This document shows positions 1-64,000 of a DNA stretch of 64,000 bases, piece after piece. The DNA lies in assembly GCF_007678455.1 (NCBI RefSeq), contig NZ_VEEP01000002.1, positions 407,197-471,196 of the forward strand, given 5' to 3'. The notes beneath the pieces were generated by a model. That model saw only the letters and a list, made by a program, of their open reading frames with translations, was not told the origin of the DNA and did not search any database. Made by a program: the position numbers and the translations under genes. Each line of letters begins with the position of its first letter. Within the stretch, counting starts at the first letter, position 1. The DNA comes from Cytobacillus oceanisediminis 2691. GTDB lineage: Bacteria > Bacillota > Bacilli > Bacillales > Cytobacillaceae.

Positions 1-134
1 GATTAATATAGCGAGTTTTTCATTTTTATAGCGACTTTCTAATTAATATAGCGAGTTTTTCATTTTTATAGCGACTTTCTAATTAATATAGCGAGTTTTT
101 CATTTTTATAGCGACTTTCTAATTAATATAGCGA
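1..134. repeat. 20-bp tandem repeat array (40-bp dimer)
   Basis: The core TATAGCGA recurs at 7, 27, 47, 67, 87, 107 and 127, an exact 20-bp period. Two half-units alternate, one continuing GTTTTTCAT and the other CTTTCTAATTA, so the higher-order unit is 40 bp. The 40-bp copies are essentially identical, which suggests recent expansion. The array runs to the left edge of the window, so its full length is unknown. It is AT-rich and non-coding. Confidence 0.95.
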
Positions 135-230
135 ATTGGAAATTCCCTGGTCTTTTTTTCAGTTAAAAATGCAGCGAGAACCTTTTCAGGCGTCCGCCGC
201 ACTTTTTCCAAATTCAACAGATCCGCATGT

Positions 231-455
231 CTATTCATATCTCATAGATTCAATCGGATCGAGTGCTTGATGCTTTATTGGCCGGCAGCAGTCCGAAGAC
301 GACGCCAATGATCATCGAGTACAGCTTGGCGCCGGTCACGACTGGCCATCCTTCAAAATACGAAATCAATGGTGCCCACCCCAGCCGAACAGGATGCCAA
401 GTACGCCGCCTATCAGTGTCAGTAAGTTGCTTTTCACTTCTTGTTTACGAGATTG
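231..455 (-). pseudogene. Remnant of a MacB/FtsX-type ABC permease C-terminus
   Basis: Read on the minus strand in shifting frames, this stretch gives LTLIGGVLGILFGWG, then LISYFEGWPVVTGAKLYS, then MIIGVVFGLLPANKA, then LDPIESMRYE and a stop at 231-233. Together these match the C-terminal end of MacB-like permeases: the last two membrane helices and the usual LDPIEALRYE ending. At least two frameshifts separate the pieces, one in the helix near 372 and one just before LDPIE near 265. The upstream part of the gene is missing beyond about 455. It cannot make a functional protein. No matching ATPase gene is present in the window. Confidence 0.8.
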
Positions 456-540
456 ATATATAAAAAGTTTCAATATCTTTAGAACTAAACCGGGAGATTA
501 GGGTTATCATGTTGTGGGTGTTATTGTCCTACAACAAAAA

Positions 541-582
541 AACGACAGACACCCCGATAGCATCGAGTTTGTCTGCCGTTTT
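541..582 (-). terminator. Rho-independent terminator of the 638-871 gene
   Basis: On the minus strand the arm AAACGGCAGAC pairs with GTCTGTCGTTT across a loop of about 20 nt (one G-U pair) and is followed by a run of T. It lies about 55 bp beyond the stop codon of the small membrane protein gene. Confidence 0.8.
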
Positions 583-637
583 AAACAACCTTAAATCAGT
601 GATTGTTCATACGAATTTTTCATTTTCGCTCCTAGCA

Positions 638-871
638 CTAACCTCCGAAACAACAACGCCATAACATTCGAATGAGGCAGTAGGCAAACAGGATGACCAC
701 GATTAACCCAATGATGCCTACAATGGTATTTATTGTACCAGCCAATGCGCCAAGTCCGGCTAGGACCGCAGCGACTAAACCAAAAGTAGACAACAGGATC
801 AATCCTACACCTACAAGGATTCCAAGAAACAAATCGAACACGCTGCATGCAGCATGAACACCGTTACTCAT
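638..871 (-). CDS. Small hydrophobic membrane protein, unknown function
   Basis: The product has 77 residues. The start ATG at 871 was chosen because GGAGGTGA stands 5 nt upstream; a longer open frame to 922 has no such site. Two glycine-rich membrane segments are visible (about residues 10-35 and 40-66). Four cysteines sit at the edges: one near residue 8, one in AYCLIR and a pair in RCCFGG at the C-terminus. No family is recognised. Size, glycine content and terminal cysteines resemble bacteriocin-like or small export-associated peptides, but no maturation gene is adjacent, so this is only a possibility. The gene is divergent from the bmrA-like exporter and ends in its own terminator. Confidence 0.7.
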   Translation of the reverse strand: MSNGVHAACSVFDLFLGILVGVGLILLSTFGLVAAVLAGLGALAGTINTIVGIIGLIVVILFAYCLIRMLWRCCFGG

Positions 872-1036
872 ATGCTTCACCTCCAAACTATTGTTCACCT
901 TTATGATATGCATGTACGTCATTGCTTGTTTATAAAAGGGGCGATTTTGTTACCTTTTTATGCAATGCACCCATATTTCCATCTATGCTGAAATTGGTTT
1001 ATGATGGAATCATCCAGAACGAATAGGAGAATTGTA

Positions 1037-2776
1037 ATGGAGAAAGAGAAACAGCCAACAAGTTTAAAGCCCTTCTTATCACTGATTCTATCCACGAATA
1101 TTCCAAAGGGGGCTCTTTTTACGGGGATGGCTGCCAGTTTCATCACGACTCTGGCGGGCCTGGCCGTTCCGCTTCTGACTAAGAACCTCGTCGATGGTTT
1201 TTCTGTTGAAGCAATCAGCCTTCCGCTGATTCTCGCCATTGGAGCTGCCTTTATCATTCAAGCACTGATCAGCGGGATTTCGATTTACCTGCTTAGTTAT
1301 GTTGGGCAGAAGGTCGTTGCCCGGCTGCGCGAACGGATGTGGTCGAAACTGATCCGGATGCCGGTGCGTTATTTTGACAAGCAGTCGAGCGGGGAAACGG
1401 TCAGCCGGATTGTCAATGACACCAGTATCGTCAAGGAGCTGATCACGAGCCATTTCCCGAATTTCGCCACGGGTATCATCTCGATCATCGGCGCTGTGGT
1501 GATCTTGTTTGTGATGGATTGGAAAATGACTTTGCTGATGCTCATTTCTGTTCCGCTGACGCTTGCCATCATGATCCCGCTGGGCAGGAAAATGGCGAAA
1601 ATCGCACGTGGCCTGCAGGATGAGACAGCTATTTTTACCGGTCATATCACCCAGACGCTCGGAGAAATTCGTTTAATGAAGGCTTCCACTGCCGAGAAAA
1701 TTGAAGAAGAGAACGGTTTTAACGGAATTGGCAAGCTGTTCAACTATGGCTTGAAGGAAGCGAGGATTTTTGCCTTGATTGGGCCAATCATGCAGCTGAT
1801 GATCATGGTCGTCATCGTCATCATCATCGCTTATGGCGGCATGCGCGTGGTGAACGGAACCATGTCGACAGGCGCACTCATCGCCTTCCTGCTTTACTTG
1901 TTCCAGATAATCATGCCAATCACCTCATTTGCGATGTTCTTCACGCAGCTGCAAAAAGCAAAGGGAGCGACTGAACGCATCATCGAGATCCTGGACCAGC
2001 CACTTGAGGAAAATGGTGAGGGTGTTGAAATGGATATCAGCAACAAGCAGATCACGATTGAACAGGTTTCTTTCGCTTATAGTGAAGAGGAATCAGTCAT
2101 TGAGAGAGTTTCGCTGGAAGCACAGCCCGGGCAGATGGTTGCCTTCGTAGGGCCGAGCGGCGGCGGAAAAACGACGATGTTTGGACTGATTGAGCGGTTT
2201 TATGAACCAACCCGGGGAGAAATCAGAATTGGCGATACGAACATCCAGCAGCTTTCACTGAATTCGTGGCGAAGCCAAATCGGCTATGTTTCACAGGAAA
2301 GTGCGATGATGGCCGGAACCATCCGCGAAAACCTTTATTACGGACTGGAAAATGGCGATAAAATCCCGGATGAAGTCCTTTGGGAAGTGGCAAAAATGGC
2401 GTATGCCGATCAGTTCATCGCAGATTTTCCGAAAGGGCTTGATACCGAAGTCGGCGAACGAGGCGTCAAACTGTCAGGTGGACAAAGACAGCGGATCGCG
2501 ATTGCCCGTGCCTTCCTTCGCGACCCAAAAATTCTGATGATGGACGAAGCGACAGCCAGTCTCGACAGCCAATCAGAAGGCATCGTCCAGCAGGCACTCA
2601 CCCGGCTTATGGAAGGCAGGACGACATTTGTCATCGCCCACAGACTTTCCACGATCGTCAATGCCGACAAGATCGTTTTTATCGAAAAAGGACGAGTGAC
2701 CGGTATGGGCACACATCAGGAATTGATCCAGTCGCATGATTTATATAGAGAGTTTGCCGAACAGCAGCTGGCATAA
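1037..2776 (+). CDS. bmrA: BmrA-type multidrug ABC exporter (half-transporter)
   Basis: A 579-residue fused permease-ATPase that acts as a homodimer in the membrane to expel lipophilic drugs. Six membrane helices occupy about residues 20-320. The nucleotide-binding domain follows, with Walker A GPSGGGKTT near 372, signature LSGGQRQR near 479, Walker B ILMMDEA near 500 and the H-loop in IAHRLST. The sequence tracks B. subtilis BmrA along its whole length, for example SGETVSRIVND, VKELIT and the C-terminal FAEQQL. The ATG at 1037 is preferred because AGGAG lies 7 nt upstream; an in-frame ATG at 1001 has none. The gene stands alone and ends in a strong terminator. Confidence 0.93.
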   Translation: MEKEKQPTSLKPFLSLILSTNIPKGALFTGMAASFITTLAGLAVPLLTKNLVDGFSVEAISLPLILAIGAAFIIQALISGISIYLLSYVGQKVVARLRERMWSKLIRMPVRYFDKQSSGETVSRIVNDTSIVKELITSHFPNFATGIISIIGAVVILFVMDWKMTLLMLISVPLTLAIMIPLGRKMAKIARGLQDETAIFTGHITQTLGEIRLMKASTAEKIEEENGFNGIGKLFNYGLKEARIFALIGPIMQLMIMVVIVIIIAYGGMRVVNGTMSTGALIAFLLYLFQIIMPITSFAMFFTQLQKAKGATERIIEILDQPLEENGEGVEMDISNKQITIEQVSFAYSEEESVIERVSLEAQPGQMVAFVGPSGGGKTTMFGLIERFYEPTRGEIRIGDTNIQQLSLNSWRSQIGYVSQESAMMAGTIRENLYYGLENGDKIPDEVLWEVAKMAYADQFIADFPKGLDTEVGERGVKLSGGQRQRIAIARAFLRDPKILMMDEATASLDSQSEGIVQQALTRLMEGRTTFVIAHRLSTIVNADKIVFIEKGRVTGMGTHQELIQSHDLYREFAEQQLA

Positions 2777-2780
2777 TATT

Positions 2781-2828
2781 AAAAGGAGTTTTCTTCCATA
2801 GTACTTTGGAAAGAAAACTCCTTTTTTC
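2781..2828 (+). terminator. Terminator after bmrA
   Basis: Arms AAAAGGAGTTTTCTT and AAGAAAACTCCTTTT enclose a short loop and are followed by T residues, a few bases after the bmrA stop. From here to 3078 there is about 250 bp of AT-rich sequence in which I see no gene. Confidence 0.9.
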
Positions 2829-3078
2829 ATCAGCTTCAAAACAAACATTTTTTTGCAGTTTGTATGAATTCCGAACCATATAGACTATCCTCATGAATGA
2901 ATCCATCTATCTTTTGCCAGATTGCTAAATCTTTTGAAAACAAACCTGTTCAAGATCCACTATTTCCTTTTTGCTATGAAACTCCTCGTATTCTAATCAA
3001 ACCGATCTTCTAAATGATCATCATACGACTGATTATAGTAGCCATCAAAAAAATATCTTAAATAATAAAATCTCTCAT

Positions 3079-4314
3079 CTATACGAAAATAACTTCCTCA
3101 GTAGCACGATAGTCCCTTGGTGACAGCCCAACATATTTTTTAAAAGTGCCGCTGAAGTAGTTGGGGGTGTTGTACCCTAGTTCTTCAGCGATGGCTTCTA
3201 TGGTGTGGTCGGTGTGGCGCAGCAGCCAGACAGCGCGCTGCATGCGGACGAAGGTGACATACTCGACGAAGTTCCGTCCGGTTTCTTGTTTGAAAATCCG
3301 GCTGAAATAGGGAACGCTGAGATTGATTTGATCGGCAACTTGCTTGATGGATAAGTCTTCTGTACAGAACCGGGAAATATACTCGGTGCACTTTGTAATT
3401 TGCACGTCATTCGTAATTTCCTCGAAGTAGCGAAGCTGAAGCCTTTCATATGGAGACGTCCGCCTGGCCTTGCATGCTTCCTTGTAGGAATGGTGCAGGA
3501 GCAGCGGTTCGCGGTAAACGGAACCAACACCAATATAAAGCTGGATACCGTATTCAGTTTCGAGTGACTCAATGGTCTCCAGGATACTGGCCTCTCCCTC
3601 TTTCCAATGCTTCATTGAGCCATATTCGGTCTGCAGTTGGAGCAGCATGAGCAAATGTTTTCGATAGGATAGGAAAGTGAGCTGTTGCCCTTCAAACTGC
3701 TTTTTAAAAGAATCCTGGATGACAATTGATGCCTGCCAGCCTTCTTCCCTCCGCTTAGCTGGACAGCGGACGAATCCCTGTATGAACAGGACTACGTTAG
3801 AAAAAGCTTCCCCCGGGAGGAAGAAACGCGATTGCAGCAGCTCCTCCTCAGTCTGCACATCACCTGATAAAAGCCTGCGCAAAAAGGCTTCTTTAAAAGG
3901 AAGGGTATTGCCTCCAACACCCGAATCCGCAACGATAGAATGAAATAATTCGTCGCTTTCTGTGAATCTATTGATTTCTGTTTCGATTTCATCGATCGCT
4001 CGCTTCAATGTGCGCAGAAAGACGCGCTGCTTAACTGATTTTACAAGAAGGTATGTCAGCTTGAACTCGATTGCCAGTGGAGAGGTGTGCAGCAAGGACG
4101 GGTCGAGCAGCGGAATGATCCGGCAGCCTTTATTCCGTTTGCGGAAACGGTGTATTTTTACCCAATCATGCCATTTGTTCACTTCAATAATGGCGATATG
4201 TAAATCATTCTCATGTTCTACAAGCTTGCAACTCTCCTTGCATTCTTCATGGATCCAGCCGCCAAGCTTCTGATATTCCCTCTCATCTTCAACGGAAAGC
4301 AATATACGATACAA
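3079..4314 (-). CDS. AraC-family regulator with degenerate receiver-like N-terminus
   Basis: About 411 residues from a TTG start at 4314, chosen because a strong AAAGGGGGTGG site lies just upstream; an in-frame ATG near 4341 is the alternative. The last 100 residues form an AraC double helix-turn-helix (SIKQVADQINLSVPYFSRIFKQ and TIEAIAEELGYN, ending in GLSPRDYR). The N-terminal 110 residues keep the outline of a YesN-type receiver (for example LLVKSVKQRVFLRTLKRA). However, the strand where the phosphorylated Asp belongs reads IAIIEVN, so phosphorylation there is unlikely. The middle region has no family I can name. It is divergent from the DUF485/symporter pair and probably controls it. No sensor kinase is adjacent. 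Confidence 0.85.
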   Translation of the reverse strand: MYRILLSVEDEREYQKLGGWIHEECKESCKLVEHENDLHIAIIEVNKWHDWVKIHRFRKRNKGCRIIPLLDPSLLHTSPLAIEFKLTYLLVKSVKQRVFLRTLKRAIDEIETEINRFTESDELFHSIVADSGVGGNTLPFKEAFLRRLLSGDVQTEEELLQSRFFLPGEAFSNVVLFIQGFVRCPAKRREEGWQASIVIQDSFKKQFEGQQLTFLSYRKHLLMLLQLQTEYGSMKHWKEGEASILETIESLETEYGIQLYIGVGSVYREPLLLHHSYKEACKARRTSPYERLQLRYFEEITNDVQITKCTEYISRFCTEDLSIKQVADQINLSVPYFSRIFKQETGRNFVEYVTFVRMQRAVWLLRHTDHTIEAIAEELGYNTPNYFSGTFKKYVGLSPRDYRATEEVIFV

Positions 4315-4512
4315 AGCCCCCACCCCCTTTCGAACATTCATATCAATGTATAAAAATAAAAATAATCTTAAATATTTGTATATTTCTGATAATTTATTGT
4401 AAGGCATTGGACAATTCTCTGTCGTAAAATCAATTTAATCATATCACGGCTTGCTTAAAGGAGGGAAATGATTACCAGCGGCAGGCAAATTTTTTTCAAG
4501 GGGGAGTCATAT

Positions 4513-4875
4513 TTGGCAGGGGATTATCGGGAGTATAATTATGTAGCGGCTGATACAATTGACGTTAAAGATTTAAAGCCGCTTGATCCGGAAACAAAGA
4601 AAATCATGAAAAGTGAATTCAGTACTGGCATTAAACTTACGCTCTTTTATTATGTTTTTATCCTTTCGATTCCTATTTTGAACTGGTATGCAGGGGATTT
4701 CATGTTCTCGCGCATGTGGGGCGGCATGACTTACAGCTGGTTCTTGACCTCGATCATCGCAATGGCGATGGCGTTTATCATTGCATTTATCCATACAAAT
4801 TTATATGAAAAGCGTCTGAAGCAGCATCAAGCACAGCAATCTGCATCTTCTGCTGACGGAAGGAGGATCGGCTGA
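4513..4875 (+). CDS. DUF485 membrane protein, partner of the solute symporter
   Basis: About 120 residues with two membrane helices (LTLFYYVFILSIPILNWY and SWFLTSIIAMAMAFIIAFIH). This is the DUF485 family, which includes E. coli YjcH beside ActP and B. subtilis YwcB beside YwcA. I prefer the TTG at 4513, with AGGGGGAG 6-7 nt upstream. The ATG at 4468 would add 15 residues (RQIFFKGES and so on), and its AAAGGAGG is only 3-4 nt away. The gene overlaps the symporter by one base (TGATG), implying coupled translation. Members are thought to assist the cognate Na+/organic-anion symporter, but their exact role is unknown. Confidence 0.85.
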   Translation: MAGDYREYNYVAADTIDVKDLKPLDPETKKIMKSEFSTGIKLTLFYYVFILSIPILNWYAGDFMFSRMWGGMTYSWFLTSIIAMAMAFIIAFIHTNLYEKRLKQHQAQQSASSADGRRIG

Positions 4876-6440
4876 TGTCCACTTTCCTTGAACCAAAATT
4901 CCTGTTAACCATGATTTTGATGGGTACTATTGTCTACATTACCTACTTGACCAAAAGAAGCGCGACGGCTTCCGACTACTTCGTCGGCGGGCGCAGCTTC
5001 GGCTGGTTCACGAACGGCTCGGCTATTGGCGGCGACTATTTGAGCGCAGCCACCTTCCTTGGAATTGCCGGCCTCACCTATCAGTTGGGCTACGATGGCG
5101 CGTATTATGCATTCTGCTTCTCAATCGGGCTGACATTGCTCGCGATTTTCGTCGCTGGACCGCTTCGCCGCTTTGGTGCCTATACTGTCGCCGACTTTCT
5201 GGCCTATCGCTTCCACAGCCGCCGGGCGCGTCTTGCAGCCGTGGCTGTTGTCCTGGCGATATCCGGTTTTTATGCAGCCCCTCAGCTGCTTGGTGCAGCC
5301 CAGATCCTGAGCATGTTCTTTGGGACTAGCTACGAATTCGGAATCATCTTCACCTGCTCTGTAATGATTTTCTATGTAGGAATCGGAGGCATGAAGGGAA
5401 CCACGCTTAACCAGGCGCTTGAATTATGGATTCGCCTTGGAGCGTTCCTCCTTATGGTCGGTGCGGCCATCTGGGGCGGGCTCCATTACCAAGAAATCCT
5501 TGCATCTATTAATGAGTTCAAAGGGACGATCACGGGTACAGCAGGCTTCACGACTGACGGAAAAGATATCCCGTTCGATGGCTCCGTCTGGACTGGAACA
5601 GGCAACTACTTCCCGTCCTTCTGGCAGACCATTTCGATGACAATCGGGCTTTCCCTTGGAACAATCGGCCTGCCGCACATCCTTTTGCGCTTCTATACAA
5701 ACCCAAGCGCGAAAGCAGCTCGCAGATCTGCCCTGATGGCCATCGGGATTGCAAGCGTATTCTTCCTGTTCGCTGTTTACCTTGGAGTAGTTGGACGCTC
5801 AATCTTCCTGACTGGTGAAGCGGATCCGGCTGTCATGAAAGACCTGATTGCCGGCGGAAACAACATGGTCGTTCCGTCGACAGCACAGGCACTTGGCGGA
5901 GAATGGCTGCTTGGCCTTGTCATCGCCGGAGCTTTCGCAGCTGTCTTCTCGAATCTTTCCGGGCTGTTCATCGCAAGCTCCGGTGCCCTGGCCCATGACT
6001 TGTACGCAACTTTCTTCCGTAAAAATATTACTGAAAAAGAGCGTGTCATCGCTGGAAAAGTCTCAATCATTGTCCTTGGTGTATTGTACGGAGCGCTTGG
6101 CCTGATGGTAAAAGAAGCCTCCATCGGCCACCTCGTCGCCCTCGCCTTCACGGTGGCGGCAAGCACCTTCACACCAATCTTTATCCTTGGCATCTGGTGG
6201 AGGGGAATGACGGAAAAAGGAGCAATTGCCGGCCTTGTCATTGGCCTTGCCGCATCCATGTATATGATTTTCTTCAAGACCACCCTGCCGGAATTCCTGC
6301 AATTCAACGTACCGGGAATCATCACAGTCCCAATCGGATTCCTGTCCGTGTACATTGTCTCGAAGCTTGATCGCAAGGTACCATCTGATGTAAATGAATT
6401 TATGAAGCAAGTCCATTCTAAAGAATCTGAGGCAGCATAA
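4875..6440 (+). CDS. Sodium:solute (acetate-type) symporter, SSS family
   Basis: 521 residues and about 13 membrane helices of the LeuT-fold SSS family, closest in layout to ActP/YwcA cation-monocarboxylate symporters. Visible family features are the N-terminal ATASDYFVGGRSFGWFTNGSAIGGDYLSAATFLG region (Na+ and substrate sites) and SLGTIGLPHILLRFYT in the middle. The ATG at 4875 overlaps the stop of the DUF485 gene, with GGAGG upstream. Its pairing with DUF485 supports an acetate- or pyruvate-like monocarboxylate as substrate, but the sequence alone does not fix it. The operon ends in a strong terminator and is likely controlled by the divergent AraC regulator. Confidence 0.9.
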   Translation: MSTFLEPKFLLTMILMGTIVYITYLTKRSATASDYFVGGRSFGWFTNGSAIGGDYLSAATFLGIAGLTYQLGYDGAYYAFCFSIGLTLLAIFVAGPLRRFGAYTVADFLAYRFHSRRARLAAVAVVLAISGFYAAPQLLGAAQILSMFFGTSYEFGIIFTCSVMIFYVGIGGMKGTTLNQALELWIRLGAFLLMVGAAIWGGLHYQEILASINEFKGTITGTAGFTTDGKDIPFDGSVWTGTGNYFPSFWQTISMTIGLSLGTIGLPHILLRFYTNPSAKAARRSALMAIGIASVFFLFAVYLGVVGRSIFLTGEADPAVMKDLIAGGNNMVVPSTAQALGGEWLLGLVIAGAFAAVFSNLSGLFIASSGALAHDLYATFFRKNITEKERVIAGKVSIIVLGVLYGALGLMVKEASIGHLVALAFTVAASTFTPIFILGIWWRGMTEKGAIAGLVIGLAASMYMIFFKTTLPEFLQFNVPGIITVPIGFLSVYIVSKLDRKVPSDVNEFMKQVHSKESEAA

Positions 6441-6448
6441 GCATTTCC

Positions 6449-6482
6449 AGGACCCCGGGAGATTTCCCGGGGTCCTTTCTTC
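6449..6482 (+). terminator. Terminator after the symporter gene
   Basis: Near-perfect GC-rich hairpin AGGACCCCGGGA-gatt-TCCCGGGGTCCT followed by TTCTTCTTTTT. Confidence 0.95.
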
Positions 6483-6624
6483 TTTTTATAGTCCATACTC
6501 CTTCTAAGGATGAATTCTTTTTAAAGAAATGATTTACATCACTACTTCAAGTCTGGATAAGTGGTATTTTTACGATATGAAACATGATGAACTGCATCCT
6601 ATACACTCTGGGAGGAGCATGGAC

Positions 6625-7854
6625 ATGAGTGAAATGATAAATAATCGTGAATTGAAAGCAATGGATCCTACAAAACGTAAGGCAACTTTAAAGCAGCTTT
6701 TTAAAGATCTTCATGATGGAAAAAATGTGAATGAGGTCAAAGCCCATTTTGATGCTTTTATTGGAAAAATAACGATCGATGAAATCGCCGGTCTTGAGCA
6801 TGTTGAGCTGGCCGAAGGAGATTTGTCAGTGGCGGAAATGCAGCGGATCTATTCCGCTCATTCTGAGATGTTTAAAGGGGCGATCGAACAGGCCTACTCC
6901 ATGAATGGACCGGAGCATCAGCCAGGACATCCCGTTCACACCTTCGAAATGGAAAACCGTGAGATTGAACAGCTTTTACAAAATAGACTTCGAGTTCATC
7001 TTGAACAATTTGCCATAGAAGACAGCACCGAGAATATCAATCTTCTGCTAGAGGATTGCAGCCTTCTCTATGACATTGACAAACACTACAGCCGCAAAGA
7101 AAACTTGATTTTCCCATACCTTGAAAAGTACGGGATTTACGGTCCAACGACAAATATGTGGAGAATTGACGATTTCATCCGCGACGGAATCAAATTAGCG
7201 AAGAAAAAATTGACCAATTATGATGGCGATCAAACTGGCGTGATCGAAGAGGTCCAGTTTGTCCTCAGAGAAGTAAGTGAGATGATTTACAGAGAAGAAA
7301 ACATCCTTTTCCCGATGGCCTTGCAAAACTTTACGGAGGATGAATGGGTAAAAATCGCCCGTGAAAGCGATGCGATCGGCTATTGCCTGACAGCCCCTGC
7401 TGAGGAATGGAAGCCGGCCAGAAAACACATCGACGCAGACGCCATATCTGAAGGCTATATTAAAATGGAAACGGGAATCCTTTCCCTTAAGCAGCTCGAA
7501 TTGCTGCTTAACCATCTGCCGGTCGATATCACCTTCATTGACCAGGATGATGTCGTCCGATATTTTTCACATGGAAAAGAACGAATTTTCGCTCGTACAA
7601 AAGCCGTCATCGGCCGGACCGTCCAGAACTGCCACCCGCCCAGAAGCGTCCATGTCGTCGAAGACCTATTACGCGATTTTAAATCAGGCAAAAAGGATAC
7701 CGAAGACTTTTGGATTAAGGTCCGTGACAAATTCGTCTACATCCGTTACTTCGCAGTTCGTGGCGAGGACAACCAGTACATCGGCACCCTCGAGTTCACG
7801 CAGAACATCGACCCAATTAAGGCGATTGAAGGTGAAAAGAGGATTTTGTCGTAA
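6625..7854 (+). CDS. DUF438 / hemerythrin / PAS-like protein
   Basis: About 409 residues from ATG 6625, with GGAGG 9 nt upstream (ATG 6619 would be too close). Three parts are seen. Residues 1-95 are a DUF438 domain (RKATLKQLFKDLHDGK). Residues about 100-270 are a hemerythrin-like helical bundle with DKHYSRKENLIFPYLEKYG and EMIYREENILFPM, the HxxxE-type diiron ligands. The last 120 residues are a PAS-like sensor (LLNHLPVDITFIDQDDVVRYFSHGKERIFARTKAVIGR). Related proteins are inferred to sense or handle oxygen, nitric oxide or iron, but the function is unproven. It is monocistronic between two terminators. Confidence 0.88.
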   Translation: MSEMINNRELKAMDPTKRKATLKQLFKDLHDGKNVNEVKAHFDAFIGKITIDEIAGLEHVELAEGDLSVAEMQRIYSAHSEMFKGAIEQAYSMNGPEHQPGHPVHTFEMENREIEQLLQNRLRVHLEQFAIEDSTENINLLLEDCSLLYDIDKHYSRKENLIFPYLEKYGIYGPTTNMWRIDDFIRDGIKLAKKKLTNYDGDQTGVIEEVQFVLREVSEMIYREENILFPMALQNFTEDEWVKIARESDAIGYCLTAPAEEWKPARKHIDADAISEGYIKMETGILSLKQLELLLNHLPVDITFIDQDDVVRYFSHGKERIFARTKAVIGRTVQNCHPPRSVHVVEDLLRDFKSGKKDTEDFWIKVRDKFVYIRYFAVRGEDNQYIGTLEFTQNIDPIKAIEGEKRILS

Positions 7855-7858
7855 CAAG

Positions 7859-7890
7859 AAAAGGAGGCCCTTAAAAAGGACCTCCTTTCC
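7859..7890. terminator. Bidirectional terminator between convergent genes
   Basis: AAAGGAGGcCC and GGaCCTCCTTT form a stem with A/T tracts on both sides, between the stop of the DUF438 gene and the stop of the convergent MFS gene two bases away. Confidence 0.85.
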
Positions 7891-7891
7891 C

Positions 7892-9139
7892 TTATACTCC
7901 CTCTTCCAGGCTTACCTTCGGAGTCTTTTTCATCAAAGGAACCAAAACGATAATCCCAATAAAGAGCAGGATTGCTGCAGTTTCATAAATGTAAACAATA
8001 GAAAGATGCGTTTTCAGCCATCCTGCTGCTGACATGGTGATGACCATCGCCCCCATAAAGACTGGGTTAAGGATACCATTCACGCGCCCAATGAAGGATT
8101 CTTCAGTGTTTTGTAAAATCATTGTATTGATTCCGATGTGAATGCATGGCATGAACAATCCGGAGAAAAATTGTGCCGTCAATGTCAGCCAGAATACGGT
8201 TGATAATCCCATCCCGATAAACCCGATTGCACTGGCAGCCAAACCGATCGCCAGCAGCACCTGCGGCTGAACCTTCCTCGAAATCGCAACTGTGATGCCC
8301 CCGCCCAGAATCATTCCCACTCCAAATGCGGCCATTAGCCACTGCAGCTCTTCCTTAGGCAATCCCAGCCTTTCGGTAATCAGGAATACGCCAAGCGGCT
8401 GCGTCAATCCGATGGCAAGACCTGCTGCCGCGAAACATCCTCCCAGCAATGACAACGCCCTGCTGTTCAATACATAGCGGAATCCTGCCTTCATCTCTTC
8501 CATCAGTGTCGTTTTTGGTTTTTCAGCGTCAGGTTCCTTGTCTGCAGGCAGCATCAGCAACACCGCCGCGGAGCAAATGAAGGCAACTCCCATGACAGCG
8601 ACAGATGCGAGAATCCCGAAGCGCTGATAGACAAAGGTCCCAAGAACTGGACCAAGAATCATAAAGAGCGCAAAGACCGTCTGGTACATCGACATCCCCA
8701 TCTGCACAAGCTCCATCGGTACATGCTGCTTGAACAGCTTCATTCCTGACGGCTGTGAAAATTGCGACAGGATGGAAGAAACCAATGTAGCGAAGAAAAT
8801 CATTTTCCAGCTGCCAAAAAACAGCGTCAGCAGCACCGCAAAAACAGATACGGCACTTAACAGATCACACCAGATCATCGTCCTCTTCGGCCGCCAGCGA
8901 TCCGCGAACGTCCCGCCTATAAACGAAAACAAGAAAATCGGTGCGAATTCAGCAACAGATATCAATGAAACCGCAATCGGGTTTTCGTTCGTCTTCTCAA
9001 TCACATATAACAGTATCGAATAATTCCGGACCCAAATCCCGATTTGCAGAAACAGCACCGAAAGCAAAATTGTCCGGATTACCTGATTTTTAAACAATGC
9101 ACCCATGCCCACTTTTTGGTCATGTGTCATTTCCGACAT
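7892..9139 (-). CDS. MFS efflux transporter (DHA3-like)
   Basis: 415 residues and 12 membrane helices. The family loop between helices 2 and 3 reads GGTFADRWRPKRTMIW. The absence of a large soluble domain and the LVSSILSQFSQPSGMKLFKQHVP region after helix 4 suggest the DHA3 group (EntS-like and macrolide/bacillibactin-type exporters). The substrate cannot be told. The start ATG at 9139 follows AGGGGGC; the open frame extends 23 codons further up without a site. A 6-4-6 palindrome at 9337-9352 in the divergent upstream region is a candidate operator. Confidence 0.85.
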   Translation of the reverse strand: MSEMTHDQKVGMGALFKNQVIRTILLSVLFLQIGIWVRNYSILLYVIEKTNENPIAVSLISVAEFAPIFLFSFIGGTFADRWRPKRTMIWCDLLSAVSVFAVLLTLFFGSWKMIFFATLVSSILSQFSQPSGMKLFKQHVPMELVQMGMSMYQTVFALFMILGPVLGTFVYQRFGILASVAVMGVAFICSAAVLLMLPADKEPDAEKPKTTLMEEMKAGFRYVLNSRALSLLGGCFAAAGLAIGLTQPLGVFLITERLGLPKEELQWLMAAFGVGMILGGGITVAISRKVQPQVLLAIGLAASAIGFIGMGLSTVFWLTLTAQFFSGLFMPCIHIGINTMILQNTEESFIGRVNGILNPVFMGAMVITMSAAGWLKTHLSIVYIYETAAILLFIGIIVLVPLMKKTPKVSLEEGV

Positions 9140-9336
9140 AAAAAAGCCCCCTATTCTAAACTGGATAGAGAGGCACTTCAACCACAAAAAGAACACAGAA
9201 CATACCACGGCATATTCCTATTTAACATTGAGTTCTCAGAAGGGCAGGCCTAATCCTATCCAGAAAAATTGATGTATTCCAATTCATTCTCAAACAGGAT
9301 TAGTTATTCATCGCCCCAAGTCACCCTTCCATAAAA

Positions 9337-9352
9337 TAGTATTACCATACTA
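9337..9352. promoter_or_regulatory. Perfect 6-4-6 inverted repeat, candidate operator
   Basis: TAGTAT-TACC-ATACTA is a perfect palindrome in the 383-bp gap (9140-9522) between the divergent MFS gene and the 9523 gene. A second pair of arms, CTAATCCT (9250-9257) and AGGATTAG (9296-9303), lies nearer the MFS gene. No gene is visible in the gap. No regulator gene is adjacent, so the binding protein is unknown. Confidence 0.45.
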
Positions 9353-9457
9353 CCCGAAAACAGAATTCAAATCAATACGGTAGGAAGCATAGAGACTGTT
9401 GCCTTTTTACGGTAAAAATAAGACCACAGTCGTACTGATGTTTAAGGCTGTGGAACA

Positions 9458-9486
9458 TTATTGGATTGTCCCCCTCCTTCTATAAT
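9458..9486 (+). promoter_or_regulatory. Candidate sigma-A promoter for the 9523 gene
   Basis: TTATTG (9458-9463), 17-bp spacer, TATAAT (9481-9486), about 37 bp before the start codon. The -10 is perfect and the -35 is weak. Confidence 0.55.
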
Positions 9487-9522
9487 AAAAAAGCAGCATA
9501 AAGTAACCTGGAGGTATAGGAC

Positions 9523-10020
9523 ATGAAAAAAATAGGGCCTAAAGGCTTAAGATGGTTAAAAATATTGCACGTCTTTCTGGTGGTGTTATTCTTTGGAGGG
9601 ATTTTGAGCTCCGTAGCGTTAAACCTCCATATTGATTTCACTCAATATGACGAGGCCTACCTTGGCTACAAAAATATCATCACGATCAGTGACCAGATTG
9701 TCAGATGGGGAGCGATCGGAACCCTTCTGGTCGGCTTCATATATGGCTTCTTCACCAATTGGGGATTTTTCAAGCATAGATGGGTTGGCGTGAAATTCGT
9801 ACTGTATATCATTCAAACAATTGTCGGGATCTTTGTAGTGGACGCGCTGATGGTCGAAAATATGGAGTTACTCGAGACACAAAAGGAAGCAGCATTAAGC
9901 AATCCCATCTTCATGCAAAATCACGAAACAAGGCAAATTGCAGTCTATTTTCAAGTTGCCGTCACCATTTTCATCTTTATCATTTCCTTTATAAGACCCT
10001 GGAAAAAGAAAAAGATTTAG
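9523..10020 (+). CDS. Four-helix membrane protein (DUF2269-like), unknown function
   Basis: 165 residues, start ATG at 9523 with GGAGG upstream. Four membrane segments are apparent (about 10-32, 60-80, 88-110 and 140-160) and the C-terminus is lysine-rich (RPWKKKKI). The opening WLKILHVFLVVLFFGGILSS resembles integral proteins of the DUF2269 or CopD/DUF420-like group, which often carry histidines near helix 1. I cannot assign a function. The next gene starts 65 bp later in the same direction and may be co-transcribed. Confidence 0.7.
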   Translation: MKKIGPKGLRWLKILHVFLVVLFFGGILSSVALNLHIDFTQYDEAYLGYKNIITISDQIVRWGAIGTLLVGFIYGFFTNWGFFKHRWVGVKFVLYIIQTIVGIFVVDALMVENMELLETQKEAALSNPIFMQNHETRQIAVYFQVAVTIFIFIISFIRPWKKKKI

Positions 10021-10084
10021 CAGGTATTCCCATTAAAATACAGAATTAAAGAAAGGAAGATACTTATTTCAGGAGGTTATCGTA

Positions 10085-10453
10085 ATGGTCGCAACTCAAG
10101 CAATCTTAGCATGGACATTCATCTCCGAATGCCCAATCCCAAACGATGTGGATGAACTTTTAGTGGAAGGGGAGACAGCAGTCGCCGCCTATAAAACCAT
10201 CCGCGACAGTGCAATTTTCACCAACAAGCGATTGATCGTCCGGGACGCTCAGGGACTTACCGGCAAAAAAGTCGAAATCTACTCCCTGCCTTACTCTTCC
10301 ATCAACATGTGGTCCACCGAAAACGCCGGCAGCCTGTTTGATGTGAACGCCGAAGTGGAACTATGGACCAGGGCAGGCCATATCAAGGTCAACCTGAAAA
10401 AAGGCGTCGACATCAGGAAGTTCGATAAGCTGATTGCCGAGGCGCTTCTGTAA
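10085..10453 (+). CDS. Bacterial PH-domain protein (YozO-like)
   Basis: 122 residues from ATG 10085, preceded by AGGAGG. One bacterial pleckstrin-homology fold (bPH_1) fills the protein: the strand/turn pattern GETAVAAYKTIRDSAIFTNKRLIVRD, then KKVEIYSLPYSSINMWS, closed by a C-terminal helix FDKLIAEALL. Such small cytosolic proteins assemble into rings in known structures, but their role is not established. A terminator follows directly. Confidence 0.85.
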   Translation: MVATQAILAWTFISECPIPNDVDELLVEGETAVAAYKTIRDSAIFTNKRLIVRDAQGLTGKKVEIYSLPYSSINMWSTENAGSLFDVNAEVELWTRAGHIKVNLKKGVDIRKFDKLIAEALL

Positions 10454-10464
10454 CAGGAGATGGG

Positions 10465-10503
10465 AAAGCATTCCTTGTTTATGAACAGGAGTGCTTTTTT
10501 TTT
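10465..10503 (+). terminator. Terminator after the PH-domain gene
   Basis: AAAGCATTCCT and AGGAGTGCTTT enclose an 11-nt loop and lead into nine T residues. Confidence 0.9.
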
Positions 10504-10564
10504 GCCTGAATAATAAAATCTTCTTTTTTATTCCCTCAGGAAAATCCTATTGAGCCTTCTTTTT

Positions 10565-10700
10565 CCTTCTTCGCCTTTCGGTTTGTCCGATACAGCCCTT
10601 CTTTCGGACACTTTTCCCTTCTTCTCCTTCCGTTTTGTCCGATACAGCCCTTCTAACGTACACTTTTTCCTTCTTCTCCTTCCTTTTTGTCCGATAGCAA
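10565..10700. repeat. 52-bp tandem repeat array, three copies
   Basis: TTTGTCC marks the units at 10582, 10634 and 10686, an exact 52-bp period. Each is preceded by a pyrimidine-rich stretch (CCTTCTTCTCCTTCC). The first unit holds an inverted repeat, TGTCCGA and TTCGGACA, about 12 bp apart; this has decayed in the second unit. The array occupies most of the 339-bp gap between the PH-domain gene and the DUF1659 gene. An open frame on the minus strand crosses it only because the repeat lacks stops. Confidence 0.93.
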
Positions 10701-10792
10701 TCAATCTCTCTACTAGATTCCCGAAAAAATTTTCTCACCCTGTCCTTTTCTCTTCCCCATCTGTATATAGAAGGTGAAAGGAGGTGAGTAAG

Positions 10793-11008
10793 ATGGCAAT
10801 GGCGATGTTGAAGGATTCGAATATGAGGCTTGTGTTCGAGGCTGGTCTTGATGAAAAGGGCGAACCGATCTTCAAGGGCAAGACGTACCGCTATGTGAGA
10901 AAGGAAGCGACTCCTGATCAGGTCCAGCAAGCGGCTGTGGCTCTTGGCGGCCTGAGCGCAAACTTGTTAAGCTCTGTGGAGCGTAACGACAGTTTCGATA
11001 TCATCTAA
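10793..11008 (+). CDS. DUF1659 small protein
   Basis: 71 residues from ATG 10793, 7 nt after AAAGGAGGTG (an in-frame GTG at 10784 falls inside the binding site). The sequence (LKDSNMRLVFEAGLDEKGEPIFKGKTYRYVRKEATPDQVQQAAVALGGL, in short pieces) is typical of DUF1659: a short beta region then a helix. It is normally found, as here, with DUF2922 and YvrJ genes in Bacillaceae. The function is unknown. It is probably co-transcribed with the DUF2922 gene 36 bp downstream. Confidence 0.88.
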   Translation: MAMAMLKDSNMRLVFEAGLDEKGEPIFKGKTYRYVRKEATPDQVQQAAVALGGLSANLLSSVERNDSFDII

Positions 11009-11044
11009 TCTGGCATTCTATCAATCTAATAGGAGGTGAAATAC

Positions 11045-11263
11045 ATGGCTAAAACTCTTGAGTTGCAATTCGCTACTGATCTTGGCAAATTCGCCAAGCT
11101 GACGGTTGATAACCCTACAGAGCCTGTCGATCCAGCGGCAGTCAAGCTGGCAATGGAGCAGATCATCGCTTCCAACGCGTTCCTGCTAACGAATGGCACC
11201 CTTGTCGCCGTTGACAGTGCTCGTATCATCGAACGCAATGTAACAGACTATGAACTGATCTAA
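11045..11263 (+). CDS. DUF2922 small protein
   Basis: 72 residues from ATG 11045 with AGGAGGTG upstream. The protein has the DUF2922 pattern: MAKTLELQFATDLGKFAKLTVDNP, a proline-rich turn (TEPVDPAAV), a helix, then a C-terminal strand NVTDYELI. Its size and fold outline resemble the neighbouring DUF1659 product, so the two may be distant relatives or partners. The function is unknown. A terminator follows and separates it from yvrJ. Confidence 0.88.
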   Translation: MAKTLELQFATDLGKFAKLTVDNPTEPVDPAAVKLAMEQIIASNAFLLTNGTLVAVDSARIIERNVTDYELI

Positions 11264-11270
11264 TAAAGCT

Positions 11271-11306
11271 TGAGCCGGTCTACTAACTGAGACCGGCTCT
11301 TTTTAT
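11271..11306 (+). terminator. Terminator between the DUF2922 gene and yvrJ
   Basis: GAGCCGGTCT and AGACCGGCTC with an 8-nt loop, followed by TTTTTAT. It would limit or stop read-through into yvrJ. Confidence 0.92.
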
Positions 11307-11333
11307 AACAACTAAAGAAAGGAGGAATCGCAA

Positions 11334-11534
11334 ATGGAGCAGCTGATTCCGTTCATCAGCGACGTGGGGTTCCCGATTGTCGTGACACTCTACTTGCTTC
11401 ACCGGATTGAAGCCAAGTTAGATACCGTCGTCCAATCAATCCAGAGCTTGCCGGCGAGATTGCAGGAAAGGCCTGACCCTGAGACGATGTATCCAGTCAA
11501 AGTCAACCAGGATCCAATTCGCGAAATAAACTGA
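11334..11534 (+). CDS. yvrJ: YvrJ family protein
   Basis: 66 residues, AAGGAGG upstream of ATG 11334. One N-terminal membrane segment (IPFISDVGFPIVVTLYLLHRIE) is followed by a short helix (KLDTVVQSIQSLPARL) and a polar tail. This matches the YvrJ family. In B. subtilis yvrJ lies in the sigma-O-linked oxdC-yvrJ unit. The topology, one helix with a short amphipathic tail, resembles holin-like or accessory peptides, but no function is known. Confidence 0.85.
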   Translation: MEQLIPFISDVGFPIVVTLYLLHRIEAKLDTVVQSIQSLPARLQERPDPETMYPVKVNQDPIREIN

Positions 11535-11587
11535 CCCATCGGCCATCTTTCAAAGATCCGTTTAGGTTGCATCTTTAAAAAATAATG

Positions 11588-11628
11588 AATGGCGTGCAAA
11601 CTGACATCAGTTTTGGCACGCCATTTTT
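11588..11628 (+). terminator. Terminator after yvrJ
   Basis: AATGGCGTGC and GCACGCCATT with inner pairing (AAACTGA/TCAGTTT), followed by TTTTT. Confidence 0.92.
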
Positions 11629-11659
11629 GTGATTTTTTCATTTTTTAGTTTCACTTGTA

Positions 11660-12274
11660 TTATTGATTAAAAGACAAAAAAAGATACCCTGCCGCCGCCC
11701 ACATGACCAAGGCTGATATCTTATTCAGTATCAGCAAGACTTTTCCGGACTTATCAATTTTTCCAGTGATCCTCCCAATATAGGAAATCGCAAAAAACCA
11801 AATCCATGAAACCAAAATCGCTGTAACCGTAAATATTACTTTTTCTTCCCCCTCGTATCTGATGGAGCTTGTTCCAATTACCCCAACAGTGTCCATAATG
11901 GCATGTGGATTCAGTAAAGAAACAGAAGCTGCAAATAATATTTGTTTCTTAATAGAAAATTCCTTTGCAATTGAACCTTTTTCATTATTTGGTTTACTGT
12001 TCCATGTGATCCATCCCATATAGACTAAAAAAATTATTCCTCCACCGACTAAAATAACTTTAAACCAAAATGAACCCAGAATGAGCAAGGATACTCCTAA
12101 AACAGATACCGAAATTAACAGGGTATCGCATAAAGCAGCTGTTATTACAGCTGGAAGTACATTCATATACCTTGGCTGTAATGCCCCTTGATTAAAGATA
12201 AATACATTTTGAACACCAAGCGGCAAGATTAATCCAAGTGCAAGTATAAATCCATGAATAAATGCTTCTAACAT
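11660..12274 (-). CDS. LysE/ArgO-type amino acid exporter
   Basis: 204 residues with six membrane helices. The family signature in helix 1 reads GLILPLGVQNVFIFNQGA, and helix 4 carries LLNPHAIMDTVGVIG, matching LysE/ArgO basic amino-acid exporters. The start ATG at 12274 follows GGGAGAG; the open frame runs 8 codons further without support. No LysG-type regulator is adjacent. Confidence 0.9.
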   Translation of the reverse strand: MLEAFIHGFILALGLILPLGVQNVFIFNQGALQPRYMNVLPAVITAALCDTLLISVSVLGVSLLILGSFWFKVILVGGGIIFLVYMGWITWNSKPNNEKGSIAKEFSIKKQILFAASVSLLNPHAIMDTVGVIGTSSIRYEGEEKVIFTVTAILVSWIWFFAISYIGRITGKIDKSGKVLLILNKISALVMWAAAGYLFLSFNQ

Positions 12275-12587
12275 CAAAAGCTCTCCCATTTGTTTCATAT
12301 TATTAATCTTATTTTATTTTGAAACTGTTCCTATGTCTCCAACCAATCAGAGGAATCCAATTCAACAAAGCTTTAGAAAAAGGTTTATTTTTCACCGAAA
12401 TTGCCCGAAAAGATGACTCCCTGCCTGTCATTTATATGATGGTTAAAAAGCTAATTATTCCCCTTTGAAAAATACGCTGGCAAAATAGGGAAATGGCGTG
12501 GGTAATACCCTCGCCATTTGCTATGCCCCCTCGGACTTATCGGTTTCTTTTCATTTAATCAAACGATTGATTAATAAGCAAAAAAAG
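12275..12587. other. Intergenic region, no confident gene
   Basis: The 313-bp gap holds an open stretch on the plus strand (about 12335-12475, ending TGA) that reads smoothly but has no start or binding site. It also has a GC-rich imperfect hairpin near 12493-12519 (GGCGTGGG and CCCTCGCC) that may end the 12588 gene, although no T-run follows. Confidence 0.5.
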
Positions 12588-13448
12588 CTATTTTACCGGT
12601 ATCCAGACCTCTGAATAGTAATCTGGAGCAGCTGAATTCCCTGCTGTATAAACCTCCAGCTCCGGGGTGCCGGCATGCTGGTAGCCACTGGATGGAAACC
12701 ATTCTGTAAAGATTTGCTTCCATACATTTTGCATGGCGTCCGGCATTGGACCGTGGACTTCGAAGATCGCCCACTTGGAAGCAGGAATCTCCATTTTCAA
12801 ATAGCCATCAGGTGTTTCTCCATCATATGCCGCAGCGACCCAATAATCCATCTGCTTTTCCTGTATTTTGCTTTGGTCTGCACAGACACCAAGAAGACCT
12901 TTTACATGCCCATTGTTTTTACTTAACAAGAAATCGCATGTTCCATCCTGGTTTACCCTGTCCCACAGTTTAGGAATACCGGCTAGATTTTCACCATTCG
13001 CATAAGAATATTCCTCTTTAATTCCAATCACTTCAAAACCTTCCTGTTCCACCACTCTGTACTGCATCGGTTCCGCTCCCTTCAGACTCACCTGGATTCC
13101 CAGGCGGCTATATGATTTCAGCTTCCCAGTGTACTTTCTCGCTTCACTTGGCGAAATGCCATGCTGCCTGCGAAAAGCCTTCGTAAATGCTTCGGGAGTG
13201 TCATAGCCATATTTCAGCGCAAGGTCAATAATCCTGGCATCGCTGCTGCACAGTTCACCTGCTGCCAGCGTCAGTCGTCTGCGCCGCAAGTACTCACCGA
13301 CAGATATATCTGTCAAAAGGGCAAACGTACGCTGAAAATGGAATGGAGATGAATTGGCCTGTCTGGCAATCTCCTCCACCGTTATTTCCTCGAGCAGATG
13401 CTCCTCCATATAGTCAATCGCCCTTTGCAAAGCTTCAATCCACGCCAT
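12588..13448 (-). CDS. AraC regulator with GyrI-like effector domain
   Basis: 286 residues from ATG 13448 (AGGGAGTGA upstream). The first 105 residues are an AraC DNA-binding domain (ITVEEIARQANSSPFHFQRTF and IIDLALKYGYDTPEAFTKAF, ending in GISPSEARK). From about 125 to the end lies a GyrI/SbmC-type ligand-binding fold (YRVVEQEGFEVIGIKEEYSY through LEVYTAGNSAAPDYYSEVWIPVK). This layout matches Rob- and BltR/BmrR-like regulators that sense hydrophobic or cationic drugs, so a drug-response role is likely. No efflux gene is directly adjacent; targets may include itself. Confidence 0.9.
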   Translation of the reverse strand: MAWIEALQRAIDYMEEHLLEEITVEEIARQANSSPFHFQRTFALLTDISVGEYLRRRRLTLAAGELCSSDARIIDLALKYGYDTPEAFTKAFRRQHGISPSEARKYTGKLKSYSRLGIQVSLKGAEPMQYRVVEQEGFEVIGIKEEYSYANGENLAGIPKLWDRVNQDGTCDFLLSKNNGHVKGLLGVCADQSKIQEKQMDYWVAAAYDGETPDGYLKMEIPASKWAIFEVHGPMPDAMQNVWKQIFTEWFPSSGYQHAGTPELEVYTAGNSAAPDYYSEVWIPVK

Positions 13449-13603
13449 ACAACTCACTCCCTTAAAAACATCCTATCAAGTTTCCATTCAGCAATCCGGT
13501 CCATTTGTGCTCACTTATGTCAGTAATTTTCTATAAAAAAGTGCTGTTTCCCTTCCATTCTAAAAACTTTTATTAAGAAGGATAACTTGAACATTGTCTT
13601 CAT

Positions 13604-13633
13604 AAAAAAAGACAGATCTTGTATGATCCGTCT
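13604..13633 (-). terminator. Terminator of the YwaF-like gene
   Basis: Minus-strand arms AGACGGATC and GATCTGTCT with a short loop, followed by seven T residues, about 65 bp past the stop at 13700. Confidence 0.88.
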
Positions 13634-13699
13634 CACTTGGCACAATTCTTTAACTTTTTCAGATGTTAACGAGAACTGCATTCTCCACTGCTGCTGACT

Positions 13700-14428
13700 C
13701 TACTTATGGAACATGCCAACCAATTGCTTGCGATTCTCCCTTTTGATCAGCTGCCACATCGGGATATACGAGAAGCTGAACACAATCAGCGCGGCCACTT
13801 CTAGATTCAGGTAGTACATAATACCGCTTCCGAAAAAGGAAAGGATCGTTTTCGATTCAGTTGGACTCGCCAGGTAGAAGAAATTCGTGTCAAACAGGAA
13901 GTTGAAAGTGAAGATGGGAACGGCAACGATATTCACAACAAGATAAGAGAATAGAATGGCTTTGCGGGGGACTCTGTAGCCTTCATATACGATGAAATAC
14001 AATACGGCAATCGGGATGGCCGAGTGATTGAGGAAATACTCGATAAAATCAATATGAGGAAATGTATAAACCATTTCAGGCGTCACCATCGCCAGAATCG
14101 CTGGCAGGGAGCCGATAAAATAGAGCACATAAAATGCTTTTACATTCTTCCTCAAAAAGATATACATCGCCAAGAAGGAACTCATCGAACACAGTTGCAG
14201 AGGAAGATCACTGATTTCCCACTGGCCAGTCAGGATCAGCCAGGATTGATGTGTTAACTGGCATGCCACCAGCGTCCAGAAAATGGTCCATTTCAAAACA
14301 TTTTTATGCGGCCTGATCTGCCTTCTGAACAGCACCAGTCCAAGACAGACAGCAAAGAACAGTCCCAGAGTAACCAGATGCTCAGCAGAAAACAACTCAA
14401 ACCCCTGCATCCCCGTAACGGAAAACAT
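13700..14428 (-). CDS. ywaF: TIGR02206/YwaF family integral membrane protein
   Basis: 242 residues with about seven membrane helices. Family hallmarks are an opening FELFSAEHLVTLGLFFAVCLGLVLFRR (in pieces), an LPLQLCSMSSFLAMY segment, and the HIDFIEYFLNHSAIPIAVLYF stretch rich in conserved His and Asn. It matches B. subtilis YwaF (TIGR02206, related to eukaryotic TMEM164). No biochemical role is established in bacteria. ATG 14428 follows CGAGGTGA. Confidence 0.88.
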   Translation of the reverse strand: MFSVTGMQGFELFSAEHLVTLGLFFAVCLGLVLFRRQIRPHKNVLKWTIFWTLVACQLTHQSWLILTGQWEISDLPLQLCSMSSFLAMYIFLRKNVKAFYVLYFIGSLPAILAMVTPEMVYTFPHIDFIEYFLNHSAIPIAVLYFIVYEGYRVPRKAILFSYLVVNIVAVPIFTFNFLFDTNFFYLASPTESKTILSFFGSGIMYYLNLEVAALIVFSFSYIPMWQLIKRENRKQLVGMFHK

Positions 14429-14596
14429 GATGTCATCACCTCGCTGTATTTTAAAAGTCGGTTAACTATAAATATATGCGCGGGATGATTTTTTGAGCAC
14501 AGGAGTAGAAAATATGGGTGTAGCATGCGACATAGGGACGGTTCCAGCATCTCAAGTTTGCGCACAGTATATCAGGTGCTCTATATGTATAAAAAT

Positions 14597-14624
14597 AAAG
14601 CACAGGATACGTCCCTGTGCTTTA
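14597..14624. terminator. Terminator, AGCACAGG-stem type
   Basis: AAAGCACAGG and CCTGTGCTTT enclose a 6-8 nt loop, just past the stop of the 14641 minus-strand gene. The same stem sequence recurs in other terminators of the window. Confidence 0.85.
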
Positions 14625-14640
14625 TTGCCAGTTTGAACTA

Positions 14641-15042
14641 TCAGTAATCATACACATTCAGAATCAATATATAGAACGGGTAAGCGGTCAAGCCTGTTAT
14701 CACCATAAGACCAGTAACGGGGTTGGGGGCATCTCCGCCATAAGTTATCGGAAATAAAAAGGCGAATAGATAAATAAAAAGAGCAAAATACAGTACCCAA
14801 AGGAGAACGGTCCAAAGTTTTGCTTTTCTTCCGCTCAGCCATTTTTTCGTTAAATGAGAAATCAGCAATGTGCCAGCTATAATTTCAACTATGAATGTTA
14901 CACCAGTCAAAATATTGACCGTACCGATTTCCCAATCCGTCATCCTGCTGATCCTGTATACATTCACCAGTAGTTCAATTGGAATAAATACCATTAGAGC
15001 ATAAAGCAAACTAACAGCATTCAATTTAATGAAATACTCCAT
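14641..15042 (-). CDS. Four-helix membrane protein of the ABC-2 operon, unknown
   Basis: 133 residues from ATG 15042 (GAGGGTGGGG upstream). Four hydrophobic segments span nearly the whole chain; the third is IYLFAFLFPITYGG and the fourth ends in YILILNVYDY. No family is recognised. It begins 43 bp after the ABC-2 permease gene in the same direction and ends at a terminator, so it is probably the last gene of that operon. It may be an accessory of the exporter. Confidence 0.7.
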   Translation of the reverse strand: MEYFIKLNAVSLLYALMVFIPIELLVNVYRISRMTDWEIGTVNILTGVTFIVEIIAGTLLISHLTKKWLSGRKAKLWTVLLWVLYFALFIYLFAFLFPITYGGDAPNPVTGLMVITGLTAYPFYILILNVYDY

Positions 15043-15084
15043 TGTTACCCCACCCTCGGGAATTTTCCCTTGCTTAAACAAGCA

Positions 15085-16698
15085 TTACCTCAATCTCTTC
15101 CACAACACCAAATTGGCAATCAGCAGCAAAACCGCATACCCTAATACCCCAAAAGCCAGCTTCATTGCAAAATAGTGCAGTCCTGCAAAGACCGGGATGA
15201 TGAGGAACAGGAGAAATATCCCAATATCTCCGCTCTGTTTTACGGCGTCAAACGGCTGGGAAAAGGCTAGTTCCTTTTCGCTTGTGAAAAAGCATAGCAC
15301 TGTATAGATCAAGGCAGCCAATAGTACCGCAAATAGGTCGTCTGCAATCCTCAGCCCGAACAGGAAACTGAATATGACCGACACGAACAGGAACAAGGGC
15401 AGGAACAGCTGGAACAAAAATGCTTTTAATGCTGCTTTATTAACATTCGCAGGATTTTCCACAGGAGCGACCTGATAGATCCAGCCTCCTTTATAGGAGC
15501 CAGAATGCGCGAGCATCATGACGGAAGTCGGGATGACAAGCATGACGGAATAGATGGTCAAATAATAGCCGCTCTCCCTGAATTCCTCGAAAGTCATCAT
15601 CGAATAGCTGTTGAACATGAACACGAACGGAATCACCACTGCAAACCCGAGCGAAGGATAGACCTTCAGCTTGAAATCGCGCTCATTTTTCATCATGATT
15701 CTGGCGAACCGGAAAAATGGCAGTTCCTCTTTGGAGACCAGCATCGGCATGGAACGGAACAGCTTCCATTTGCTGTCTGCCTTTTTCTTTCCAGTCTGGG
15801 CCGTAAGTTTTTGCAAATTGCGTTCGAAGTCCGGAATCATTTTCACATACACAGAGATGGACACAACGGGGCCAAGCACTGCAAAAATCATCAGCACAAC
15901 GTTCCCGACACTCCTACTGGCCCCAAGCAATACTTCGAATAGGCCGCCGAACCACATCGGCGGAAGCAGCAGCTGCCACCAGGCAAAATTAAGCTGATAA
16001 TCGAGGTTCACCAGTTCAAATGAACGCGCCACAACCTGATAGCCAATCATGACGCCAACCGACAGGGCAATTTGGACGTAATTGATGATATCCTTAAGCT
16101 TTTCCCCGTCAAAATATTGCAAAATGAACAAGTACAGCAAAGCCGTAAACGCAATGATGAAGATGTCCGCCAGCACAAATGAAACGACCAGCAGCAAGCT
16201 GAACATCGGTCCCTTGACGAACAGGCTGACAACCAATGGGATCAGCGCGGTTGCCATGGTTATATACAGCATGTAAATCGTCACATGCAGCAATTTTGCC
16301 ATGCTCACCGTCTTCGAATTCAGCGGTTTCGTACCGAGTACGCTTTTATCGCGCAGATCCAGCAGGACCGAGGAAAAATCGGAAATCAGCGTTGTCATGA
16401 TAATGAACATGAAAATGCTGAACAAGATGGACGCTTGAAACAGATAATTATCTTGTAAAAATAAAAACGGGATCAGCATCAGCCCAAACAAGCCATAAAT
16501 CCACAGCGATTTGAAGAATTCGTTCTTCTCTGGCCTATCCTTCTTCTTCCTGGACTGGTTAAACACCGTCGGCTTCCTGCGCTGGTCCATCGTCAGCTTG
16601 ACCTGGAGAATCCGCCGCATCGTCTTGTAGTCAACGTCCATTTTTAAAAAGAAAGGCCTGAACAAATCCAGCATCCTTAAAATGAAAAAGTTCTCCAT
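15085..16698 (-). CDS. ABC-2 type exporter permease
   Basis: About 537 residues with roughly 12 membrane helices in two halves, separated by a charged cytoplasmic stretch (LQKLTAQTGKKKADSKWKLF, about residue 300). An N-terminal cytoplasmic segment is rich in basic residues (QSRKKKDRPEKNEFFKS). ATG 16698 sits 5 nt after GGGAGGGG, inside the end of the upstream ATPase gene, so translation is coupled. Gene order ATPase-permease and the length resemble the B. subtilis YthP-YthQ pair. The substrate is unknown. Confidence 0.85.
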   Translation of the reverse strand: MENFFILRMLDLFRPFFLKMDVDYKTMRRILQVKLTMDQRRKPTVFNQSRKKKDRPEKNEFFKSLWIYGLFGLMLIPFLFLQDNYLFQASILFSIFMFIIMTTLISDFSSVLLDLRDKSVLGTKPLNSKTVSMAKLLHVTIYMLYITMATALIPLVVSLFVKGPMFSLLLVVSFVLADIFIIAFTALLYLFILQYFDGEKLKDIINYVQIALSVGVMIGYQVVARSFELVNLDYQLNFAWWQLLLPPMWFGGLFEVLLGASRSVGNVVLMIFAVLGPVVSISVYVKMIPDFERNLQKLTAQTGKKKADSKWKLFRSMPMLVSKEELPFFRFARIMMKNERDFKLKVYPSLGFAVVIPFVFMFNSYSMMTFEEFRESGYYLTIYSVMLVIPTSVMMLAHSGSYKGGWIYQVAPVENPANVNKAALKAFLFQLFLPLFLFVSVIFSFLFGLRIADDLFAVLLAALIYTVLCFFTSEKELAFSQPFDAVKQSGDIGIFLLFLIIPVFAGLHYFAMKLAFGVLGYAVLLLIANLVLWKRLR

Positions 16699-16700
16699 CG

Positions 16701-17480
16701 TCACCCCTCCCTGACAATGGATACAAATTCAGAGGCGCGCTCCTCATGCTCATGGAACCCGGTCATCTGGTTGAAGATATTCTCAAGCGATCCCTCTTTG
16801 CTCTGAGTCTTCAACTCTTCAAAACTGCCATTCGCGACGATATGCCCCCCGTGGAGCAGGACAATCCGGTTGCTGATCTTCTCGACGACATCCATGATAT
16901 GGGAGGAGTAGAAAATCGTCTTTCCTTCAGCAGCAAACCGGGCAAGAATCTCCTTGAACACCATCACACTGTTCGCATCCAGCCCTGTCAAAGGCTCATC
17001 CAGGAACAGCAAGTCAGGATTATGTAAAAAACTCGATACAATCAGCGTCTTCTGCCGCATCCCTTTCGAAAAAGAAGAGATCCTCGAATGGTAGACATCA
17101 CCCAGTCCGAACACATCAAACAGCTGCTCCGCTTTCCGGTCCGCATCTTCATAATCTATCCCATACAGCTCGGCAACAAACGTCAAATATTCCTGGGCCG
17201 TAAGCGAATCATACATTTCTGAGGTCTCAGGAATATAGCCGATTCTCCGTTTGTAGCCAGCACCCTGCCCGGCGATATCCTCCCCAAAAATCTCGATTTT
17301 GCCCGAATACCCTTCCTCAAGCCCAAGCATCAGCTTCACCGTCGTACTTTTTCCAGCACCATTCGGCCCAATGTATCCAATGATTTCCCCTCTATCAACC
17401 TTCAAATCTATGCCTTTAAGCACTTCTTTGCTTCCATATGATTTAGTCAAACCGGTAATCGATAATATTTCAGAAGACAT
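16701..17480 (-). CDS. ABC transporter ATPase, partner of the 15085 permease
   Basis: About 259 residues from ATG 17480 (GAGGGGG upstream). Complete ATPase motifs are visible: Walker A GPNGAGKSTT near 38, Q-loop region IPETSEMYD, signature FSKGMRQK, Walker B LLFLDEP and the switch histidine in YSSHIMD. The MYDSLTAQEYL and PLTGLDANS segments place it among ABC-2 exporter ATPases. The C-terminal 40 residues (after NGSFEELK) extend past the core. It is the first gene of the operon with the permease and the small membrane protein. Confidence 0.9.
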   Translation of the reverse strand: MSSEILSITGLTKSYGSKEVLKGIDLKVDRGEIIGYIGPNGAGKSTTVKLMLGLEEGYSGKIEIFGEDIAGQGAGYKRRIGYIPETSEMYDSLTAQEYLTFVAELYGIDYEDADRKAEQLFDVFGLGDVYHSRISSFSKGMRQKTLIVSSFLHNPDLLFLDEPLTGLDANSVMVFKEILARFAAEGKTIFYSSHIMDVVEKISNRIVLLHGGHIVANGSFEELKTQSKEGSLENIFNQMTGFHEHEERASEFVSIVREG

Positions 17481-17631
17481 GACTTTCCCCCTCATCCATA
17501 AATGGTTTAAAATACCATATTTATATCTTAACATAGATGCAGAAGGAGGATGCTTTTGTCATTCACATCTCTAAAAGTCTGGGAGCTGATTTAAACAGAA
17601 AAGGTTGCAGGTAATGCTTAGCCACAACTCT

Positions 17632-18030
17632 CTAATTCAAAATAGTGACTTTCCCATTGTCCGGGTTTACCCTGACTCTTAAGTCCGTATCCTTAGATTT
17701 AACCTTGAAAGAATAAAAATGTGTGAGGGCGAATGGATGATATCCGGTTCCTTTAACGGGGACGATCGGTATCTTTTCATCTATAATTTCATATTTCTTC
17801 AGGACGATTTCCTTTGCCTGTTGGTAGGTGAATTTCGGGAGTGAAAAATAAAGGATTGAAAAGAATAGCAGAATAAATAACCAGTATGGCAGCCTTCTTT
17901 TTTGCTTCGTGTCTTTTCTAAAATAGAGAGAAGTGGACGGCCAGACGCCTTTATATATTGTCTGGTCAATAATGGTGATCGCCATAAAGGAAAAAACCAA
18001 AATGACCCACCCCAGCTGTGCTTTTATCAT
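17632..18030 (-). CDS. Membrane protein with PepSY-like tail, unknown
   Basis: 132 residues, GGAGG upstream of ATG 18030. Two membrane helices (about 5-22 and 45-64) precede an extracytoplasmic tail. The tail begins YQQAKEIVLKKYEI and ends in LRVRVNPDNGKVTILN, the pattern of a PepSY-like repeat (a helix beginning with an A-x-x-I/V motif and closing strands with D-x-x-T/K-G). The match is weak, and the function is unknown. It lies 60 bp after the TSUP permease gene on the same strand. Confidence 0.7.
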   Translation of the reverse strand: MIKAQLGWVILVFSFMAITIIDQTIYKGVWPSTSLYFRKDTKQKRRLPYWLFILLFFSILYFSLPKFTYQQAKEIVLKKYEIIDEKIPIVPVKGTGYHPFALTHFYSFKVKSKDTDLRVRVNPDNGKVTILN

Positions 18031-18090
18031 ATCAATTCCTCCAGGCAGGCTATAAATATTCAGTTAAATTTTACCAGAAATCCAGAGTTC

Positions 18091-18825
18091 TCACACCACT
18101 TTTTCCAAAAAGATTTGAACGACCAGCGCCACTGTCATCACCCGCAGTATTGGTTTTACATAGCGGGGGTTGAGCTTGCTGGCAATCCTGACACCAATCT
18201 GCGCTCCTGACACTGAACCTAGCATCAAGGCGATGGTCACTGGCCAGATCACCGCTCCTGTTGAAATATAGGTAATGGCTGCACCTAGGCAGCTTGAAAA
18301 CGTAGCAAGCCGGACATATCCGACTGCCCGGATATAGGCGATGTTCAAATAGCCAAACAAATACAGCATCAGCGTTCCCTGTCCCGGTCCAAAAAGCCCA
18401 TCATAAATCCCAATCGCATATAACCCCGGGATGCTTTTTCCTGAAGGCTTCAGTGGCTGATCCCCTGACATGTCCCCTTTTCCCAAAAAAGAGGCAAAGA
18501 AGGCAAAAATCAGCAAGCCAATTGCCACGACATACATATCTTCACTGGAGATTTTCGATGCAATGAATCCGCCGGTGACACCGCCGCCAAGGCTGACTGG
18601 AATGAGCCAGAAGGACTCCTTGAAAGTGATTTTCTTTTCCCTGTATAGATGGAAGAAGCTTGAGAAGGAGCTGATCGTATTCGAAACCTTATTCGCAGCA
18701 ATCGCCGAATGCACCGGGATTCCCAAAACAAGCATAGATGGCAAACTGATCAGGCCTCCTCCACCCGCCAAAGTTCCAATCGTAGTCGCTAAAATGCCAA
18801 TAAAAAAGAGAATGATATAATCCAT
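18091..18825 (-). CDS. TSUP (TauE/SafE) family permease
   Basis: 244 residues with about eight membrane helices in two repeated halves. Each half carries the family motif: GTLAGGGGLISLPSMLVLGIPVHSAIAANK in the first (pieces) and GIYDGLFGPGQGTLM in the second. Members export or import sulfite, sulfonates and other small organosulfur anions; the substrate here is open. ATG 18825 follows AGGAGGTG. A TATAAT at 18847-18852 (read on the minus strand) is a likely -10 for it. Confidence 0.9.
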   Translation of the reverse strand: MDYIILFFIGILATTIGTLAGGGGLISLPSMLVLGIPVHSAIAANKVSNTISSFSSFFHLYREKKITFKESFWLIPVSLGGGVTGGFIASKISSEDMYVVAIGLLIFAFFASFLGKGDMSGDQPLKPSGKSIPGLYAIGIYDGLFGPGQGTLMLYLFGYLNIAYIRAVGYVRLATFSSCLGAAITYISTGAVIWPVTIALMLGSVSGAQIGVRIASKLNPRYVKPILRVMTVALVVQIFLEKVV

Positions 18826-18929
18826 AATTTTACACCTCCTGACTTTATTATATTTCTGTTTTCGTAATAAGAATATTCGATGTTTTCGATGGTTGATGAT
18901 AAGTAATAGTTATCAATAAAGCATATTAT

Positions 18930-19026
18930 GATGCATCGTGACTAAGGAATCACTTGTCAGTCAGAACCTCTTCCGTTTTTAGGACATAAACGGAGCACAG
19001 TTATACTTCCCTGTGCTCTTTTTTGC
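18930..19026 (+). ncRNA. Possible small RNA ending in an intrinsic terminator
   Basis: Both flanking genes run on the minus strand, yet 18993-19026 is a plus-strand terminator: GAGCACAG, 10-nt loop, CTGTGCTC, then six T. Just before it are two further hairpins, GTGA-N8-TCAC (about 18948-18963) and CCGTTT-N9-AAACGG (about 18973-18993). No open frame with a binding site precedes it. A weak TATTAT near 18926 could be a -10. The 5' end is a guess, and the hairpin may merely block read-through. Confidence 0.35.
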
Positions 19027-19394
19027 CTAAAGGTACCCTTATGCGCTCTTCTCTCCCTCATAAGGGTGTCTTTCTTGGCTAAAGGTACCCTTATGCTGCT
19101 CTTTTCTTTCCCATTAGGGTGTCTTTCTTGGCTAAAGGTACCCTTATGCTGCTTTTCTCTCTTTCATAAGGGTGTCTTTCTTGGCTAAAGATACCCTTAT
19201 GCTGCTTTTCTCTCTTTCATAAGGGTGTCTTTCTTGACTAAAGATACCCTTATGCTGTACTTTTCTCTCTTATAAGGGTGTCTCTCTTGACTAAAGGTAC
19301 CCTTATGTTGAATTTCCCCCTCTCATAAGGGTGTCTCTCTTGACTAAAGGTACCCTTATGTCGCCATTTTCTCTCTCATAAGGGTATCTTTCCC
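19027..19394. repeat. 53-bp tandem repeat array, seven copies with inverted arms
   Basis: Units begin (CTAAAGGTACCC or CTAAAGATACCC) at 19027, 19079, 19132, 19185, 19238, 19291 and 19344, spaced 52, 53, 53, 53, 53 and 53 bp. Each unit carries arms ACCCTTATG (positions 9-17) and CATAAGGGT (34-42), with pyrimidine-rich spacers. The arms thus alternate about every 25-28 bp along the array. It fills the 616-bp gap between the TSUP gene and the aldo/keto reductase gene together with the hairpins at either end. Confidence 0.96.
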
Positions 19395-19400
19395 CAACAA

Positions 19401-19433
19401 AAACAGGGACAGCATAATGCCCGTCCCTGTTAG
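19401..19433 (-). terminator. Terminator of the aldo/keto reductase gene
   Basis: AACAGGGACG and GTCCCTGTTT pair across a loop of about 10 nt on the minus strand, followed by TTGTTGGGG; 9 bp past the stop codon. Confidence 0.8.
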
Positions 19434-19441
19434 TCTTTTGA

Positions 19442-20419
19442 TTATGGCAATTTCACGCCGCGTGAGCTCACATACAATGAATACCATTCATCGCGGCTGA
19501 GGTTGATGTTGACTGCGTCTCCGCATGCTTTGATCCGCTCTGGATTCACGGTGCCGATGACAGGCTGGATGGCGGCAGGGTGTCTCATCAGCCAGGCGAG
19601 CACGATCGCTTCTGGTGTCGTTTGCTTCTCTTCGGCCAGCCTTTGCACCATCGCTGCGGTCTGCTTGACACTTTCACATTCATTATTGATATTCTTTCCA
19701 GTATAAAGCCCTTTTGCTAGTGAACCCCAGGATTGAATCTGGATTCCCTCCATTTGCAGGAACTCGAGGGTCCCGTCTGGGAAGGTGTTCTGGCTTGCAG
19801 CTTCTTGGTTCACATGGACGCCGGTATCAACCCAGCCTATTTTATGCAGGCTCATTTCCAGCTGGTTGACGATGATTTTTTCATCGGTATGCCGCTGCAG
19901 CAATCGGATTTGGCCAGCGCTCATATTGGAAACACCGAATGATCTCACCTTGCCTGAGGCTTTTAGCTGATGAAAGGCTTCCCCCACCTCGGCCGGTTCC
20001 ATCAATGCATCGGGACGGTGCAGCAACAGGATGTCCAGGTATTCGATGCCAAGCCTTGAAAGGATGCCATCCACACTGTCGAGTATGTAGGATTTTGAAA
20101 AATCATACCTGCCTGGCAGACCAGATTCCTGGTCACCAAAACGAATGCCGCATTTCGACTGGATGATGATTTCCTCGCGAAGACCGGGCTTTTCTTTTAA
20201 AACCTGTCCAAAAACCTTCTCTGCTTTACCCAGCGTATAAATATCTGCATGGTCAAACATATTGATTCCTGATTCTAACGCAGCTTCCACTGCTTCATGT
20301 GCTTGTTTCACATGCTCTGGCTCGATCGGACTGCGATCCCAGCCTCCGCCAAGACCCATGCAGCCAAAAACAAGCTGCGAAGCATTCAATCCATTTTCAT
20401 TAATAGGCAGCTTTTTCAT
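19442..20419 (-). CDS. Aldo/keto reductase (YcsN/YdhF-like)
   Basis: 325 residues with a TIM-barrel aldo/keto reductase pattern. The catalytic set is visible: Asp and Tyr in NMFDHADIY (about 54-62), Lys in IIQSKCGIR (about 88) and His in DILLLHRPD (about 129). NADPH-site residues are in PVIGTVNPERI near the C-terminus. Resemblance is greatest to E. coli YdhF and B. subtilis YcsN, with the GCMGLGGGWDRSPI opening. The physiological substrate is unknown. ATG 20419 follows AAAGGAGG. Confidence 0.9.
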   Translation of the reverse strand: MKKLPINENGLNASQLVFGCMGLGGGWDRSPIEPEHVKQAHEAVEAALESGINMFDHADIYTLGKAEKVFGQVLKEKPGLREEIIIQSKCGIRFGDQESGLPGRYDFSKSYILDSVDGILSRLGIEYLDILLLHRPDALMEPAEVGEAFHQLKASGKVRSFGVSNMSAGQIRLLQRHTDEKIIVNQLEMSLHKIGWVDTGVHVNQEAASQNTFPDGTLEFLQMEGIQIQSWGSLAKGLYTGKNINNECESVKQTAAMVQRLAEEKQTTPEAIVLAWLMRHPAAIQPVIGTVNPERIKACGDAVNINLSRDEWYSLYVSSRGVKLP

Positions 20420-20531
20420 TTCTCTGTACCTCCTTTAAAACTCTTTGCAAGACATTTTACCATACTAAAGGGCAAGGCCGTAAATCACAGGGGCTGATGC
20501 CACAAAAAAGAAACACAGGATAATCCATGCC

Positions 20532-20798
20532 TCAGCTCTCCTTACCTTTCATCAGTTTGTACGTTGTTAAAGCCGTCAACACTAGCCCAAATCCGAGCAT
20601 GACCCCTCCGCCGACCAAAAAAGAATCAATATAACTTTTTACAATGATTTGATAAAACCCTGTATCGGCCCCGCCACGGTCTGCCAGCCAGGAGTCAGCC
20701 ATCGATATGCCAAATGAAACGCTATTAAAAGTCAAAATTCCTCCTGCCAAAATGCATAAAGCACCAATGATCACAAAGCCTTGCAAATTTTCTTTCAT
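20532..20798 (-). CDS. Two-helix membrane protein, unknown
   Basis: 88 residues from ATG 20798, with GGGAG about 10 nt upstream. The longer open frame to 20858 overlaps the upstream GNAT gene and has no binding site. Two membrane helices (about 7-30 and 60-82) flank an extracytoplasmic loop (ADSWLADRGGADTGFYQ). No family is recognised. It follows the GNAT gene by 25 bp and is likely co-transcribed. Confidence 0.65.
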   Translation of the reverse strand: MKENLQGFVIIGALCILAGGILTFNSVSFGISMADSWLADRGGADTGFYQIIVKSYIDSFLVGGGVMLGFGLVLTALTTYKLMKGKES

Positions 20799-20823
20799 CC
20801 CCGTCTCACTCCCTTCAAAAAAT

Positions 20824-21363
20824 TCATTTGATGATTCCGTAACAGACAAGGTCTTCAAATTGATCCTCTTTCTTCACCTGTTGAAGTAAAATCCCCTCTT
20901 GCTTCATGCCCAACTTTTGCATGACTTTTCCGGAAGCCGGGTTCGACTGAAAATAGCGAGCATACACCTTGTGATAGCCCTTTACCTCAAACGCAAAATC
21001 GACCATGGCCCTGGCTGCCTCCGTCGCATATCCTTTCCCCCAGTATTCTTCTCCGATCCAGTAGGCGATTTCACCATTACTGTACTTCTGGATATTAGAC
21101 AAGGCCACTGCTCCATATAACTCGCCGCTTTCCCTGTCTGTTACAGCAAACTCATATAATCGATCGGCATCAAAATGCTCCTGATGTGTTGCCATCCACC
21201 CCAAAGCATCCTCGATCGAGTATGGATAAGGCAGGTTCAGCGTGCTTTTATAAAGATTATAATTATTGCAAAGCCTGGCGACAGCGGGTGCATCCGACTC
21301 TTGAAATAACCTTAGCAAAAGTCGATTAGTCGTAATTGTCCTGTTTGTTGCATCAAAAATCAC
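20824..21363 (-). CDS. GNAT acetyltransferase (RimJ-like)
   Basis: 179 residues from GTG 21363, chosen because GGAGG lies 7 nt upstream; the ATG codons further up have none. The protein has the RimJ/RimL-type layout: TNRLLLRLFQESDAPAV at the start, acetyl-CoA loop EYWGKGYATEAARAMVDFAF, then NPASGKVMQKLGMKQEG. Members acetylate ribosomal protein N-termini, antibiotics or small amines. Nothing here fixes the substrate. Confidence 0.88.
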   Translation of the reverse strand: MIFDATNRTITTNRLLLRLFQESDAPAVARLCNNYNLYKSTLNLPYPYSIEDALGWMATHQEHFDADRLYEFAVTDRESGELYGAVALSNIQKYSNGEIAYWIGEEYWGKGYATEAARAMVDFAFEVKGYHKVYARYFQSNPASGKVMQKLGMKQEGILLQQVKKEDQFEDLVCYGIIK

Positions 21364-21470
21364 GGGAAATCCTCCATTCATGTAAAAAAGAACCATCTTC
21401 CGCCTTAATTAGGAAAGAATTCAACAAAAACCTGTCATTCTCCTTTTCACATGGAGTGGTTTTCCTGGTT

Positions 21471-21566
21471 ATTCCGCGAGTTTAGTTACGAATCCCGCGA
21501 AACTAGCTGTCAATTCCGCGAAAATCTACATGAATTCCGCGAATTCACACCGGAATTCCGCGAACT
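21471..21566. repeat. 21-bp tandem repeat array, five copies
   Basis: CCGCGA recurs at 21474, 21495, 21516, 21537 and 21558, an exact 21-bp period, in the consensus AATTCCGCGAA. The spacers between cores are almost unrelated in sequence but constant in length. It lies in the 352-bp gap between the GNAT start and the terminator of the CNNM gene. Confidence 0.95.
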
Positions 21567-21630
21567 GTAAATGCCTGGCTGAATTAAGAGAAATCCTTTT
21601 TCATTCTACTAAAGCAACGTAAACAGAAAA

Positions 21631-21657
21631 AGCACAGGAGACAAAATCCCCTGTGCT
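21631..21657 (-). terminator. Terminator of the CNNM gene, AGCACAGG-stem type
   Basis: Minus-strand AGCACAGGGG and CTCCTGTGCT form a hairpin followed by TTTTTCTG, about 60 bp past the stop at 21716. Confidence 0.87.
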
Positions 21658-21715
21658 TGCTGTTCAAATATCTACTTGCTCTGGACACCGGCCAAATCAG
21701 GCAGCAGATCCGCTA

Positions 21716-23041
21716 CTATTCTGATATTCCGGCAGAATCTTTAATACGTACATTAACCCGTGCAATCCTTCTGTCATCCATTTCGGCAACTGCAAACACA
21801 ATATCCTTATATTCCACCTCTGGCCGTTCATCATGTCCCGGAATATATCCAAGCTGGCCGAGTACAAATCCGCTTAATGTATCATAGTCTTCACTAGGAA
21901 GTTCTATCTTTAAAACTTCCTCCACCTCATACAGATTGAGGGTACCATCCATTGAATATTGGTTGGTATCAATCTGTTCGATCTCGGCGATATCAAGTTC
22001 CGGTTCATCATACTCATCGAAAATATTGCCGACGATTTCCTCAATCAGGTCTTCAATTGTCACTATTCCATCGGTCCCGCCATATTCATCAATGGCAATC
22101 GTCATATGAATATTGCTCTTCTGCATAACCTTGAACAACTGATCAAGCCGCATCGATTCCAGGACAAAGCTTGGTTCACGGAGCATGCTTCTCAAGTCGA
22201 ACTCTTCCTGGTCCGCACATTCTATGAACGGAATCAAATCCTTCGTATGAAGGATACCGATGATATGATCGATGTCTCCATCGTAAACAGGCATTCTTGT
22301 GTATTTTTCGAGGTTGACGATCTTGACCGTCTCTTTTAGGCTGGTGTCAGCTGAAAGCGCGACAATATTGGTCCGGTGGGTCATGATGTCGGACACCGTC
22401 TTATTATCGAATTCAAAAATATTGTTGATCATTATTTTTTCTGAATCCTGTATCGTTCCTTTTTCCCTTCCGACATCCACCATCATCCGGATTTCTTCCT
22501 CTGTCACATTCTCTTCTTCTGCATTGGGATCGACCCCAAACAGCCTGACAATCCCATTAGTGGAGAGTGTCAGTAACTTTACGAAGGGTGACGATACCTT
22601 GGATAAGAATGTCAAAGGTGCAGCAGCAAACATGGCAATCGGTTCTGCTTTTTGAAGCGCAAGCCGCTTTGGAACCAATTCTCCCAACACGAGGGTAAAA
22701 TACGACAACACCAGCGTAATTGTAATGACAGAAACCAATTCAAGCATGCTTTGAGAAAGCGGTACTCCCCATTCGTTCAATAATGCAGCCATTCTTCCCG
22801 CAAAGCTTTCGGCTGCGAAAGCACTCGCCAGGAAACCTGCCAGCGTGATGCCAATCTGGATGGTCGCCAAAAATCGGCTTGGTTCTGACGTTAGATTTTC
22901 CAGCATTTTTGCCTTTTTATCTCCGCTTTCTGCCATCAGTTTGATTTTATTATCATTTAAAGATATTAACGCGATCTCTGATGCCGCAAAAAATGCATTC
23001 AGGACAATCAGGATCAATAACACGACTATCTCGGTTCCCAA
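21716..23041 (-). CDS. CNNM/CorC-type ion transporter (hemolysin family)
   Basis: 441 residues. Residues 1-190 are a DUF21 membrane domain (NAFFAASEIALISLN, LVLGELVPKRLALQ). Residues about 205-340 are paired CBS domains (VSDIMTHRTNIVALSAD and MTIAIDEYGGTDGIVTIEDLIEEIVGNI). Residues about 350-435 are a CorC_HlyC domain. B. subtilis relatives are YhdP (MpfA, Mg2+ efflux), YugS, YqhB and YrkA. The start is TTG 23041 with GGAGG about 10 nt upstream. It lies downstream of the Mn-riboswitch operon with a 150-bp gap, so divalent metal export is plausible. Confidence 0.9.
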   Translation of the reverse strand: MGTEIVVLLILIVLNAFFAASEIALISLNDNKIKLMAESGDKKAKMLENLTSEPSRFLATIQIGITLAGFLASAFAAESFAGRMAALLNEWGVPLSQSMLELVSVITITLVLSYFTLVLGELVPKRLALQKAEPIAMFAAAPLTFLSKVSSPFVKLLTLSTNGIVRLFGVDPNAEEENVTEEEIRMMVDVGREKGTIQDSEKIMINNIFEFDNKTVSDIMTHRTNIVALSADTSLKETVKIVNLEKYTRMPVYDGDIDHIIGILHTKDLIPFIECADQEEFDLRSMLREPSFVLESMRLDQLFKVMQKSNIHMTIAIDEYGGTDGIVTIEDLIEEIVGNIFDEYDEPELDIAEIEQIDTNQYSMDGTLNLYEVEEVLKIELPSEDYDTLSGFVLGQLGYIPGHDERPEVEYKDIVFAVAEMDDRRIARVNVRIKDSAGISE

Positions 23042-23195
23042 AAGGGATCGACCTCCAAATTTATCTTTTTCATGATTGTATCACAAAGATTGAAATAACA
23101 GGGCATTCGGAGCATTTCAGCTAAACTGCCTTCAACCAATAAATAGATGCTCATCTATATCCTTTGCATTGACATTTTAAAATCCCCTGCCATAT

Positions 23196-23963
23196 TTAGA
23201 CAACCTGCTTTTCCGACTTATCCTTAGTCAAGAACCAGCCAGCTGCTGCAATGCCAACAAGGACAGTATAGAAGAACAGCTTCCACTCAACTGAATGAGC
23301 GAAATCGTAGGAAAGGACTCCGATTTCAGGATGCCCCAGCGTCAATACAGTCAGTTTGACTCCTACCCATCCAACAATCGCAAACGCGGCGATTTCGAGG
23401 CCTGGCCTTGATTTGAGCAGTTTCACAAACAGGTTTGCAGCGAAACGCATGATGATCAAGCCGATCAATCCTCCGGCAAAGACGACCAGGAACTTGCCGC
23501 CATCCATTCCGCCAATTTCCGGCAGGCTGGTGTTCGGCAGAGTCATGGCCAGTGCTACAGCCGCAAGGATTGAGTCAACCGCAAATGCGATATCTGCCAG
23601 CTCGACCTTAAAAACAGTCGCCCAGAAACCGGATTTCTTTTTCTCCTCAGCTTCGCGATCGTCTTCCACTTTCTTAAAATAAAGCTTCCTGACGATATGA
23701 TTGATCGCGATGAATAACAGGTATAGCGCTCCGATTGCCTGCACCTGCCAGACATCGACAAGGAAAGAGATGATAAACAAAGATGCAAAGCGGAATACAA
23801 ACGCTCCTGCCAGACCATAGAATAATGCCTTTTTCCGTTCCTCTTCCGGAAGATGCTTGACCATGATTGCCAATACTAATGCATTATCAGCTGCCAGCAA
23901 ACCTTCCAGAGCGACTAACAGCAGCAATACCCATCCATACTCAAATAACATTGTCAGTTCCAA
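23196..23963 (-). CDS. ykoY: TerC family manganese exporter (YkoY/MeeY type)
   Basis: 255 residues and about eight membrane helices, TTG start at 23963 with AGGGGGAT upstream. The TerC signature is present: LEGLLAADNALVLAIMVKHLP in helix 1 and ELADIAFAVDSILAAVALA after the charged loop, with acidic residues in membrane segments that bind metal. A charged cytoplasmic loop (KKVEDDREAEEKKKSGFW) is present. B. subtilis YkoY (MeeY) supplies Mn2+ for secreted enzymes. The yybP-ykoY riboswitch upstream supports Mn2+ as the ion. It is the second gene of the operon, 22 bp after the Fbp-like gene. Confidence 0.92.
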   Translation of the reverse strand: MELTMLFEYGWVLLLLVALEGLLAADNALVLAIMVKHLPEEERKKALFYGLAGAFVFRFASLFIISFLVDVWQVQAIGALYLLFIAINHIVRKLYFKKVEDDREAEEKKKSGFWATVFKVELADIAFAVDSILAAVALAMTLPNTSLPEIGGMDGGKFLVVFAGGLIGLIIMRFAANLFVKLLKSRPGLEIAAFAIVGWVGVKLTVLTLGHPEIGVLSYDFAHSVEWKLFFYTVLVGIAAAGWFLTKDKSEKQVV

Positions 23964-23985
23964 TCGCTTATCCCCCTTTTAAAAA

Positions 23986-24129
23986 TTAATAAGATGCGTT
24001 TCCAGCTTTTTGATCCAGACGTCTCGCTTCGATCCGCTCTTCGATTTTTTCCATCTGCTTTTCATCCTCCAATAGCTCACGCCTGTTAGCCTTCAGCAAT
24101 TCCTCAAAAGTCACTTTTTTCTTTTTCAT
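23986..24129 (-). CDS. FbpB-like small basic protein
   Basis: 47 residues: MKKKKVTFEELL, then a highly charged helix with ELLEDEKQMEKIEERIEARR, and a short tail. AAAGGAGC stands about 9 nt before ATG 24129 and the stop is TAA at 23986-23988. The pattern (basic start, TFEEL, K/R-E-L-L, long charged helix) is that of the Fur-regulated basic protein family typified by B. subtilis FbpB. FbpB acts with the iron-sparing small RNA FsrA. Here the gene lies between the Mn riboswitch and the TerC gene, so its expression should follow manganese. A helix-only protein could also be a different regulator; the family call is from pattern alone. Confidence 0.75.
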   Translation of the reverse strand: MKKKKVTFEELLKANRRELLEDEKQMEKIEERIEARRLDQKAGNASY

Positions 24130-24198
24130 CTGATCCAGCTCCTTTCAATCGTTTGATTGTGAAAGTTCCTGTTCGTCTGGTTCAGGTCTGTAAAATAT

Positions 24199-24233
24199 AA
24201 AAAGGACCTTCGCCAGACACGGCAAAGGTCCTA
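24199..24233 (-). terminator. Second terminator in the Mn-riboswitch leader
   Basis: Minus strand: AGGACCTTTGCC, short loop, GGCGAAGGTCCTTTTTAT. The arms closely resemble those of the riboswitch terminator 10-15 bp upstream, as if the element had been duplicated. Confidence 0.85.
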
Positions 24234-24240
24234 TGACAAC

Positions 24241-24360
24241 AAAAAAGACCTTTACCAAAACGGTAAAGGTCTTGCTAACAACGTCAAAGTTGCCAACAAA
24301 GCCGGGAGATATCAAACCTCCGAAATGACGACTCTGCTGTAAAAGCTACTCCCCTTTAGG
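24241..24360 (-). promoter_or_regulatory. yybP-ykoY manganese riboswitch with expression platform
   Basis: On the minus strand the leader begins AAAGGGGAGTAGC, continues TCATTTCGGAGG, GATATCTCCCGGC and ends GCAAGACCTTTACC. These are the conserved blocks of the yybP-ykoY Mn2+ aptamer. The closing helix pairs AAAGG with CCTTT. The same 3' strand (GACCTTTACC) also forms the left arm of a terminator with GGTAAAGGTC-TTTTTT at 24241-24273. Bound Mn2+ should therefore hold the closing helix, prevent termination and switch on the Fbp-like and TerC genes. Confidence 0.93.
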
Positions 24361-24384
24361 AGAACTATTCAATTAATTACATAC

Positions 24385-24414
24385 AATATAATTCATGGAC
24401 AGGGTATCTGTCAA
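24385..24414 (-). promoter_or_regulatory. Sigma-A promoter of the Mn-riboswitch operon
   Basis: Minus strand TTGACA (24414-24409), 18-bp spacer, TATATT (24390-24385), about 25 bp before the aptamer. A hairpin ATGGGAACC/GGTTCCCAT at about 24420-24446 lies beyond it, next to the end of hemAT. Confidence 0.85.
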
Positions 24415-24528
24415 GAAGTAATGGGAACCGGTGAGTGGTTCCCATCCATACCCTCATTGCTCTCACATGTACGAAAAGGCGCCCTATGTACCAGGGAACA
24501 CCTGAACTGCCCTGGAATTTGCCTATTA

Positions 24529-25821
24529 TCAGAGATCTTGAGTAATGTGGGTCAGATTGTCTGTCGTGATGGCCAGGTGATCTACAGCCCGGTTAATTTC
24601 CTCGAAGTATTTTGAGAAAGTTTCAAGTTCTGCTTCAATCAGTTGGCTTTGATTTTTGCTTTTGTCCACTTCCTCCAGGATTCTATTGAAGAAGTCTGTG
24701 ATTTGATCCATTTTAGCAGATCCGCTTCTCACTAATTCATTTACTTCAAATGACTTAGAGCTCACATTCTCAATCTGTGCATTCGTTTTCTGGATAAGGT
24801 CGCTAACATTCACTACAGAGGCCTTTGTTTGTTCCGCCAGTTTTTTCACTTCATTGGCAACGACCGCAAAGCCTTTCCCATGTTCTCCAGCTCGTGCTGA
24901 CTCAATGGAAGCATTCAAGGCAAGAAGATTGGTCTGCTCGGCAATTCCCTTCACCAGTTTAACCACTTCATCAATCTCCTGGGAGATACTTTTTAAATCC
25001 TTGATCTCAGTGTTGATCGTGGACATATGGTGCATAATGTTTTGCATCTGTGCCTGCTGAAGATCAATTCCCTCTTTTCCTTGACTAGAACGGTTATGCA
25101 CTTCCTCTGCTGATTGGACACCAAATCCAGCCAGCTCGACCATCATTCTCGTTTTTTCCATAAGAGTCGTTACAGAAGCACTCGTTTCTTCAGTGACGGC
25201 AGATAATTCCTGGGCAGTAGCTGCTACCCTCTCGCCAATTTGCTTCTTGCGCTGCTCTTCCTGTTTAATTCTCTCTACTTCTTCCTCATATGCCTCCAGC
25301 ACCAGCTGTTGCTCAAGGTTGAGGATTTTCGAAACAACATTAATCGCTTCCAAAAGTTCTTCTTTATCAGCGATATAATTGTTCAGGATTGAAACAAAAG
25401 TTGTAAAAAGACTCTGGAATGCAGCCATATACCACTTGGTTTTCAATCCGATTCTTACATGAACATGTGCTATCGTGTTTCTTTCCCGGACAAATTCACG
25501 ATCGATTTTCCCATCAAACATTTCATGAATATGCCTGGACAGCGTATGCTTCAGTCTTTCGACACTGCTGTTATCATCTATGATTTTCAACAGGCTTGCT
25601 TCTTTGCGAATTTCTGTATAATAGTTTTCCGTAATTGTCTCAAGATGCTCTGCAATGAAAGGCTGGATTATCTTAGCAATCGCAAGGTCTCTCCTGGTCA
25701 AGCTGATGATAGAAAGCTGGTTAGCGAGATCTTGGTTAAAAGAAGTATCCAGCACAATATCGTTCTCCAGGTCCTCAATAACATTAAAAATGTGGTTTAT
25801 GTGACTTTTTCTCTTTAGCAA
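24529..25821 (-). CDS. hemAT: HemAT globin-coupled aerotaxis transducer
   Basis: About 430 residues with no membrane segment. Residues 1-175 form a globin-coupled sensor domain; the proximal haem His is expected at H121 in [10 protein letters not shown], matching B. subtilis HemAT. A coiled linker ([20 protein letters not shown]) leads to a methyl-accepting chemotaxis domain with the conserved hairpin tip [19 protein letters not shown]. It senses O2 and signals to CheA. The start is probably TTG 25821, giving LLKRKSH, comparable to the MLFKKDR start of HemAT; the frame stays open to 25872 but lacks a better site. It is monocistronic. Confidence 0.93.
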
Positions 25822-26096
25822 TATTCCCGATACCTCTTCCCCTAAATAGTAATGACAATATGATTTTCTCATGGAAAAGGACTATCTTCCTGTATGAGTG
25901 TGTGAATTTTACAACAAATTCACAATACAAGACACAATTTCGACAATTTTCGCCAATAAACAAGGAGTATAGGAGGGTTACTCGCTCTCATGGGTTACCT
26001 CTTTTTCCCATTAAAATGAATTTTGAGGTGCAAGCACTTTTAGGAGAAATTCTGTCTAGCTGTTTCTTAATCAACTATTGCCTCCACCTCCTGCCC

Positions 26097-26161
26097 TTAC
26101 AAAAAGTTAAAACAACTTTTACATTGGCAAAATAAAAATCTGAATATTCACCATATAGAAT
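26097..26161 (+). promoter_or_regulatory. Candidate PhoP boxes and -10 before the glycosyltransferase operon
   Basis: In the 401-bp gap between hemAT and the first glycosyltransferase, TTACAA (26097), TTAAAA (26107) and TTTTAC (26117) are direct hexamers spaced 10 bp. They resemble PhoP boxes (TTAACA-like, 11-bp period). TATAGAAT at 26154-26161 may be the -10. No -35 is evident, as expected for an activated promoter. The remainder of the gap is AT-rich without a gene; an open frame at 25860-26135 has no binding site. Confidence 0.4.
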
Positions 26162-26222
26162 AGAAGCAACGGGACAATGAGCTTTAAATATTTGAATTCT
26201 AACCTACAGGAGGCTTTAATCT

Positions 26223-27365
26223 ATGAGAGTTGCCATTTTCACTGATACCTTCTCCCCGGATATCAACGGGGTTTCGATTACCTTGAGCCACTTTACCAAT
26301 TACCTGGAGAGCCAGGGGATCGTGTACAAGGTTTTTGCTCCTGATTCACGCTCGGGTGAATATATTTCCGAACATATCCGAAGATTCAAGAGCTTTTCCC
26401 TTTTCCTCTATCCAGAGTGCCGTTTTGCCTTTCCGAATGTGCGCAGCATCAAAGCAGAGCTTGAAGCTTTTGCTCCAGACATCATTCACATCGCCACTCC
26501 CTTCAATATGGGACTTTGCGGTCTCTATCTCTCGAAAAAACTGAACATCCCGGCAGTTGGCTCATATCACACAAATTTTGACCATTACCTGAAGTTCTAT
26601 AATCTTTCTTTTTTATCTTCTTCACTATGGAAATACATGCAATGGTTCCATAAGCCACTTAGAAAACTTTTTGTTCCTTCCCATGAAACAATCCGGCAGC
26701 TCAAACGGCGCGGCTTCAGAAATACGGTACTATGCCCTGCCGGTGTCGATTGCACCCTTTATCAACCTGGATATGATCAAGATTCAACCAGAAAAAAATA
26801 CGGTTTATCTAAACGCTTCACTTTGAGCTTCGTCGCCAGGCTCGCTCCTGAAAAAGACCTCCACACCCTGATGAATATTGCCTCCTCCATTCCGGCCGAG
26901 CTGAATGAACAGATAGACTGGATCATCGTCGGTGATGGACCGATGCGGGAGGAACTTGAGGAAAAGGCTCCTTCTAACATGAAGTTCACAGGATACCGTA
27001 CCGGAAAAGACCTGGCTGAACTCTACTCGATATCTGATGTTTTCGTGTTCCCTTCTCCTACCGAAACATTCGGCATGGTCGTCCTTGAAGCACTCGCAAG
27101 CGGAACGGCTGCTGTCACTGCCAATTCGGGAGGAGTTAAAAACATCATCAAATCCGGAAAAACAGGGTTCACTTGTGAACCTGGCAATGTATCAGCTTTT
27201 ACAGAAGCGATCGTCCACCTTTTAAAAAATGATCATCTCAGAAAAAAGTTTCAGGCAGAAGCAAGGTTATATGCGCTGGAACAAAGCTGGGAGGTTATTT
27301 TTGAAGAAATGCTCTGGCATTACCGCGATGCCACTGTCGGAAATGATATCTCAAAATTCGCTTAG
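26223..27365 (+). CDS. GT4 glycosyltransferase (MgtA/SQD2-like), copy 1
   Basis: 380 residues with a two-domain GT-B fold. The N-terminal acceptor domain opens with AIFTDTFSPDINGVSITLSHF. The C-terminal nucleotide-sugar domain has FVARLAPEKDLHTLM, IVGDGPMREELE and the E-x7-E motif PSPTETFGMVVLEALASG. This is the pattern of GT4 enzymes that glycosylate diacylglycerol-type acceptors (mycobacterial MgtA, plant SQD2, and others). The start has AGGAGG upstream. It is the first gene of an operon with a hydrolase, UDP-glucose dehydrogenase, a PAP2 phosphatase and a paralogue at 30438. The sugar and acceptor are inferred from context only. Confidence 0.88.
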   Translation: MRVAIFTDTFSPDINGVSITLSHFTNYLESQGIVYKVFAPDSRSGEYISEHIRRFKSFSLFLYPECRFAFPNVRSIKAELEAFAPDIIHIATPFNMGLCGLYLSKKLNIPAVGSYHTNFDHYLKFYNLSFLSSSLWKYMQWFHKPLRKLFVPSHETIRQLKRRGFRNTVLCPAGVDCTLYQPGYDQDSTRKKYGLSKRFTLSFVARLAPEKDLHTLMNIASSIPAELNEQIDWIIVGDGPMREELEEKAPSNMKFTGYRTGKDLAELYSISDVFVFPSPTETFGMVVLEALASGTAAVTANSGGVKNIIKSGKTGFTCEPGNVSAFTEAIVHLLKNDHLRKKFQAEARLYALEQSWEVIFEEMLWHYRDATVGNDISKFA

Positions 27366-27390
27366 ACCATCTTTTTAAGGAGTGATGGAA

Positions 27391-28374
27391 ATGGATACTT
27401 TTTCGCATATTGTCATTGGATTGGGGCTCGGAGCGCTTGCCCACATGGATACTGCAGTGTCTTCAAGCGAATCGATGGCCCAGGCGGTTCTTATCGGGAC
27501 GGTACTGGGTTCTAATTCACCAGACTTGGATATAATCAGCCGTATAAAGGGGAAAGGATGTTATTATCGAAATCACCGGGGAGCATCACATTGTTTGCCC
27601 GCACTGCCAATTTGGGGCCTTGCCATCTCTTCAGCCCTCCTCCCCTTCTTTCCCGGCGTAAACTTTTTCAGTCTATTCTTCTGGATCTTTCTCTCGGTCC
27701 TCCTGCATGTTGTTTTCGATCTATTCAACATGCATGGAACACAAGTATCACTTCCGTTTTCAATAGAATGGATTGCTTTTGACGCCATTCCTCTTATTGA
27801 CCCATTTATTCTTCTAGTCCATTTTATCGGATTTTTCCTTTTAATCTGGTTCAATCCAGGACCAGTCTTCCTGCTTATTTATTTCTTCATTTCGTTTTAC
27901 CTGGCAATCAGAGCGCTTTCTTCCTTCCTGACCAGCAACCGCCTGGGGAAGCATTTTAACAATGCAGAAAGGATAAAACTCATTCCCCATGCCAGGTGGT
28001 TCAGTTGGGATGTCATCATTGAAACCGACACTGACTTTATCTTCGGAAAGCATACTTTAGACAGCCTTATAATTGATCATACACTTTCGAAAAAAATCAA
28101 TTTCCCGGAACTTGTGCTCTCTAGCAGAAGCCATCAACATGTTTCCGACTTCCTCTCAAGTACTCATTACGCTTACCCTTTTGTTGAAAAAAGGAATGCA
28201 GGATATTTTGTTTTTTGGAAAGACTTGAGGTTTCGATCGAAGAAGTTCTTTCCCAACTCCGCCATCCTTTTTTTCACAGCGGACCAAAAACAGCATGGGA
28301 GTTATATCGGTACTATGAATTCTTTAAAACACTACAAAAATGTCATCACAAACTTGAAAAAGATGACATCGTAA
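27391..28374 (+). CDS. YfhP-like membrane-bound metal-dependent hydrolase (DUF457)
   Basis: About 327 residues from ATG 27391 (AAGGAG upstream; the open frame starts 9 nt earlier). The first half has four membrane helices with conserved histidines and aspartates: MDTFSHIVIGLGLGAL, NSPDLDIISR, YRNHRGASHCLPALP and LLHVVFDLFNMHG, which are the DUF457 metal-site motifs. The second half is a soluble domain of unknown fold. B. subtilis YfhP is the nearest known relative. It sits 25 bp after the glycosyltransferase gene, so a lipid or envelope substrate is likely. Confidence 0.85.
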   Translation: MDTFSHIVIGLGLGALAHMDTAVSSSESMAQAVLIGTVLGSNSPDLDIISRIKGKGCYYRNHRGASHCLPALPIWGLAISSALLPFFPGVNFFSLFFWIFLSVLLHVVFDLFNMHGTQVSLPFSIEWIAFDAIPLIDPFILLVHFIGFFLLIWFNPGPVFLLIYFFISFYLAIRALSSFLTSNRLGKHFNNAERIKLIPHARWFSWDVIIETDTDFIFGKHTLDSLIIDHTLSKKINFPELVLSSRSHQHVSDFLSSTHYAYPFVEKRNAGYFVFWKDLRFRSKKFFPNSAILFFTADQKQHGSYIGTMNSLKHYKNVITNLKKMTS

Positions 28375-28471
28375 TTCGGTCTCAATTCTTTACATTTATT
28401 TTACAACAACTCAAGAATGCCTTAAGTTTGTTCCATTATGATTAAAGAAAGAAACTTTTAGGAGGGATTGG

Positions 28472-29863
28472 ATGAAGATTGCTGTTGCTGGAACTGGGTA
28501 TGTTGGATTGATAACTGGTGTATGCCTTGCTGAGATGGGTTATGATGTCGTCTGCTCGGACATTCGTGAAGACAAAGTCCTCCTTCTTCAATCTGGGAAT
28601 GCACCAATTTATGAGCCTGGAATCACTTCTATGCTGAAAAGGAACCTGGATGCTGGCCGCCTTCTTTTTACAGCGGATCCGAAAATCGCTTATAAGGATG
28701 CAGACATCATCTTTATTGCAGTAGGGACTCCGGAAAATCCAGATGGAACAGCAAATCTTGATCATGTCTTCGAAGCAGCTTATACGATTGGTCTGAACCT
28801 CGATAAAGATTCTATTATTTGCACTAAGAGCACGGTGCCAGTTGGCACTAACGAGCGAATCAAAGAAATCATCCATAGCGTCAAACCCGCCCATATTGAA
28901 GTACACACGGCATCTACCCCCGAATTCCTGCGTGAAGGCAATGCGATATATGATTTTTTCCATGGCGACCGTATTGTCATTGGAACCGAGTCGGAGTATG
29001 CCGTACGAACAGTTGAACAGCTTTTTCTTCCTCTTAAAATCCCGATTGTCAATACAGACATCAGAAGTGCTGAAATGATTAAATACGCATCCAACGCATT
29101 CCTGGCCACAAAAATCAGTTTTATCAATGAAATTGCCGCTATTTGCGATAAAGTCGGAGCGAATATTGAAGAAGTGGCCTTTGGAATAGGCAAGGACCGG
29201 CGGATTGGCCCTCAATTCCTGCAAGCTGGCATCGGGTACGGCGGCTCCTGCTTCCCAAAGGATACGAAAGCACTTGTGCAAATTGCTGGCGATGTCGAGC
29301 ATCAGTTTGAACTGCTTGAAGCGGTCATCAAGGTCAATAGCCGCCAGCAAGCAATTACTGTGCAGAAGGCTAAGGAATTGTTCGGTTCACTCGAGGGCTT
29401 GAGAGTTGCTGTATTGGGGCTTGCATTTAAGCCGGACACGGATGATATTCGTGAAGCAGCCTCACTCACGATTCTGAGGGGCCTGCTTTCGGAAGGCGCT
29501 TCAGTCATCGCCTATGACCCGGTTGCCGTCCCAAATGCCCGAATTATTTTTGAAAATGCGATCGATTACACGACTAATATCGAAACAGCCATTTCAGGTG
29601 CTGAATTAGTGATAATCGCAACGGAGTGGGATCATATTAAGCACCAGCCACTTGAAAAGTATGTACAGCTGATGAAAAAACCTATTATTATCGACGGCCG
29701 CAACTGTTACTCTCTGAGGGAAGTCAGCAAGCATTCCATTACTTATTATTCAATAGGGAGATCCTCAACCCAATCAAAAATGGCTGAATGGCATCACAAG
29801 TCCCCAATTCTGACCAGGGAAGGACGATTCGATGAAACTTTTACTAGTATTCTACCAAACTGA
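28472..29863 (+). CDS. ugd: UDP-glucose 6-dehydrogenase
   Basis: 463 residues. It oxidises UDP-glucose to UDP-glucuronate with two NAD+. Visible are the Rossmann start IAVAGTGYVGLITGVCLAEMG, the STVPVGT loop, TPEFLREGNA, the central helix with KYASNAFLATKISFINE and the catalytic cysteine in GYGGSCFPKD near residue 258. The C-terminal domain has GLAFKPDTDDIREA. AGGAGGG precedes ATG 28472. The last 32 bases overlap the PAP2 gene. In this operon the product UDP-GlcA probably feeds one of the flanking glycosyltransferases. TuaD of teichuronic acid synthesis is the alternative role, but no other tua genes are present. Confidence 0.95.
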   Translation: MKIAVAGTGYVGLITGVCLAEMGYDVVCSDIREDKVLLLQSGNAPIYEPGITSMLKRNLDAGRLLFTADPKIAYKDADIIFIAVGTPENPDGTANLDHVFEAAYTIGLNLDKDSIICTKSTVPVGTNERIKEIIHSVKPAHIEVHTASTPEFLREGNAIYDFFHGDRIVIGTESEYAVRTVEQLFLPLKIPIVNTDIRSAEMIKYASNAFLATKISFINEIAAICDKVGANIEEVAFGIGKDRRIGPQFLQAGIGYGGSCFPKDTKALVQIAGDVEHQFELLEAVIKVNSRQQAITVQKAKELFGSLEGLRVAVLGLAFKPDTDDIREAASLTILRGLLSEGASVIAYDPVAVPNARIIFENAIDYTTNIETAISGAELVIIATEWDHIKHQPLEKYVQLMKKPIIIDGRNCYSLREVSKHSITYYSIGRSSTQSKMAEWHHKSPILTREGRFDETFTSILPN

Positions 29864-30356
29864 TCAAAGGATTTTCCGGGGAATCAACCGCCATTATCAA
29901 AACAAATTCCTGAATGCCTTTTTCCGTACAATCACCCATGCAGGCGGTGCAAGGTTCACGATTTCATCCATCCTGCTGCTGGTCCTGTTTTTAAACGGAC
30001 CGATCAGGCAGGCAGCTTTTGCAAGTGCAGCTGCTTTAGCGCTAAGCCATCTCCCGGTACATTTCATTAAAAAATGGTACCCGCGGAAACGGCCCTATAT
30101 CATCCTGGAGAATGCTTTTTTCCCGTCGAACCCGCTGCAGGACCATTCATTCCCTTCCGGACATACGACGGCAATCTTTTCATTGGTCCTGCCTTTCATA
30201 TTATTCATGCCAGTCTTATCGGCTGCTTTGGTTCCCTTGGCCTGCATGGTCGCCCTTTCGAGGGTATACCTTGGTCTGCACTACCCAACAGATATTCTCG
30301 TCGGTGCCCTGCTTGGGACAACAGCCGGTATACTCAGTTACTCGTTCCTTCTTTGA
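29832..30356 (+). CDS. PAP2 family lipid phosphatase
   Basis: 174 residues and about five membrane helices. All three PAP2 signature motifs are present: KxxxxxxRP as KKWYPRKRP (80-88), PSGH (108-111) and SRxxxGxHYPxD (143-154). Enzymes of this type dephosphorylate phosphatidate, phosphatidylglycerophosphate or undecaprenyl pyrophosphate. The ATG lies inside the 3' end of ugd (32-nt overlap in another frame). In this operon it could supply diacylglycerol as acceptor for the glycosyltransferases. Confidence 0.92.
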   Translation: MKLLLVFYQTDQRIFRGINRHYQNKFLNAFFRTITHAGGARFTISSILLLVLFLNGPIRQAAFASAAALALSHLPVHFIKKWYPRKRPYIILENAFFPSNPLQDHSFPSGHTTAIFSLVLPFILFMPVLSAALVPLACMVALSRVYLGLHYPTDILVGALLGTTAGILSYSFLL

Positions 30357-30437
30357 GAATCCGAGGATTGCATATGTACGAAGAAAACGTGAGAAAAGCT
30401 TAGTCTGAGTATGTTTTTATCAAAGGAGGGGCCTGGC

Positions 30438-31592
30438 ATGAAAATCGCATTTTTCACTGATACCTTTTATCCAGAGATTAATGGAGTCGCCCGTACATTG
30501 AAAAGATTCACAGACTATCTGGCAGAAAAGGGACATTCCGTCAAGGTGTTCGCCCCCGAGAATCCAAGCGGAGAGTATGTTCCGTCCCATATCCATCGAT
30601 TTAAAAGCGCATCCTTCTTCCTGTATCCAGAATGCCGGGTCGCTTTCCCTAACTATTTTAAAATCAAGGGAGAACTGGAAAAATTCAATCCCGATCTCAT
30701 CCATGTCGCAACACCATTCAATCTTGGCATCATGGGTTTATATTGCGCAAAGAAGCTGAAAATTCCGCTGGCTGGCTCGTATCACACCGATTTCGACCAG
30801 TATCTGCAATTCTATGACCTAGGTTTATTATCCAGCCTGCTATGGAAATACATGAACTGGTTTCACCAGCCACTGCAGAAAATCTTCGTTCCGTCTCATG
30901 ATACAATGGCTCAATTGACAGAACACGGATTGAAGAATCTGGAGCTCTGGCCAAGGGGCGTTGACTGTGAGCTGTTCCACCCATTTTATGACAAGCTCGC
31001 TGTCCGGAAGAAATACTCTTTTAGAAAAGAATATATCTTATCCTATGCAGGCAGGCTGGCTCCGGAAAAAAGTGCCGGACTCCTGCTGGAGATTGCTAAA
31101 AACATGCCGCCCCAGATCGCCGATAAGGTTCATTGGCTAATCGTGGGTGACGGGCCAATGAGGGAACAACTTGAAAAAGAAGCACCTGCTAATATGATCT
31201 TCACGGGCTACCTAAAAGGCGGTCAACTCGCTGAAGTCTACTCAGCATCCGACCTATTCATCTTCCCTTCTGCTACAGAAACATTCGGAAATGTCGTTCT
31301 TGAATCACTTGCCAGCGGCACCCCTGTCATAGGAGCAAACTCTGGGGGAGTAAGAAGCATCATTGAGGATGGAGTGACAGGACGCTTATGTACACCACAT
31401 GATATCCATCATTTTGCTGAGGCTATCATTAGCCTCCTTACATCAGACAGCAAGAGAGTTCAAATGGGCTACGAAGGCAGAAACTATGCACTCACCCAAA
31501 AATGGGAGAGGATTTTCGATAATTTAATAAGCCATTATCTTCAAATAATAGAAACAAGCATTCAGCCTGCACCCTTCCAAAAAGAAGCGTAG
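30438..31592 (+). CDS. GT4 glycosyltransferase (MgtA/SQD2-like), copy 2
   Basis: 384 residues from ATG 30438 (AAAGGAGGGG upstream; 9 earlier in-frame codons are discounted). It is a clear paralogue of the 26223 product, with nearly the same motifs in order: IAFFTDTFYPEINGVARTLKRF, GSYHTDFDQYLQFY, YAGRLAPEKSAGLL, IVGDGPMREQLE and PSATETFGNVVLESLASGTP. Having two related enzymes at both ends of one operon suggests successive sugar additions to the same glycolipid. It is the last gene of the operon; the stop codon lies inside the terminator hairpin. Confidence 0.9.
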   Translation: MKIAFFTDTFYPEINGVARTLKRFTDYLAEKGHSVKVFAPENPSGEYVPSHIHRFKSASFFLYPECRVAFPNYFKIKGELEKFNPDLIHVATPFNLGIMGLYCAKKLKIPLAGSYHTDFDQYLQFYDLGLLSSLLWKYMNWFHQPLQKIFVPSHDTMAQLTEHGLKNLELWPRGVDCELFHPFYDKLAVRKKYSFRKEYILSYAGRLAPEKSAGLLLEIAKNMPPQIADKVHWLIVGDGPMREQLEKEAPANMIFTGYLKGGQLAEVYSASDLFIFPSATETFGNVVLESLASGTPVIGANSGGVRSIIEDGVTGRLCTPHDIHHFAEAIISLLTSDSKRVQMGYEGRNYALTQKWERIFDNLISHYLQIIETSIQPAPFQKEA

Positions 31593-31611
31593 TCCTTACG
31601 CTTCTTTTTTA
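31582..31611 (+). terminator. Terminator of the glycolipid operon
   Basis: AAGAAGCGTA-gtcc-TACGCTTCTT followed by TTTT. The stop codon TAG of the second glycosyltransferase is in the stem. Confidence 0.92.
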
Positions 31612-31729
31612 ATTTGAAACAGGACTATCTTCTTAGTTTTTTAAGAAAAATTTACGAAAATCTTACAATTTATTAATAGTAAAATAGTACATTTGGATTA
31701 TAAATCATATTTTAGGATGGGATTATATA

Positions 31730-32467
31730 ATGACAGCGATGATATTAGATTCTTCCAGAGACCGTTCTTTCCAGTTATTTAACTTCCAACATGCATTTCA
31801 GCCAATCTACAACTTGCAGGATGACTATGTTTTCGGGTATGAAAGCTTGATCAGACATCCTGAAATCCCGAATCCCGAAGTTCTATTTTCACTTGCCATG
31901 CAGCAGAATCAGCTATTTGATTTAGATTTTCACTCCATCGCCAATAGCATACATACATTCGAGCAACAGTCCAGGTACTTAAATCCTCCTCGTTTGTCTG
32001 TCAATGTCTTTCCATCCACACTTTTAGACCCTGATTTTCTAAGGCAACTGAATCGATTAATGAACAAGGTAGCTTTAGCACCGGAAAGCATTATTTTTGA
32101 GCTGAATGAAGCAGAATCAGTTATGTCATTGGGCAAGCTGACAGATGTGATTCACTGCCTTAGATCCCTTGGTTTTAGATTTGCACTAGATGATCTTGGG
32201 AAGGGACAATCCTCCCTGCGGATTGCTTTAGAGCTTGAACCTGACATTGTAAAACTTGATCGATATTTTTCAATGGATTTGGGACGATCCATCAAGAAAC
32301 AAACGTTCCTGAATTGGATTTCTTCATACTTTATTAATGAGGGTGTCTCAGTCACACTTGAGGGTATTGAAACTGCAGAGGAGTTGACCATTGCCAGACA
32401 AGCAGGCATCCAGTTTGGCCAGGGCTACTTCCTAGGCAGGCCGGAGCGTTATCTTCTGCATACATAA
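31730..32467 (+). CDS. EAL-domain protein (c-di-GMP phosphodiesterase or receptor)
   Basis: 245 residues, an almost bare EAL domain without a membrane segment. The namesake motif reads ESL (E38-L40). Other metal and catalytic positions are kept: N92 in LSVNVFP, E124 in FELNE, D154-D155 in ALDDLGKG, K175 in VKLDR, E211 in EGIET and Q231 in GQGYFLG. Hydrolysis of c-di-GMP therefore looks possible despite the ESL change. The start ATG 31730 lacks a strong site (GGATGGGA upstream). A CBS-GGDEF gene follows 19 bp later, so the pair is probably one transcript. Confidence 0.85.
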   Translation: MTAMILDSSRDRSFQLFNFQHAFQPIYNLQDDYVFGYESLIRHPEIPNPEVLFSLAMQQNQLFDLDFHSIANSIHTFEQQSRYLNPPRLSVNVFPSTLLDPDFLRQLNRLMNKVALAPESIIFELNEAESVMSLGKLTDVIHCLRSLGFRFALDDLGKGQSSLRIALELEPDIVKLDRYFSMDLGRSIKKQTFLNWISSYFINEGVSVTLEGIETAEELTIARQAGIQFGQGYFLGRPERYLLHT

Positions 32468-32486
32468 ATGAAATGAAGGTGTAGTT

Positions 32487-33470
32487 ATGCAAGTGACAAT
32501 TGGGGAGATTGCAGAGAAAGTGATGGTGGTTAATCCTTCAACCAAATGTGAATACATCTATATGATATTCAAAAACACACCGGAGATCGAAGGAGTCGTG
32601 GTTTGTTCAGAAGACCGTCCAATCGGGTTAGTGACGAAAACGAAATTTTACCAGAAGTTATCGATCCAGTATGGGTTCGACCTTTTCATGAAAAGGACTG
32701 TTGATTTGGTGATGATCACCGATCCGCTCATTGTTGACCATTCAGTACCGATTACTGAAACAAGTGCACAAGCGATGGATCGCGCACAAGAACATCTGTA
32801 TGACTATGTGATCGTCACTAGAAAAGACCGCCTGGTCGGCATTGTCAGCATCCGGAATTTACTAATGAAACTGGCTGAAGAGCAAATCAGCATTGCCCGC
32901 TATTCTAACCCACTAACAGGACTGCCAGGCAATTTCGAGATAAAAAATGCACTCAAGAAGGCGATTGCATCCGAAAATTACACGGTCCTATATATAGATA
33001 TCAATCTATTCAAATCATTCAATGATACATTTGGATTCAAGCTTGGCGATGAAGTCATTCAGCACACTGCGACAATTCTGAAAGAAACAGTACTAGAAAG
33101 CCACAACAAACTGGATACTTTCGTCGGTCATATCGGAGGAGACGATTTCCTTGCCATCCTTCCCCATCATGATTACAAGGATATCTGCCAAACCTTAATT
33201 CATCATTTTGAACAATTTGCCCACCAATTCTACACGACTGAAGAACTTGAACATGGCTATATCCATGGAATCAGCCGAATGGGTGTACTAGAAAACATCC
33301 CGCTCGTCGGATTGTCCATCGCTGTAATCCAAAACAAGGACTTCAGCTTCAGTACAATAGAAGAAATAAGCAAGGAAGCAGCACGCATCAAAAAACGCTG
33401 CAAATCACTCCGCAGAAGCGTTTACCTTACGAGCGAGGATAAGGTGACTGGAGGCTTTCCACAAACTTGA
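32487..33470 (+). CDS. CBS-domain GGDEF protein
   Basis: 327 residues. A CBS pair fills residues 1-130 (IGLVTKTKFYQKL and LVGIVSIRNLLMKLAEE). A GGDEF domain follows from about 145 (NPLTGLPGNFEIKNAL, YIDINLFKSFNDTFGFKLGD) with the active-site loop GGDDF near 217. GGDDF is an accepted variant, so c-di-GMP synthesis is plausible. No RxxD inhibitory site is present five residues upstream. CBS domains usually bind adenine nucleotides, so activity may follow energy state. It is co-transcribed with the EAL protein; together they could set a local c-di-GMP balance. Confidence 0.87.
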   Translation: MQVTIGEIAEKVMVVNPSTKCEYIYMIFKNTPEIEGVVVCSEDRPIGLVTKTKFYQKLSIQYGFDLFMKRTVDLVMITDPLIVDHSVPITETSAQAMDRAQEHLYDYVIVTRKDRLVGIVSIRNLLMKLAEEQISIARYSNPLTGLPGNFEIKNALKKAIASENYTVLYIDINLFKSFNDTFGFKLGDEVIQHTATILKETVLESHNKLDTFVGHIGGDDFLAILPHHDYKDICQTLIHHFEQFAHQFYTTEELEHGYIHGISRMGVLENIPLVGLSIAVIQNKDFSFSTIEEISKEAARIKKRCKSLRRSVYLTSEDKVTGGFPQT

Positions 33471-33544
33471 GAAGATAAACAAGGGCCTGGCCTTCCTTTT
33501 CAACAGATTTTTCAACTATCATTTAAGTATGCACCAAAAAATCA

Positions 33545-33569
33545 AAAGCACAGGGCAAACCCCTGCGCT
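33545..33569 (-). terminator. Terminator of bceAB, AGCACAGG-stem type
   Basis: Minus strand AGCGCAGGGG and CCCTGTGCT with a short loop, followed by TTTTGATTTTTTGG, directly past the bceB stop. Confidence 0.85.
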
Positions 33570-33573
33570 TCTG

Positions 33574-35508
33574 TTAAAGAGATTCCCGAATAACTCTCTT
33601 AGAATGAACCACTGAAAGTATCGCGAAAATGGAATACAATGCTGTATAAAGTCCCATGACAATCAGCATCGGCCACCATAACTCGGTGCCGAAAAAGAAC
33701 CAGCCGGATTTGACGGCGAAGTAGCTGTGCAGCAGGCCGATTGATAGTGGGATACCGAAATTGAATGCCTGTTTTGCCTGGATTCCCTTTAGTAGATCAC
33801 CCTGTGTGAAACCAAGCTTTCTTAAAATCGTATAATTCGGCTTTTCGTCTTCTGTCTGATCCATTTGTTTAAAATAAAGGATGCAGCCCGACGTGACGAG
33901 GAAGGTCAGCCCAAGGAAACCGACAATGAACATGACAAGCCCCATTTGTTTCTTTTGGGTATTTTCATTATCCAGGCGAGATTCATTGAGATCATTTTCC
34001 TGATTTTCATTGAATAGTTGATTCGCCTTCACTAAATCATTCTCGTTTTTAATATCAACCCCAATATACAATGAATAGTCTCTTTGGATGGAAGAGTCCA
34101 AATCACTCTTTAATTTCTCAAATACGGACTCATCGACAACGGCCACAGGAGAACCACCGAAATACCGGGAAACAGGATATTCCTTTTCCATTCCAATGTA
34201 CTGCAATGGAATAGCATGATTTTTTCCGATGATCTCAATCGGTCCTGAATCTTTCATGGAGATGAATTTCATCATAATGTCACTGTAACCTGTCAGATAG
34301 GTTTCATCCTTACTCACTTCACTTTGACCTTCCGTCTTTTCGCTAATGACCGAGACCCCCATCGATTTAGGATCCTGGGTGTATCCATCCATTTTCAGTC
34401 CGATGATTTCCTCTGCGTTCATTACCGCCTGGAGAACCTCAATCCTTTTCTCCGCATAACCGATATCCTGCGACTCCAACTTCTCCATAAAATCAGCAGC
34501 AGAGTCAGCATCAACAAAAGCAAAGTTATCTGGAACATTATTTTTGGCACTCTGTTCTGCAGAATAATAGGAGATATAGCTTAAAGACAATAAGCCGATC
34601 GCAAGCGCTGATACCGTGGTGATGATCGTTAACACCAACGCATTCGACTTCATCCTGAACATGATGGAGGATAACGACAGCACTTCATTTATATTTAAAT
34701 ACCCATCCTTCTTTTTCCGGATGAGATTGGCAATGAAGCTGACAGAACCTTTGTAAAATAGATAAGTCCCGATGATGACCGACGCTAAAATGAACACCAT
34801 GGCGAAGAAGAGTTCGTTCACGGTTGTAAAGTCCCCTTCGAACAGCTTGGATGACACATAATACCCGATCCCAATCAGTGTAATGCCAAGAATGCCTATC
34901 ATCATCTCCCAGAAAGAAATCTTTTTTGCCCGGCCTTCAGCACTTGAAATGACCCTGAACAGGGATAGAATGCTCTGCCGTTTAATGAAAAGATAGTTCA
35001 ACAGCAGCATCAATACATAGATGACCGAAAAAACGATCAGTGTCTGCACGAGGGCTGTTCCGGAAAAATGAAGCTTCGCAATCCCTTCAACCTGAGTGAT
35101 TTTGAACAGAATCATGATGATTAGCTTGGATACTGAAAATCCAAGGAAAACACCCGCCAGCAAGGAGCCATAATAAAGGAGGAAGTTTTCAACACTCAGG
35201 ATCCGAAAAATCTTGCCCTTTGTCATTCCGACAAGCTGGAATAGGCCGATCTCCTTGCTTCTTCTTTTGATAAAAATGTTATTGGCGTAGGTCAGGAAAA
35301 TCGTCACGATGGCCACGAGTAGAACAGATGCCGATTTAATAGCGGCCCCTCCTTTAATCGAACCCTTCGTTTCATGCATGGAAGGATCATATTGAAGGGT
35401 GACGAAGGCGAAATAAAGGCCGACACTGAACACCAATGCAAAAACATACAGATAGTAATTTTTAAGGTTCTTCTTCAAATTACGAAGAATCAGCTGATTA
35501 ACGCTCAT
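33574..35508 (-). CDS. bceB: BceB-type ABC permease (antimicrobial peptide sensing and detoxification)
   Basis: 644 residues with ten membrane helices and a large extracellular domain of about 200 residues between helices 7 and 8 (about 325-530). The sequence follows B. subtilis BceB closely: opening [42 protein letters not shown] and the end region [20 protein letters not shown]. BceB removes bacitracin and similar drugs from undecaprenyl pyrophosphate and passes the signal to BceS. The ATG at 35508 overlaps the last 11 bases of bceA. The peptide specificity cannot be read from sequence. Confidence 0.95.
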
Positions 35509-36259
35509 GGTGCACACCGCCCAATACGCTCTGGGTTTTCATGATGTCCTTGAAAAATTCCTGTCTCGTCTGGTCACCTTTATTCAGTTCAGTATAAATA
35601 AGACCATCCTTTATAAAAATTACCCTGCCACAGTAGCTTGCCGCAACTGGATCATGAGTGACCATCAGAATCGTTGCCTGTCGTTTTTGATTCAAGTCAC
35701 TTAGTTTATTCAAAAGGTCTGAAGCTGATTTCGAATCCAGCGCGCCCGTTGGTTCATCGGCAAAAATAATGCTCGGGTCATGGATGAAAGCTCGTGCAGC
35801 AGATGTGCGCTGCTTTTGCCCGCCGGAAATTTCATTTGGATATTTATTCTTCAACTCCAGAATTCCGAGTTCCGCGGCAATCGCTTCGAACCGCTGATCC
35901 GCTTCCTTTTTGGGCGTCTTGCTGACCGAAAGTGGCAAGAGGATATTTTCCTTCACTGTCAGTGTATCGAGGAGATTGTAATCCTGGAACAAAAAGCCCA
36001 GGTGCTGCTTGCGGAATTCCGCCAGCTGCTTTTCCTTCATCCCGGTAATCTCGTTCCCTTCAATCTTGATCGAACCATTGGTGACCTTATCGATAGAAGA
36101 GAGGACATTCAAGAGCGTCGTTTTACCCGATCCAGAGGCACCCATGATGCTCACGAATTCCCCTTTGAAAATTTTAAGGTCGAGCCCTTTCAATACTTCC
36201 TGTTTATTAAACTTATTTCCATATGTTTTATGAAGTTTGGCCGCTTCCAATAAAATCAT
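35498..36259 (-). CDS. bceA: BceA-type ABC ATPase
   Basis: 253 residues from ATG 36259 (AAAGGA upstream). Motifs are complete: Walker [13 protein letters not shown] near 42, [11 protein letters not shown], signature ISGGQKQR, Walker [13 protein letters not shown] and MVTHD. The C-terminal [18 protein letters not shown] and [11 protein letters not shown] match BceA. It partners BceB. Transcription probably starts at the activator-dependent promoter between bceS and bceA, whose operator is described separately. Confidence 0.95.
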
Positions 36260-36287
36260 GTTCACACATCCTTTCTATGATAAATTC

Positions 36288-36368
36288 ATTATAAAATCCT
36301 GCCTGTATTCTTTCCTTCGATTCAGGTAACAAATCAGCAAAGGCATGTGACATTTTTGTCACATGCCT
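36288..36368 (-). promoter_or_regulatory. BceR operator and bceAB promoter
   Basis: TGTGACA-TTTT-TGTCACA (36346-36363) is a perfect 7-4-7 inverted repeat, extended by flanking pairs to 28 bp (36341-36368). Downstream on the minus strand is TATAAT (36293-36288) without a recognisable -35. This is the layout described for BceR-type response regulators. The stop codon of bceS (36359-36361) lies inside the palindrome, so the hairpin may also end bceRS transcripts. Confidence 0.8.
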
Positions 36369-37363
36369 GTTATCCGGACAAAATCATTGCTTTTAGGGAA
36401 GGTCAGCTTGAACGTACTCCCTTTGCCTGGCGCTGATTCCACATCAATCTTGATTTTCAGTGAGTCCGCTGCTTTTCTCGCCAGGTACAGTCCCATCCCC
36501 GTTGCTGCATTGTCCTGATGATGAGCAGTTGAAGTAAATCCTTTTTCAAAAATTCGCGGGAGATCCCTGGAATCGATTCCCCTGCCAGTGTCGGCAACTT
36601 CGAGGATAGTCTGTCCGTTCCGCTGGTCGCTGGTGATCAGAATATCAGATCTTTCGCTATATTTAACAGCATTTGTCAGCAGCTGCCTGATGATAAAGGC
36701 AAGCCATTTGGCATCGGTCATAACCTCTTTCGACTCCAGGTCAAAGTCGAAGCCGATGCCTTTTTGGATGCACCAGGACTGCAGGGTTTTAACCTCGCTG
36801 AAAATCACACTCTCCAAATCAGTCTGCTCTATGTATAAGTCATTTTCCATGAAAGGAATCCGTCTTTGATGCAGCTGTTGATCCAGTAAAAGGTGAATCC
36901 GCAGCCACTCATAGGTCATTTCTTTTTTCAGCGTCTGATTCTCAAGCCGATCAATCATCAAGCTCAAAGCTGTCAGCGGAGTTTTCACCTCATGGATCCA
37001 GGAAAGCAATTCATCCTTTTCCTCGTCTAGCATCCGCTCATTCTCGGAAACTTTATTTCTCAGCCCTTCGAAATGGCGAGTGATGCTTTCTGCTGCCATC
37101 CTTTCAAAAGGACTGAGGAATTCCCTGTGTGAAAAATCCATGGTATCTTGCGCTTCTTCAAGCTCTTGATAAAATTTCATTTCCTTTTGATAACGCATCA
37201 CTAAAAAAACCATAAAAATAATGAGCGATAGAAAGACATAATAAAGAATTGACGTGAGTGATACTGCCGAATCTATATAAGCGATGAAAACAGCGAGGAA
37301 CTGAAGCAGCAAAAATAACAAGATCCAGCTTCCCCGTTCCTTCAAGTATGTAGTAAACATCAT
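36359..37363 (-). CDS. bceS: BceS-type intramembrane-sensing histidine kinase
   Basis: 334 residues. Two N-terminal membrane helices with almost no extracellular loop (about 12-60) mark an intramembrane-sensing kinase. The dimerisation histidine is in LLSWIHEVKTPLTAL; ATPase motifs are QLLTNAVKYS (N box), DTGRGI and TGMGLYLARK. The pattern follows B. subtilis BceS (RIHLLLDQQLHQRRI). It cannot sense the drug alone but reads BceB flux. The ATG at 37363 overlaps the bceR stop by the usual ATGA. Confidence 0.95.
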   Translation of the reverse strand: MMFTTYLKERGSWILLFLLLQFLAVFIAYIDSAVSLTSILYYVFLSLIIFMVFLVMRYQKEMKFYQELEEAQDTMDFSHREFLSPFERMAAESITRHFEGLRNKVSENERMLDEEKDELLSWIHEVKTPLTALSLMIDRLENQTLKKEMTYEWLRIHLLLDQQLHQRRIPFMENDLYIEQTDLESVIFSEVKTLQSWCIQKGIGFDFDLESKEVMTDAKWLAFIIRQLLTNAVKYSERSDILITSDQRNGQTILEVADTGRGIDSRDLPRIFEKGFTSTAHHQDNAATGMGLYLARKAADSLKIKIDVESAPGKGSTFKLTFPKSNDFVRITGM

Positions 37364-38049
37364 CCATGATCCTCTTCAACAGCCATATATCCCTGCCCAA
37401 TCTTCGTTTCGATTTTATGGCCAAGCCCGATTTCATCCAGCTTTTTCCGCAGCCGATTGACATTGACCGTCAATGTGTTATCGCTAATGAACCGCTTATC
37501 ATCCCACAAGCTGTTCATGACTTCATCACGGCTGACAATCTTATTCTTCTGTTCAATCAGCAATTTTAATATGAATATTTCATTCTTCGTCAATTCGATC
37601 CGGCCCAACTCATTTTCAACGATATTCTTATCATAATCAATCGTCGCCCGGCACCATGTTTTCAACTGGTTCTGCGTCGTATTATAATTATAGGCACGGC
37701 GAAGGATTGCCTGGATTTTCGCAATCAGCACATCAAAATGGAACGGCTTCTGGACAAAATCATCCGCCCCCATCTGCATCGACATCACCATGTCTGTTGG
37801 ATGGTCCCGTGAAGAAAGAAAAATAATCGGCACATTCGAATGGGACCGAATCATCCGGCACCAATGAAACCCGTCAAACCTCGGCAGCTGGATATCGATG
37901 ATCACCAGGTCAGGTTTGATATTGCTAAAATCACTCATCACATCGCTGAAATCCGTCACCCCATAAACCTCATACGACCATTGCGTCAGACGGTCCCGGA
38001 TCTCATTGAATAACGACGCATCATCCTCAATCAATAAAAGCTTTAACAA
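37360..38049 (-). CDS. bceR: BceR-type response regulator (OmpR family)
   Basis: 229 residues. The receiver has acidic residues EDDASL near the start, phosphorylated Asp in LVIIDIQLPRFDG near 54, and Lys in DDFVQKPFHFD near 104. The winged-helix domain (about 135-225) has SDNTLTVNVNRLRKKLDEIG. It activates bceAB by binding the 7-4-7 repeat beside the bceA promoter. It is first in the bceRS pair; bceAB lies directly downstream with its own promoter. Confidence 0.95.
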   Translation of the reverse strand: MLKLLLIEDDASLFNEIRDRLTQWSYEVYGVTDFSDVMSDFSNIKPDLVIIDIQLPRFDGFHWCRMIRSHSNVPIIFLSSRDHPTDMVMSMQMGADDFVQKPFHFDVLIAKIQAILRRAYNYNTTQNQLKTWCRATIDYDKNIVENELGRIELTKNEIFILKLLIEQKNKIVSRDEVMNSLWDDKRFISDNTLTVNVNRLRKKLDEIGLGHKIETKIGQGYMAVEEDHG

Positions 38050-38148
38050 CTAGATCACCACATTTACACTTCAATATCACTATTGTATAGGAATATTTTT
38101 CTATATGCCAGATACAGACTGACCGGAAGCCAGCCCTTTCTCAATCAT

Positions 38149-38439
38149 CTATAACGAAACCGACAATCTCCACAGAAAAAATATCGCCGCAACTGCCAAT
38201 CCTGAAAAGACGGTCTTTTTACTGATTTTATCGCCTTTTTCATTCATGGCCCTTAAAGCAATCGATCCTGTTATCAATCCAGTTATAGATAAACCCAGGA
38301 ATAAGTAGGCATAGGGTTCATTGCCCTCCAAATGAATAGTTCCATCTTCATCTGCTGCATTGAAAGCCCATAGGATGCCCCAAATTAAAGTAACAGGAAT
38401 AACTATTGCTGTTATGTAAGTCAACACCTTCTTCGACAT
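38149..38439 (-). CDS. Three-helix membrane protein, paralogue of the 38461 gene
   Basis: 96 residues with three hydrophobic segments (about 6-26, 45-64 and 75-93) and a conserved-looking loop NEKGDKISKKTVFSGL. The neighbour at 38461 has the same layout and a similar loop (KEKGSKITRKAVFTG), so the two are tandem duplicates, about 20 bp apart on one transcript. No family is recognised. They lie upstream of bceR on the same strand, but no functional link is evident. Confidence 0.7.
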   Translation of the reverse strand: MSKKVLTYITAIVIPVTLIWGILWAFNAADEDGTIHLEGNEPYAYLFLGLSITGLITGSIALRAMNEKGDKISKKTVFSGLAVAAIFFLWRLSVSL

Positions 38440-38460
38440 ACCATCACCAGCTTATTTTAA

Positions 38461-38763
38461 TTAGTTTAAAGACCTTACAACACCCCAGGCAATAAAGAGT
38501 AAACCCATAACAATGCCTGTAAACACAGCTTTCCTAGTTATTTTGCTGCCCTTTTCTTTTACACTATTAAAACCAACTCCCGCCAAAACCACGGCTATTA
38601 ACATGAGGCCAATAAATAGAATAAGAGGCATCTCATGTTTTGTCGGGTCGATCACTCCCTCTTCTTTTTCCACAAGATATCCCCATATACTAAAACTTCC
38701 GAAAACCAAAATGCTGTATATGTAGGAAATGGCTGTTAAAGTCTTTTTCTTCAATGATTTCAC
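38461..38763 (-). CDS. Three-helix membrane protein, paralogue of the 38149 gene
   Basis: 100 residues; basic start MKSLKKKTLT then membrane segments at about 10-30, 45-65 and 78-96. It shares the pattern G(F/L)xx(V/A)xxEKGxKIx(R/K)KxVFxG with the next gene. The function is unknown. It is first of the duplicated pair. Confidence 0.7.
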   Translation of the reverse strand: MKSLKKKTLTAISYIYSILVFGSFSIWGYLVEKEEGVIDPTKHEMPLILFIGLMLIAVVLAGVGFNSVKEKGSKITRKAVFTGIVMGLLFIAWGVVRSLN

Positions 38764-38828
38764 CTCTATATTTATCTGCTTAATGACATTCTCTCAGAAG
38801 AAGGATGACACCCACTGACAAACCGAAA

Positions 38829-39191
38829 TTATCTACTGGTGAAACTATCATCCTTAATCAATTTCTCCCTTCTCTTTTTAACGATAAAATGAAAAACAGG
38901 TAAATAGATGACTTTCGCTGGTATCACAATGATTTGCAGCATGAAATAGATGACATATAACCAGCCGATTCCCTGGCCAGTCTGGTCTGATACGATATCA
39001 AATTGTGTCATTAGGAAGAGCGATAAAGCTACCACCGCGATGGGTCCCAGTACCAGCAACAATATGTTGCCGAATATCTTCCACCCGACATAAGATGTTG
39101 GTTGAACTGAAAGTTTATATTGAAGGACACTGCAGCCGTACCATATCCCCCCGATTGCCGTTATCACGAGCACAAACAATACAAATCCCAT
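38829..39191 (-). CDS. Three-helix membrane protein, unknown
   Basis: 120 residues from ATG 39191, 5-6 nt after GGAGG (the open frame starts six codons earlier). Membrane segments lie at about 2-20, 38-62 and 75-97, with a basic C-terminus (KKRREKLIKDD). No family is recognised. It is upstream of the duplicated pair on the same strand, about 65 bp away. Confidence 0.65.
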   Translation of the reverse strand: MGFVLFVLVITAIGGIWYGCSVLQYKLSVQPTSYVGWKIFGNILLLVLGPIAVVALSLFLMTQFDIVSDQTGQGIGWLYVIYFMLQIIVIPAKVIYLPVFHFIVKKRREKLIKDDSFTSR

Positions 39192-39394
39192 TTGGTTTCC
39201 TCCATACATTCATATTCTTTTTCATGTAATACGGACTTTTTTAAAAGAAGTTCCTGGGTCTTTCGTACCCTTTGCATGTTTTTTCCAAACAGCCATCCTT
39301 TGAACAAAATCGGGACGACAACCTAATCCCTTTGATTCCTCAGCAAAATTCTTTATGATGAAGTTAGAATTTATTTCATTAGGAGGGTGTTACG

Positions 39395-39835
39395 ATGGAA
39401 TTAACTGTATATCTAGCAGGTCAAATTCATGATGATTGGCGCGACCAGGTGGCCCAGAAAGCAAAGGAGCGAAACCTGCCCCTCACCTTCGTCGGACCGC
39501 AGACAAACCATGACCGCTCCGACCAGATTGGCGAGGAAATCCTCGGCACACAGCCAGGCAACGTCTACAAAGATGACGCCGCATCAGATATCAACAACTT
39601 CAGGACCCAGGTCCTTATGTCCAAATCCGATATCGTCATCGCCCTGTTCGGCGAAAAATACAAACAATGGAACACCGCAATGGACGCAAGCACCGCGATT
39701 GCCCTAAACAAACCAACCATCATCATCAGGCCAGAATCCTTGATCCACCCGTTAAAAGAGCTTTCCAATAAGGCTAATGTTACGGTAGAAACGGTCGAGC
39801 AGGCACTTGATGTCATCAGTTATATTTTTGAATAA
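39395..39835 (+). CDS. ytoQ: YtoQ family protein
   Basis: 146 residues, AGGAGGG before ATG 39395. The sequence has the YtoQ pattern: LTVYLAGQIHDDWRDQV, FVGPQTNHDRSDQIGEEILG, DAASDINNFRTQVLMSKSDIVIALFGEKYKQWNTAMDAS (in pieces). The arrangement resembles nucleoside 2-deoxyribosyltransferase-like Rossmann folds (GPQxxHDRSD, then an aspartate-rich loop), but a reaction has not been shown for YtoQ. It is monocistronic with a terminator. Confidence 0.92.
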   Translation: MELTVYLAGQIHDDWRDQVAQKAKERNLPLTFVGPQTNHDRSDQIGEEILGTQPGNVYKDDAASDINNFRTQVLMSKSDIVIALFGEKYKQWNTAMDASTAIALNKPTIIIRPESLIHPLKELSNKANVTVETVEQALDVISYIFE

Positions 39836-39841
39836 TTGCGA

Positions 39842-39877
39842 AAAGGACGATCCTGGTGGAATCGTCCTTTCGTTTTT
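39842..39877 (+). terminator. Terminator after ytoQ
   Basis: AAAGGACGAT and ATCGTCCTTT with an 8-nt loop, followed by CGTTTTTATT. It abuts the 52-bp repeat array. Confidence 0.92.
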
Positions 39878-39878
39878 A

Positions 39879-40430
39879 TTGGTGACCTCTTTTTTCATTT
39901 TCAGGCGTTTTAGGGCACCAATACGCCTTATTGTTGATGCTATTATCCATTTACTGGCTTTCCAGTGCTCCAATGCGCCTTATTGGTGACCCCATTATCC
40001 ATTTACTGGATTTCCGGTGCTCCAAGACGCTTTATTGATAATCTAATTATCCATATACTGGATTTCCGGTGCTTCAATACACCTTATTGATGACCTCATT
40101 ATCCATTTACTGGATTTACAGTGCTCCAATATACCCTTTTGGTGACCTCTTTATCCATTTACTGGATTTACCGTGCTCCAATACATCCTATTGGTGACCA
40201 CTTTATCCATTTACTGGATTTAGCGTGCTCCAATACATCCTATTGGTGACCCCTTTATCCATTTACTGGATTTGCCGTGCTCCATTACACTCTATTGGTG
40301 ACCCCTTTATCCATTTACTGGATTTGCTGTGCTCCAATACACTCTATTGGTGACCCCTTTATCCATTTACTGGATTTGCCGTGCTCCAATACGCTCTATT
40401 GGTGACCTCATTTTCCACTTAATGGATTTA
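39879..40430. repeat. 52-bp tandem repeat array, eleven units with two palindromes each
   Basis: TTGGTGAC or a close variant marks units at 39879, 39931, 39983, 40035, 40087, 40139, 40191, 40243, 40295, 40347 and 40399. All ten intervals are exactly 52 bp, although the units differ at many positions. Each unit has two inverted repeats: ATCCA-tttac-TGGAT, and CCAATA-N5-TATTGG spanning the junction with the next unit. Their centres are 26 bp apart. The array fills the 645-bp gap between two convergent genes. There are no CRISPR-like unique spacers and no coding signal. Confidence 0.97.
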
Positions 40431-40480
40431 CAAAAAGAGGGACGGTTCAAAAAAAAAAATCGTCCACCTCTCCACTTTTG

Positions 40481-40648
40481 TTATAGTCCACCACAGTTGG
40501 GAGAGTTTTTTTGATCACCCTCTGCGAAATCAGCACCTTCTGCAACGGATTCCAGCCCGTAACCTGTTTCGCTGATTTCCAATACCTCTTTGTTTTGTAG
40601 GTTAGTTAGGTTTTCGTTATACATGGCGTTCTCTTTATTTTTCCTCAT
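40481..40648 (-). CDS. 55-residue peptide, unknown
   Basis: ATG 40648 follows GGAGG by 6 nt. The product begins MRKNKENAMYNENLTNLQNK, continues EVLEISETGYGLESVAEG and ends GDQKNSPNCGGL, with a single cysteine near the C-terminus. It has no membrane segment and no sign of a secretion signal. An acidic leader-like part followed by a short tail with Cys is reminiscent of ribosomally made peptide precursors, but no modification or transport genes are adjacent. Whether it is translated is unproven; the good binding site and position just after the transpeptidase gene support it. Confidence 0.5.
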   Translation of the reverse strand: MRKNKENAMYNENLTNLQNKEVLEISETGYGLESVAEGADFAEGDQKNSPNCGGL

Positions 40649-40677
40649 GACAATCCTCCATTTTTTGGTTGCTTTTT

Positions 40678-41334
40678 TTACTCCAGCAATCCCAATAATG
40701 TATATTCACGAATCGATACCCCGCCAGTAACAGGCAAATGATTTAGTTTCTGAAACTGTTTGACAGCATTCTCCGTCCCTTTATCATATATCCCGTCAAT
40801 CGGCCCAAAATAGAGCCCCATGACTTTCAGCCTATTTTGAACAAGCTGGACAAGATTGCCTTTTGATCCATAAGCGATATTTTTAAACTCTCCCTCTCCG
40901 ACTCCAGTAAGAGGACCTTCGATATAAACCCTTGTCCCTTGAGGAATCATATCGAACAGCTCTTCAACATCCTTATTGCGCATCCGTATACAGCCGCTGC
41001 TGACATTTTTGCCGATCAATGTTGGTTTATTGGTGCCATGGATACCGAAATCTCCCCAGGGAACATTTAATCCGAGCCATCTCGAGCCAAATCCCCCACC
41101 CCAGCCACTGGATTTGCCCACAACCGTGAACATTCCAATTGGTGTAGGAGTTTGCTCATTGCCAGGAGAAATGTCGTACTGTCTGGTTACTTCATTTTCT
41201 TTAAAAACCAAAAGCCTGTTTGTCCAAAGATCGATTTTTATGTAGATGTCATCCTGTTTTTCTCCATACGTCCTTACTTGTGAAAATAACAAAAGAATTG
41301 CAATAAAGGTCAGTGTTTTAATAATAAACTTCAA
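40678..41334 (-). CDS. L,D-transpeptidase (YkuD) with peptidoglycan-binding domain
   Basis: 218 residues from TTG 41334 (GGAGGGG upstream). An N-terminal signal or anchor helix (about 3-20) is followed by a YkuD catalytic domain with H99 in IHGTN and C115 in SSGCIRM, the HG-x-SxGC motif. A peptidoglycan-binding helical domain (about 155-218, LVQLVQNRLKVMGLYFGPIDG, in pieces) follows. It forms or remodels 3-3 crosslinks outside the membrane. Relatives in B. subtilis (YkuD, YciB, ErfK-like) act on spore or cell wall. Confidence 0.92.
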   Translation of the reverse strand: MKFIIKTLTFIAILLLFSQVRTYGEKQDDIYIKIDLWTNRLLVFKENEVTRQYDISPGNEQTPTPIGMFTVVGKSSGWGGGFGSRWLGLNVPWGDFGIHGTNKPTLIGKNVSSGCIRMRNKDVEELFDMIPQGTRVYIEGPLTGVGEGEFKNIAYGSKGNLVQLVQNRLKVMGLYFGPIDGIYDKGTENAVKQFQKLNHLPVTGGVSIREYTLLGLLE

Positions 41335-41534
41335 GCCCGTCCCCTCCGAAAGCAACTTACCGTCATTAGATTTAACGACAGGAAACGTAAATATACAGAC
41401 ATTTTTTGGCGGTTAAATCATATGGCTTTGCTGCCTCGTTGAATACTGTAAGAATACAGTAGAACTGCTTGACGAGGAGGATGAATAATCCATAGGGAAT
41501 TTCAAACACTAAAAAAAATAAAGGGGTGAACAAG

Positions 41535-42029
41535 TTGCTTGCCAATTTCTTTAGAATTTTTAATGCAGTAGTATTATGGACAATCACTTCAATCTTTCTT
41601 CCTAAACAATCCTTCAAAAGGTATTTACCTGTCACTTTATTTTGCTCTTTTCTATTACTAACTGTAGAAATGATAAGTCCAATATTTAATTGGTGGGTTG
41701 TAAAGGGTGGTTACAAATATAGGGTTTTTGACGCATTGGCTTTTATTTTAGGTCCATTTTTCACAGTTAATTTATGGGTGTTTCATTTTACATTCGGTAA
41801 ATTCTCTGTATATGCCATTTCAAATCTAGTTATGGACTTAATTTTTGCTTATATATTCGTGCCGATTTTCCAGAAAATCGGACATTTTAAATTCAAAAAT
41901 TTCACTTCAACTAAAATATTTTTGCTTTACTACTCATTTGGTTTACTAAATTATGCATTTCAAAAGTACTTCGAGAAACCTGCTGCCAAAGAAAATACAC
42001 CCATAATCTCAGAACACGTTTCCCCTTAA
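41535..42029 (+). CDS. Integral membrane protein, CBO0543-like, unknown
   Basis: 164 residues from TTG 41535 (AAAGGGG upstream; the open frame begins with a GTG at 41526 inside the site). Four membrane helices alternate with aromatic loops (NWWVVKGGYKYRVFDALAF, IFVPIFQKIGHFKFKNF). The layout resembles the CBO0543 family of Firmicute membrane proteins. No role is known. The region is richer in A+T than its neighbours, which could hint at transfer. A terminator follows. Confidence 0.65.
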   Translation: MLANFFRIFNAVVLWTITSIFLPKQSFKRYLPVTLFCSFLLLTVEMISPIFNWWVVKGGYKYRVFDALAFILGPFFTVNLWVFHFTFGKFSVYAISNLVMDLIFAYIFVPIFQKIGHFKFKNFTSTKIFLLYYSFGLLNYAFQKYFEKPAAKENTPIISEHVSP

Positions 42030-42059
42030 AACTCTTTAGTTAAATCTAGAGAGTTTTTT
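42028..42059 (+). terminator. Terminator after the 41535 gene
   Basis: AAACTCT and AGAGAGTTT separated by about 14 nt and followed by TTTT. A separate hairpin GAATTAG-cgtg-CTAATTC at about 42123-42140 with T-rich sequence on its minus-strand side may end the 42209 operon. Confidence 0.75.
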
Positions 42060-42208
42060 CACATATACTGTCCCGGTGCACTGATTATTCAATTGCTAAA
42101 AAATCAACAAAAAAAGAGATGCGAATTAGCGTGCTAATTCCATTTCTCCAAAAGGCGTCTTATCTGTTTTCAGAGTGAGATTCACTCATTCCCCTAAAAC
42201 AAAAGCAT

Positions 42209-42745
42209 TCACGTTGCAACCGGCCGCGCTTTCCTCTTTTGGCTTACTTTTTTCAATACTAGAAAAATGGTTGCCATGCTGACAATCAAAACAGAGCCTC
42301 CATATAAAGCCACGGCCCACAATGATTCTGTATCTGTTCCAAGAAAAAGGCCGTGAATCACTGATAGGAACCAGAGCGGGAACACGAGATAATGTGCTTT
42401 TTTCCAGGCTGATCGCCCGACTTTTTTCATGAAATCAGATGTTAAGATCACAATGATCAATAAATAAACCGCGATTGTTCCCAATCCTGACAGGATCGGT
42501 TCATACGATGCTGAAAAGGGGATGAGCAGTTCCGAAACAGAAAAAGGCTCATAGTTATCAAAAATCAGCAGGTATGCATGGATTCCGATGAATAAAAGGG
42601 CTACCTGGCCAATAATTTGATGGAAACCAAGGATTGAACCTCTTTTCCGCGGAATATGGCTGTATATGCCCATCAAGAGTGATAATGTCAGCAAAAAATA
42701 TCCTGTCAATCCTGTGGCGCGGATCGCAATCCAAATCCAATTCAT
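42209..42745 (-). CDS. Ferric-reductase-like transmembrane protein
   Basis: 178 residues with five to six membrane helices. Histidines sit at positions typical of the haem-binding ferric reductase-like domain: GFHQIIGQVALLFIGIHAYLLIF and KKAHYLVFPLWFLSVIHGLFLG. There is no FAD/NAD domain, so it resembles YedZ/MsrQ-type or FRE-like heme anchors. The ATG at 42745 overlaps the stop of the ApbE gene (ATGA), making it the last gene of the acidic-protein/ApbE operon. It probably carries electrons across the membrane. Confidence 0.85.
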   Translation of the reverse strand: MNWIWIAIRATGLTGYFLLTLSLLMGIYSHIPRKRGSILGFHQIIGQVALLFIGIHAYLLIFDNYEPFSVSELLIPFSASYEPILSGLGTIAVYLLIIVILTSDFMKKVGRSAWKKAHYLVFPLWFLSVIHGLFLGTDTESLWAVALYGGSVLIVSMATIFLVLKKVSQKRKARPVAT

Positions 42746-43641
42746 TTCGCTGCCTCCAGTCGTTTGTAAAGTCGTGTATCCCCGCCGATGGCAATTTTGT
42801 CCTTTTCAAAGTAAACAAAATAAGCTATTCGCGGAAAATTCCTGTAAAGCAGTGCTTTTGCTTCATCAAATGGAAGGATGCATAAAATCTTCGCCGCGGT
42901 TTCAGCTTCCATCGCGGTATTGGCAATGACGCTTGCCTGCAGCACTCCGTTAAAAGCAGGCTCACCTGTCCGGCCATTAAGGATATGGTGATATTCCTGA
43001 TTCCCTCTTGTCCATCTCCGATAATTTTTCCCTGAAGTGACAAGTGCTTTATCGGTGATCGACAGCTTGATCATGTCCTCTCCCATTAAAACGGGATGTT
43101 CGATTCCGACCTCATGGGATCCGAGCACCGCGAGATCTCCCCCGGCATTGATCAGAAAACGATTCACACCCTTCTGTTTGAGATGTTTAATCCCTTCATT
43201 AATGATGTATCCTTTTCCAAAGCCTCCGAAGTCAAAAAGAAAATCCCTTTTTTTGATTATCCAGCTTTTCGATAGCCTCTCAATCGGTTCCCGGGAAAAA
43301 TGCTTTTCGGCAAACCCGGTAAAAACAGGCTGATATTGTTCATGAAACGACTCGGAATACCCATTCGCCATCATCTCTTTTCCAAGGAAAGGATGGACAT
43401 AAAAATCTGATCTCCTTGCGAGCTGAAGCGATCGATCAAGGAGGTCTGCCAGGGTAGAATCCAAATAAATTGGAACATCTAGTGGACTGTGATTGACGAA
43501 TGCAAGCTGATTTTCGGGAATGAACCGGCTAGCCTTTTGCTCGAAATCTACAATCATTTTCTTTATCTGTAAATGAGCATCGAGATCCATTCCTGAAAGC
43601 AGGATGCTGCTATTCATCGCTCTGAACTTCGTCTCAATCAT
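42742..43641 (-). CDS. ApbE family FAD:protein FMN transferase
   Basis: 299 residues from ATG 43641, which overlaps the stop of the acidic protein gene (ATGA). The open frame extends further up, but only inside that gene. ApbE motifs are seen: DFGGFGKGYIINEG, FLINAGGDLAVLG, ALVTSGKNYRRW, HHILNGRTGEPA and NTAMEAETAAKIL. Members attach FMN to Thr in (S/T)GA(T/S)-type motifs of redox proteins outside the membrane. I see no lipoprotein signal at this start. No FMN-carrier protein with that motif is encoded beside it. Confidence 0.9.
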   Translation of the reverse strand: MIETKFRAMNSSILLSGMDLDAHLQIKKMIVDFEQKASRFIPENQLAFVNHSPLDVPIYLDSTLADLLDRSLQLARRSDFYVHPFLGKEMMANGYSESFHEQYQPVFTGFAEKHFSREPIERLSKSWIIKKRDFLFDFGGFGKGYIINEGIKHLKQKGVNRFLINAGGDLAVLGSHEVGIEHPVLMGEDMIKLSITDKALVTSGKNYRRWTRGNQEYHHILNGRTGEPAFNGVLQASVIANTAMEAETAAKILCILPFDEAKALLYRNFPRIAYFVYFEKDKIAIGGDTRLYKRLEAAK

Positions 43642-44027
43642 CGTGATGTCCTCGAGCTGCTCTGCTCCTGCCGGAAGCCTCTTTCCGGAGCATTCACGAT
43701 TTGGTCTTGTCCCCATGAAGTCCCTTGTTCCTGCTGTTCACTTCTGTAGTGATCGTCATCATCGTCTTCATAACCTTCATCATCATGCTCTTCATACTCA
43801 TCATCGTCATCATGATCTCCGTAATAACGATCGCCCTCATCATCGCTGTATTCGTTTTCCTCATAGCCTTCTTCATTAAATGCTGAAAAATTTTCACGAA
43901 GCCAATCCTTTTCCGGAACTGAATTTTCATTGCCTGCAGCCTTTTCGTTATTCATCACCAGGCCGCCAAACGTCAGAGCCGTAATTGTACTGACAGAGAT
44001 CACTGACCACTTTACTTTTTTATTCAT
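43638..44027 (-). CDS. Exported Asp/Glu-rich protein, unknown
   Basis: 129 residues from ATG 44027 (GGAGG upstream). A signal or anchor helix (WSVISVSTITALTFGGLVM, about 7-25) precedes an extremely acidic region (about 51-93) with Asp runs, His and Tyr (GDHDDDDEYEEHDDEG, DDDDDHY). The tail is Gln/Ser/Arg-rich. There is no FMN-attachment motif. Composition suggests binding of metal ions outside the membrane. It is first in an operon with ApbE and the ferric-reductase-like protein. The coding frame is confirmed by tight overlap with apbE. No family is recognised. Confidence 0.75.
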   Translation of the reverse strand: MNKKVKWSVISVSTITALTFGGLVMNNEKAAGNENSVPEKDWLRENFSAFNEEGYEENEYSDDEGDRYYGDHDDDDEYEEHDDEGYEDDDDDHYRSEQQEQGTSWGQDQIVNAPERGFRQEQSSSRTSR

Positions 44028-44118
44028 GCAGGAACTCTCCTCCTTATATCCTTTTATGAGTATCACTATATCCACGGATGGTGAAAATACGGTGAAAAGG
44101 AAGAGTTAACAAAACAAA

Positions 44119-44153
44119 AAAAGTATAAACCATGGTTCGGTTCATACTTTTTA
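44119..44153. terminator. Hairpin terminator upstream of the DUF2164 gene
   Basis: AAAAAGTATAAACC and GGTTCATACTTTTT pair across 7 nt, with A and T tracts at both ends, in the gap between the divergent acidic-protein and DUF2164 genes. It is not obviously tied to a transcript from either gene. Confidence 0.65.
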
Positions 44154-44251
44154 TTTGTCTTGTACATAAAAAAAACTTTTTTTAAAGTCTGCAATTTGCT
44201 GTATTCAGTTTGTATAGTTACAAATGTAAATACATTAAAGGAGTGGTTTCA

Positions 44252-44497
44252 ATGTTCATAAAACTATCAAAAGAACAGCAAGAGACGATGATTGCTGACA
44301 TCCAGGTTTTCTTTTCACAAGAAAGAGGGGAAGAGTTAACCGAATTTGCGGCTGAAAGAGTTTTAGACTTTGTCAAAACATCGCTTGCTCCTCATTTTTA
44401 CAATGCTGCGATTTCAGACGCCAAGATTGTGTTGGAACAACAGTTTTCATCGCTGGAGGATGAGTTGCTCACTCTGGAACGGCCTATACAACGATAA
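44252..44497 (+). CDS. DUF2164 family small protein
   Basis: 81 residues from ATG 44252 (AAAGGAGTGG upstream). The DUF2164 pattern is clear: KLSKEQQETMIADIQVFFSQERGEELTEFAAERVLDF, then AISDAKIVLEQQF (in pieces). It is all-helical and probably cytosolic. The function is unknown. It converges on the histidine kinase gene, with the stop codons one base apart. Confidence 0.88.
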   Translation: MFIKLSKEQQETMIADIQVFFSQERGEELTEFAAERVLDFVKTSLAPHFYNAAISDAKIVLEQQFSSLEDELLTLERPIQR

Positions 44498-44498
44498 G

Positions 44499-45872
44499 TT
44501 AACTTCTATTGGCGAAAGGCAGCTGCACCACAAACGTACTGCCTTTCCCATATTCACTGTTCACTACAATTGTGCCTTGATGAATGTCAACAATCCATTT
44601 GGCGATCGAGAGCCCCAGTCCGTAGCTTCCTTCTTGCCTTGACCTGGCCTTGTCTGCGCGATAAAAACGGTCGAAGATGAACGGCTGCTCCTCGGGACGG
44701 ATTCCGATTCCTGTATCACGGACTTTAATCGTCAGTTCATCTTGTTTTCTTGATAGAGCCAGCTCAACTTCCCCGCCATCAGGGGTGTATTTTAACGCGT
44801 TATCCAACAGGATATAGAGAAGCTGCATCAATCGGTGCTCGTCACCCTTGCCAGGAAGTGTTTCAGGTGCATGGAATTGAAGTTTAATTTGCTTCTCATG
44901 TGCTATTGGATTCATCGCGTCCACTGCCTTTTGGGCCACTTCTGTAAAATCAAAAACTTCATCATTCCGCTCGATTTTACCTGAATCTGACCGGGCAAGT
45001 GTCAGCAGATCGCTCACCAGTCCTGTCATTCTTTTCACTTCATCCTTCATATTAAAAAGCATTTTACGGACCATATGATCCTGTTTATCATCGATCGTCA
45101 TCTCGATCGCATCGATGGAAGAAAGCATGACACTTAAAGGCGTCCTGAGTTCATGTGAGGCATCCGCGACAAATTCACGCTGTCTGTCAAACGCTGAACT
45201 AATCGGGACCATCGCCTTTTTCGACATCCTGCTGCTCAGGAACCAGGCGACCAGTAAGAAAACAAGCAGCAAACCAATCAGGATACCGAACAGCCAGGTA
45301 AACATCTGATAGACAAAAGAAATGTCCGTGCCGACATACAGGTTTCCGATTTCACGATCGTCAACCGATACCTCTTCCTTTGCAATCAAGAGGCGGATGT
45401 CCTTCCGAAATAACTCACTATGATCCTCGTGCTCGTCTTCTTCGTCCTCCTCGTAGGATAAATCGACCTTCACTTTCCGCTGGAAAAGTTCCTGAGGATC
45501 AAGTGCAGACAATAACTCCGGCCGAGCCTTCGGAAATGCTTCATTCCCTGCAAGCAAGTCACCTTCCGGACTGATGAGATAGACAAAAACCTGGCCGGGA
45601 CCTCTTAATTCCAGTTCATGCTCCTGAAACTCGCCAACTCTTTCAGGGTTCCTCTCAAGGAATCTTTCCAATCTTTCAGCTTCTCCTTTTGCCAGGGTCT
45701 TCACTTCCTGCTCGTGGTCCTGCATGATCACCAAATAAAGCACAGCGAACATGACGATGGAAAACAGCAGCAGGAAGCTCATCAACTGGCCCAAAAATCC
45801 CTTCGTCAGCCGCCGCTGGGTCCGTTTGAAGATATTCTGCTCTCTTTCACGGCGCAAGGACTTAGTTTTCAA
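44499..45872 (-). CDS. Sensor histidine kinase with acidic extracellular loop
   Basis: 457 residues from TTG 45872, which overlaps the end of the response regulator gene by 11 nt. Membrane helices lie at about 30-50 and 190-212. The extracellular part has an acidic cluster (SYEEDEEDEHEDHSE, about 139-153). A HAMP-less linker leads to H240 in DASHELRTPLS and ATPase motifs LLDNALKYT, DTGIGI and SYGLGLSIAK. The layout resembles CusS/CiaH-type kinases. The acidic loop suggests sensing of cations. The nearby acidic exported protein has a similar composition. Confidence 0.9.
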   Translation of the reverse strand: MKTKSLRREREQNIFKRTQRRLTKGFLGQLMSFLLLFSIVMFAVLYLVIMQDHEQEVKTLAKGEAERLERFLERNPERVGEFQEHELELRGPGQVFVYLISPEGDLLAGNEAFPKARPELLSALDPQELFQRKVKVDLSYEEDEEDEHEDHSELFRKDIRLLIAKEEVSVDDREIGNLYVGTDISFVYQMFTWLFGILIGLLLVFLLVAWFLSSRMSKKAMVPISSAFDRQREFVADASHELRTPLSVMLSSIDAIEMTIDDKQDHMVRKMLFNMKDEVKRMTGLVSDLLTLARSDSGKIERNDEVFDFTEVAQKAVDAMNPIAHEKQIKLQFHAPETLPGKGDEHRLMQLLYILLDNALKYTPDGGEVELALSRKQDELTIKVRDTGIGIRPEEQPFIFDRFYRADKARSRQEGSYGLGLSIAKWIVDIHQGTIVVNSEYGKGSTFVVQLPFANRS

Positions 45873-46536
45873 TTTTATACCCTACCCCTCTGATGCTTTG
45901 AAGCAAGTCATACTTGCCAAAGCTGTCCAGCTTTTTGCGTAGCAATTTTACCGTCGCATCGATCGTTTTCGTTGATACATCCGCGTCCAACCCCCAAATC
46001 CGCTCCAATATAAGCTCCCGGGGCAAAACCTGGCCCCTGTTTTGCAGCAGCAAATCGAGCAGCTGGAATTCACGGGGACTTAGCTGGATCTCCTTGTTTC
46101 CATCACTCAACACCTGGCCGATCCGGCTTAACACAAGATCACGATAATGTACCTCATCTTCCACAATCGGAGCAAAGTTCCTCCTTGTCAGTGCCCTGAT
46201 CCTGGCAAGGAGTTCGTCAATCTCGAACGGTTTGATCAGATAATCATCCGCACCGGCATCAAGGCCATTGATCCTGTCCTCGACCGAATCTTTCGCCGTC
46301 AGCATCAATATCGCCCCTGCATATCCCTCTTTCCTCAAGCGGCGGCAAACCTCCACACCAGACCCATTCGGCATCATCCAGTCCAAAATCAGCACATCAT
46401 AATGGGAAGAAGTACTGTAAAAATAAGCATCCTCCCCTTCCTTCACCCACTCAACCTGATAACCAGCTTTCTTCTTTAACATATAACTGATCAGCTCGCC
46501 AAGCTTCAGGTCATCTTCCGCCAGTAAAATATTCAT
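45862..46536 (-). CDS. OmpR-family response regulator
   Basis: 224 residues from ATG 46536 (GTAGGG upstream). The receiver has LLAEDD, phosphorylated Asp in VLILDWMMPNGSG near 52 and Lys in DDYLIKPFEID. The winged helix follows with LSPREFQLLDLLLQ and STKTIDATVKLLRKKLDSFG. It partners the kinase immediately downstream. The acidic-protein/ApbE/ferric-reductase operon 0.5 kb away is the obvious candidate target. Confidence 0.92.
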   Translation of the reverse strand: MNILLAEDDLKLGELISYMLKKKAGYQVEWVKEGEDAYFYSTSSHYDVLILDWMMPNGSGVEVCRRLRKEGYAGAILMLTAKDSVEDRINGLDAGADDYLIKPFEIDELLARIRALTRRNFAPIVEDEVHYRDLVLSRIGQVLSDGNKEIQLSPREFQLLDLLLQNRGQVLPRELILERIWGLDADVSTKTIDATVKLLRKKLDSFGKYDLLQSIRGVGYKIEN

Positions 46537-46589
46537 CGCCCTACCCGCCATTCCGAATACTATATTTACTTTTATTTTACCTCTTTTTT

Positions 46590-46649
46590 AAGCAAAGGGA
46601 CGTACCCTTTGCTTCCGGAATTGGATGCAATAAGTACGTCCCCATGCTT
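46590..46649. repeat. 60-bp palindromic element, copy 1
   Basis: Begins AAGCAAAGGGACGTACCC and ends TACGTCCCCATGCTT, so the ends form an imperfect inverted repeat. A 60-bp relative occurs at 51371-51430. It lies between the response regulator start and the end of the 46652 gene, and could act as a bidirectional hairpin or terminator. Confidence 0.7.
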
Positions 46650-46651
46650 CA

Positions 46652-47242
46652 CTACAGCGGTTTTACCGTATAAGTATTCCCGGCATTCACGCTTACGACG
46701 TTATAGTAGGTGATTTTATCATTCGGGAATTTGACGGCGTATGAGATGCCGCCTCCAAAATCCTTAAGCCCCTTGATTGTCACCGTGCTTGGGACCGGGA
46801 TGGAAATGGCAGCGGGATTATTCGCCAGGATAAGTTTTTCTTTCACTGGCTGTCCATTGACCAGGATTTGAACTTCATCATTGTCTTCACTGTTGAAATC
46901 CCAGATCAGCATTTTTGCTTCACCACCGGAATCTCCTACGGTCACTTCAAAATCCTTAGCAGTGATCCCTGCGTTCGTTTCGTCTGTCATAAGGCTTTCT
47001 CCTGCAATCGTAGACTTGCTGATCCGATTGGCGACCACTTCTTCCGAGCTTCCTTCTGATGAATAGCCGCCAGAAACCATGCTTAAGCCAATCGCCAATA
47101 CAATCGCTAAAATGGTGCCAAAGAATACTGGCTTTCGATGGCTATGTTCGTGGTAAATGATTTCCGGCTCCGCTTCTTCCTCATCGCCGGCCCATTGATT
47201 GTCCAGTTCATACTCAGCATCTTTTTTGAATTTTTTCCGCAT
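46652..47242 (-). CDS. Membrane-anchored protein of the multi-AAA operon, unknown
   Basis: 196 residues from ATG 47242 (GGAGGAGGG upstream). A cytoplasmic N-terminus of about 37 acidic and basic residues (MRKKFKKDAEYELDNQW) is followed by one membrane helix (about 39-58). The extracellular part has a serine-rich linker and a compact beta-rich domain (about 90-196) with KMLIWDFNSEDNDEVQILVNG and VPSTVTIKGLKDFGGGI. It resembles a small immunoglobulin-like fold but no family is recognised. It is the third gene of the operon with the four-module AAA protein. Confidence 0.75.
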   Translation of the reverse strand: MRKKFKKDAEYELDNQWAGDEEEAEPEIIYHEHSHRKPVFFGTILAIVLAIGLSMVSGGYSSEGSSEEVVANRISKSTIAGESLMTDETNAGITAKDFEVTVGDSGGEAKMLIWDFNSEDNDEVQILVNGQPVKEKLILANNPAAISIPVPSTVTIKGLKDFGGGISYAVKFPNDKITYYNVVSVNAGNTYTVKPL

Positions 47243-47262
47243 CGCTAATCCCTCCTCCTCCG

Positions 47263-47694
47263 TCAGCGCACCATCTTGTAGCTAATCGGGTATTTATAAT
47301 ACCAGTACGATAGAAATGCTCTTCCTAACAGGATTGATAGCACCGATAAAACGATCGCGACCGTTTTTCCGATCATCATTTGATCTGCCCACAGGTTGGC
47401 AAATGTCAGGCTGAGTTCCATCACGATAAAGCTGACAAAGCACATCTGGAAAAAAGGAAGCAGCACCGGGAATTTGCGGTAGAGCCACGAGTGATACTTC
47501 ATCGATAAAAAGAGAAGGAAGCCAAGCAAGGCAATCCCGCCCAAGCCCAGACCAAGTCGCGGCGCTCCTAATTTATAAACATCTAGAAGATCAAAGAAAG
47601 TCATCAGCGGTCCAAAAACGATGACGAGTGCAGTGATTGGAAATAGAAAAACGTAGAAAAACAAAGACCATAAAAATTTTATGATTTTTTTCAT
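47263..47694 (-). CDS. Four-helix membrane protein of the multi-AAA operon, unknown
   Basis: 143 residues. Membrane segments lie at about 6-32, 45-64, 75-100 and 105-125, with short basic loops. The ATG at 47694 overlaps the stop codon of the AAA gene (ATGA), so translation is coupled. The gene product could anchor the large ATPase to the membrane. No family is recognised. Confidence 0.75.
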   Translation of the reverse strand: MKKIIKFLWSLFFYVFLFPITALVIVFGPLMTFFDLLDVYKLGAPRLGLGLGGIALLGFLLFLSMKYHSWLYRKFPVLLPFFQMCFVSFIVMELSLTFANLWADQMMIGKTVAIVLSVLSILLGRAFLSYWYYKYPISYKMVR

Positions 47695-50600
47695 CTAGCA
47701 ACACCCCCGGCCTGTAAAAAATCCTCCTGCATAAGCAGCGTCAAATCCTCTAATGTTGGCTCGTCGATTTCACTCAGCCTCAATGCATGCGCACGGATGG
47801 CGGCTTCGCAAATATTCCTTGCCAGACGGCCATTCCCTGCAGAAGCGTTTCCTTCTGCACTCTCAAATAGTGCTTTGAGTGCCTGGGCTCCGTCAGGGCT
47901 CAGCTCGTATCCCTTCGGCTTCAGCAGGCGTCTGCTGATTTCCACAAGTTCATCAACTGCATAATCAGGGAAATTGATCACATTCGGGAATCTGGAACGC
48001 AAGCCTGCATTTGAATCCAGCAGCTGTTCCATATCATCCTCATAACCTGCTAAAATCACAATGATATTCTCGCGGTGGTCATCCATGAACTTCACAATCG
48101 TATCAATCGCTTCCTGCCCGAAATCCTGTCCGTCGCCAAATAAAGCATACGCTTCATCGACGAATAGAATGCCGCCAAGTGCCTTCTCCAAAACTTCCCG
48201 TGTTTTCAGGGCAGTTTGGCCAACATACCCGGCCACCAGTCCGGAACGGTCCGTTTCCACGATATGATCCAGTTTGATCACACCAAGTTCCTTCAGCCTT
48301 CTGGCCAGAATCCGCGCAATCGTGGTTTTACCAGTACCCGGGTTGCCTTTGAACACCATGTGCAGCGATTGCGCACCCATATCTGGCAGACCCATCGCCT
48401 TCCTTTTATTCGCCACTTCGATCTGCGCTGATAGTGAGCGCACGAAGGTTTTGACCTCATCCAGGCCAACAACAGATGCCAGCTCCTGCAATGCATTTTC
48501 CTTCGGCTGATCCTCCAGCAGTCCAAAATCAGCCAGGGTCAATCTGTTCAATTGATCCGGCCCGACATTGTCAGTTTCAACGATCCTGACCGCCTGATTC
48601 CTGATGGCCGCCTCAAGCGTATTCCTGACAAGACGTCCGTTGCCGCTGTCGTTTTTTCCTGGAATCTGTTTCTTTCCATAAAACTCAGCCAATCCCTGTT
48701 TCACACCTGCATCCAGGATGAAGCCTTTGCTCTTCGCCTGTATATCAGTGATTTGCGTAAGCTGTTCCTGTGTATAGTCCGGGAACTCAATTTTCAGCGG
48801 GAAGCGCGAGCCCAACCCCGGATTGCTCCGTAAAAACTGTTCCATTTCATCGGTATATCCAGCCAGAACCACGACTAGGTCATTGCGGTGATTTTCAATC
48901 AAGCGAACAAGGGTATCAATCGCTTCTTTGCCAAACCCTCCGCCTTGAACTCCTTCTTCCACAAGACTGTACGCTTCATCGATAAATAACACTCCGCCTA
49001 ATGCAGACTGGACGACCTCGGTAGTTTTGACCGCTGTCTGCCCCATATATTCGGCGACGAGATTGCTGCGGTCCACTTCGATCAGATGGCCTCTTTTTAA
49101 AAGGCCCATTGATTTCAGCATCTCAGCAAGCATCCTCGCCATTGTCGTCTTGCCTGTCCCTGGATTTCCGGAAAAGACGATATTCAGTGTCTGCGACTGT
49201 TCCGTCAAGATGCCAGCCTTTTTCCGCTTTTCATTCGCGAGGATTTGTTTTTCGAGACTCCTGATAAAATCCTTCACATTCTCCAGGCCAACGACTTTTT
49301 CAAACGCTGGCTCGAGCTCAAACTTTGGCCGTTCGGCAATTCCGAAATCCTCGGCTGTTAAAAGCTTATAATCCCGGGCACCTGTTTCCTTGTTGAGACG
49401 CACCGCTTGCTTGCGGATTGCATCCTCCAGCATGTTTCGGACAAGACGGCCGTTCCCGGCATCATTCCGTCCGGAAATCTGCTTAGAATCAAATAGTTCA
49501 AGCAGCTGTTCCTTGATGCCTGGATCAACCATGAAGTCCTTCGCCTTTGCCATTCCCGTCAGAATCTCATACATCTCCTCGGAAGAATAATCCGGGAATT
49601 CGATAATATAAGGGAATCTCGATTGAAGGCCAGGATTCATTTTCAGAAACCCATCCATCTCATTCGTGTATCCGGCCAGGACCATGACCAGATTGTCCCG
49701 GTGGTCCTCCATTCCTTTTACCAGAGTGTCAATGGCTTCCATGCCGAATGGGTCCTGCTTATTCCTGGACAGAGCATACGCTTCATCAATGAACAACACG
49801 CCGCCAAGCGCACGTTCAATCGCAGCATTGGTTTTTGGAGCAGTCGAACCAAGGTATTCCCCGACCAGATCCTGCCTTGCAGCCTCTACCAATTGCCCCT
49901 GGGAAAGCAGCCCCATTGCTTTGAGAATCCGAGAGACGAGCCTTGCAACGGTTGTTTTACCTGTGCCAGGATTCCCGGTGAACACCATATGTATTGCCAT
50001 TTTACCAGCCGTTTTGTATCCGGCCTCCTGCCTCATCTTTTCGGCCTTCACCGTTTCCAGCAGTTCATGAACCGCTCTTTTTACTGTATGCAAACCGGTC
50101 AGGCGATTTAGTTCATCCAGCAAGTCTTCGATTTTTTCTTCTGCCACCATCGGAATCGATTTTAACAGGAAGCTTTGCTCATCCTTTACAGCCAGCAAAT
50201 CATCCTGCTGCAGCTGAATCGTAATAAGATCTCCCGCAAGGAAAGTCCCCCTTGCCCTTAAATCGACAAGTGCCTGATAAAAATCCTTTTCTGCCAGACT
50301 CTCGATGGCCTCGCCATATTTCTTCGTTGCCAGAATCCGTTCTACTAAACCAGCAAACAGTCCATCGTCGAATTTTACCGTCAACTGCGTCTGGCTCTCG
50401 AGCCTGCGTGCTGCAGCCTGGAACTTGCCCCTTAAGATCGCCTCTACATCCTCGGGCATAAGCGGTGCCGAAATCGCATAGGATTGAATCCCTTTTAAAA
50501 TAGGAGCTGGTATTTTGCTCGCTACCTCTTTCGGAAGCTGTCCATGGACTTCTTCCTTCAAATCGACGTCGCTGTAAAAGACAAGAAAATAATTCGAAGC

Positions 50601-51290
50601 ATCGACCATCACACTGTTGGACGTCCGGAAAAAGCCATGCTGCACCAGCCTGGAAACATACTGCAGAACCTCAGCATCAGCCTGCTCGATCCCCAAGAAG
50701 CAAACCGTTCCGACCCCATACTCAAAGGCCGCGGAACAATCGAGGACGAAATTGCTGTGGATATCCTTCTCGGTGTAATTCCGCAAATCAATCGTCGCAA
50801 CCTTCTTATAAGGTACAAGCTTTTTCTTATAGAGCTGATCAATCAACAGCTGCAAAGTCGTAAACTTACCTGTCCCAGCTGGACCCGCAAGCAGGATGGC
50901 ATTTTGCACCTTGCCTTTTTCCCTTTTGAAAAAAGCCTTTTTATAGGAAACCAGCAATTCATCAATGAACGCACCCTGGCGCAGGATCCTGCCGTTCAGT
51001 TCTTTTTTGATTTCCGCGAAAATCGTATCCAGTTCGTCATTGGATCGATTCAAGCCCATTTGCTTGATGCCATACTTCGCATCCTTGACCACTTCCCCGA
51101 CCGCACCAGCAGAATGGGGAACATGCTGCGGATTGCCGCCAACCGATTCCGTCCTGAGCGCACCCGAATGAGTCATCGTCTGAGCCTGCGCGCCCATCCG
51201 CTGCTTTTTGCCCCTGAATCCCTTTGCCTGGACATAATCCACCAATTGAAGCTCAGGCAGTAAAATACGAAGCCATTTTTGGAAACCCAT
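47691..51290 (-). CDS. Large protein with four AAA+ modules (CbbX/SpoVK type)
   Basis: 1199 residues from ATG 51290 (AAGGTGAGG upstream). Residues 100-380 are an AAA-like module with altered Walker A GPAGTGKF (136-143) and no clear acidic Walker B (CFLGIEQAD), probably inactive. Three full CbbX/SpoVK-type modules follow. Their Walker A motifs GNPGTGKTT lie at 439, 708 and 982, Walker B (F)(I/V)DEAY at 502, 771 and 1045, arginine fingers in SRFP at R558, R829 and R1100, and GNGRL(V/A)RN sensor-2 motifs. There is no membrane segment. It is followed in the operon by two membrane proteins. CbbX-type modules usually remodel protein complexes; the substrate is unknown. Confidence 0.9.
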   Translation of the reverse strand: MGFQKWLRILLPELQLVDYVQAKGFRGKKQRMGAQAQTMTHSGALRTESVGGNPQHVPHSAGAVGEVVKDAKYGIKQMGLNRSNDELDTIFAEIKKELNGRILRQGAFIDELLVSYKKAFFKREKGKVQNAILLAGPAGTGKFTTLQLLIDQLYKKKLVPYKKVATIDLRNYTEKDIHSNFVLDCSAAFEYGVGTVCFLGIEQADAEVLQYVSRLVQHGFFRTSNSVMVDASNYFLVFYSDVDLKEEVHGQLPKEVASKIPAPILKGIQSYAISAPLMPEDVEAILRGKFQAAARRLESQTQLTVKFDDGLFAGLVERILATKKYGEAIESLAEKDFYQALVDLRARGTFLAGDLITIQLQQDDLLAVKDEQSFLLKSIPMVAEEKIEDLLDELNRLTGLHTVKRAVHELLETVKAEKMRQEAGYKTAGKMAIHMVFTGNPGTGKTTVARLVSRILKAMGLLSQGQLVEAARQDLVGEYLGSTAPKTNAAIERALGGVLFIDEAYALSRNKQDPFGMEAIDTLVKGMEDHRDNLVMVLAGYTNEMDGFLKMNPGLQSRFPYIIEFPDYSSEEMYEILTGMAKAKDFMVDPGIKEQLLELFDSKQISGRNDAGNGRLVRNMLEDAIRKQAVRLNKETGARDYKLLTAEDFGIAERPKFELEPAFEKVVGLENVKDFIRSLEKQILANEKRKKAGILTEQSQTLNIVFSGNPGTGKTTMARMLAEMLKSMGLLKRGHLIEVDRSNLVAEYMGQTAVKTTEVVQSALGGVLFIDEAYSLVEEGVQGGGFGKEAIDTLVRLIENHRNDLVVVLAGYTDEMEQFLRSNPGLGSRFPLKIEFPDYTQEQLTQITDIQAKSKGFILDAGVKQGLAEFYGKKQIPGKNDSGNGRLVRNTLEAAIRNQAVRIVETDNVGPDQLNRLTLADFGLLEDQPKENALQELASVVGLDEVKTFVRSLSAQIEVANKRKAMGLPDMGAQSLHMVFKGNPGTGKTTIARILARRLKELGVIKLDHIVETDRSGLVAGYVGQTALKTREVLEKALGGILFVDEAYALFGDGQDFGQEAIDTIVKFMDDHRENIIVILAGYEDDMEQLLDSNAGLRSRFPNVINFPDYAVDELVEISRRLLKPKGYELSPDGAQALKALFESAEGNASAGNGRLARNICEAAIRAHALRLSEIDEPTLEDLTLLMQEDFLQAGGVAR

Positions 51291-51370
51291 AGTTAACCTC
51301 ACCTTACGAATGATTTACTTTCATTTTAAACCAGTTTATAACATTTACAATTGATTTTTCCAAAAATAAG

Positions 51371-51430
51371 AAGTACAGGGGTGTACCTTTCATTCTTGAT
51401 TTGGAAGCAAAAGATACGTCCCCGTGCTTT
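51371..51430. repeat. 60-bp palindromic element, copy 2
   Basis: Begins AAGTACAGGGGTGTACC and ends GATACGTCCCCGTGCTTT. It matches the element at 46590-46649 at roughly two thirds of positions and keeps the same inverted ends. The two copies bracket the multi-AAA operon. Confidence 0.7.
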
Positions 51431-51434
51431 AAAA

Positions 51435-51463
51435 TAAAAAAAGACAACGGGGGTACCGTTGCC
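51435..51463 (-). terminator. Terminator of the 51478 MFS gene
   Basis: Minus strand GCAACGG-taccc-CCGTTGTC followed by seven T residues, 15 bp past the stop. Confidence 0.9.
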
Positions 51464-51477
51464 TCAATGTTTTACAC

Positions 51478-52668
51478 TTAAGCTCTCTTTTGTTCAATTG
51501 ACATACTCCATCTGGTCAAAAGGATGGCTCCCATCACCATCACTCCCCCAATCCACGGCGTGTGGATCAATCCGATGGAGTCCACAATCAGTCCGCCAAC
51601 AAACGCTCCGATCGCGATTCCGAGATTGAATGCGGCTATATTCAAGGCGGATGCGACATTCACAGCTGCCGGGACATAGCGTTCTGCCAATCGTACAACC
51701 AGAACCTGAAGCCCCGGCACATTCATGAACGCAAACATGCCCATCAAGAAGATTGTGATGACGCCAGCCACCTTGAATGGCGCTGTAAACGATAGAATCA
51801 CGAGTATGATCGCCTGGGCTATGAACATCCATAACAATGCCTTCAACGGATTCTTGTCGGCGGCTTTTCCTCCGATTGAATTGCCGATGGCAACAGCCAC
51901 TCCATAGACAAGCAGGATGATGCTTACCACTTTTGGAGAAAACCCTGATATATCCTGAAGGATCGGAGTCAGGTAAGTAAAGGCGACAAAAGTGCCGCCA
52001 TATCCCAGGGCGGTAATGGCGAAGGCCAGCAGCAACGGCCCATTGCCCAATATTTTTAGTTGATCACTGAATTTTGCCGGTGGTGCAGGCTTAATATTTT
52101 TTGGTATAAGGATTGCACTTGCGATAATTCCTACAACACCTAATAATGCCACTCCTCCAAATGTTGCCCTCCAGCCGAACAGCTGGCCGATGAAAGTCCC
52201 AAGCGGCACGCCAGTTACAGTGGCGACGGTTAAACCTGTGAACATAAAGGCGATTGCGCTTGCTCTTTTATCCTCAGGGACAAGGTCAGCGGCAATCGTC
52301 GAGCCAATCGAAAAGAAGACTCCATGAGAAAAAGCAGTGATGATCCTTGCTGCCAACAGCAAACCGAAGCTGGTCGAAATCGCTGCAATTGAATTTCCGA
52401 TGATGAAAATAACCATTAAAGCCATAAGCAAGGTTTTGCGGCTCATTTTATTGGTCAAAGCTGTTAAAATCGGTGCTCCAAATGCTACACCCATTGCGTA
52501 TCCGGAGATTAACAACCCGGCTAAAGTGATCGAGATATGCAGATCTTCAGAAATCGTTGATAATAATCCAACAGGTACAAACTCAGTCGTACCAATGCCA
52601 AATGCACTGATTGCCAAAGCCAAAAGGGATAATGGTCCCTTGTTATTATTTCGTGTATGTGAACTCAT
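51478..52668 (-). CDS. MFS drug-efflux transporter (DHA1, YtbD-like)
   Basis: 396 residues with 12 membrane helices, opening LLALAISAFGIGTTEFVPVGLL, typical of the AraJ/YdhP/YtbD group of DHA1 exporters. The helix 2-3 loop reads PILTALTNKMSRKTLL, and motif C in helix 5 reads GLTVATVTGVPLGT. ATG 52668 follows GGAGG. It is divergent from an HxlR regulator gene, as B. subtilis ytbD is from ytcD; that pairing indicates induced efflux of an unknown toxic compound. Confidence 0.9.
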   Translation of the reverse strand: MSSHTRNNNKGPLSLLALAISAFGIGTTEFVPVGLLSTISEDLHISITLAGLLISGYAMGVAFGAPILTALTNKMSRKTLLMALMVIFIIGNSIAAISTSFGLLLAARIITAFSHGVFFSIGSTIAADLVPEDKRASAIAFMFTGLTVATVTGVPLGTFIGQLFGWRATFGGVALLGVVGIIASAILIPKNIKPAPPAKFSDQLKILGNGPLLLAFAITALGYGGTFVAFTYLTPILQDISGFSPKVVSIILLVYGVAVAIGNSIGGKAADKNPLKALLWMFIAQAIILVILSFTAPFKVAGVITIFLMGMFAFMNVPGLQVLVVRLAERYVPAAVNVASALNIAAFNLGIAIGAFVGGLIVDSIGLIHTPWIGGVMVMGAILLTRWSMSIEQKRA

Positions 52669-52792
52669 AAAAAGGTTTCCTCCATTGCAGATTATTAAGT
52701 TGACCCGCGAAGGCGCCTTTCACGTTTGGCCAACATGAATGCAATTATGAAGGATACCTGATCGCTTGAGAAGTACGCACTTTAAAGTTCCG

Positions 52793-52861
52793 TAGGCACC
52801 CTCAGGTGATATAGGCACCAAAAAGTGCCCTATACTACTTATAGAAATGTAAGGTTATAAT
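52793..52861 (+). promoter_or_regulatory. Divergent control region of the HxlR/MFS pair
   Basis: TAGGCACC occurs twice (52793-52800 and 52812-52819). The second copy forms an inverted pair with GTGCCCTAT (52825-52833), giving ATAGGCAC-N7-GTGCCCTAT. TATAAT (52856-52861) is the likely -10 of the HxlR gene, 40 bp before its TTG. The repeats are candidate HxlR binding sites for control of both directions. Confidence 0.55.
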
Positions 52862-52900
52862 GACACTACAAATAATCAGAAAGACAAGGAGGGTGTTTTT

Positions 52901-53242
52901 TTGAAGAAATATAATATACCAGTCGAAGCAGCCCTCGAGGTAATCGGCGGGAAATGGAAAGTCGTCATTCTTTGCCATTTGATCGAAGGCAAGAAACGGA
53001 CAAGTGAATTAAAAAAACTCATGCCCGGCATCACTCAAAAAATGCTCACACAGCAATTGCGTGAGCTGGAAGAAGATAATGTCATTTTACGGGAGGTCTA
53101 TAACCAGGTCCCTCCTAAAGTCGAATATTCATTGACAGACTATGGCTGGTCCTTGAAAGGGATTCTCGATTCACTATGCGCCTGGGGAGAACAGCATATT
53201 GAGAAAAATCAATCTGCCGAACCGGAAACAAAGGAATTTTAG
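52901..53242 (+). CDS. HxlR-family regulator (YtcD-like)
   Basis: 113 residues from TTG 52901 (AAGGAGGG upstream). HxlR winged-helix motifs are complete: IGGKWKVVILCHLIEGKKRTSELKKLMPGITQKMLTQQLREL (pieces) and VEYSLTDYGWSLKGILDSLCAWG. One cysteine is in the helix-turn-helix entry (VILCHL) and one near the end (SLCAWG). HxlR relatives sense aldehydes, disulfides or quinones through cysteines, so it may be redox-responsive. It divergently controls the MFS gene, like YtcD. Confidence 0.92.
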   Translation: MKKYNIPVEAALEVIGGKWKVVILCHLIEGKKRTSELKKLMPGITQKMLTQQLRELEEDNVILREVYNQVPPKVEYSLTDYGWSLKGILDSLCAWGEQHIEKNQSAEPETKEF

Positions 53243-53272
53243 AGAAACAGCGGAGAGCTCTGCTGTTTCTCT
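53241..53272. terminator. Bidirectional terminator between convergent genes
   Basis: AGAGAAACAGC and GCTGTTTCTCT with a short loop, between the HxlR stop and the stop of the GNAT gene at 53273; T-rich on the plus strand and A/T-rich on the other. Confidence 0.87.
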
Positions 53273-53689
53273 TTATTTCAATTTGAAATAGATGATCTCC
53301 GGATCGCCTTCATCCAAATTCTCGACGATACCACTCTCAACAAACCCATTCGCTTCAAATACCTTCTGCATACTGAGATTAGAACGATTGGCAGATGAAA
53401 AAACTTTTTCAGTAGGCGAAGTTCGAACCAATTCATTCAACAGTTGGCTTGCATATCCCTTACGTCTTTTTCCAGGTGACACAATCACCAAGGATATAAA
53501 CGTACATTCAAAAAAGTTCGTATCATAAATAGCAAATCCGGCAGCTTCGTTATTTTCTTTTACAAGAATACAATGTTTCTGCTTAATTGCATTCTCAATC
53601 ATGTTCCGTCTGCTGGTGTTACCGATCATTTCACTGTCGATTTGGACAATCGCCTGTAAATCTGGCATTTGTGCTGCAACAATATTCAT
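53273..53689 (-). CDS. GNAT acetyltransferase
   Basis: 138 residues from ATG 53689 (AAAAGGGG upstream), overlapping the stop of the upstream broken GNAT by ATGA. The acetyl-CoA site appears as SLVIVSPGKRRKGYASQLLNEL, followed by SSANRSNLSMQKVFEANGFVESG. The small size and short N-terminus are typical of single-domain GNATs. The substrate is unknown. Its translation was probably coupled to the now interrupted gene. Confidence 0.88.
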   Translation of the reverse strand: MNIVAAQMPDLQAIVQIDSEMIGNTSRRNMIENAIKQKHCILVKENNEAAGFAIYDTNFFECTFISLVIVSPGKRRKGYASQLLNELVRTSPTEKVFSSANRSNLSMQKVFEANGFVESGIVENLDEGDPEIIYFKLK

Positions 53690-54126
53690 AACGATTCCCC
53701 TTTTAATAGGTCCTTTTTTAAATAGAAATGCTTAAATTCCCTTCCCACATTGTCCAATGTCCCATAAACTTCATAACCATTATTTTGATAAAAATCCAGC
53801 GCCTGAAAGCTCAGGGTGTCCACCTTAATAAAATCACATTGACTCTCTAACGCGGCTTGTTCAATCTCTGCTAACAATTTCGTTCCATATCCTAACCCTC
53901 GAATGTCTTCATCAATCATAAGCGTATGGATCTCCAGCCAGTTTCAGCAGATTTCTCCCAGAATGCCTCCACGGATATTCTCATTCTCATCTAGTAGAAT
54001 GAGGTTCACTTCTTGGTATCTTCCTCTTAAATCTTCAGGAAAATGGCTTAAGTTATATTCATACAGTTTGTGATTAATCTGGTTTTTGTAGCTTTCGTTC
54101 AACTCTTTGGTAATGCGGTAGTTCAT
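53686..54126 (-). pseudogene. GNAT acetyltransferase interrupted by an in-frame TGA
   Basis: One frame of 146 codons with a single stop: the first 60 codons end GGILGEIC, then TGA (53944-53946), then NWLEIHTLMIDEDIRGLGYGTKLLAEIE (in pieces) to a stop at 53686-53688. Related GNATs read GEICWNWLEIH, so the TGA replaces a Trp codon (TGG). GGGGAGG precedes ATG 54126, and the rest of the fold is intact. It is a recent nonsense mutation or a sequencing error. An ATG in the second part (MIDEDIRGLG) has no binding site. Confidence 0.88.
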
Positions 54127-54338
54127 TTTACTTCCTCCCCAAACGTTTTCATTTAAAGCTTAACATACGTTTCGTTTATTTTCCCTTTGTCCCATGAGTA
54201 AAAAGACTCAAAAAGTGGTAATGCGGTGGTATTTACTTTACATATTTTTCCTATCCCTCTATTATGTAAAAAGTTCCATCTCGGAAAAAGCAATCATGGT
54301 AAAAAAGCAATCTTTGAAACTATGGAGGTATTTTAAAA

Positions 54339-55226
54339 ATGAAACTTAAAACGTTGGCCGTTTCCTTACTGACGATGATCACAATGGCAGGCTGCAGCTC
54401 CGAGCCCACCGCTGAAAAGAAAGAATCACTTAAGGTTGAACCAGTGGAAGTAACGGAAGAAGACTATCCTGACAAAATCGATGAACTGAACACCAGCCTG
54501 GATGAAGGGTTCAGAAATTTAAATGCGGTGGCTGAAGAAGACTCTGGATCCAAAGAACGCGAAAAACGGCTGATTGAACAAGTTGATAACATCGAAAAGA
54601 CTGTAAACGGTTATAAAGCCATTATCGCCCCTGAAAGATACAAGGAGGTTCATGATCAATATCTATCGGCCATGGAATTTTATACCGAGGGCATTGATAC
54701 AATTCGCAAAGCCATTGAAAAGAAGGATCAGAAGCTTTGGCAGAAAGGAAATGAGCCCATCAAGGAAGGCTTTAATGTATGGATTGAGGCACACTCCAAG
54801 CTCGCGGATTCCGTTCCGGTCGGTGACGGCACGATCACAGCAGCAGACCTGAAACAGCTGGATGCATTGGCTGGCATTGACCGTGATTCAGTGCAGGAGA
54901 ATATCTCCAAAGACGGAAAAGAATTAGTCGGAAAATGGGGCCTTGCCGGCTCACCCCCTTCCATCGTTCTGAATGCAGATGGCAGCTATGAGGGATATGC
55001 AAACGGTACTTACCCTTCAAAGGATCATATGTCAAAAGGAACCTGGAAATACGATTCCGATAAAGGAGCATTGTACTTCACTCATGATGAAGCCTATGCA
55101 GACGGAAAACCACTAACCGACTTCCGCAAATCGATGATCATGGGAATCCAATCCTTCAAGGATGGAAACATGAGGTTGCTGGATGTGGAATCGTTGAATG
55201 AATTTCTTTATGAAAAGATGGAGTAA
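54339..55226 (+). CDS. Lipoprotein with DUF3994-like domain
   Basis: 295 residues. The signal peptide has a lipobox (TMITMAGCSS) with Cys at 19, so it is lipid-anchored outside the membrane. Residues 40-190 are a long helical region with coiled-coil character (EKTVNGYKAIIAPERYKEVHDQY). The C-terminal 95 residues form a beta-rich domain starting VGKWGLAGSPPSIVLNADGSYEGYANGTYP, the DUF3994/lipocalin-like pattern. AAGGAG-like sequence (GGAGG) precedes ATG 54339. The function is unknown. A strong terminator follows. Confidence 0.85.
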   Translation: MKLKTLAVSLLTMITMAGCSSEPTAEKKESLKVEPVEVTEEDYPDKIDELNTSLDEGFRNLNAVAEEDSGSKEREKRLIEQVDNIEKTVNGYKAIIAPERYKEVHDQYLSAMEFYTEGIDTIRKAIEKKDQKLWQKGNEPIKEGFNVWIEAHSKLADSVPVGDGTITAADLKQLDALAGIDRDSVQENISKDGKELVGKWGLAGSPPSIVLNADGSYEGYANGTYPSKDHMSKGTWKYDSDKGALYFTHDEAYADGKPLTDFRKSMIMGIQSFKDGNMRLLDVESLNEFLYEKME

Positions 55227-55229
55227 ATA

Positions 55230-55269
55230 AAAGGGAGGGAGTTCTTGTGTTGAGAACTCCCTCCCTTTG
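55230..55269. terminator. Terminator after the lipoprotein gene
   Basis: AAAGGGAGGGAGTTCT and AGAACTCCCTCCCTTT, a 16-bp perfect stem with a short loop, lying between convergent genes. Confidence 0.95.
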
Positions 55270-55334
55270 CTAGCTATGGGCACACACTTCAAGTATGGAT
55301 CAGATTAGTGATCATCTTTAAACCGTCCCCACCG

Positions 55335-56989
<1,655 letters not shown>

Positions 56990-57030
56990 AAACGCAAACC
57001 CCTATCTCATTCGTGACTGTCTTTTACTAT

Positions 57031-57060
57031 TAGACTGAGATAGAAAGGCAAATCTTATTC
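57031..57060 (-). promoter_or_regulatory. Sigma-G-like promoter of glcU-gdh
   Basis: Minus strand GAATA (57060-57056), 18-bp spacer, CAGTCTA (57037-57031), about 40 bp before the glcU start. Forespore sigma-G promoters have GNATR-N18-CATNNTA. Five of the seven -10 bases fit. Confidence 0.6.
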
Positions 57061-57138
57061 CGCAAGAATACACCCCAAAATAAAATTGCCGTGACTAACA
57101 CAAAATAAGTTTAAATCAAATTCAGGAGACAAAAACCG

Positions 57139-58086
57139 ATGCTCGTATACTCAGCAAATAATAAAACAGTTACCAAAAAAGATGAGCTTTCCCTTCCCGA
57201 CTCCAACGAAGAGATCGCATGGATTCATTTTCATTCATCGAATGCCGATCAATTTGAACCGTTTATCAATCAATTGAACATCCATCCTTTAGCGTTGAAA
57301 GGACTGCGCGAATTCAGTGATATTCCAAAGATTGATGTTTTTAAAAATGAGGCGATCATTTCGTTAATTGCAATCCAGCCGGATTACTCTCGAGTGAAAA
57401 TCACGATATTGGTTGGCCATAACTATGTGGTATCAAAGGCTGAAAAGGACCTTTATCTCGCAAAAAATTTGGAGAAACCTTTTATTGAAAATCCACAGCA
57501 GATGTCCCATGTGGGAATGGTTCTTTTTCACATACTCGATGAAACAATTGCCCAGGATTTAGAAATGATTGATCAGATATCAGATGAAATCCAAAGTTTG
57601 GAGAAGAGGGTTTTTAAAGATCCCTTTGAGAACAAAATTGCCAGAAGTGTATACCGGTGGAAAGCAACCCTGCATGAATTAAGACAAACGATCGAGGCAC
57701 AAGAGGATGTAATGGAGACGATTAGTTCCGACAAATTCCCGTTCACGAATGAGGAATCAGGCTATTTCATTAAAAGCCTGAACAATAATTATGCTCGGAT
57801 CGTTAGCGCTCTCGACACCTTCAAGGAAAGTTTAAACAGCATTTTCAATTTACAAATGACGCTCAAAGCCGACCATTCCAATACAATCATGAAGACGCTC
57901 ACTCTCGTAAGTGTCATATTTTTGCCTATGACGTTCCTGGCCGGTTTATATGGAATGAACTTTGAAATCATTCCCGAATTGAAGTGGAAGTTCGGCTATC
58001 TTTACGCACTGATCCTCATGCTTGTGACGGGGTTATCCATTGCCTTATACTTCCGAAAAAAAGGCTGGTGGGGGAAAGGAGAGTAA
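57139..58086 (+). CDS. corA: CorA family magnesium transporter
   Basis: 315 residues. A soluble funnel domain (about 1-245) ends in a long stalk helix. Two membrane helices follow with the CorA selectivity motif YGMNFEIIPELKW (about 281-293) between them. The C-terminus is basic (RKKGWWGKGE). It forms a pentameric Mg2+ (or Co2+/Zn2+) channel. GGAGA precedes ATG 57139. B. subtilis YfjQ and YqxL are relatives. No Mg riboswitch is seen in the 150 bp upstream. Confidence 0.92.
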   Translation: MLVYSANNKTVTKKDELSLPDSNEEIAWIHFHSSNADQFEPFINQLNIHPLALKGLREFSDIPKIDVFKNEAIISLIAIQPDYSRVKITILVGHNYVVSKAEKDLYLAKNLEKPFIENPQQMSHVGMVLFHILDETIAQDLEMIDQISDEIQSLEKRVFKDPFENKIARSVYRWKATLHELRQTIEAQEDVMETISSDKFPFTNEESGYFIKSLNNNYARIVSALDTFKESLNSIFNLQMTLKADHSNTIMKTLTLVSVIFLPMTFLAGLYGMNFEIIPELKWKFGYLYALILMLVTGLSIALYFRKKGWWGKGE

Positions 58087-58201
58087 TAGTCCAATCTTGA
58101 GCTATGAAGTTCTAGAACCATCGGATGCCAATTTTCATTATTCTTGCAAATCTTGTGTTACAATGCTTGAAAGGAATGTTCCATAAAGGAGGACGGGTGA
58201 A

Positions 58202-58606
58202 ATGGCGTTTTTTATTTCCCTTATTTTCATTGTGATTTCCGTGTTCATTTCCCTTATTTTTAAAAATGAGCTCGAGCGGATGTTTCTGAAAGGAAAAGAG
58301 TTTTTCCCCTTTCACATATGCAATGTCCTAATCACCTTGATGGTCGCATTCGCCTCCCAGGCTGTTATGACAATCTATGTTTTCGAACACCAATTCCATA
58401 TCATCCGAGATGTGCTGATCCTGATCGCCATCATTTTGCCTGTTTATATCTCTGGACATTTAGCCTTTGAAAAATACAAATTCGTCTTCCGCAAATTCTC
58501 CGCTTCCGATAACGGAAAAGTGCTGGTACTGAACGAAAAGTACTTAAAAAAGAAAAAACGGTTCAAAAACCTTGAACACTATAATGCTATTTCCAAGGAA
58601 AAGTAA
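58202..58606 (+). CDS. Membrane protein with basic tail, unknown
   Basis: 134 residues, AAGGAGG before ATG 58202. Three membrane segments (about 2-20, 42-62 and 70-88) are followed by a strongly basic cytoplasmic tail (LNEKYLKKKKRFKNLEHY). No family is recognised. It follows corA by 115 bp on the same strand, possibly co-transcribed. Confidence 0.7.
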   Translation: MAFFISLIFIVISVFISLIFKNELERMFLKGKEFFPFHICNVLITLMVAFASQAVMTIYVFEHQFHIIRDVLILIAIILPVYISGHLAFEKYKFVFRKFSASDNGKVLVLNEKYLKKKKRFKNLEHYNAISKEK

Positions 58607-58620
58607 ATAATCGCCTGCCA

Positions 58621-58663
58621 AAAACGAAAATGCCAGCAACATTAGCCGGCATTTTCGTTTTTT
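58621..58663. terminator. Terminator after the 58202 gene
   Basis: AAAACGAAAATGCC and GGCATTTTCGTTTT enclose a 13-nt loop; T-rich to the right. It abuts a 21-bp repeat array. Confidence 0.92.
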
Positions 58664-58773
58664 CGATCACTTTTTAAATTAATTTGGCGAATTTTTAATT
58701 ATTTCGACCACATTTTGGGTTTATTCGACCACATTTTGATTTATTTCGACCACATTTTCGAATAATTCGACCA
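58662..58773. repeat. 21-bp tandem repeat array
   Basis: TTCGACCA-type cores place CGA at 58705, 58726, 58747 and 58768, an exact 21-bp period, in the consensus ATTCGACCACATTTT. Two degenerate cores (58664 and 58688) precede them. The array sits between the convergent 58202 gene and the response regulator gene. Confidence 0.9.
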
Positions 58774-58865
58774 GGTGAGGAATATTCACCAAATTGTCAG
58801 CTTTTATCAACATCAAAATATACAAAAGGACATGCAGTCCTTCCGCATGTCCCTGTTTGTTTTCA

Positions 58866-59570
58866 TTACCCTATACTCATATAGACCCGTTCCGGCCGCC
58901 CAACAGTGCCGTATGTTAAATCCGCTTCAATTTTTTCGATGGATACGAGATGTTCCAGGTAACGTCTGGCGGTTGTCCGGCTGACGCCGATTTCTTTTGC
59001 GACGCTTTCCGCCGTAAGTCCCGCTCCACCCTTGCCAATGACCTCCATGACTTTTTCAAGTGTCAGCGGGTCGATTCCTTTTGGAAGGTATGATTTTTCA
59101 TTATTCAATTCATTCATTTCTTTCCGCAGCAGTTTATCGACTTGCTGCTGTGTCACGACAGGATTGGCTTTACCTAATTGCGATAATTTTTCATGATAAT
59201 CCTGATATCTCAGCAGGGATTGCTTGAATCGTTCAAACACTAAAGGCTTGATAATATAATCGAAGACTCCAATACTGATCGCTTCTTGTACTTTTTCGAT
59301 TTCCCTCGTGGCCGTGATCATGATGACATCGGTTTGTTTTGAATGCAGCTTGAGTTCCCTCAACAATTCGAGGCCGTTCATATCTGGAAAATAAACATCG
59401 AGCAAAAGCAAATCCGGCTTCAAAATATCGATTAAGGTTATAGCGTCTACATAACCGGCTGCAATCCCGACGGCCTGAAACCCTTCAATCTTTTCAATGA
59501 ACCGCTTTTGGATTTCGGCTATCCTTAAATCATCCTCGACGATTAGAACTTCAATGTCCTTTTTCCCCAT
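58866..59570 (-). CDS. CitB/DcuR-type response regulator for the Tct transporter
   Basis: 234 residues. The receiver carries VEDD near 12, phosphorylated Asp in LLLLDVYFPDMNG near 58 and Lys in FDYIIKPLVFERF. A helical linker follows, then a helix-turn-helix (LTAESVAKEIGVSRTTARRYLEHL, about 185-208), the pattern of CitB/DcuR/MalR regulators. It is 4 bp from the kinase gene and pairs with it. The adjacent tctCBA genes suggest it activates tricarboxylate uptake. Confidence 0.92.
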   Translation of the reverse strand: MGKKDIEVLIVEDDLRIAEIQKRFIEKIEGFQAVGIAAGYVDAITLIDILKPDLLLLDVYFPDMNGLELLRELKLHSKQTDVIMITATREIEKVQEAISIGVFDYIIKPLVFERFKQSLLRYQDYHEKLSQLGKANPVVTQQQVDKLLRKEMNELNNEKSYLPKGIDPLTLEKVMEVIGKGGAGLTAESVAKEIGVSRTTARRYLEHLVSIEKIEADLTYGTVGRPERVYMSIG

Positions 59571-59573
59571 CGT

Positions 59574-61160
59574 TCATTTCCCCCTGCTTTTTGGTATCGC
59601 CACAGTGAAAATTGTGCCTTCCCCCGGATTAGATGAAAAGGTGATGTATCCACCTAATTGATTTATCGCGTTTTGCACAAGGCTTAGACCAATACCTGAA
59701 TTACTGTTGCTGTTCTTCGTTGTAAAACCTTCTTGAAAAATGTGTTCGTTGTTTTCACTTTCTATCCCTTGCCCGTTATCTTCGACTTCAATGATCAGCT
59801 CTTTGCCAAGATCGGTCAGGAACAGCATGACCCTTTTTTCGGCTTTCCCGTTCTCCCTGACCGCTTCAAATGCATTATTGACCAGGTTCCCAATAATCGT
59901 CACCAAGTGATCTCTGTCAATTTCATTTGGCACATCTTTAAAGCTGCTCTCCCTGTCAATTGTAAAATCAACCTTCAATTCGCTTGCCAGGCTGAACTTT
60001 CCAAGGACGAAGGCAGCAATGATAGGGTCTGGCACTTCCTTCATTAAAAATTGAATGAATCCCTGGGCTACATCGACTTCCTTAGAAATGAAGTCGATGG
60101 CTTCCTTGTAAGAGCCGAGCTGAATCAGGCCAAGGAGAGTATAAAGCCGGTTGGAATATTCATGGGTCTGGGCACGCAACCCCTCCGCATAGGCTTTTAC
60201 ATGCGACAATTCCTGCAGTAAATTCGCCAACTCCGACTTGCTCCGGAAGCTTGCGACTGCCCCGATCACATCCCCTTTCTTATTAAAGATAGGTATTCTA
60301 TTCGCTAAATATATTTCTCCTAAAATCATAATCTCCTTATCGTACTCTGCTTGTCCTGTTGCAACGACTGAAAGAAGATGCGTATTCTCCAACACCTCAT
60401 CGATTCTTTTTCCGCGAAGAAGGATTTCATTCGGCACCCTCAATATCTTGTGAGCGTTTTCATTCACGACCGTGATGCGACCATCGGTATCAATGGCAAT
60501 GATGCCTTCATGAATGGATTCTAATATGGCGTGTTTCTCCTGATACATCCAGGCAATTTCTTTTGGTTCAAGACCGAACAGAGCCTTTTTTATATTCAAC
60601 GTGATCAGGAAGGCCACCATTAAGCCTCCTATTAAAATAAGAAACGTAGCAGTGAACATTTTTTTCTGTATAGCTGAGATTTCCTTTTCGATATCGGTCT
60701 GAAGATATCCTACAGACACCACGCCAACAACTTCTCCCTTGCTGAAGATTGGCGCTTTTCCCCTTAGAGAAGGGCCCAATGTCCCAACAGATTCGGAAAT
60801 AACAGCTTCTCCGTTAAAGACACGGCCATTATCGCCACCGACCATTTTTTGTCCTAATCGAACTGGATTGGGGTGAGAATAACGTACCTCATCCCTGTTG
60901 CCAACCACAATGAATTCTGCTCCTACCTGTTTCCGGATCCTTTCAGCAATCGGCTGAATAACAGCAGCTGGATCATTCTCGTAAAAAGCTTCTTCAATTT
61001 CTGGCATATTGGCAATGGATTCCGCCACAGCCAGCGCTTTAGAGCCAATTTCCTTCTTCATGTTCGTCTCGAGAATATTTTTGAAAGTGATTTCGAAAAT
61101 ACCGCCAATTAAGAGAATAAGGATCACAATTAAGAGCATTAATTTAGAATGCAGCCTCAC
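59574..61160 (-). CDS. CitA/DcuS-type sensor histidine kinase
   Basis: About 528 residues from GTG 61160 (GAGGTG upstream); the longer open frame crosses the terminator between tctA and this gene and is discarded. The layout is a membrane helix (about 8-28), an extracellular Cache-type sensor domain (about 35-165), a second helix (about 170-190), a PAS domain (about 210-310) and a SpoB-like dimerisation helix with His in AQTHEYSNRLYTLLGLI. ATPase motifs are GNLVNNAFEAV, DNGQGI and SGIGLSLVQ. Such kinases bind citrate, C4-dicarboxylates or malate directly. It partners the regulator downstream. Confidence 0.92.
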   Translation of the reverse strand: MRLHSKLMLLIVILILLIGGIFEITFKNILETNMKKEIGSKALAVAESIANMPEIEEAFYENDPAAVIQPIAERIRKQVGAEFIVVGNRDEVRYSHPNPVRLGQKMVGGDNGRVFNGEAVISESVGTLGPSLRGKAPIFSKGEVVGVVSVGYLQTDIEKEISAIQKKMFTATFLILIGGLMVAFLITLNIKKALFGLEPKEIAWMYQEKHAILESIHEGIIAIDTDGRITVVNENAHKILRVPNEILLRGKRIDEVLENTHLLSVVATGQAEYDKEIMILGEIYLANRIPIFNKKGDVIGAVASFRSKSELANLLQELSHVKAYAEGLRAQTHEYSNRLYTLLGLIQLGSYKEAIDFISKEVDVAQGFIQFLMKEVPDPIIAAFVLGKFSLASELKVDFTIDRESSFKDVPNEIDRDHLVTIIGNLVNNAFEAVRENGKAEKRVMLFLTDLGKELIIEVEDNGQGIESENNEHIFQEGFTTKNSNSNSGIGLSLVQNAINQLGGYITFSSNPGEGTIFTVAIPKSRGK

Positions 61161-61183
61161 ATCAACACCTCTATCCTCATTAT

Positions 61184-61220
61184 AGTAAAAAAACTCCTTA
61201 TAGAAAGGAGTTTTTTTACT
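61184..61220. terminator. Terminator between tctA and the kinase gene
   Basis: AGTAAAAAAACTCCTT and AAGGAGTTTTTTTACT pair across 5 nt. The hairpin lies 12 bp past the tctA stop, so the kinase genes are likely read at lower level or from their own promoter. Confidence 0.92.
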
Positions 61221-61231
61221 ATTTAAACTAT

Positions 61232-62758
61232 TTAACCTTCTATATTGATAATGACTTCTTTCCCTCGCCTTTTCATTAAGAACGGAATCACTAGCCATAG
61301 GAGAGTGATTAGGAGAAAAGCGAGAGAAATTGGCCGTGATACAAAGATACTAAAATCTCCATTGGAAATCGTCAATGCTCTGCGCAGGTTATTCTCAACC
61401 ATCGGCCCTAGCACCAACCCGAGAACAAGCGGAGCAATGGGATAATCATTTTTACTCAGGAAATAGCCGAAAATTCCACATGCCAGTAACAGCAAAAGAT
61501 CATTTGTTGATACCTGGACAGCATAAACACCAAAAATCGAGATGGCAATAATGATTGGGATCAGGAATTGTTTTGGTGTTTGGATAATCTTCGCAAACAC
61601 TTTTACGAGCGGAAGATTCAAGACCAACAGCATGACATTGCCGATAAACATACTGGCAATCAGTCCCCATGCTACCTGCGGATGGTCCTCGAATAATAAC
61701 GGACCGGGCTGGACGTTATACATCATCAGGGCTCCCATTAAAATAGCCGTCGTCCCTGAACCTGGAATCCCTAATGTCAATAACGGGATCAGCGCACCGC
61801 CGGACGCGGCATTATTCGCCGATTCCGGTGCTGCCACACCTGCAATGGTCCCTGTTCCGAATTTTGAAGGAGTTTTCGAGATCTTTTTTTCTAAAATATA
61901 AGAAAAGAAGGATGCGAGAGTCGCCCCTGCTCCCGGCAAGATCCCAACAAAGAAGCCTAATATGGAACCACGTGCAATCGGTGCAGCAGATTCTTTTAAC
62001 TCAGCCTTTGAAGGCAGCAAGTTATTAATCCTCGCGATTTCTCCCTCTTCTTCATCTTTTTCCAAAATCGTCTTAAAAACCTCACCAAGCGCGAACAGTC
62101 CTACGGCGATCGTCAGGAACTCTATCCCCTGATAAAGCCACGGAACATTAAAGGTGAATCTGGCAATACCTGAAACACTATCAATACCAATTGTCCCAAG
62201 CAACAATCCAGTAACGGTCATGATCAATGCCTTTGTCACTGATTTTCCGGCCAGGCCGCTGACAGCTCCAAGTCCTAAAAGCATCAATGAAAAGTATTCT
62301 GCTGGACCAAATTTTATCGCCACCGATGATAGTGGCTTGGCCAATGCAATAAGGGCGAAAAGCGTAACGATCCCGGCGACAAAGGAACCAATTGCCGCAA
62401 TCGATAAGGCACTGCCTGCTCTCCCCTTTTTGGCCATCTGGTAACCGTCCAGCGTTGTGACCACCGAAGAGGATTCTCCTGGTGTGTTCAATAGAATCGA
62501 GGTGGTTGAACCTCCATACATGGCTCCATAATAGACTCCCGCAAGTAAAATGATCGCACTGGTGGCAGCGGATTCCGGCGGCAGCCAGCCAGTAGCTGAT
62601 GCGGTTACAGGAATAAGCAGCGCTACTCCACTCATCGGCCCAATCCCCGGAAGAACGCCAACTGCTGTCCCAATCAAGACTCCAATGAAGGCAAATATGA
62701 GATTATACCAAATAAAAGCTGTTCCAAAGCCTTGAAATAAATATTCAAGTGTACTCAA
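61232..62758 (-). CDS. tctA: Tripartite tricarboxylate transporter, TctA permease
   Basis: 508 residues and about 12 membrane helices, TTG start at 62758 with GGAGG upstream. TctA hallmarks are GVLPGIGPMSGVALLIPV near the start, MYGGSTTSILLNTPGESSSVVTTLDGYQMAKKG (in pieces) and a repeated related motif in the second half (FFVGILPGAGATLASFFSY, GIPGSGTTAILMGALM). It is the large channel subunit of the TctABC system for citrate or related acids. Confidence 0.95.
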   Translation of the reverse strand: MSTLEYLFQGFGTAFIWYNLIFAFIGVLIGTAVGVLPGIGPMSGVALLIPVTASATGWLPPESAATSAIILLAGVYYGAMYGGSTTSILLNTPGESSSVVTTLDGYQMAKKGRAGSALSIAAIGSFVAGIVTLFALIALAKPLSSVAIKFGPAEYFSLMLLGLGAVSGLAGKSVTKALIMTVTGLLLGTIGIDSVSGIARFTFNVPWLYQGIEFLTIAVGLFALGEVFKTILEKDEEEGEIARINNLLPSKAELKESAAPIARGSILGFFVGILPGAGATLASFFSYILEKKISKTPSKFGTGTIAGVAAPESANNAASGGALIPLLTLGIPGSGTTAILMGALMMYNVQPGPLLFEDHPQVAWGLIASMFIGNVMLLVLNLPLVKVFAKIIQTPKQFLIPIIIAISIFGVYAVQVSTNDLLLLLACGIFGYFLSKNDYPIAPLVLGLVLGPMVENNLRRALTISNGDFSIFVSRPISLAFLLITLLWLVIPFLMKRRGKEVIINIEG

Positions 62759-62794
62759 AATTCTACAACCTCCAGCGGAAAGGCTGCTCCAAAA

Positions 62795-63250
62795 CTATGA
62801 AAGCCAAATTGGCCATCCTGGCAGCGTTCCTTTTAATACTTCTACATACATAAAATAAACAAATCCGGAAAAACAAGCAGATATGATAAGGGAAGTCATC
62901 ACCTTAGTGCGTTCCATCGTTTGAAAACAAACAAATAAAAATAAAAACGTTGTGATGACGTACCCGATTGTTTCCAATGTCAAAATATAAACCAATGTAG
63001 CGAAAAAAATGATCAAGAAAGGTTTATACAGTAATTTTTCTTTCGAACTTTGCTGGGTTTTTGCTACCATGGTTTCATAAAACAAACGAATGCTTAACAG
63101 AACAAGAATGATACCAAGTAATAAAGGAAAAATATCAGGACCAACGGAGCTGCCATATGATGAACTCGCAAGCTGTCTGCTCCCAACAATAAAAAGAACA
63201 CCTGTAGCCAAAAATAGTATCGAGGCAATCCGATCGAATTGAATACTCAT
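62795..63250 (-). CDS. tctB: TctB small membrane subunit
   Basis: 151 residues with four membrane helices (about 8-25, 35-55, 78-112 and 120-138), AAAGGAG before ATG 63250. The GPDIFPLLLGIILVLLSIRL segment between the first helices matches TctB (DUF1468). It is the small subunit, located between tctC and tctA. The role within the complex is not well defined. Confidence 0.9.
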   Translation of the reverse strand: MSIQFDRIASILFLATGVLFIVGSRQLASSSYGSSVGPDIFPLLLGIILVLLSIRLFYETMVAKTQQSSKEKLLYKPFLIIFFATLVYILTLETIGYVITTFLFLFVCFQTMERTKVMTSLIISACFSGFVYFMYVEVLKGTLPGWPIWLS

Positions 63251-63270
63251 TGCTTACTCCTTTCAAGAAT

Positions 63271-63298
63271 GGGGGAAGGGAGGAAAACCCTCCCCCTT
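63271..63298 (-). other. Intercistronic hairpin between tctC and tctB
   Basis: GGGGGAGGG and CCTCCC(tt)CCCCC form a strong stem with a TTTT loop directly after the tctC stop, without a long T-run behind it. Such hairpins after binding-protein genes usually stabilise the upstream mRNA or cut read-through, raising the amount of binding protein over membrane subunits. Confidence 0.75.
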
Positions 63299-63303
63299 TT
63301 TGG

Positions 63304-64000
63304 TTACTTCTGCATGCCCAGGACTTCTAATAATTGCTGAACCTGGCCTTCCTGGTCTTCCAGGAACTTTTTGAAATCTTCGCCATTCTTATAATCAAGA
63401 TCCCAGCCCTGCGTCTCTACTTCTTTCTTCCACTCTGGGGAGTTTGCGAGCTTTTCAAGTGATTTCTCCCAATAAGCTTTTGCATCATCAGACATTTTTT
63501 CAGGACCAAACACACCGCGCCAAATCGTAAATTCAGCTTCCACTCCCTGTTCTTTTGCTGTTGGAACATCTTTGAAATCACCTGCTAAACGTTCCGCAGA
63601 AGTGACCGCCAATACCCTTACCTTGCCAGCCTTCAAGAATTCCTTAACACTGGAAGCGTCCGTACCAATGACATCAGCGTTACCGCCAAGCAGAGCAGTA
63701 ATCGCTTCTCCGCCGCCATCATAAGAAACATATTTCACTTTAGTCGGATCAACGCCATATTTATAAGCTGGCAGGATAGAAATCAGATGGTCCATCGAAC
63801 CAGGCGCAGATCCGCCGGCAAATGTAAGTTTACTAGGATCCTTTTTTACCTCTTCCAAAACAGATTTCAGGTCTTTGAATTTCGAGTCCTCTTTTACAAC
63901 AATGGCTCCATAATCTTTTGTCAGCTGGGCCAATGGCGTTGTATTTTTGACCCCATATGGGCTGTTCCCTTCTTTTTTCAGATTGTTGATGATAATCGGA
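63304..64000 (-). CDS. tctC: TctC substrate-binding protein (partial, 5' end beyond the window)
   Basis: About 232 C-terminal residues are present; the reading frame is open to the right edge. The sequence (PLAQLTKDYGAIVVKEDSKFK, FAGGSAPGSMDHLI, YDGGGEAITALLGGNADVI, KVRVLAVTSAERL) is that of the Bug/TctC family of extracellular binding proteins. The lipobox and N-terminal lobe are not in this window. It binds the tricarboxylate or related acid for TctAB and is the first gene of the tctCBA operon seen here. Confidence 0.93.
   Translation of the reverse strand, partial: PIIINNLKKEGNSPYGVKNTTPLAQLTKDYGAIVVKEDSKFKDLKSVLEEVKKDPSKLTFAGGSAPGSMDHLISILPAYKYGVDPTKVKYVSYDGGGEAITALLGGNADVIGTDASSVKEFLKAGKVRVLAVTSAERLAGDFKDVPTAKEQGVEAEFTIWRGVFGPEKMSDDAKAYWEKSLEKLANSPEWKKEVETQGWDLDYKNGEDFKKFLEDQEGQVQQLLEVLGMQK

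Follow-up and report, generated by a model that had tools for sequence, protein, structure and literature searches.

Bacterial tandem repeats of fixed unit length and free sequence are already known from Bacillus and were published in 2020-2021 without a known function. They were reportedly the subject of an earlier paper by Subirana and Messeguer in J. Bacteriol. in 2020. The 2021 report of Subirana and Messeguer (PMC8161180) describes the same two size classes that are considered here, with constant length and variable sequence, in Bacillus and other Firmicutes, and tabulates the named relative B. selenatarsenatis along with two close relatives; its Table 4 gives B. subtilis 168 just one tandem repeat. 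It also proposes the nucleoid-protein idea and remarks that 20-21 nt equals two turns. On one point the original prediction for the present locus, which knew of no described element family with such properties, is wrong: the class had already been published.

The arrays of the present locus resemble the repeats of Subirana and Messeguer in that 51-53 or 20-21 nt units dominate the non-coding tandem repeats (36 of 40 intergenic arrays), several families occur per genome with an array length that differs between strains, and short signals and their reverse lie within one repeat, here as stem arms. Strand polarity, a 10-7-10-25 plan with covariation, the ratio of indels to substitutions and the gene-end context are absent from the main text and tables of PMC8161180. 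Likewise, a shared stem-loop plan, protected unit length, leading-strand polarity and whole-unit copy change were not found reported in the literature searched.

Repeat arrays in the window and the host genome

The window is the whole stretch of DNA that was analysed (64,000 nucleotides). The six arrays that had been claimed in it are all present; Tandem Repeats Finder (TRF, score >= 40) finds five of them, and the sixth is recognized by its motif spacing.

Array 1: 1..134, plus strand, 20-bp repeat with a 40-bp higher-order unit, TATAGCGA recurring at 20-bp intervals; TRF 2-134 (20/40)
Array 2: 10541..10713, minus strand, 52-bp repeat, about 3.3 units, degenerate TGTC..GACA stem-loop type; TRF 10559-10696
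Array 3: 19017..19402, minus strand, 53-bp repeat, about 7.1 units, CATAAGGGT..ACCCTTATG arms; TRF 19017-19392
Array 4: 21470..21566, plus strand, 21-bp repeat, CCGCGA at 21474, 21495, 21516, 21537 and 21558, exactly 21 apart
Array 5: 39880..40440, minus strand, 52-bp repeat, about 10.6 units, GGTC..GCCC stem-loop type; TRF 39918-40431
Array 6: 58662..58773, plus strand, 21-bp repeat (42-bp higher-order), TCGACCA motif, with an indel; TRF 21/42

Array 1 is truncated at the window edge, and a genome of the same species (G031) carries a 9.2 x 40-bp array there. Its pattern TATAGCGA-N12-TATAGCGA is matched in 18 of 151 family genomes and in one of 25 genera. The purine-rich (leading) strand of array 2 is the minus strand, and its neighbours, a gene ending at 10453 and small ORFs at 10784-11008 and 11036-11263, all lie on the plus, i.e. 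lagging, strand. Terminator-like hairpins stand on both sides of array 3 (by eye), and array 5 sits between the ends of convergent genes. Copy number differs elsewhere: G031 contains about 4.7, 11.2 and 11.8 units of arrays 2, 3 and 5, respectively, and the array 3 locus L050 contains 16.4. Array 4, which TRF missed, reaches a periodicity score of 37.4, above all 300 dinucleotide shuffles (maximum 18.2). The arrays had been described as different in sequence, which holds only in part: arrays 2 and 5 share one stem-loop plan, and the array 3 family occupies many genome sites. Other members of the genus, and further genera within the family, contain relatives of array 5. At gathering scores, nothing in the window matches Rfam, and the matches that arrays 3 and 5 do receive are weak and chance-like. 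Distant-mode searches of plasmid sequences with array 5 and of phage sequences with array 3 returned no match.

The constant-period repeat phenomenon is real and genome-wide. In a sample of 800,794 b of the 4.9-Mb Mesobacillus genome (the 64-kb window, C221:1-400000 and C111:400001-736794), 24 intergenic arrays with a TRF score >= 100 have period 52/53 and 12 have period 20/21, i.e. 36 of 40. The remaining four comprise one called 19 (a 20/40 array) and three with periods of 26, 31 and 122. Fourteen further arrays of this score lie inside called ORFs, five with period 52, one with period 20 and eight with multiples of 3; the ORFs that overlap the five 52-bp arrays are probably spurious. Three dinucleotide shuffles of the sample yielded no array scoring >58. 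The 52/53 arrays are scattered along the chromosome, cover about 1.8% of the sampled genome (14,103 of 800,794 b) and belong to several coexisting families of differing sequence. The excess at both period classes is common to members of the genus.

Protected unit length and the stem-loop plan

Unit length is protected in the 52/53 class. In 71 arrays of this class, 41 small indels accompany 2572 substitutions (62.7 substitutions per indel), a count to be read with the bias of periodicity-based detection against arrays with indels; ordinary non-array intergenic DNA shows 7.2-8.8 substitutions per indel. In the 20/21 class, 23 indels accompany 287 substitutions in 19 arrays. The expectation that units hardly ever differ in length therefore stands for the 52/53 class and only weakly for the 20/21 class, and the proposed selection on spacing is borne out for the former as a constraint on unit length.

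Copy number shifts mostly by whole units. The array length is strain-dependent: of 15 comparable arrays, five are as long in G031 as in the host and 10 are not. In five of the latter the difference is an exact multiple of the unit, in four it deviates from whole units by 1-9 nt in either direction, and in one 26-bp array it amounts to 77 nt. Free variation of unit length between strains, which the original prediction had named as counter-evidence, was checked for in this comparison, and equality or differences of whole units, in four cases give or take a few nt, predominate. Because the arrays of the host and G031 are partly orthologous, several of the counts given here are not independent. 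Among 15 genus loci (L137-L151) of the array 3 site, four (L137-L140) carry the array, and five (L141-L143, L145 and L146) have an orthologous 136-145-bp intergenic region without it; the other six lack the array or synteny. Eleven empty-site comparisons between G032 and the host gave no clean insertion junction, and five of them had no flank pair.

The original prediction regarded a helical position, rather than a sequence, as the repeated item. In the host genome, the CATAAGGG family keeps a fixed 53 bp and all other 52/53 families keep 52 bp. At either length, the helical phase drifts by about 17 degrees per unit, or half a turn over ten units, if a single helical repeat of 10.5 bp is assumed. 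Because the phase drifts along an array of fixed 52 or 53 bp, helical phasing is not supported. Moreover, the inner arm spacing depends on the family (one type has 17/35, the other about 26/27), and the whole-turn spacing over the array that characterizes helically phased binding arrays is not maintained in the host genome. The 20-bp TATAGCGA family corresponds to 1.9 turns, and G424 of the same order has a spacing of 50-51 bp. However, one array of G291, from another family, mixes 52 and 53 bp with a mean of 52.6, close to five turns, which counts against dismissing phasing.

Most 52-bp families share a plan that consists of a 10-bp stem with a 7-nt loop (a 10-7-10 stem-loop) and a 25-nt linker; on the leading-sense strand, which also serves as the lagging-strand template, the unit is mostly purine-rich. 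The stems covary between families: in 22 representatives that are <80% identical, 94 of 132 variable-stem cells are paired, compared with a permutation mean of 49.4 (sd 6.0, maximum 74 in 2000); 10 of 75 consensus units fall outside the plan and were left out. Within 298 units, the change per base is 0.034 in stems versus 0.121 in loop and linker, and seven double stem changes occur versus 2.6 expected, six of which restore a pair. At paired sites of the leading-sense strand, 43 G-T mismatches stand against 27 A-C mismatches, where unpaired rates predict slightly fewer G-T; this excess is a weak sign that the leading-sense strand is the one that folds. The folding energies predicted for the two strands are nearly alike, with the leading strand lower in 41 of 64 cases with RNA parameters and 38 of 64 with DNA parameters. 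The plan has variants. The stem of the GGTC/GCCC type retains a T-C mismatch that is superfluous for a pure hairpin, and the 53-bp family has an inner geometry unlike the 10-7-10 plan. Tandem copies of a GGTCAC..GTGCCC core, spaced 50-53 bp apart, recur in several families across the order.

Array orientation relative to replication

The polarity of the 52/53 arrays tracks replication and not the direction of flanking genes. The motif lies on the leading strand at 80 of 86 scored loci, including loci between head-on genes; clustered matches count as one locus, and the expected strand is plus before and minus after the chromosome midpoint. GGTCAC-N15-GTGCCC loci contribute 39/39 in four single-contig genomes, and three further motifs contribute 15/16, 17/19 and 9/12, the last being the 53-bp family, the least strict of the motifs scored. 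Loci <0.1 Mb from the midpoint (2.33 Mb in G031 and 2.45 Mb in G032, both plus) were dropped, and G015 and G018 are outside the tally. The GGTCAC..GTGCCC tally also omits seven single matches that are stemless or not 27 nt long (two in G031, one in G032, two in G009 and two in G016), three of which lie on the expected strand. Entire arrays, at 1.11 Mb in G009 and at 3.74 Mb in G031, are among the six reversed loci. In G279, from another family, two loci 25 kb apart on one contig lie on opposite strands.

GC skew supports an origin near coordinate 1 in G031 (positive at 0.70-1.10 and 2.30-2.38 Mb, negative at 3.10-3.42 Mb), in G032 (positive at 0.58-0.98 Mb) and in G016 (mean +0.056 at 0.50-0.58 Mb, where a single 20-kb piece out of four is slightly negative); for G009 this origin was assumed. 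The G018 loci at 4.61 and 4.65 Mb are plus after a run of minus, a pattern that we read as a candidate origin near 4.5 Mb.

Independently of motifs, the purine-rich strand is the leading strand in 64 of 68 arrays. It is still leading in 8/8 arrays (two of them orthologous) that are flanked by two lagging-strand genes. Convergent gene pairs have an excess of 52/53 arrays between them and divergent pairs few, according to crude gene calls (ORFs >= 100 aa) that label array 2 convergent though small plus-strand ORFs come after it. Motifs of the 20/21 arrays follow no consistent rule, with leading:lagging counts of 4:17 for TATAGCGA, 5:3 for TTGGCGAA, 7:7 for TATTGGCG, 7:2 for TCGACCA and 0:2 for CCGCGAA. 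They probably form an element class of their own that is governed by looser rules.

Possible explanations and comparison with known systems

We tentatively propose, with a probability of roughly 0.37, that the 52/53 units matter or arise as single-strand hairpins at the replication fork, and that a ruler of ~52 nt together with in-register slippage sets their length and copy number. The hairpins would be exposed on one strand at the fork. The ruler would be a fork-associated single-strand one, for example an SSB tetramer or the distance at which a polymerase skips a single folded unit. Arrays may then expand, shrink and be seeded in the fork direction through in-register slippage or template switching. 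Such arrays would either benefit the host through priming, restart or insulation at gene ends or persist by amplification alone. It is conceivable, if doubtful, that the 52/53 arrays constitute a Bacillales element that is found chromosome-wide and is specific to the replication strand, made up of single-strand stem-loop strings with a ~52-nt unit that a protein at the fork measures. If this is true, a single fork-coupled process would underlie the constant length, the variable sequence, the covarying stems and the polarity alike, and would explain how size can be fixed while sequence is not.

A double-stranded DNA scaffold, in which a nucleoid protein or protein group polymerizes along the arrays and needs constant spacing, is the idea of the original prediction and also of Subirana and Messeguer; it appears unlikely. 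It would account for length protection over many sequences, the spread of arrays along the chromosome, their abundance in convergent and scarcity in divergent gene gaps, and the mixed G291 array. However, the stem types share little sequence, the fixed spacing drifts in phase in the host genome, the inner geometry differs, and a scaffold needs neither stem covariation nor replication polarity. Transcribed arrays that act as RNA hairpin strings (a sponge, a small RNA or a 3' end stabilizer) would explain the covarying stem-loops and the G-T excess on the leading-sense strand; the majority of genes are co-directional with replication, and the available part of PMC8625621 reports transcribed arrays in B. 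coagulans. This explanation is nevertheless quite unlikely, given that polarity holds between lagging genes, that a terminator-like hairpin precedes the array at 47 of 66 facing gene ends versus 242 of 440 control ends, and that Rfam offers nothing beyond the weak matches to arrays 3 and 5. A fork-coupled single-strand element should behave in a manner that depends on orientation and unit length, and a scaffold or RNA should show no such dependence or a dependence on transcription.

The same-strand polarity on both replichores would also suit polar signals that guide a DNA translocase or an enzyme of recombination, such as KOPS/SRS for FtsK/SpoIIIE, or Chi. The octamer GAGAAGGG, which we take to be the Bacillus SRS, is about 8 times denser inside arrays than outside. 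All 5 copies in arrays lie on the leading strand, and its inner part, AGAAGGG, favours that strand 27 to 1. However, 29,433 b of array contain the octamer just 5 times, which leaves most units without it, and no replication-oriented octamer marks each site as for SpoIIIE/FtsK. AGCGG, presumably Chi, is rarer in arrays than outside (0.37 vs 1.02 per kb), and variable stem-loops are ill-suited to a short fixed signal, which makes this reading improbable. Equally improbable are REP/BIME-like palindromes that a Y1 (RAYT-type) transposase moves on the lagging-strand template before they are amplified. Single-strand transposons have a known strand bias of insertion, the palindromes are extragenic, and 18 of 21 genus genomes have Y1_Tnp genes. 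In P. fluorescens, ordered REP arrays are oppositely oriented on the two chromosome sides, as the available part of PMC3116915 describes. Yet G006, G014 and G015 contain GGTCAC..GTGCCC matches or arrays and no Y1_Tnp match, so a RAYT is not required. Neither a constant GTAG or CGTC tag beside the 22 representative stems (by eye) nor a clean insertion junction at the inspected empty sites was found.

Polarity independent of gene direction, covarying stems and protected length thus provide testable alternatives for repeats of unknown function, and the GGTCAC..GTGCCC core in several families of the order is a handle for the choice of a tractable host. Intrastrand triplex motifs are also intergenic, structure-forming and linked to instability, according to the available part of PMC4666352. 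There, the E. coli motif has no strand-orientation bias, unlike the 52/53 arrays, and no 52-bp arrays appear; we rejected it as a different element. Like the 52/53 arrays, REP/BIME/REPIN elements are small extragenic palindromes that sometimes form ordered tandem arrays, as the available parts of PMC3733652 and PMC3116915 describe. Unlike them, the present elements contain CGTC only inside some stems, dispense with a Y1 transposase gene and keep the unit length constant across many sequences. CRISPR arrays likewise contain a regularly spaced palindromic part, but in the 52/53 arrays the linker repeats too, so that the whole 52/53-bp unit recurs in place of a repeat with unique spacers.

Period classes and their distribution

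The window belongs to a 4.9-Mb draft genome of 477 contigs, here called Mesobacillus. Among named records, those nearest to one window protein come from M. selenatarsenatis, M. subterraneus, M. boroniphilus and Bacillus sp. ISL strains (87-92% protein identity). All six of the intergenic tandem arrays in the original prediction are confirmed in the window:

Array 1, 1-134
Array 2, 10541-10713
Array 3, 19017-19402
Array 4, 21470-21566
Array 5, 39880-40440
Array 6, 58662-58773

The genome was sampled as 20-kb stretches, and arrays were detected with Tandem Repeats Finder. Among 40 intergenic arrays scoring at least 100, the period is 52/53 in 24 and 20/21 in 12; of the other four, one, labelled 19, has a 20/40 structure, and the rest have periods of 26, 31 and 122. 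No array scoring above 58 occurs in three dinucleotide shuffles of the sample, and a genome-wide excess at 20/21 and 52/53 is supported (36 of 40 arrays). The ORF rule that separates coding from intergenic arrays is crude, and five more 52-bp arrays scored as coding are probably intergenic. Runs of N apparently lie inside or adjoin two 53-bp arrays (loci L007 and L044), with identity at every lag. Draft assemblies break at arrays, so that array numbers taken from them may be underestimates. Two further loci of the same genome carry a 26-bp unit with a 78-bp higher order (L024:15296-15439) and a unit of about 25-26 bp (L025:15690-15750), half of 52, which are possibly half-unit relatives of the 52-bp class. 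An ATC-rich repeat (3/15/24-bp) at window positions 43752-43817 overlaps called ORFs and differs from the intergenic arrays.

Both classes recur in relatives. In 400-kb samples, counting arrays that score at least 80, coding arrays included, the 52/53 and 20/21 periods account for 14 and 15 of 34 arrays in G031, a single-contig genome of the same species, and for 13 and 16 of 38 in G032, which has 86% identity in a test gene. An 80-kb sample of G016, from the same genus, holds one 53-bp array and one of period 37, and 80-kb samples of four genomes from elsewhere in the order, outside the family, show neither class. With the array 5 sequence as query, matches also occur in the family outside the genus (18 of 121 genomes, 5 of 25 genera), and three genomes of such genera yield six pieces that hold 52- or 53-bp arrays (L243-L248). 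Matches to the 53-bp array 3 are confined to the genus (14 of 31 genomes), as are TATAGCGA pairs at a 20-bp distance (18 of 151 family genomes, 1 of 25 genera). Across the order, 51 of 397 genomes match the GGTCAC-N15-GTGCCC core, many of them with a single hit, and in several families it runs in tandem at 50-53-bp spacing. A record titled Chryseobacterium sp. ISL-80 (L050, JAGGQZ010000005.1) holds a Mesobacillus-like locus with 94% protein identity, where a 53-bp array adjoins the same gene as in the window's genome; its title looks wrong.

Length and anatomy of the unit

Seventy-one 52/53-bp arrays from our sample and extra loci of the same genome, G031, G032, L050, L051, L055 and L209 were aligned to their own repeated consensus. 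They show 41 indels of 1-2 nt and 2572 substitutions, or 62.7 substitutions per indel. The ratio is 8.8 and 7.9 (against G031) and 7.2 and 8.1 (against G032) in non-array intergenic DNA, 79-150 in coding DNA and 12.5 in the 20/21-bp arrays (n=19). Unit length is protected in the 71-array set, and the constraint is much weaker in the 20/21-bp arrays; the prediction that units hardly ever vary in length therefore holds for the former and weakly for the latter. Fifteen of 21 arrays could be compared with G031, six falling outside the fetched stretch. Five are equal, as defined against a modal offset of 11 nt produced by flank trimming, five differ by exact units (-1, +1, +3, +3, +4), four by whole units ± 1-9 nt (one with ends set by hand) and one 26-bp array by 77 nt. 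Between these two strains the arrays thus differ mostly by whole units, which speaks against freely variable unit lengths.

In 65 of 75 52-bp consensus units, a 27-nt stem-loop (10-7-10) is followed by a 25-nt linker in one register; the ten off this plan were excluded from stem comparisons. The stem-loop base is xGTC in 64 units and GTTC in one. The plan has two versions, TGTC..GACA and GGTC..GCCC, the latter with a T-C mismatch that recurs. The six inner stem pairs diverge widely between families while complementarity is kept. Among 22 representatives less than 80% identical, 94 of 132 cells pair, compared with a permutation mean of 49.4 (sd 6.0, maximum 74, n=2000) in a test that retains the register and ignores relatedness. 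Shifting the partner by 1-3 bases lowers the paired total from 169 to 44-60 of 220, a control favoured by construction because the register was picked by pairing. Stems change 3.6 times more slowly than loops and linkers (298 single units). The 53-bp family of array 3 has a different inner layout, with arms of ~10 and spacers of ~17 and ~16.

Genomic context and polarity to replication

In a partly orthologous set of 68 arrays from the window's genome, G031 and G032, 24 lie between convergent, 30 between co-directional leading-strand, 8 between lagging-strand and 6 between divergent genes; the corresponding figures for 897 intergenic gaps of at least 100 bp are 122, 460, 112 and 203. Promoter-only regions thus hold few arrays. 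Gene end and array are separated by a terminator-like hairpin in 47 of 66 cases, a modest excess over control gene ends (242 of 440). Seven Y1_Tnp matches occur in G031 and one in the window's genome; six of the seven score alike, perhaps reflecting a recent IS200-type spread within one strain.

Polarity was scored per locus, not per unit, by a single rule across motifs. Loci less than 0.1 Mb from the midpoint of the chromosome were excluded, as were, for GGTCAC-N15-GTGCCC, single matches that lacked a stem or had a length other than 27 nt. GGTCAC-N15-GTGCCC lies on the leading strand at 9/9 loci in G031, 18/18 in G032, 8/8 in G009 and 4/4 in G016, TTTTGACAGGTTTG at 15/16, TGACGGACAGAAAT at 17/19 and AAGGGYACCATTCA, of the 53-bp family, at 9/12, giving 80 of 86 loci for the four motifs. 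The reversed loci are at 4.01 and 1.36 Mb in G016, 1.11 and 2.93 Mb in G009, and 2.58 and 3.74 Mb in G031. The reversed arrays at 1.1127 Mb in G009, 3.7366 Mb in G031 and 448 kb on contig C111 of the window's genome could mark inversions of a local stretch, or exceptions that are tolerated. In G205, a genome of another family, loci lying on one contig share a strand (at least two on C76 and at least three each on C176 and C478); two loci 294 kb apart share a strand in G185, and two on one contig have opposite strands in G279. Leading-strand purine content is 0.61 in arrays and 0.52 in other intergenic DNA; the leading strand is purine-poor in 4 of 68 arrays, most clearly at C111 448 kb and at 3.32 Mb in G031. 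The purine bias may be mutational; the GGTC/GCCC motif orientation would not readily come about through point mutations in an inverted array.

Candidate mechanisms and published repeat classes

A constant unit length with variable sequence, stems that covary, copy-number change in whole units and polarity to replication together indicate a process that encounters the DNA as one particular strand. The best account is that the stem-loop unit would be handled in single-strand form at the replication fork. Its length would be set there by a ~52-nt ruler, which we infer together with any host benefit. The leading strand carries 69-88% of coding length in the sampled stretches, and gene direction by itself would give a polarity of about that size. 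However, the purine-rich strand is leading in 8/8 arrays called between two lagging-strand genes and also in array 2, which is flanked by plus-strand ORFs. This independence from flanking gene direction makes it less likely that the arrays act as RNA. Helical phasing, in which a helical position rather than a sequence is repeated, is likewise disfavoured, because fixed 52 and fixed 53 coexist in one genome and inner spacing differs between the 52-bp and 53-bp families, although a mixed 52/53 array in another genome (G291, mean 52.6) comes close to five turns and would fit it. The 20/21-bp arrays need an explanation of their own.

The element family had been thought undescribed, but Subirana and Messeguer have already published both constant-length classes (PMC8161180). 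A word search of that text found no statement on polarity, and we recognized no report of array polarity to replication in literature searches. The term '52 nt' is absent from the accessible part of a 2019 survey (PMC6749651), and the accessible part of another study reports RNA-seq reads for B. coagulans arrays (PMC8625621). Across 176 Bacillus genomes, Subirana and Messeguer found 4029 tandem repeats with two principal size classes, 20-21 nt (n=781) and 51-53 nt (n=1886), including 30 and 49 arrays, respectively, in B. selenatarsenatis (PMC8161180). These repeats are constant in length and variable in sequence, with multiple families per species and arrays shared in part between strains; as explanations the authors suggest either a nucleoid protein or small RNAs, and they remark that 20-21 nt corresponds to two turns (PMC8161180).
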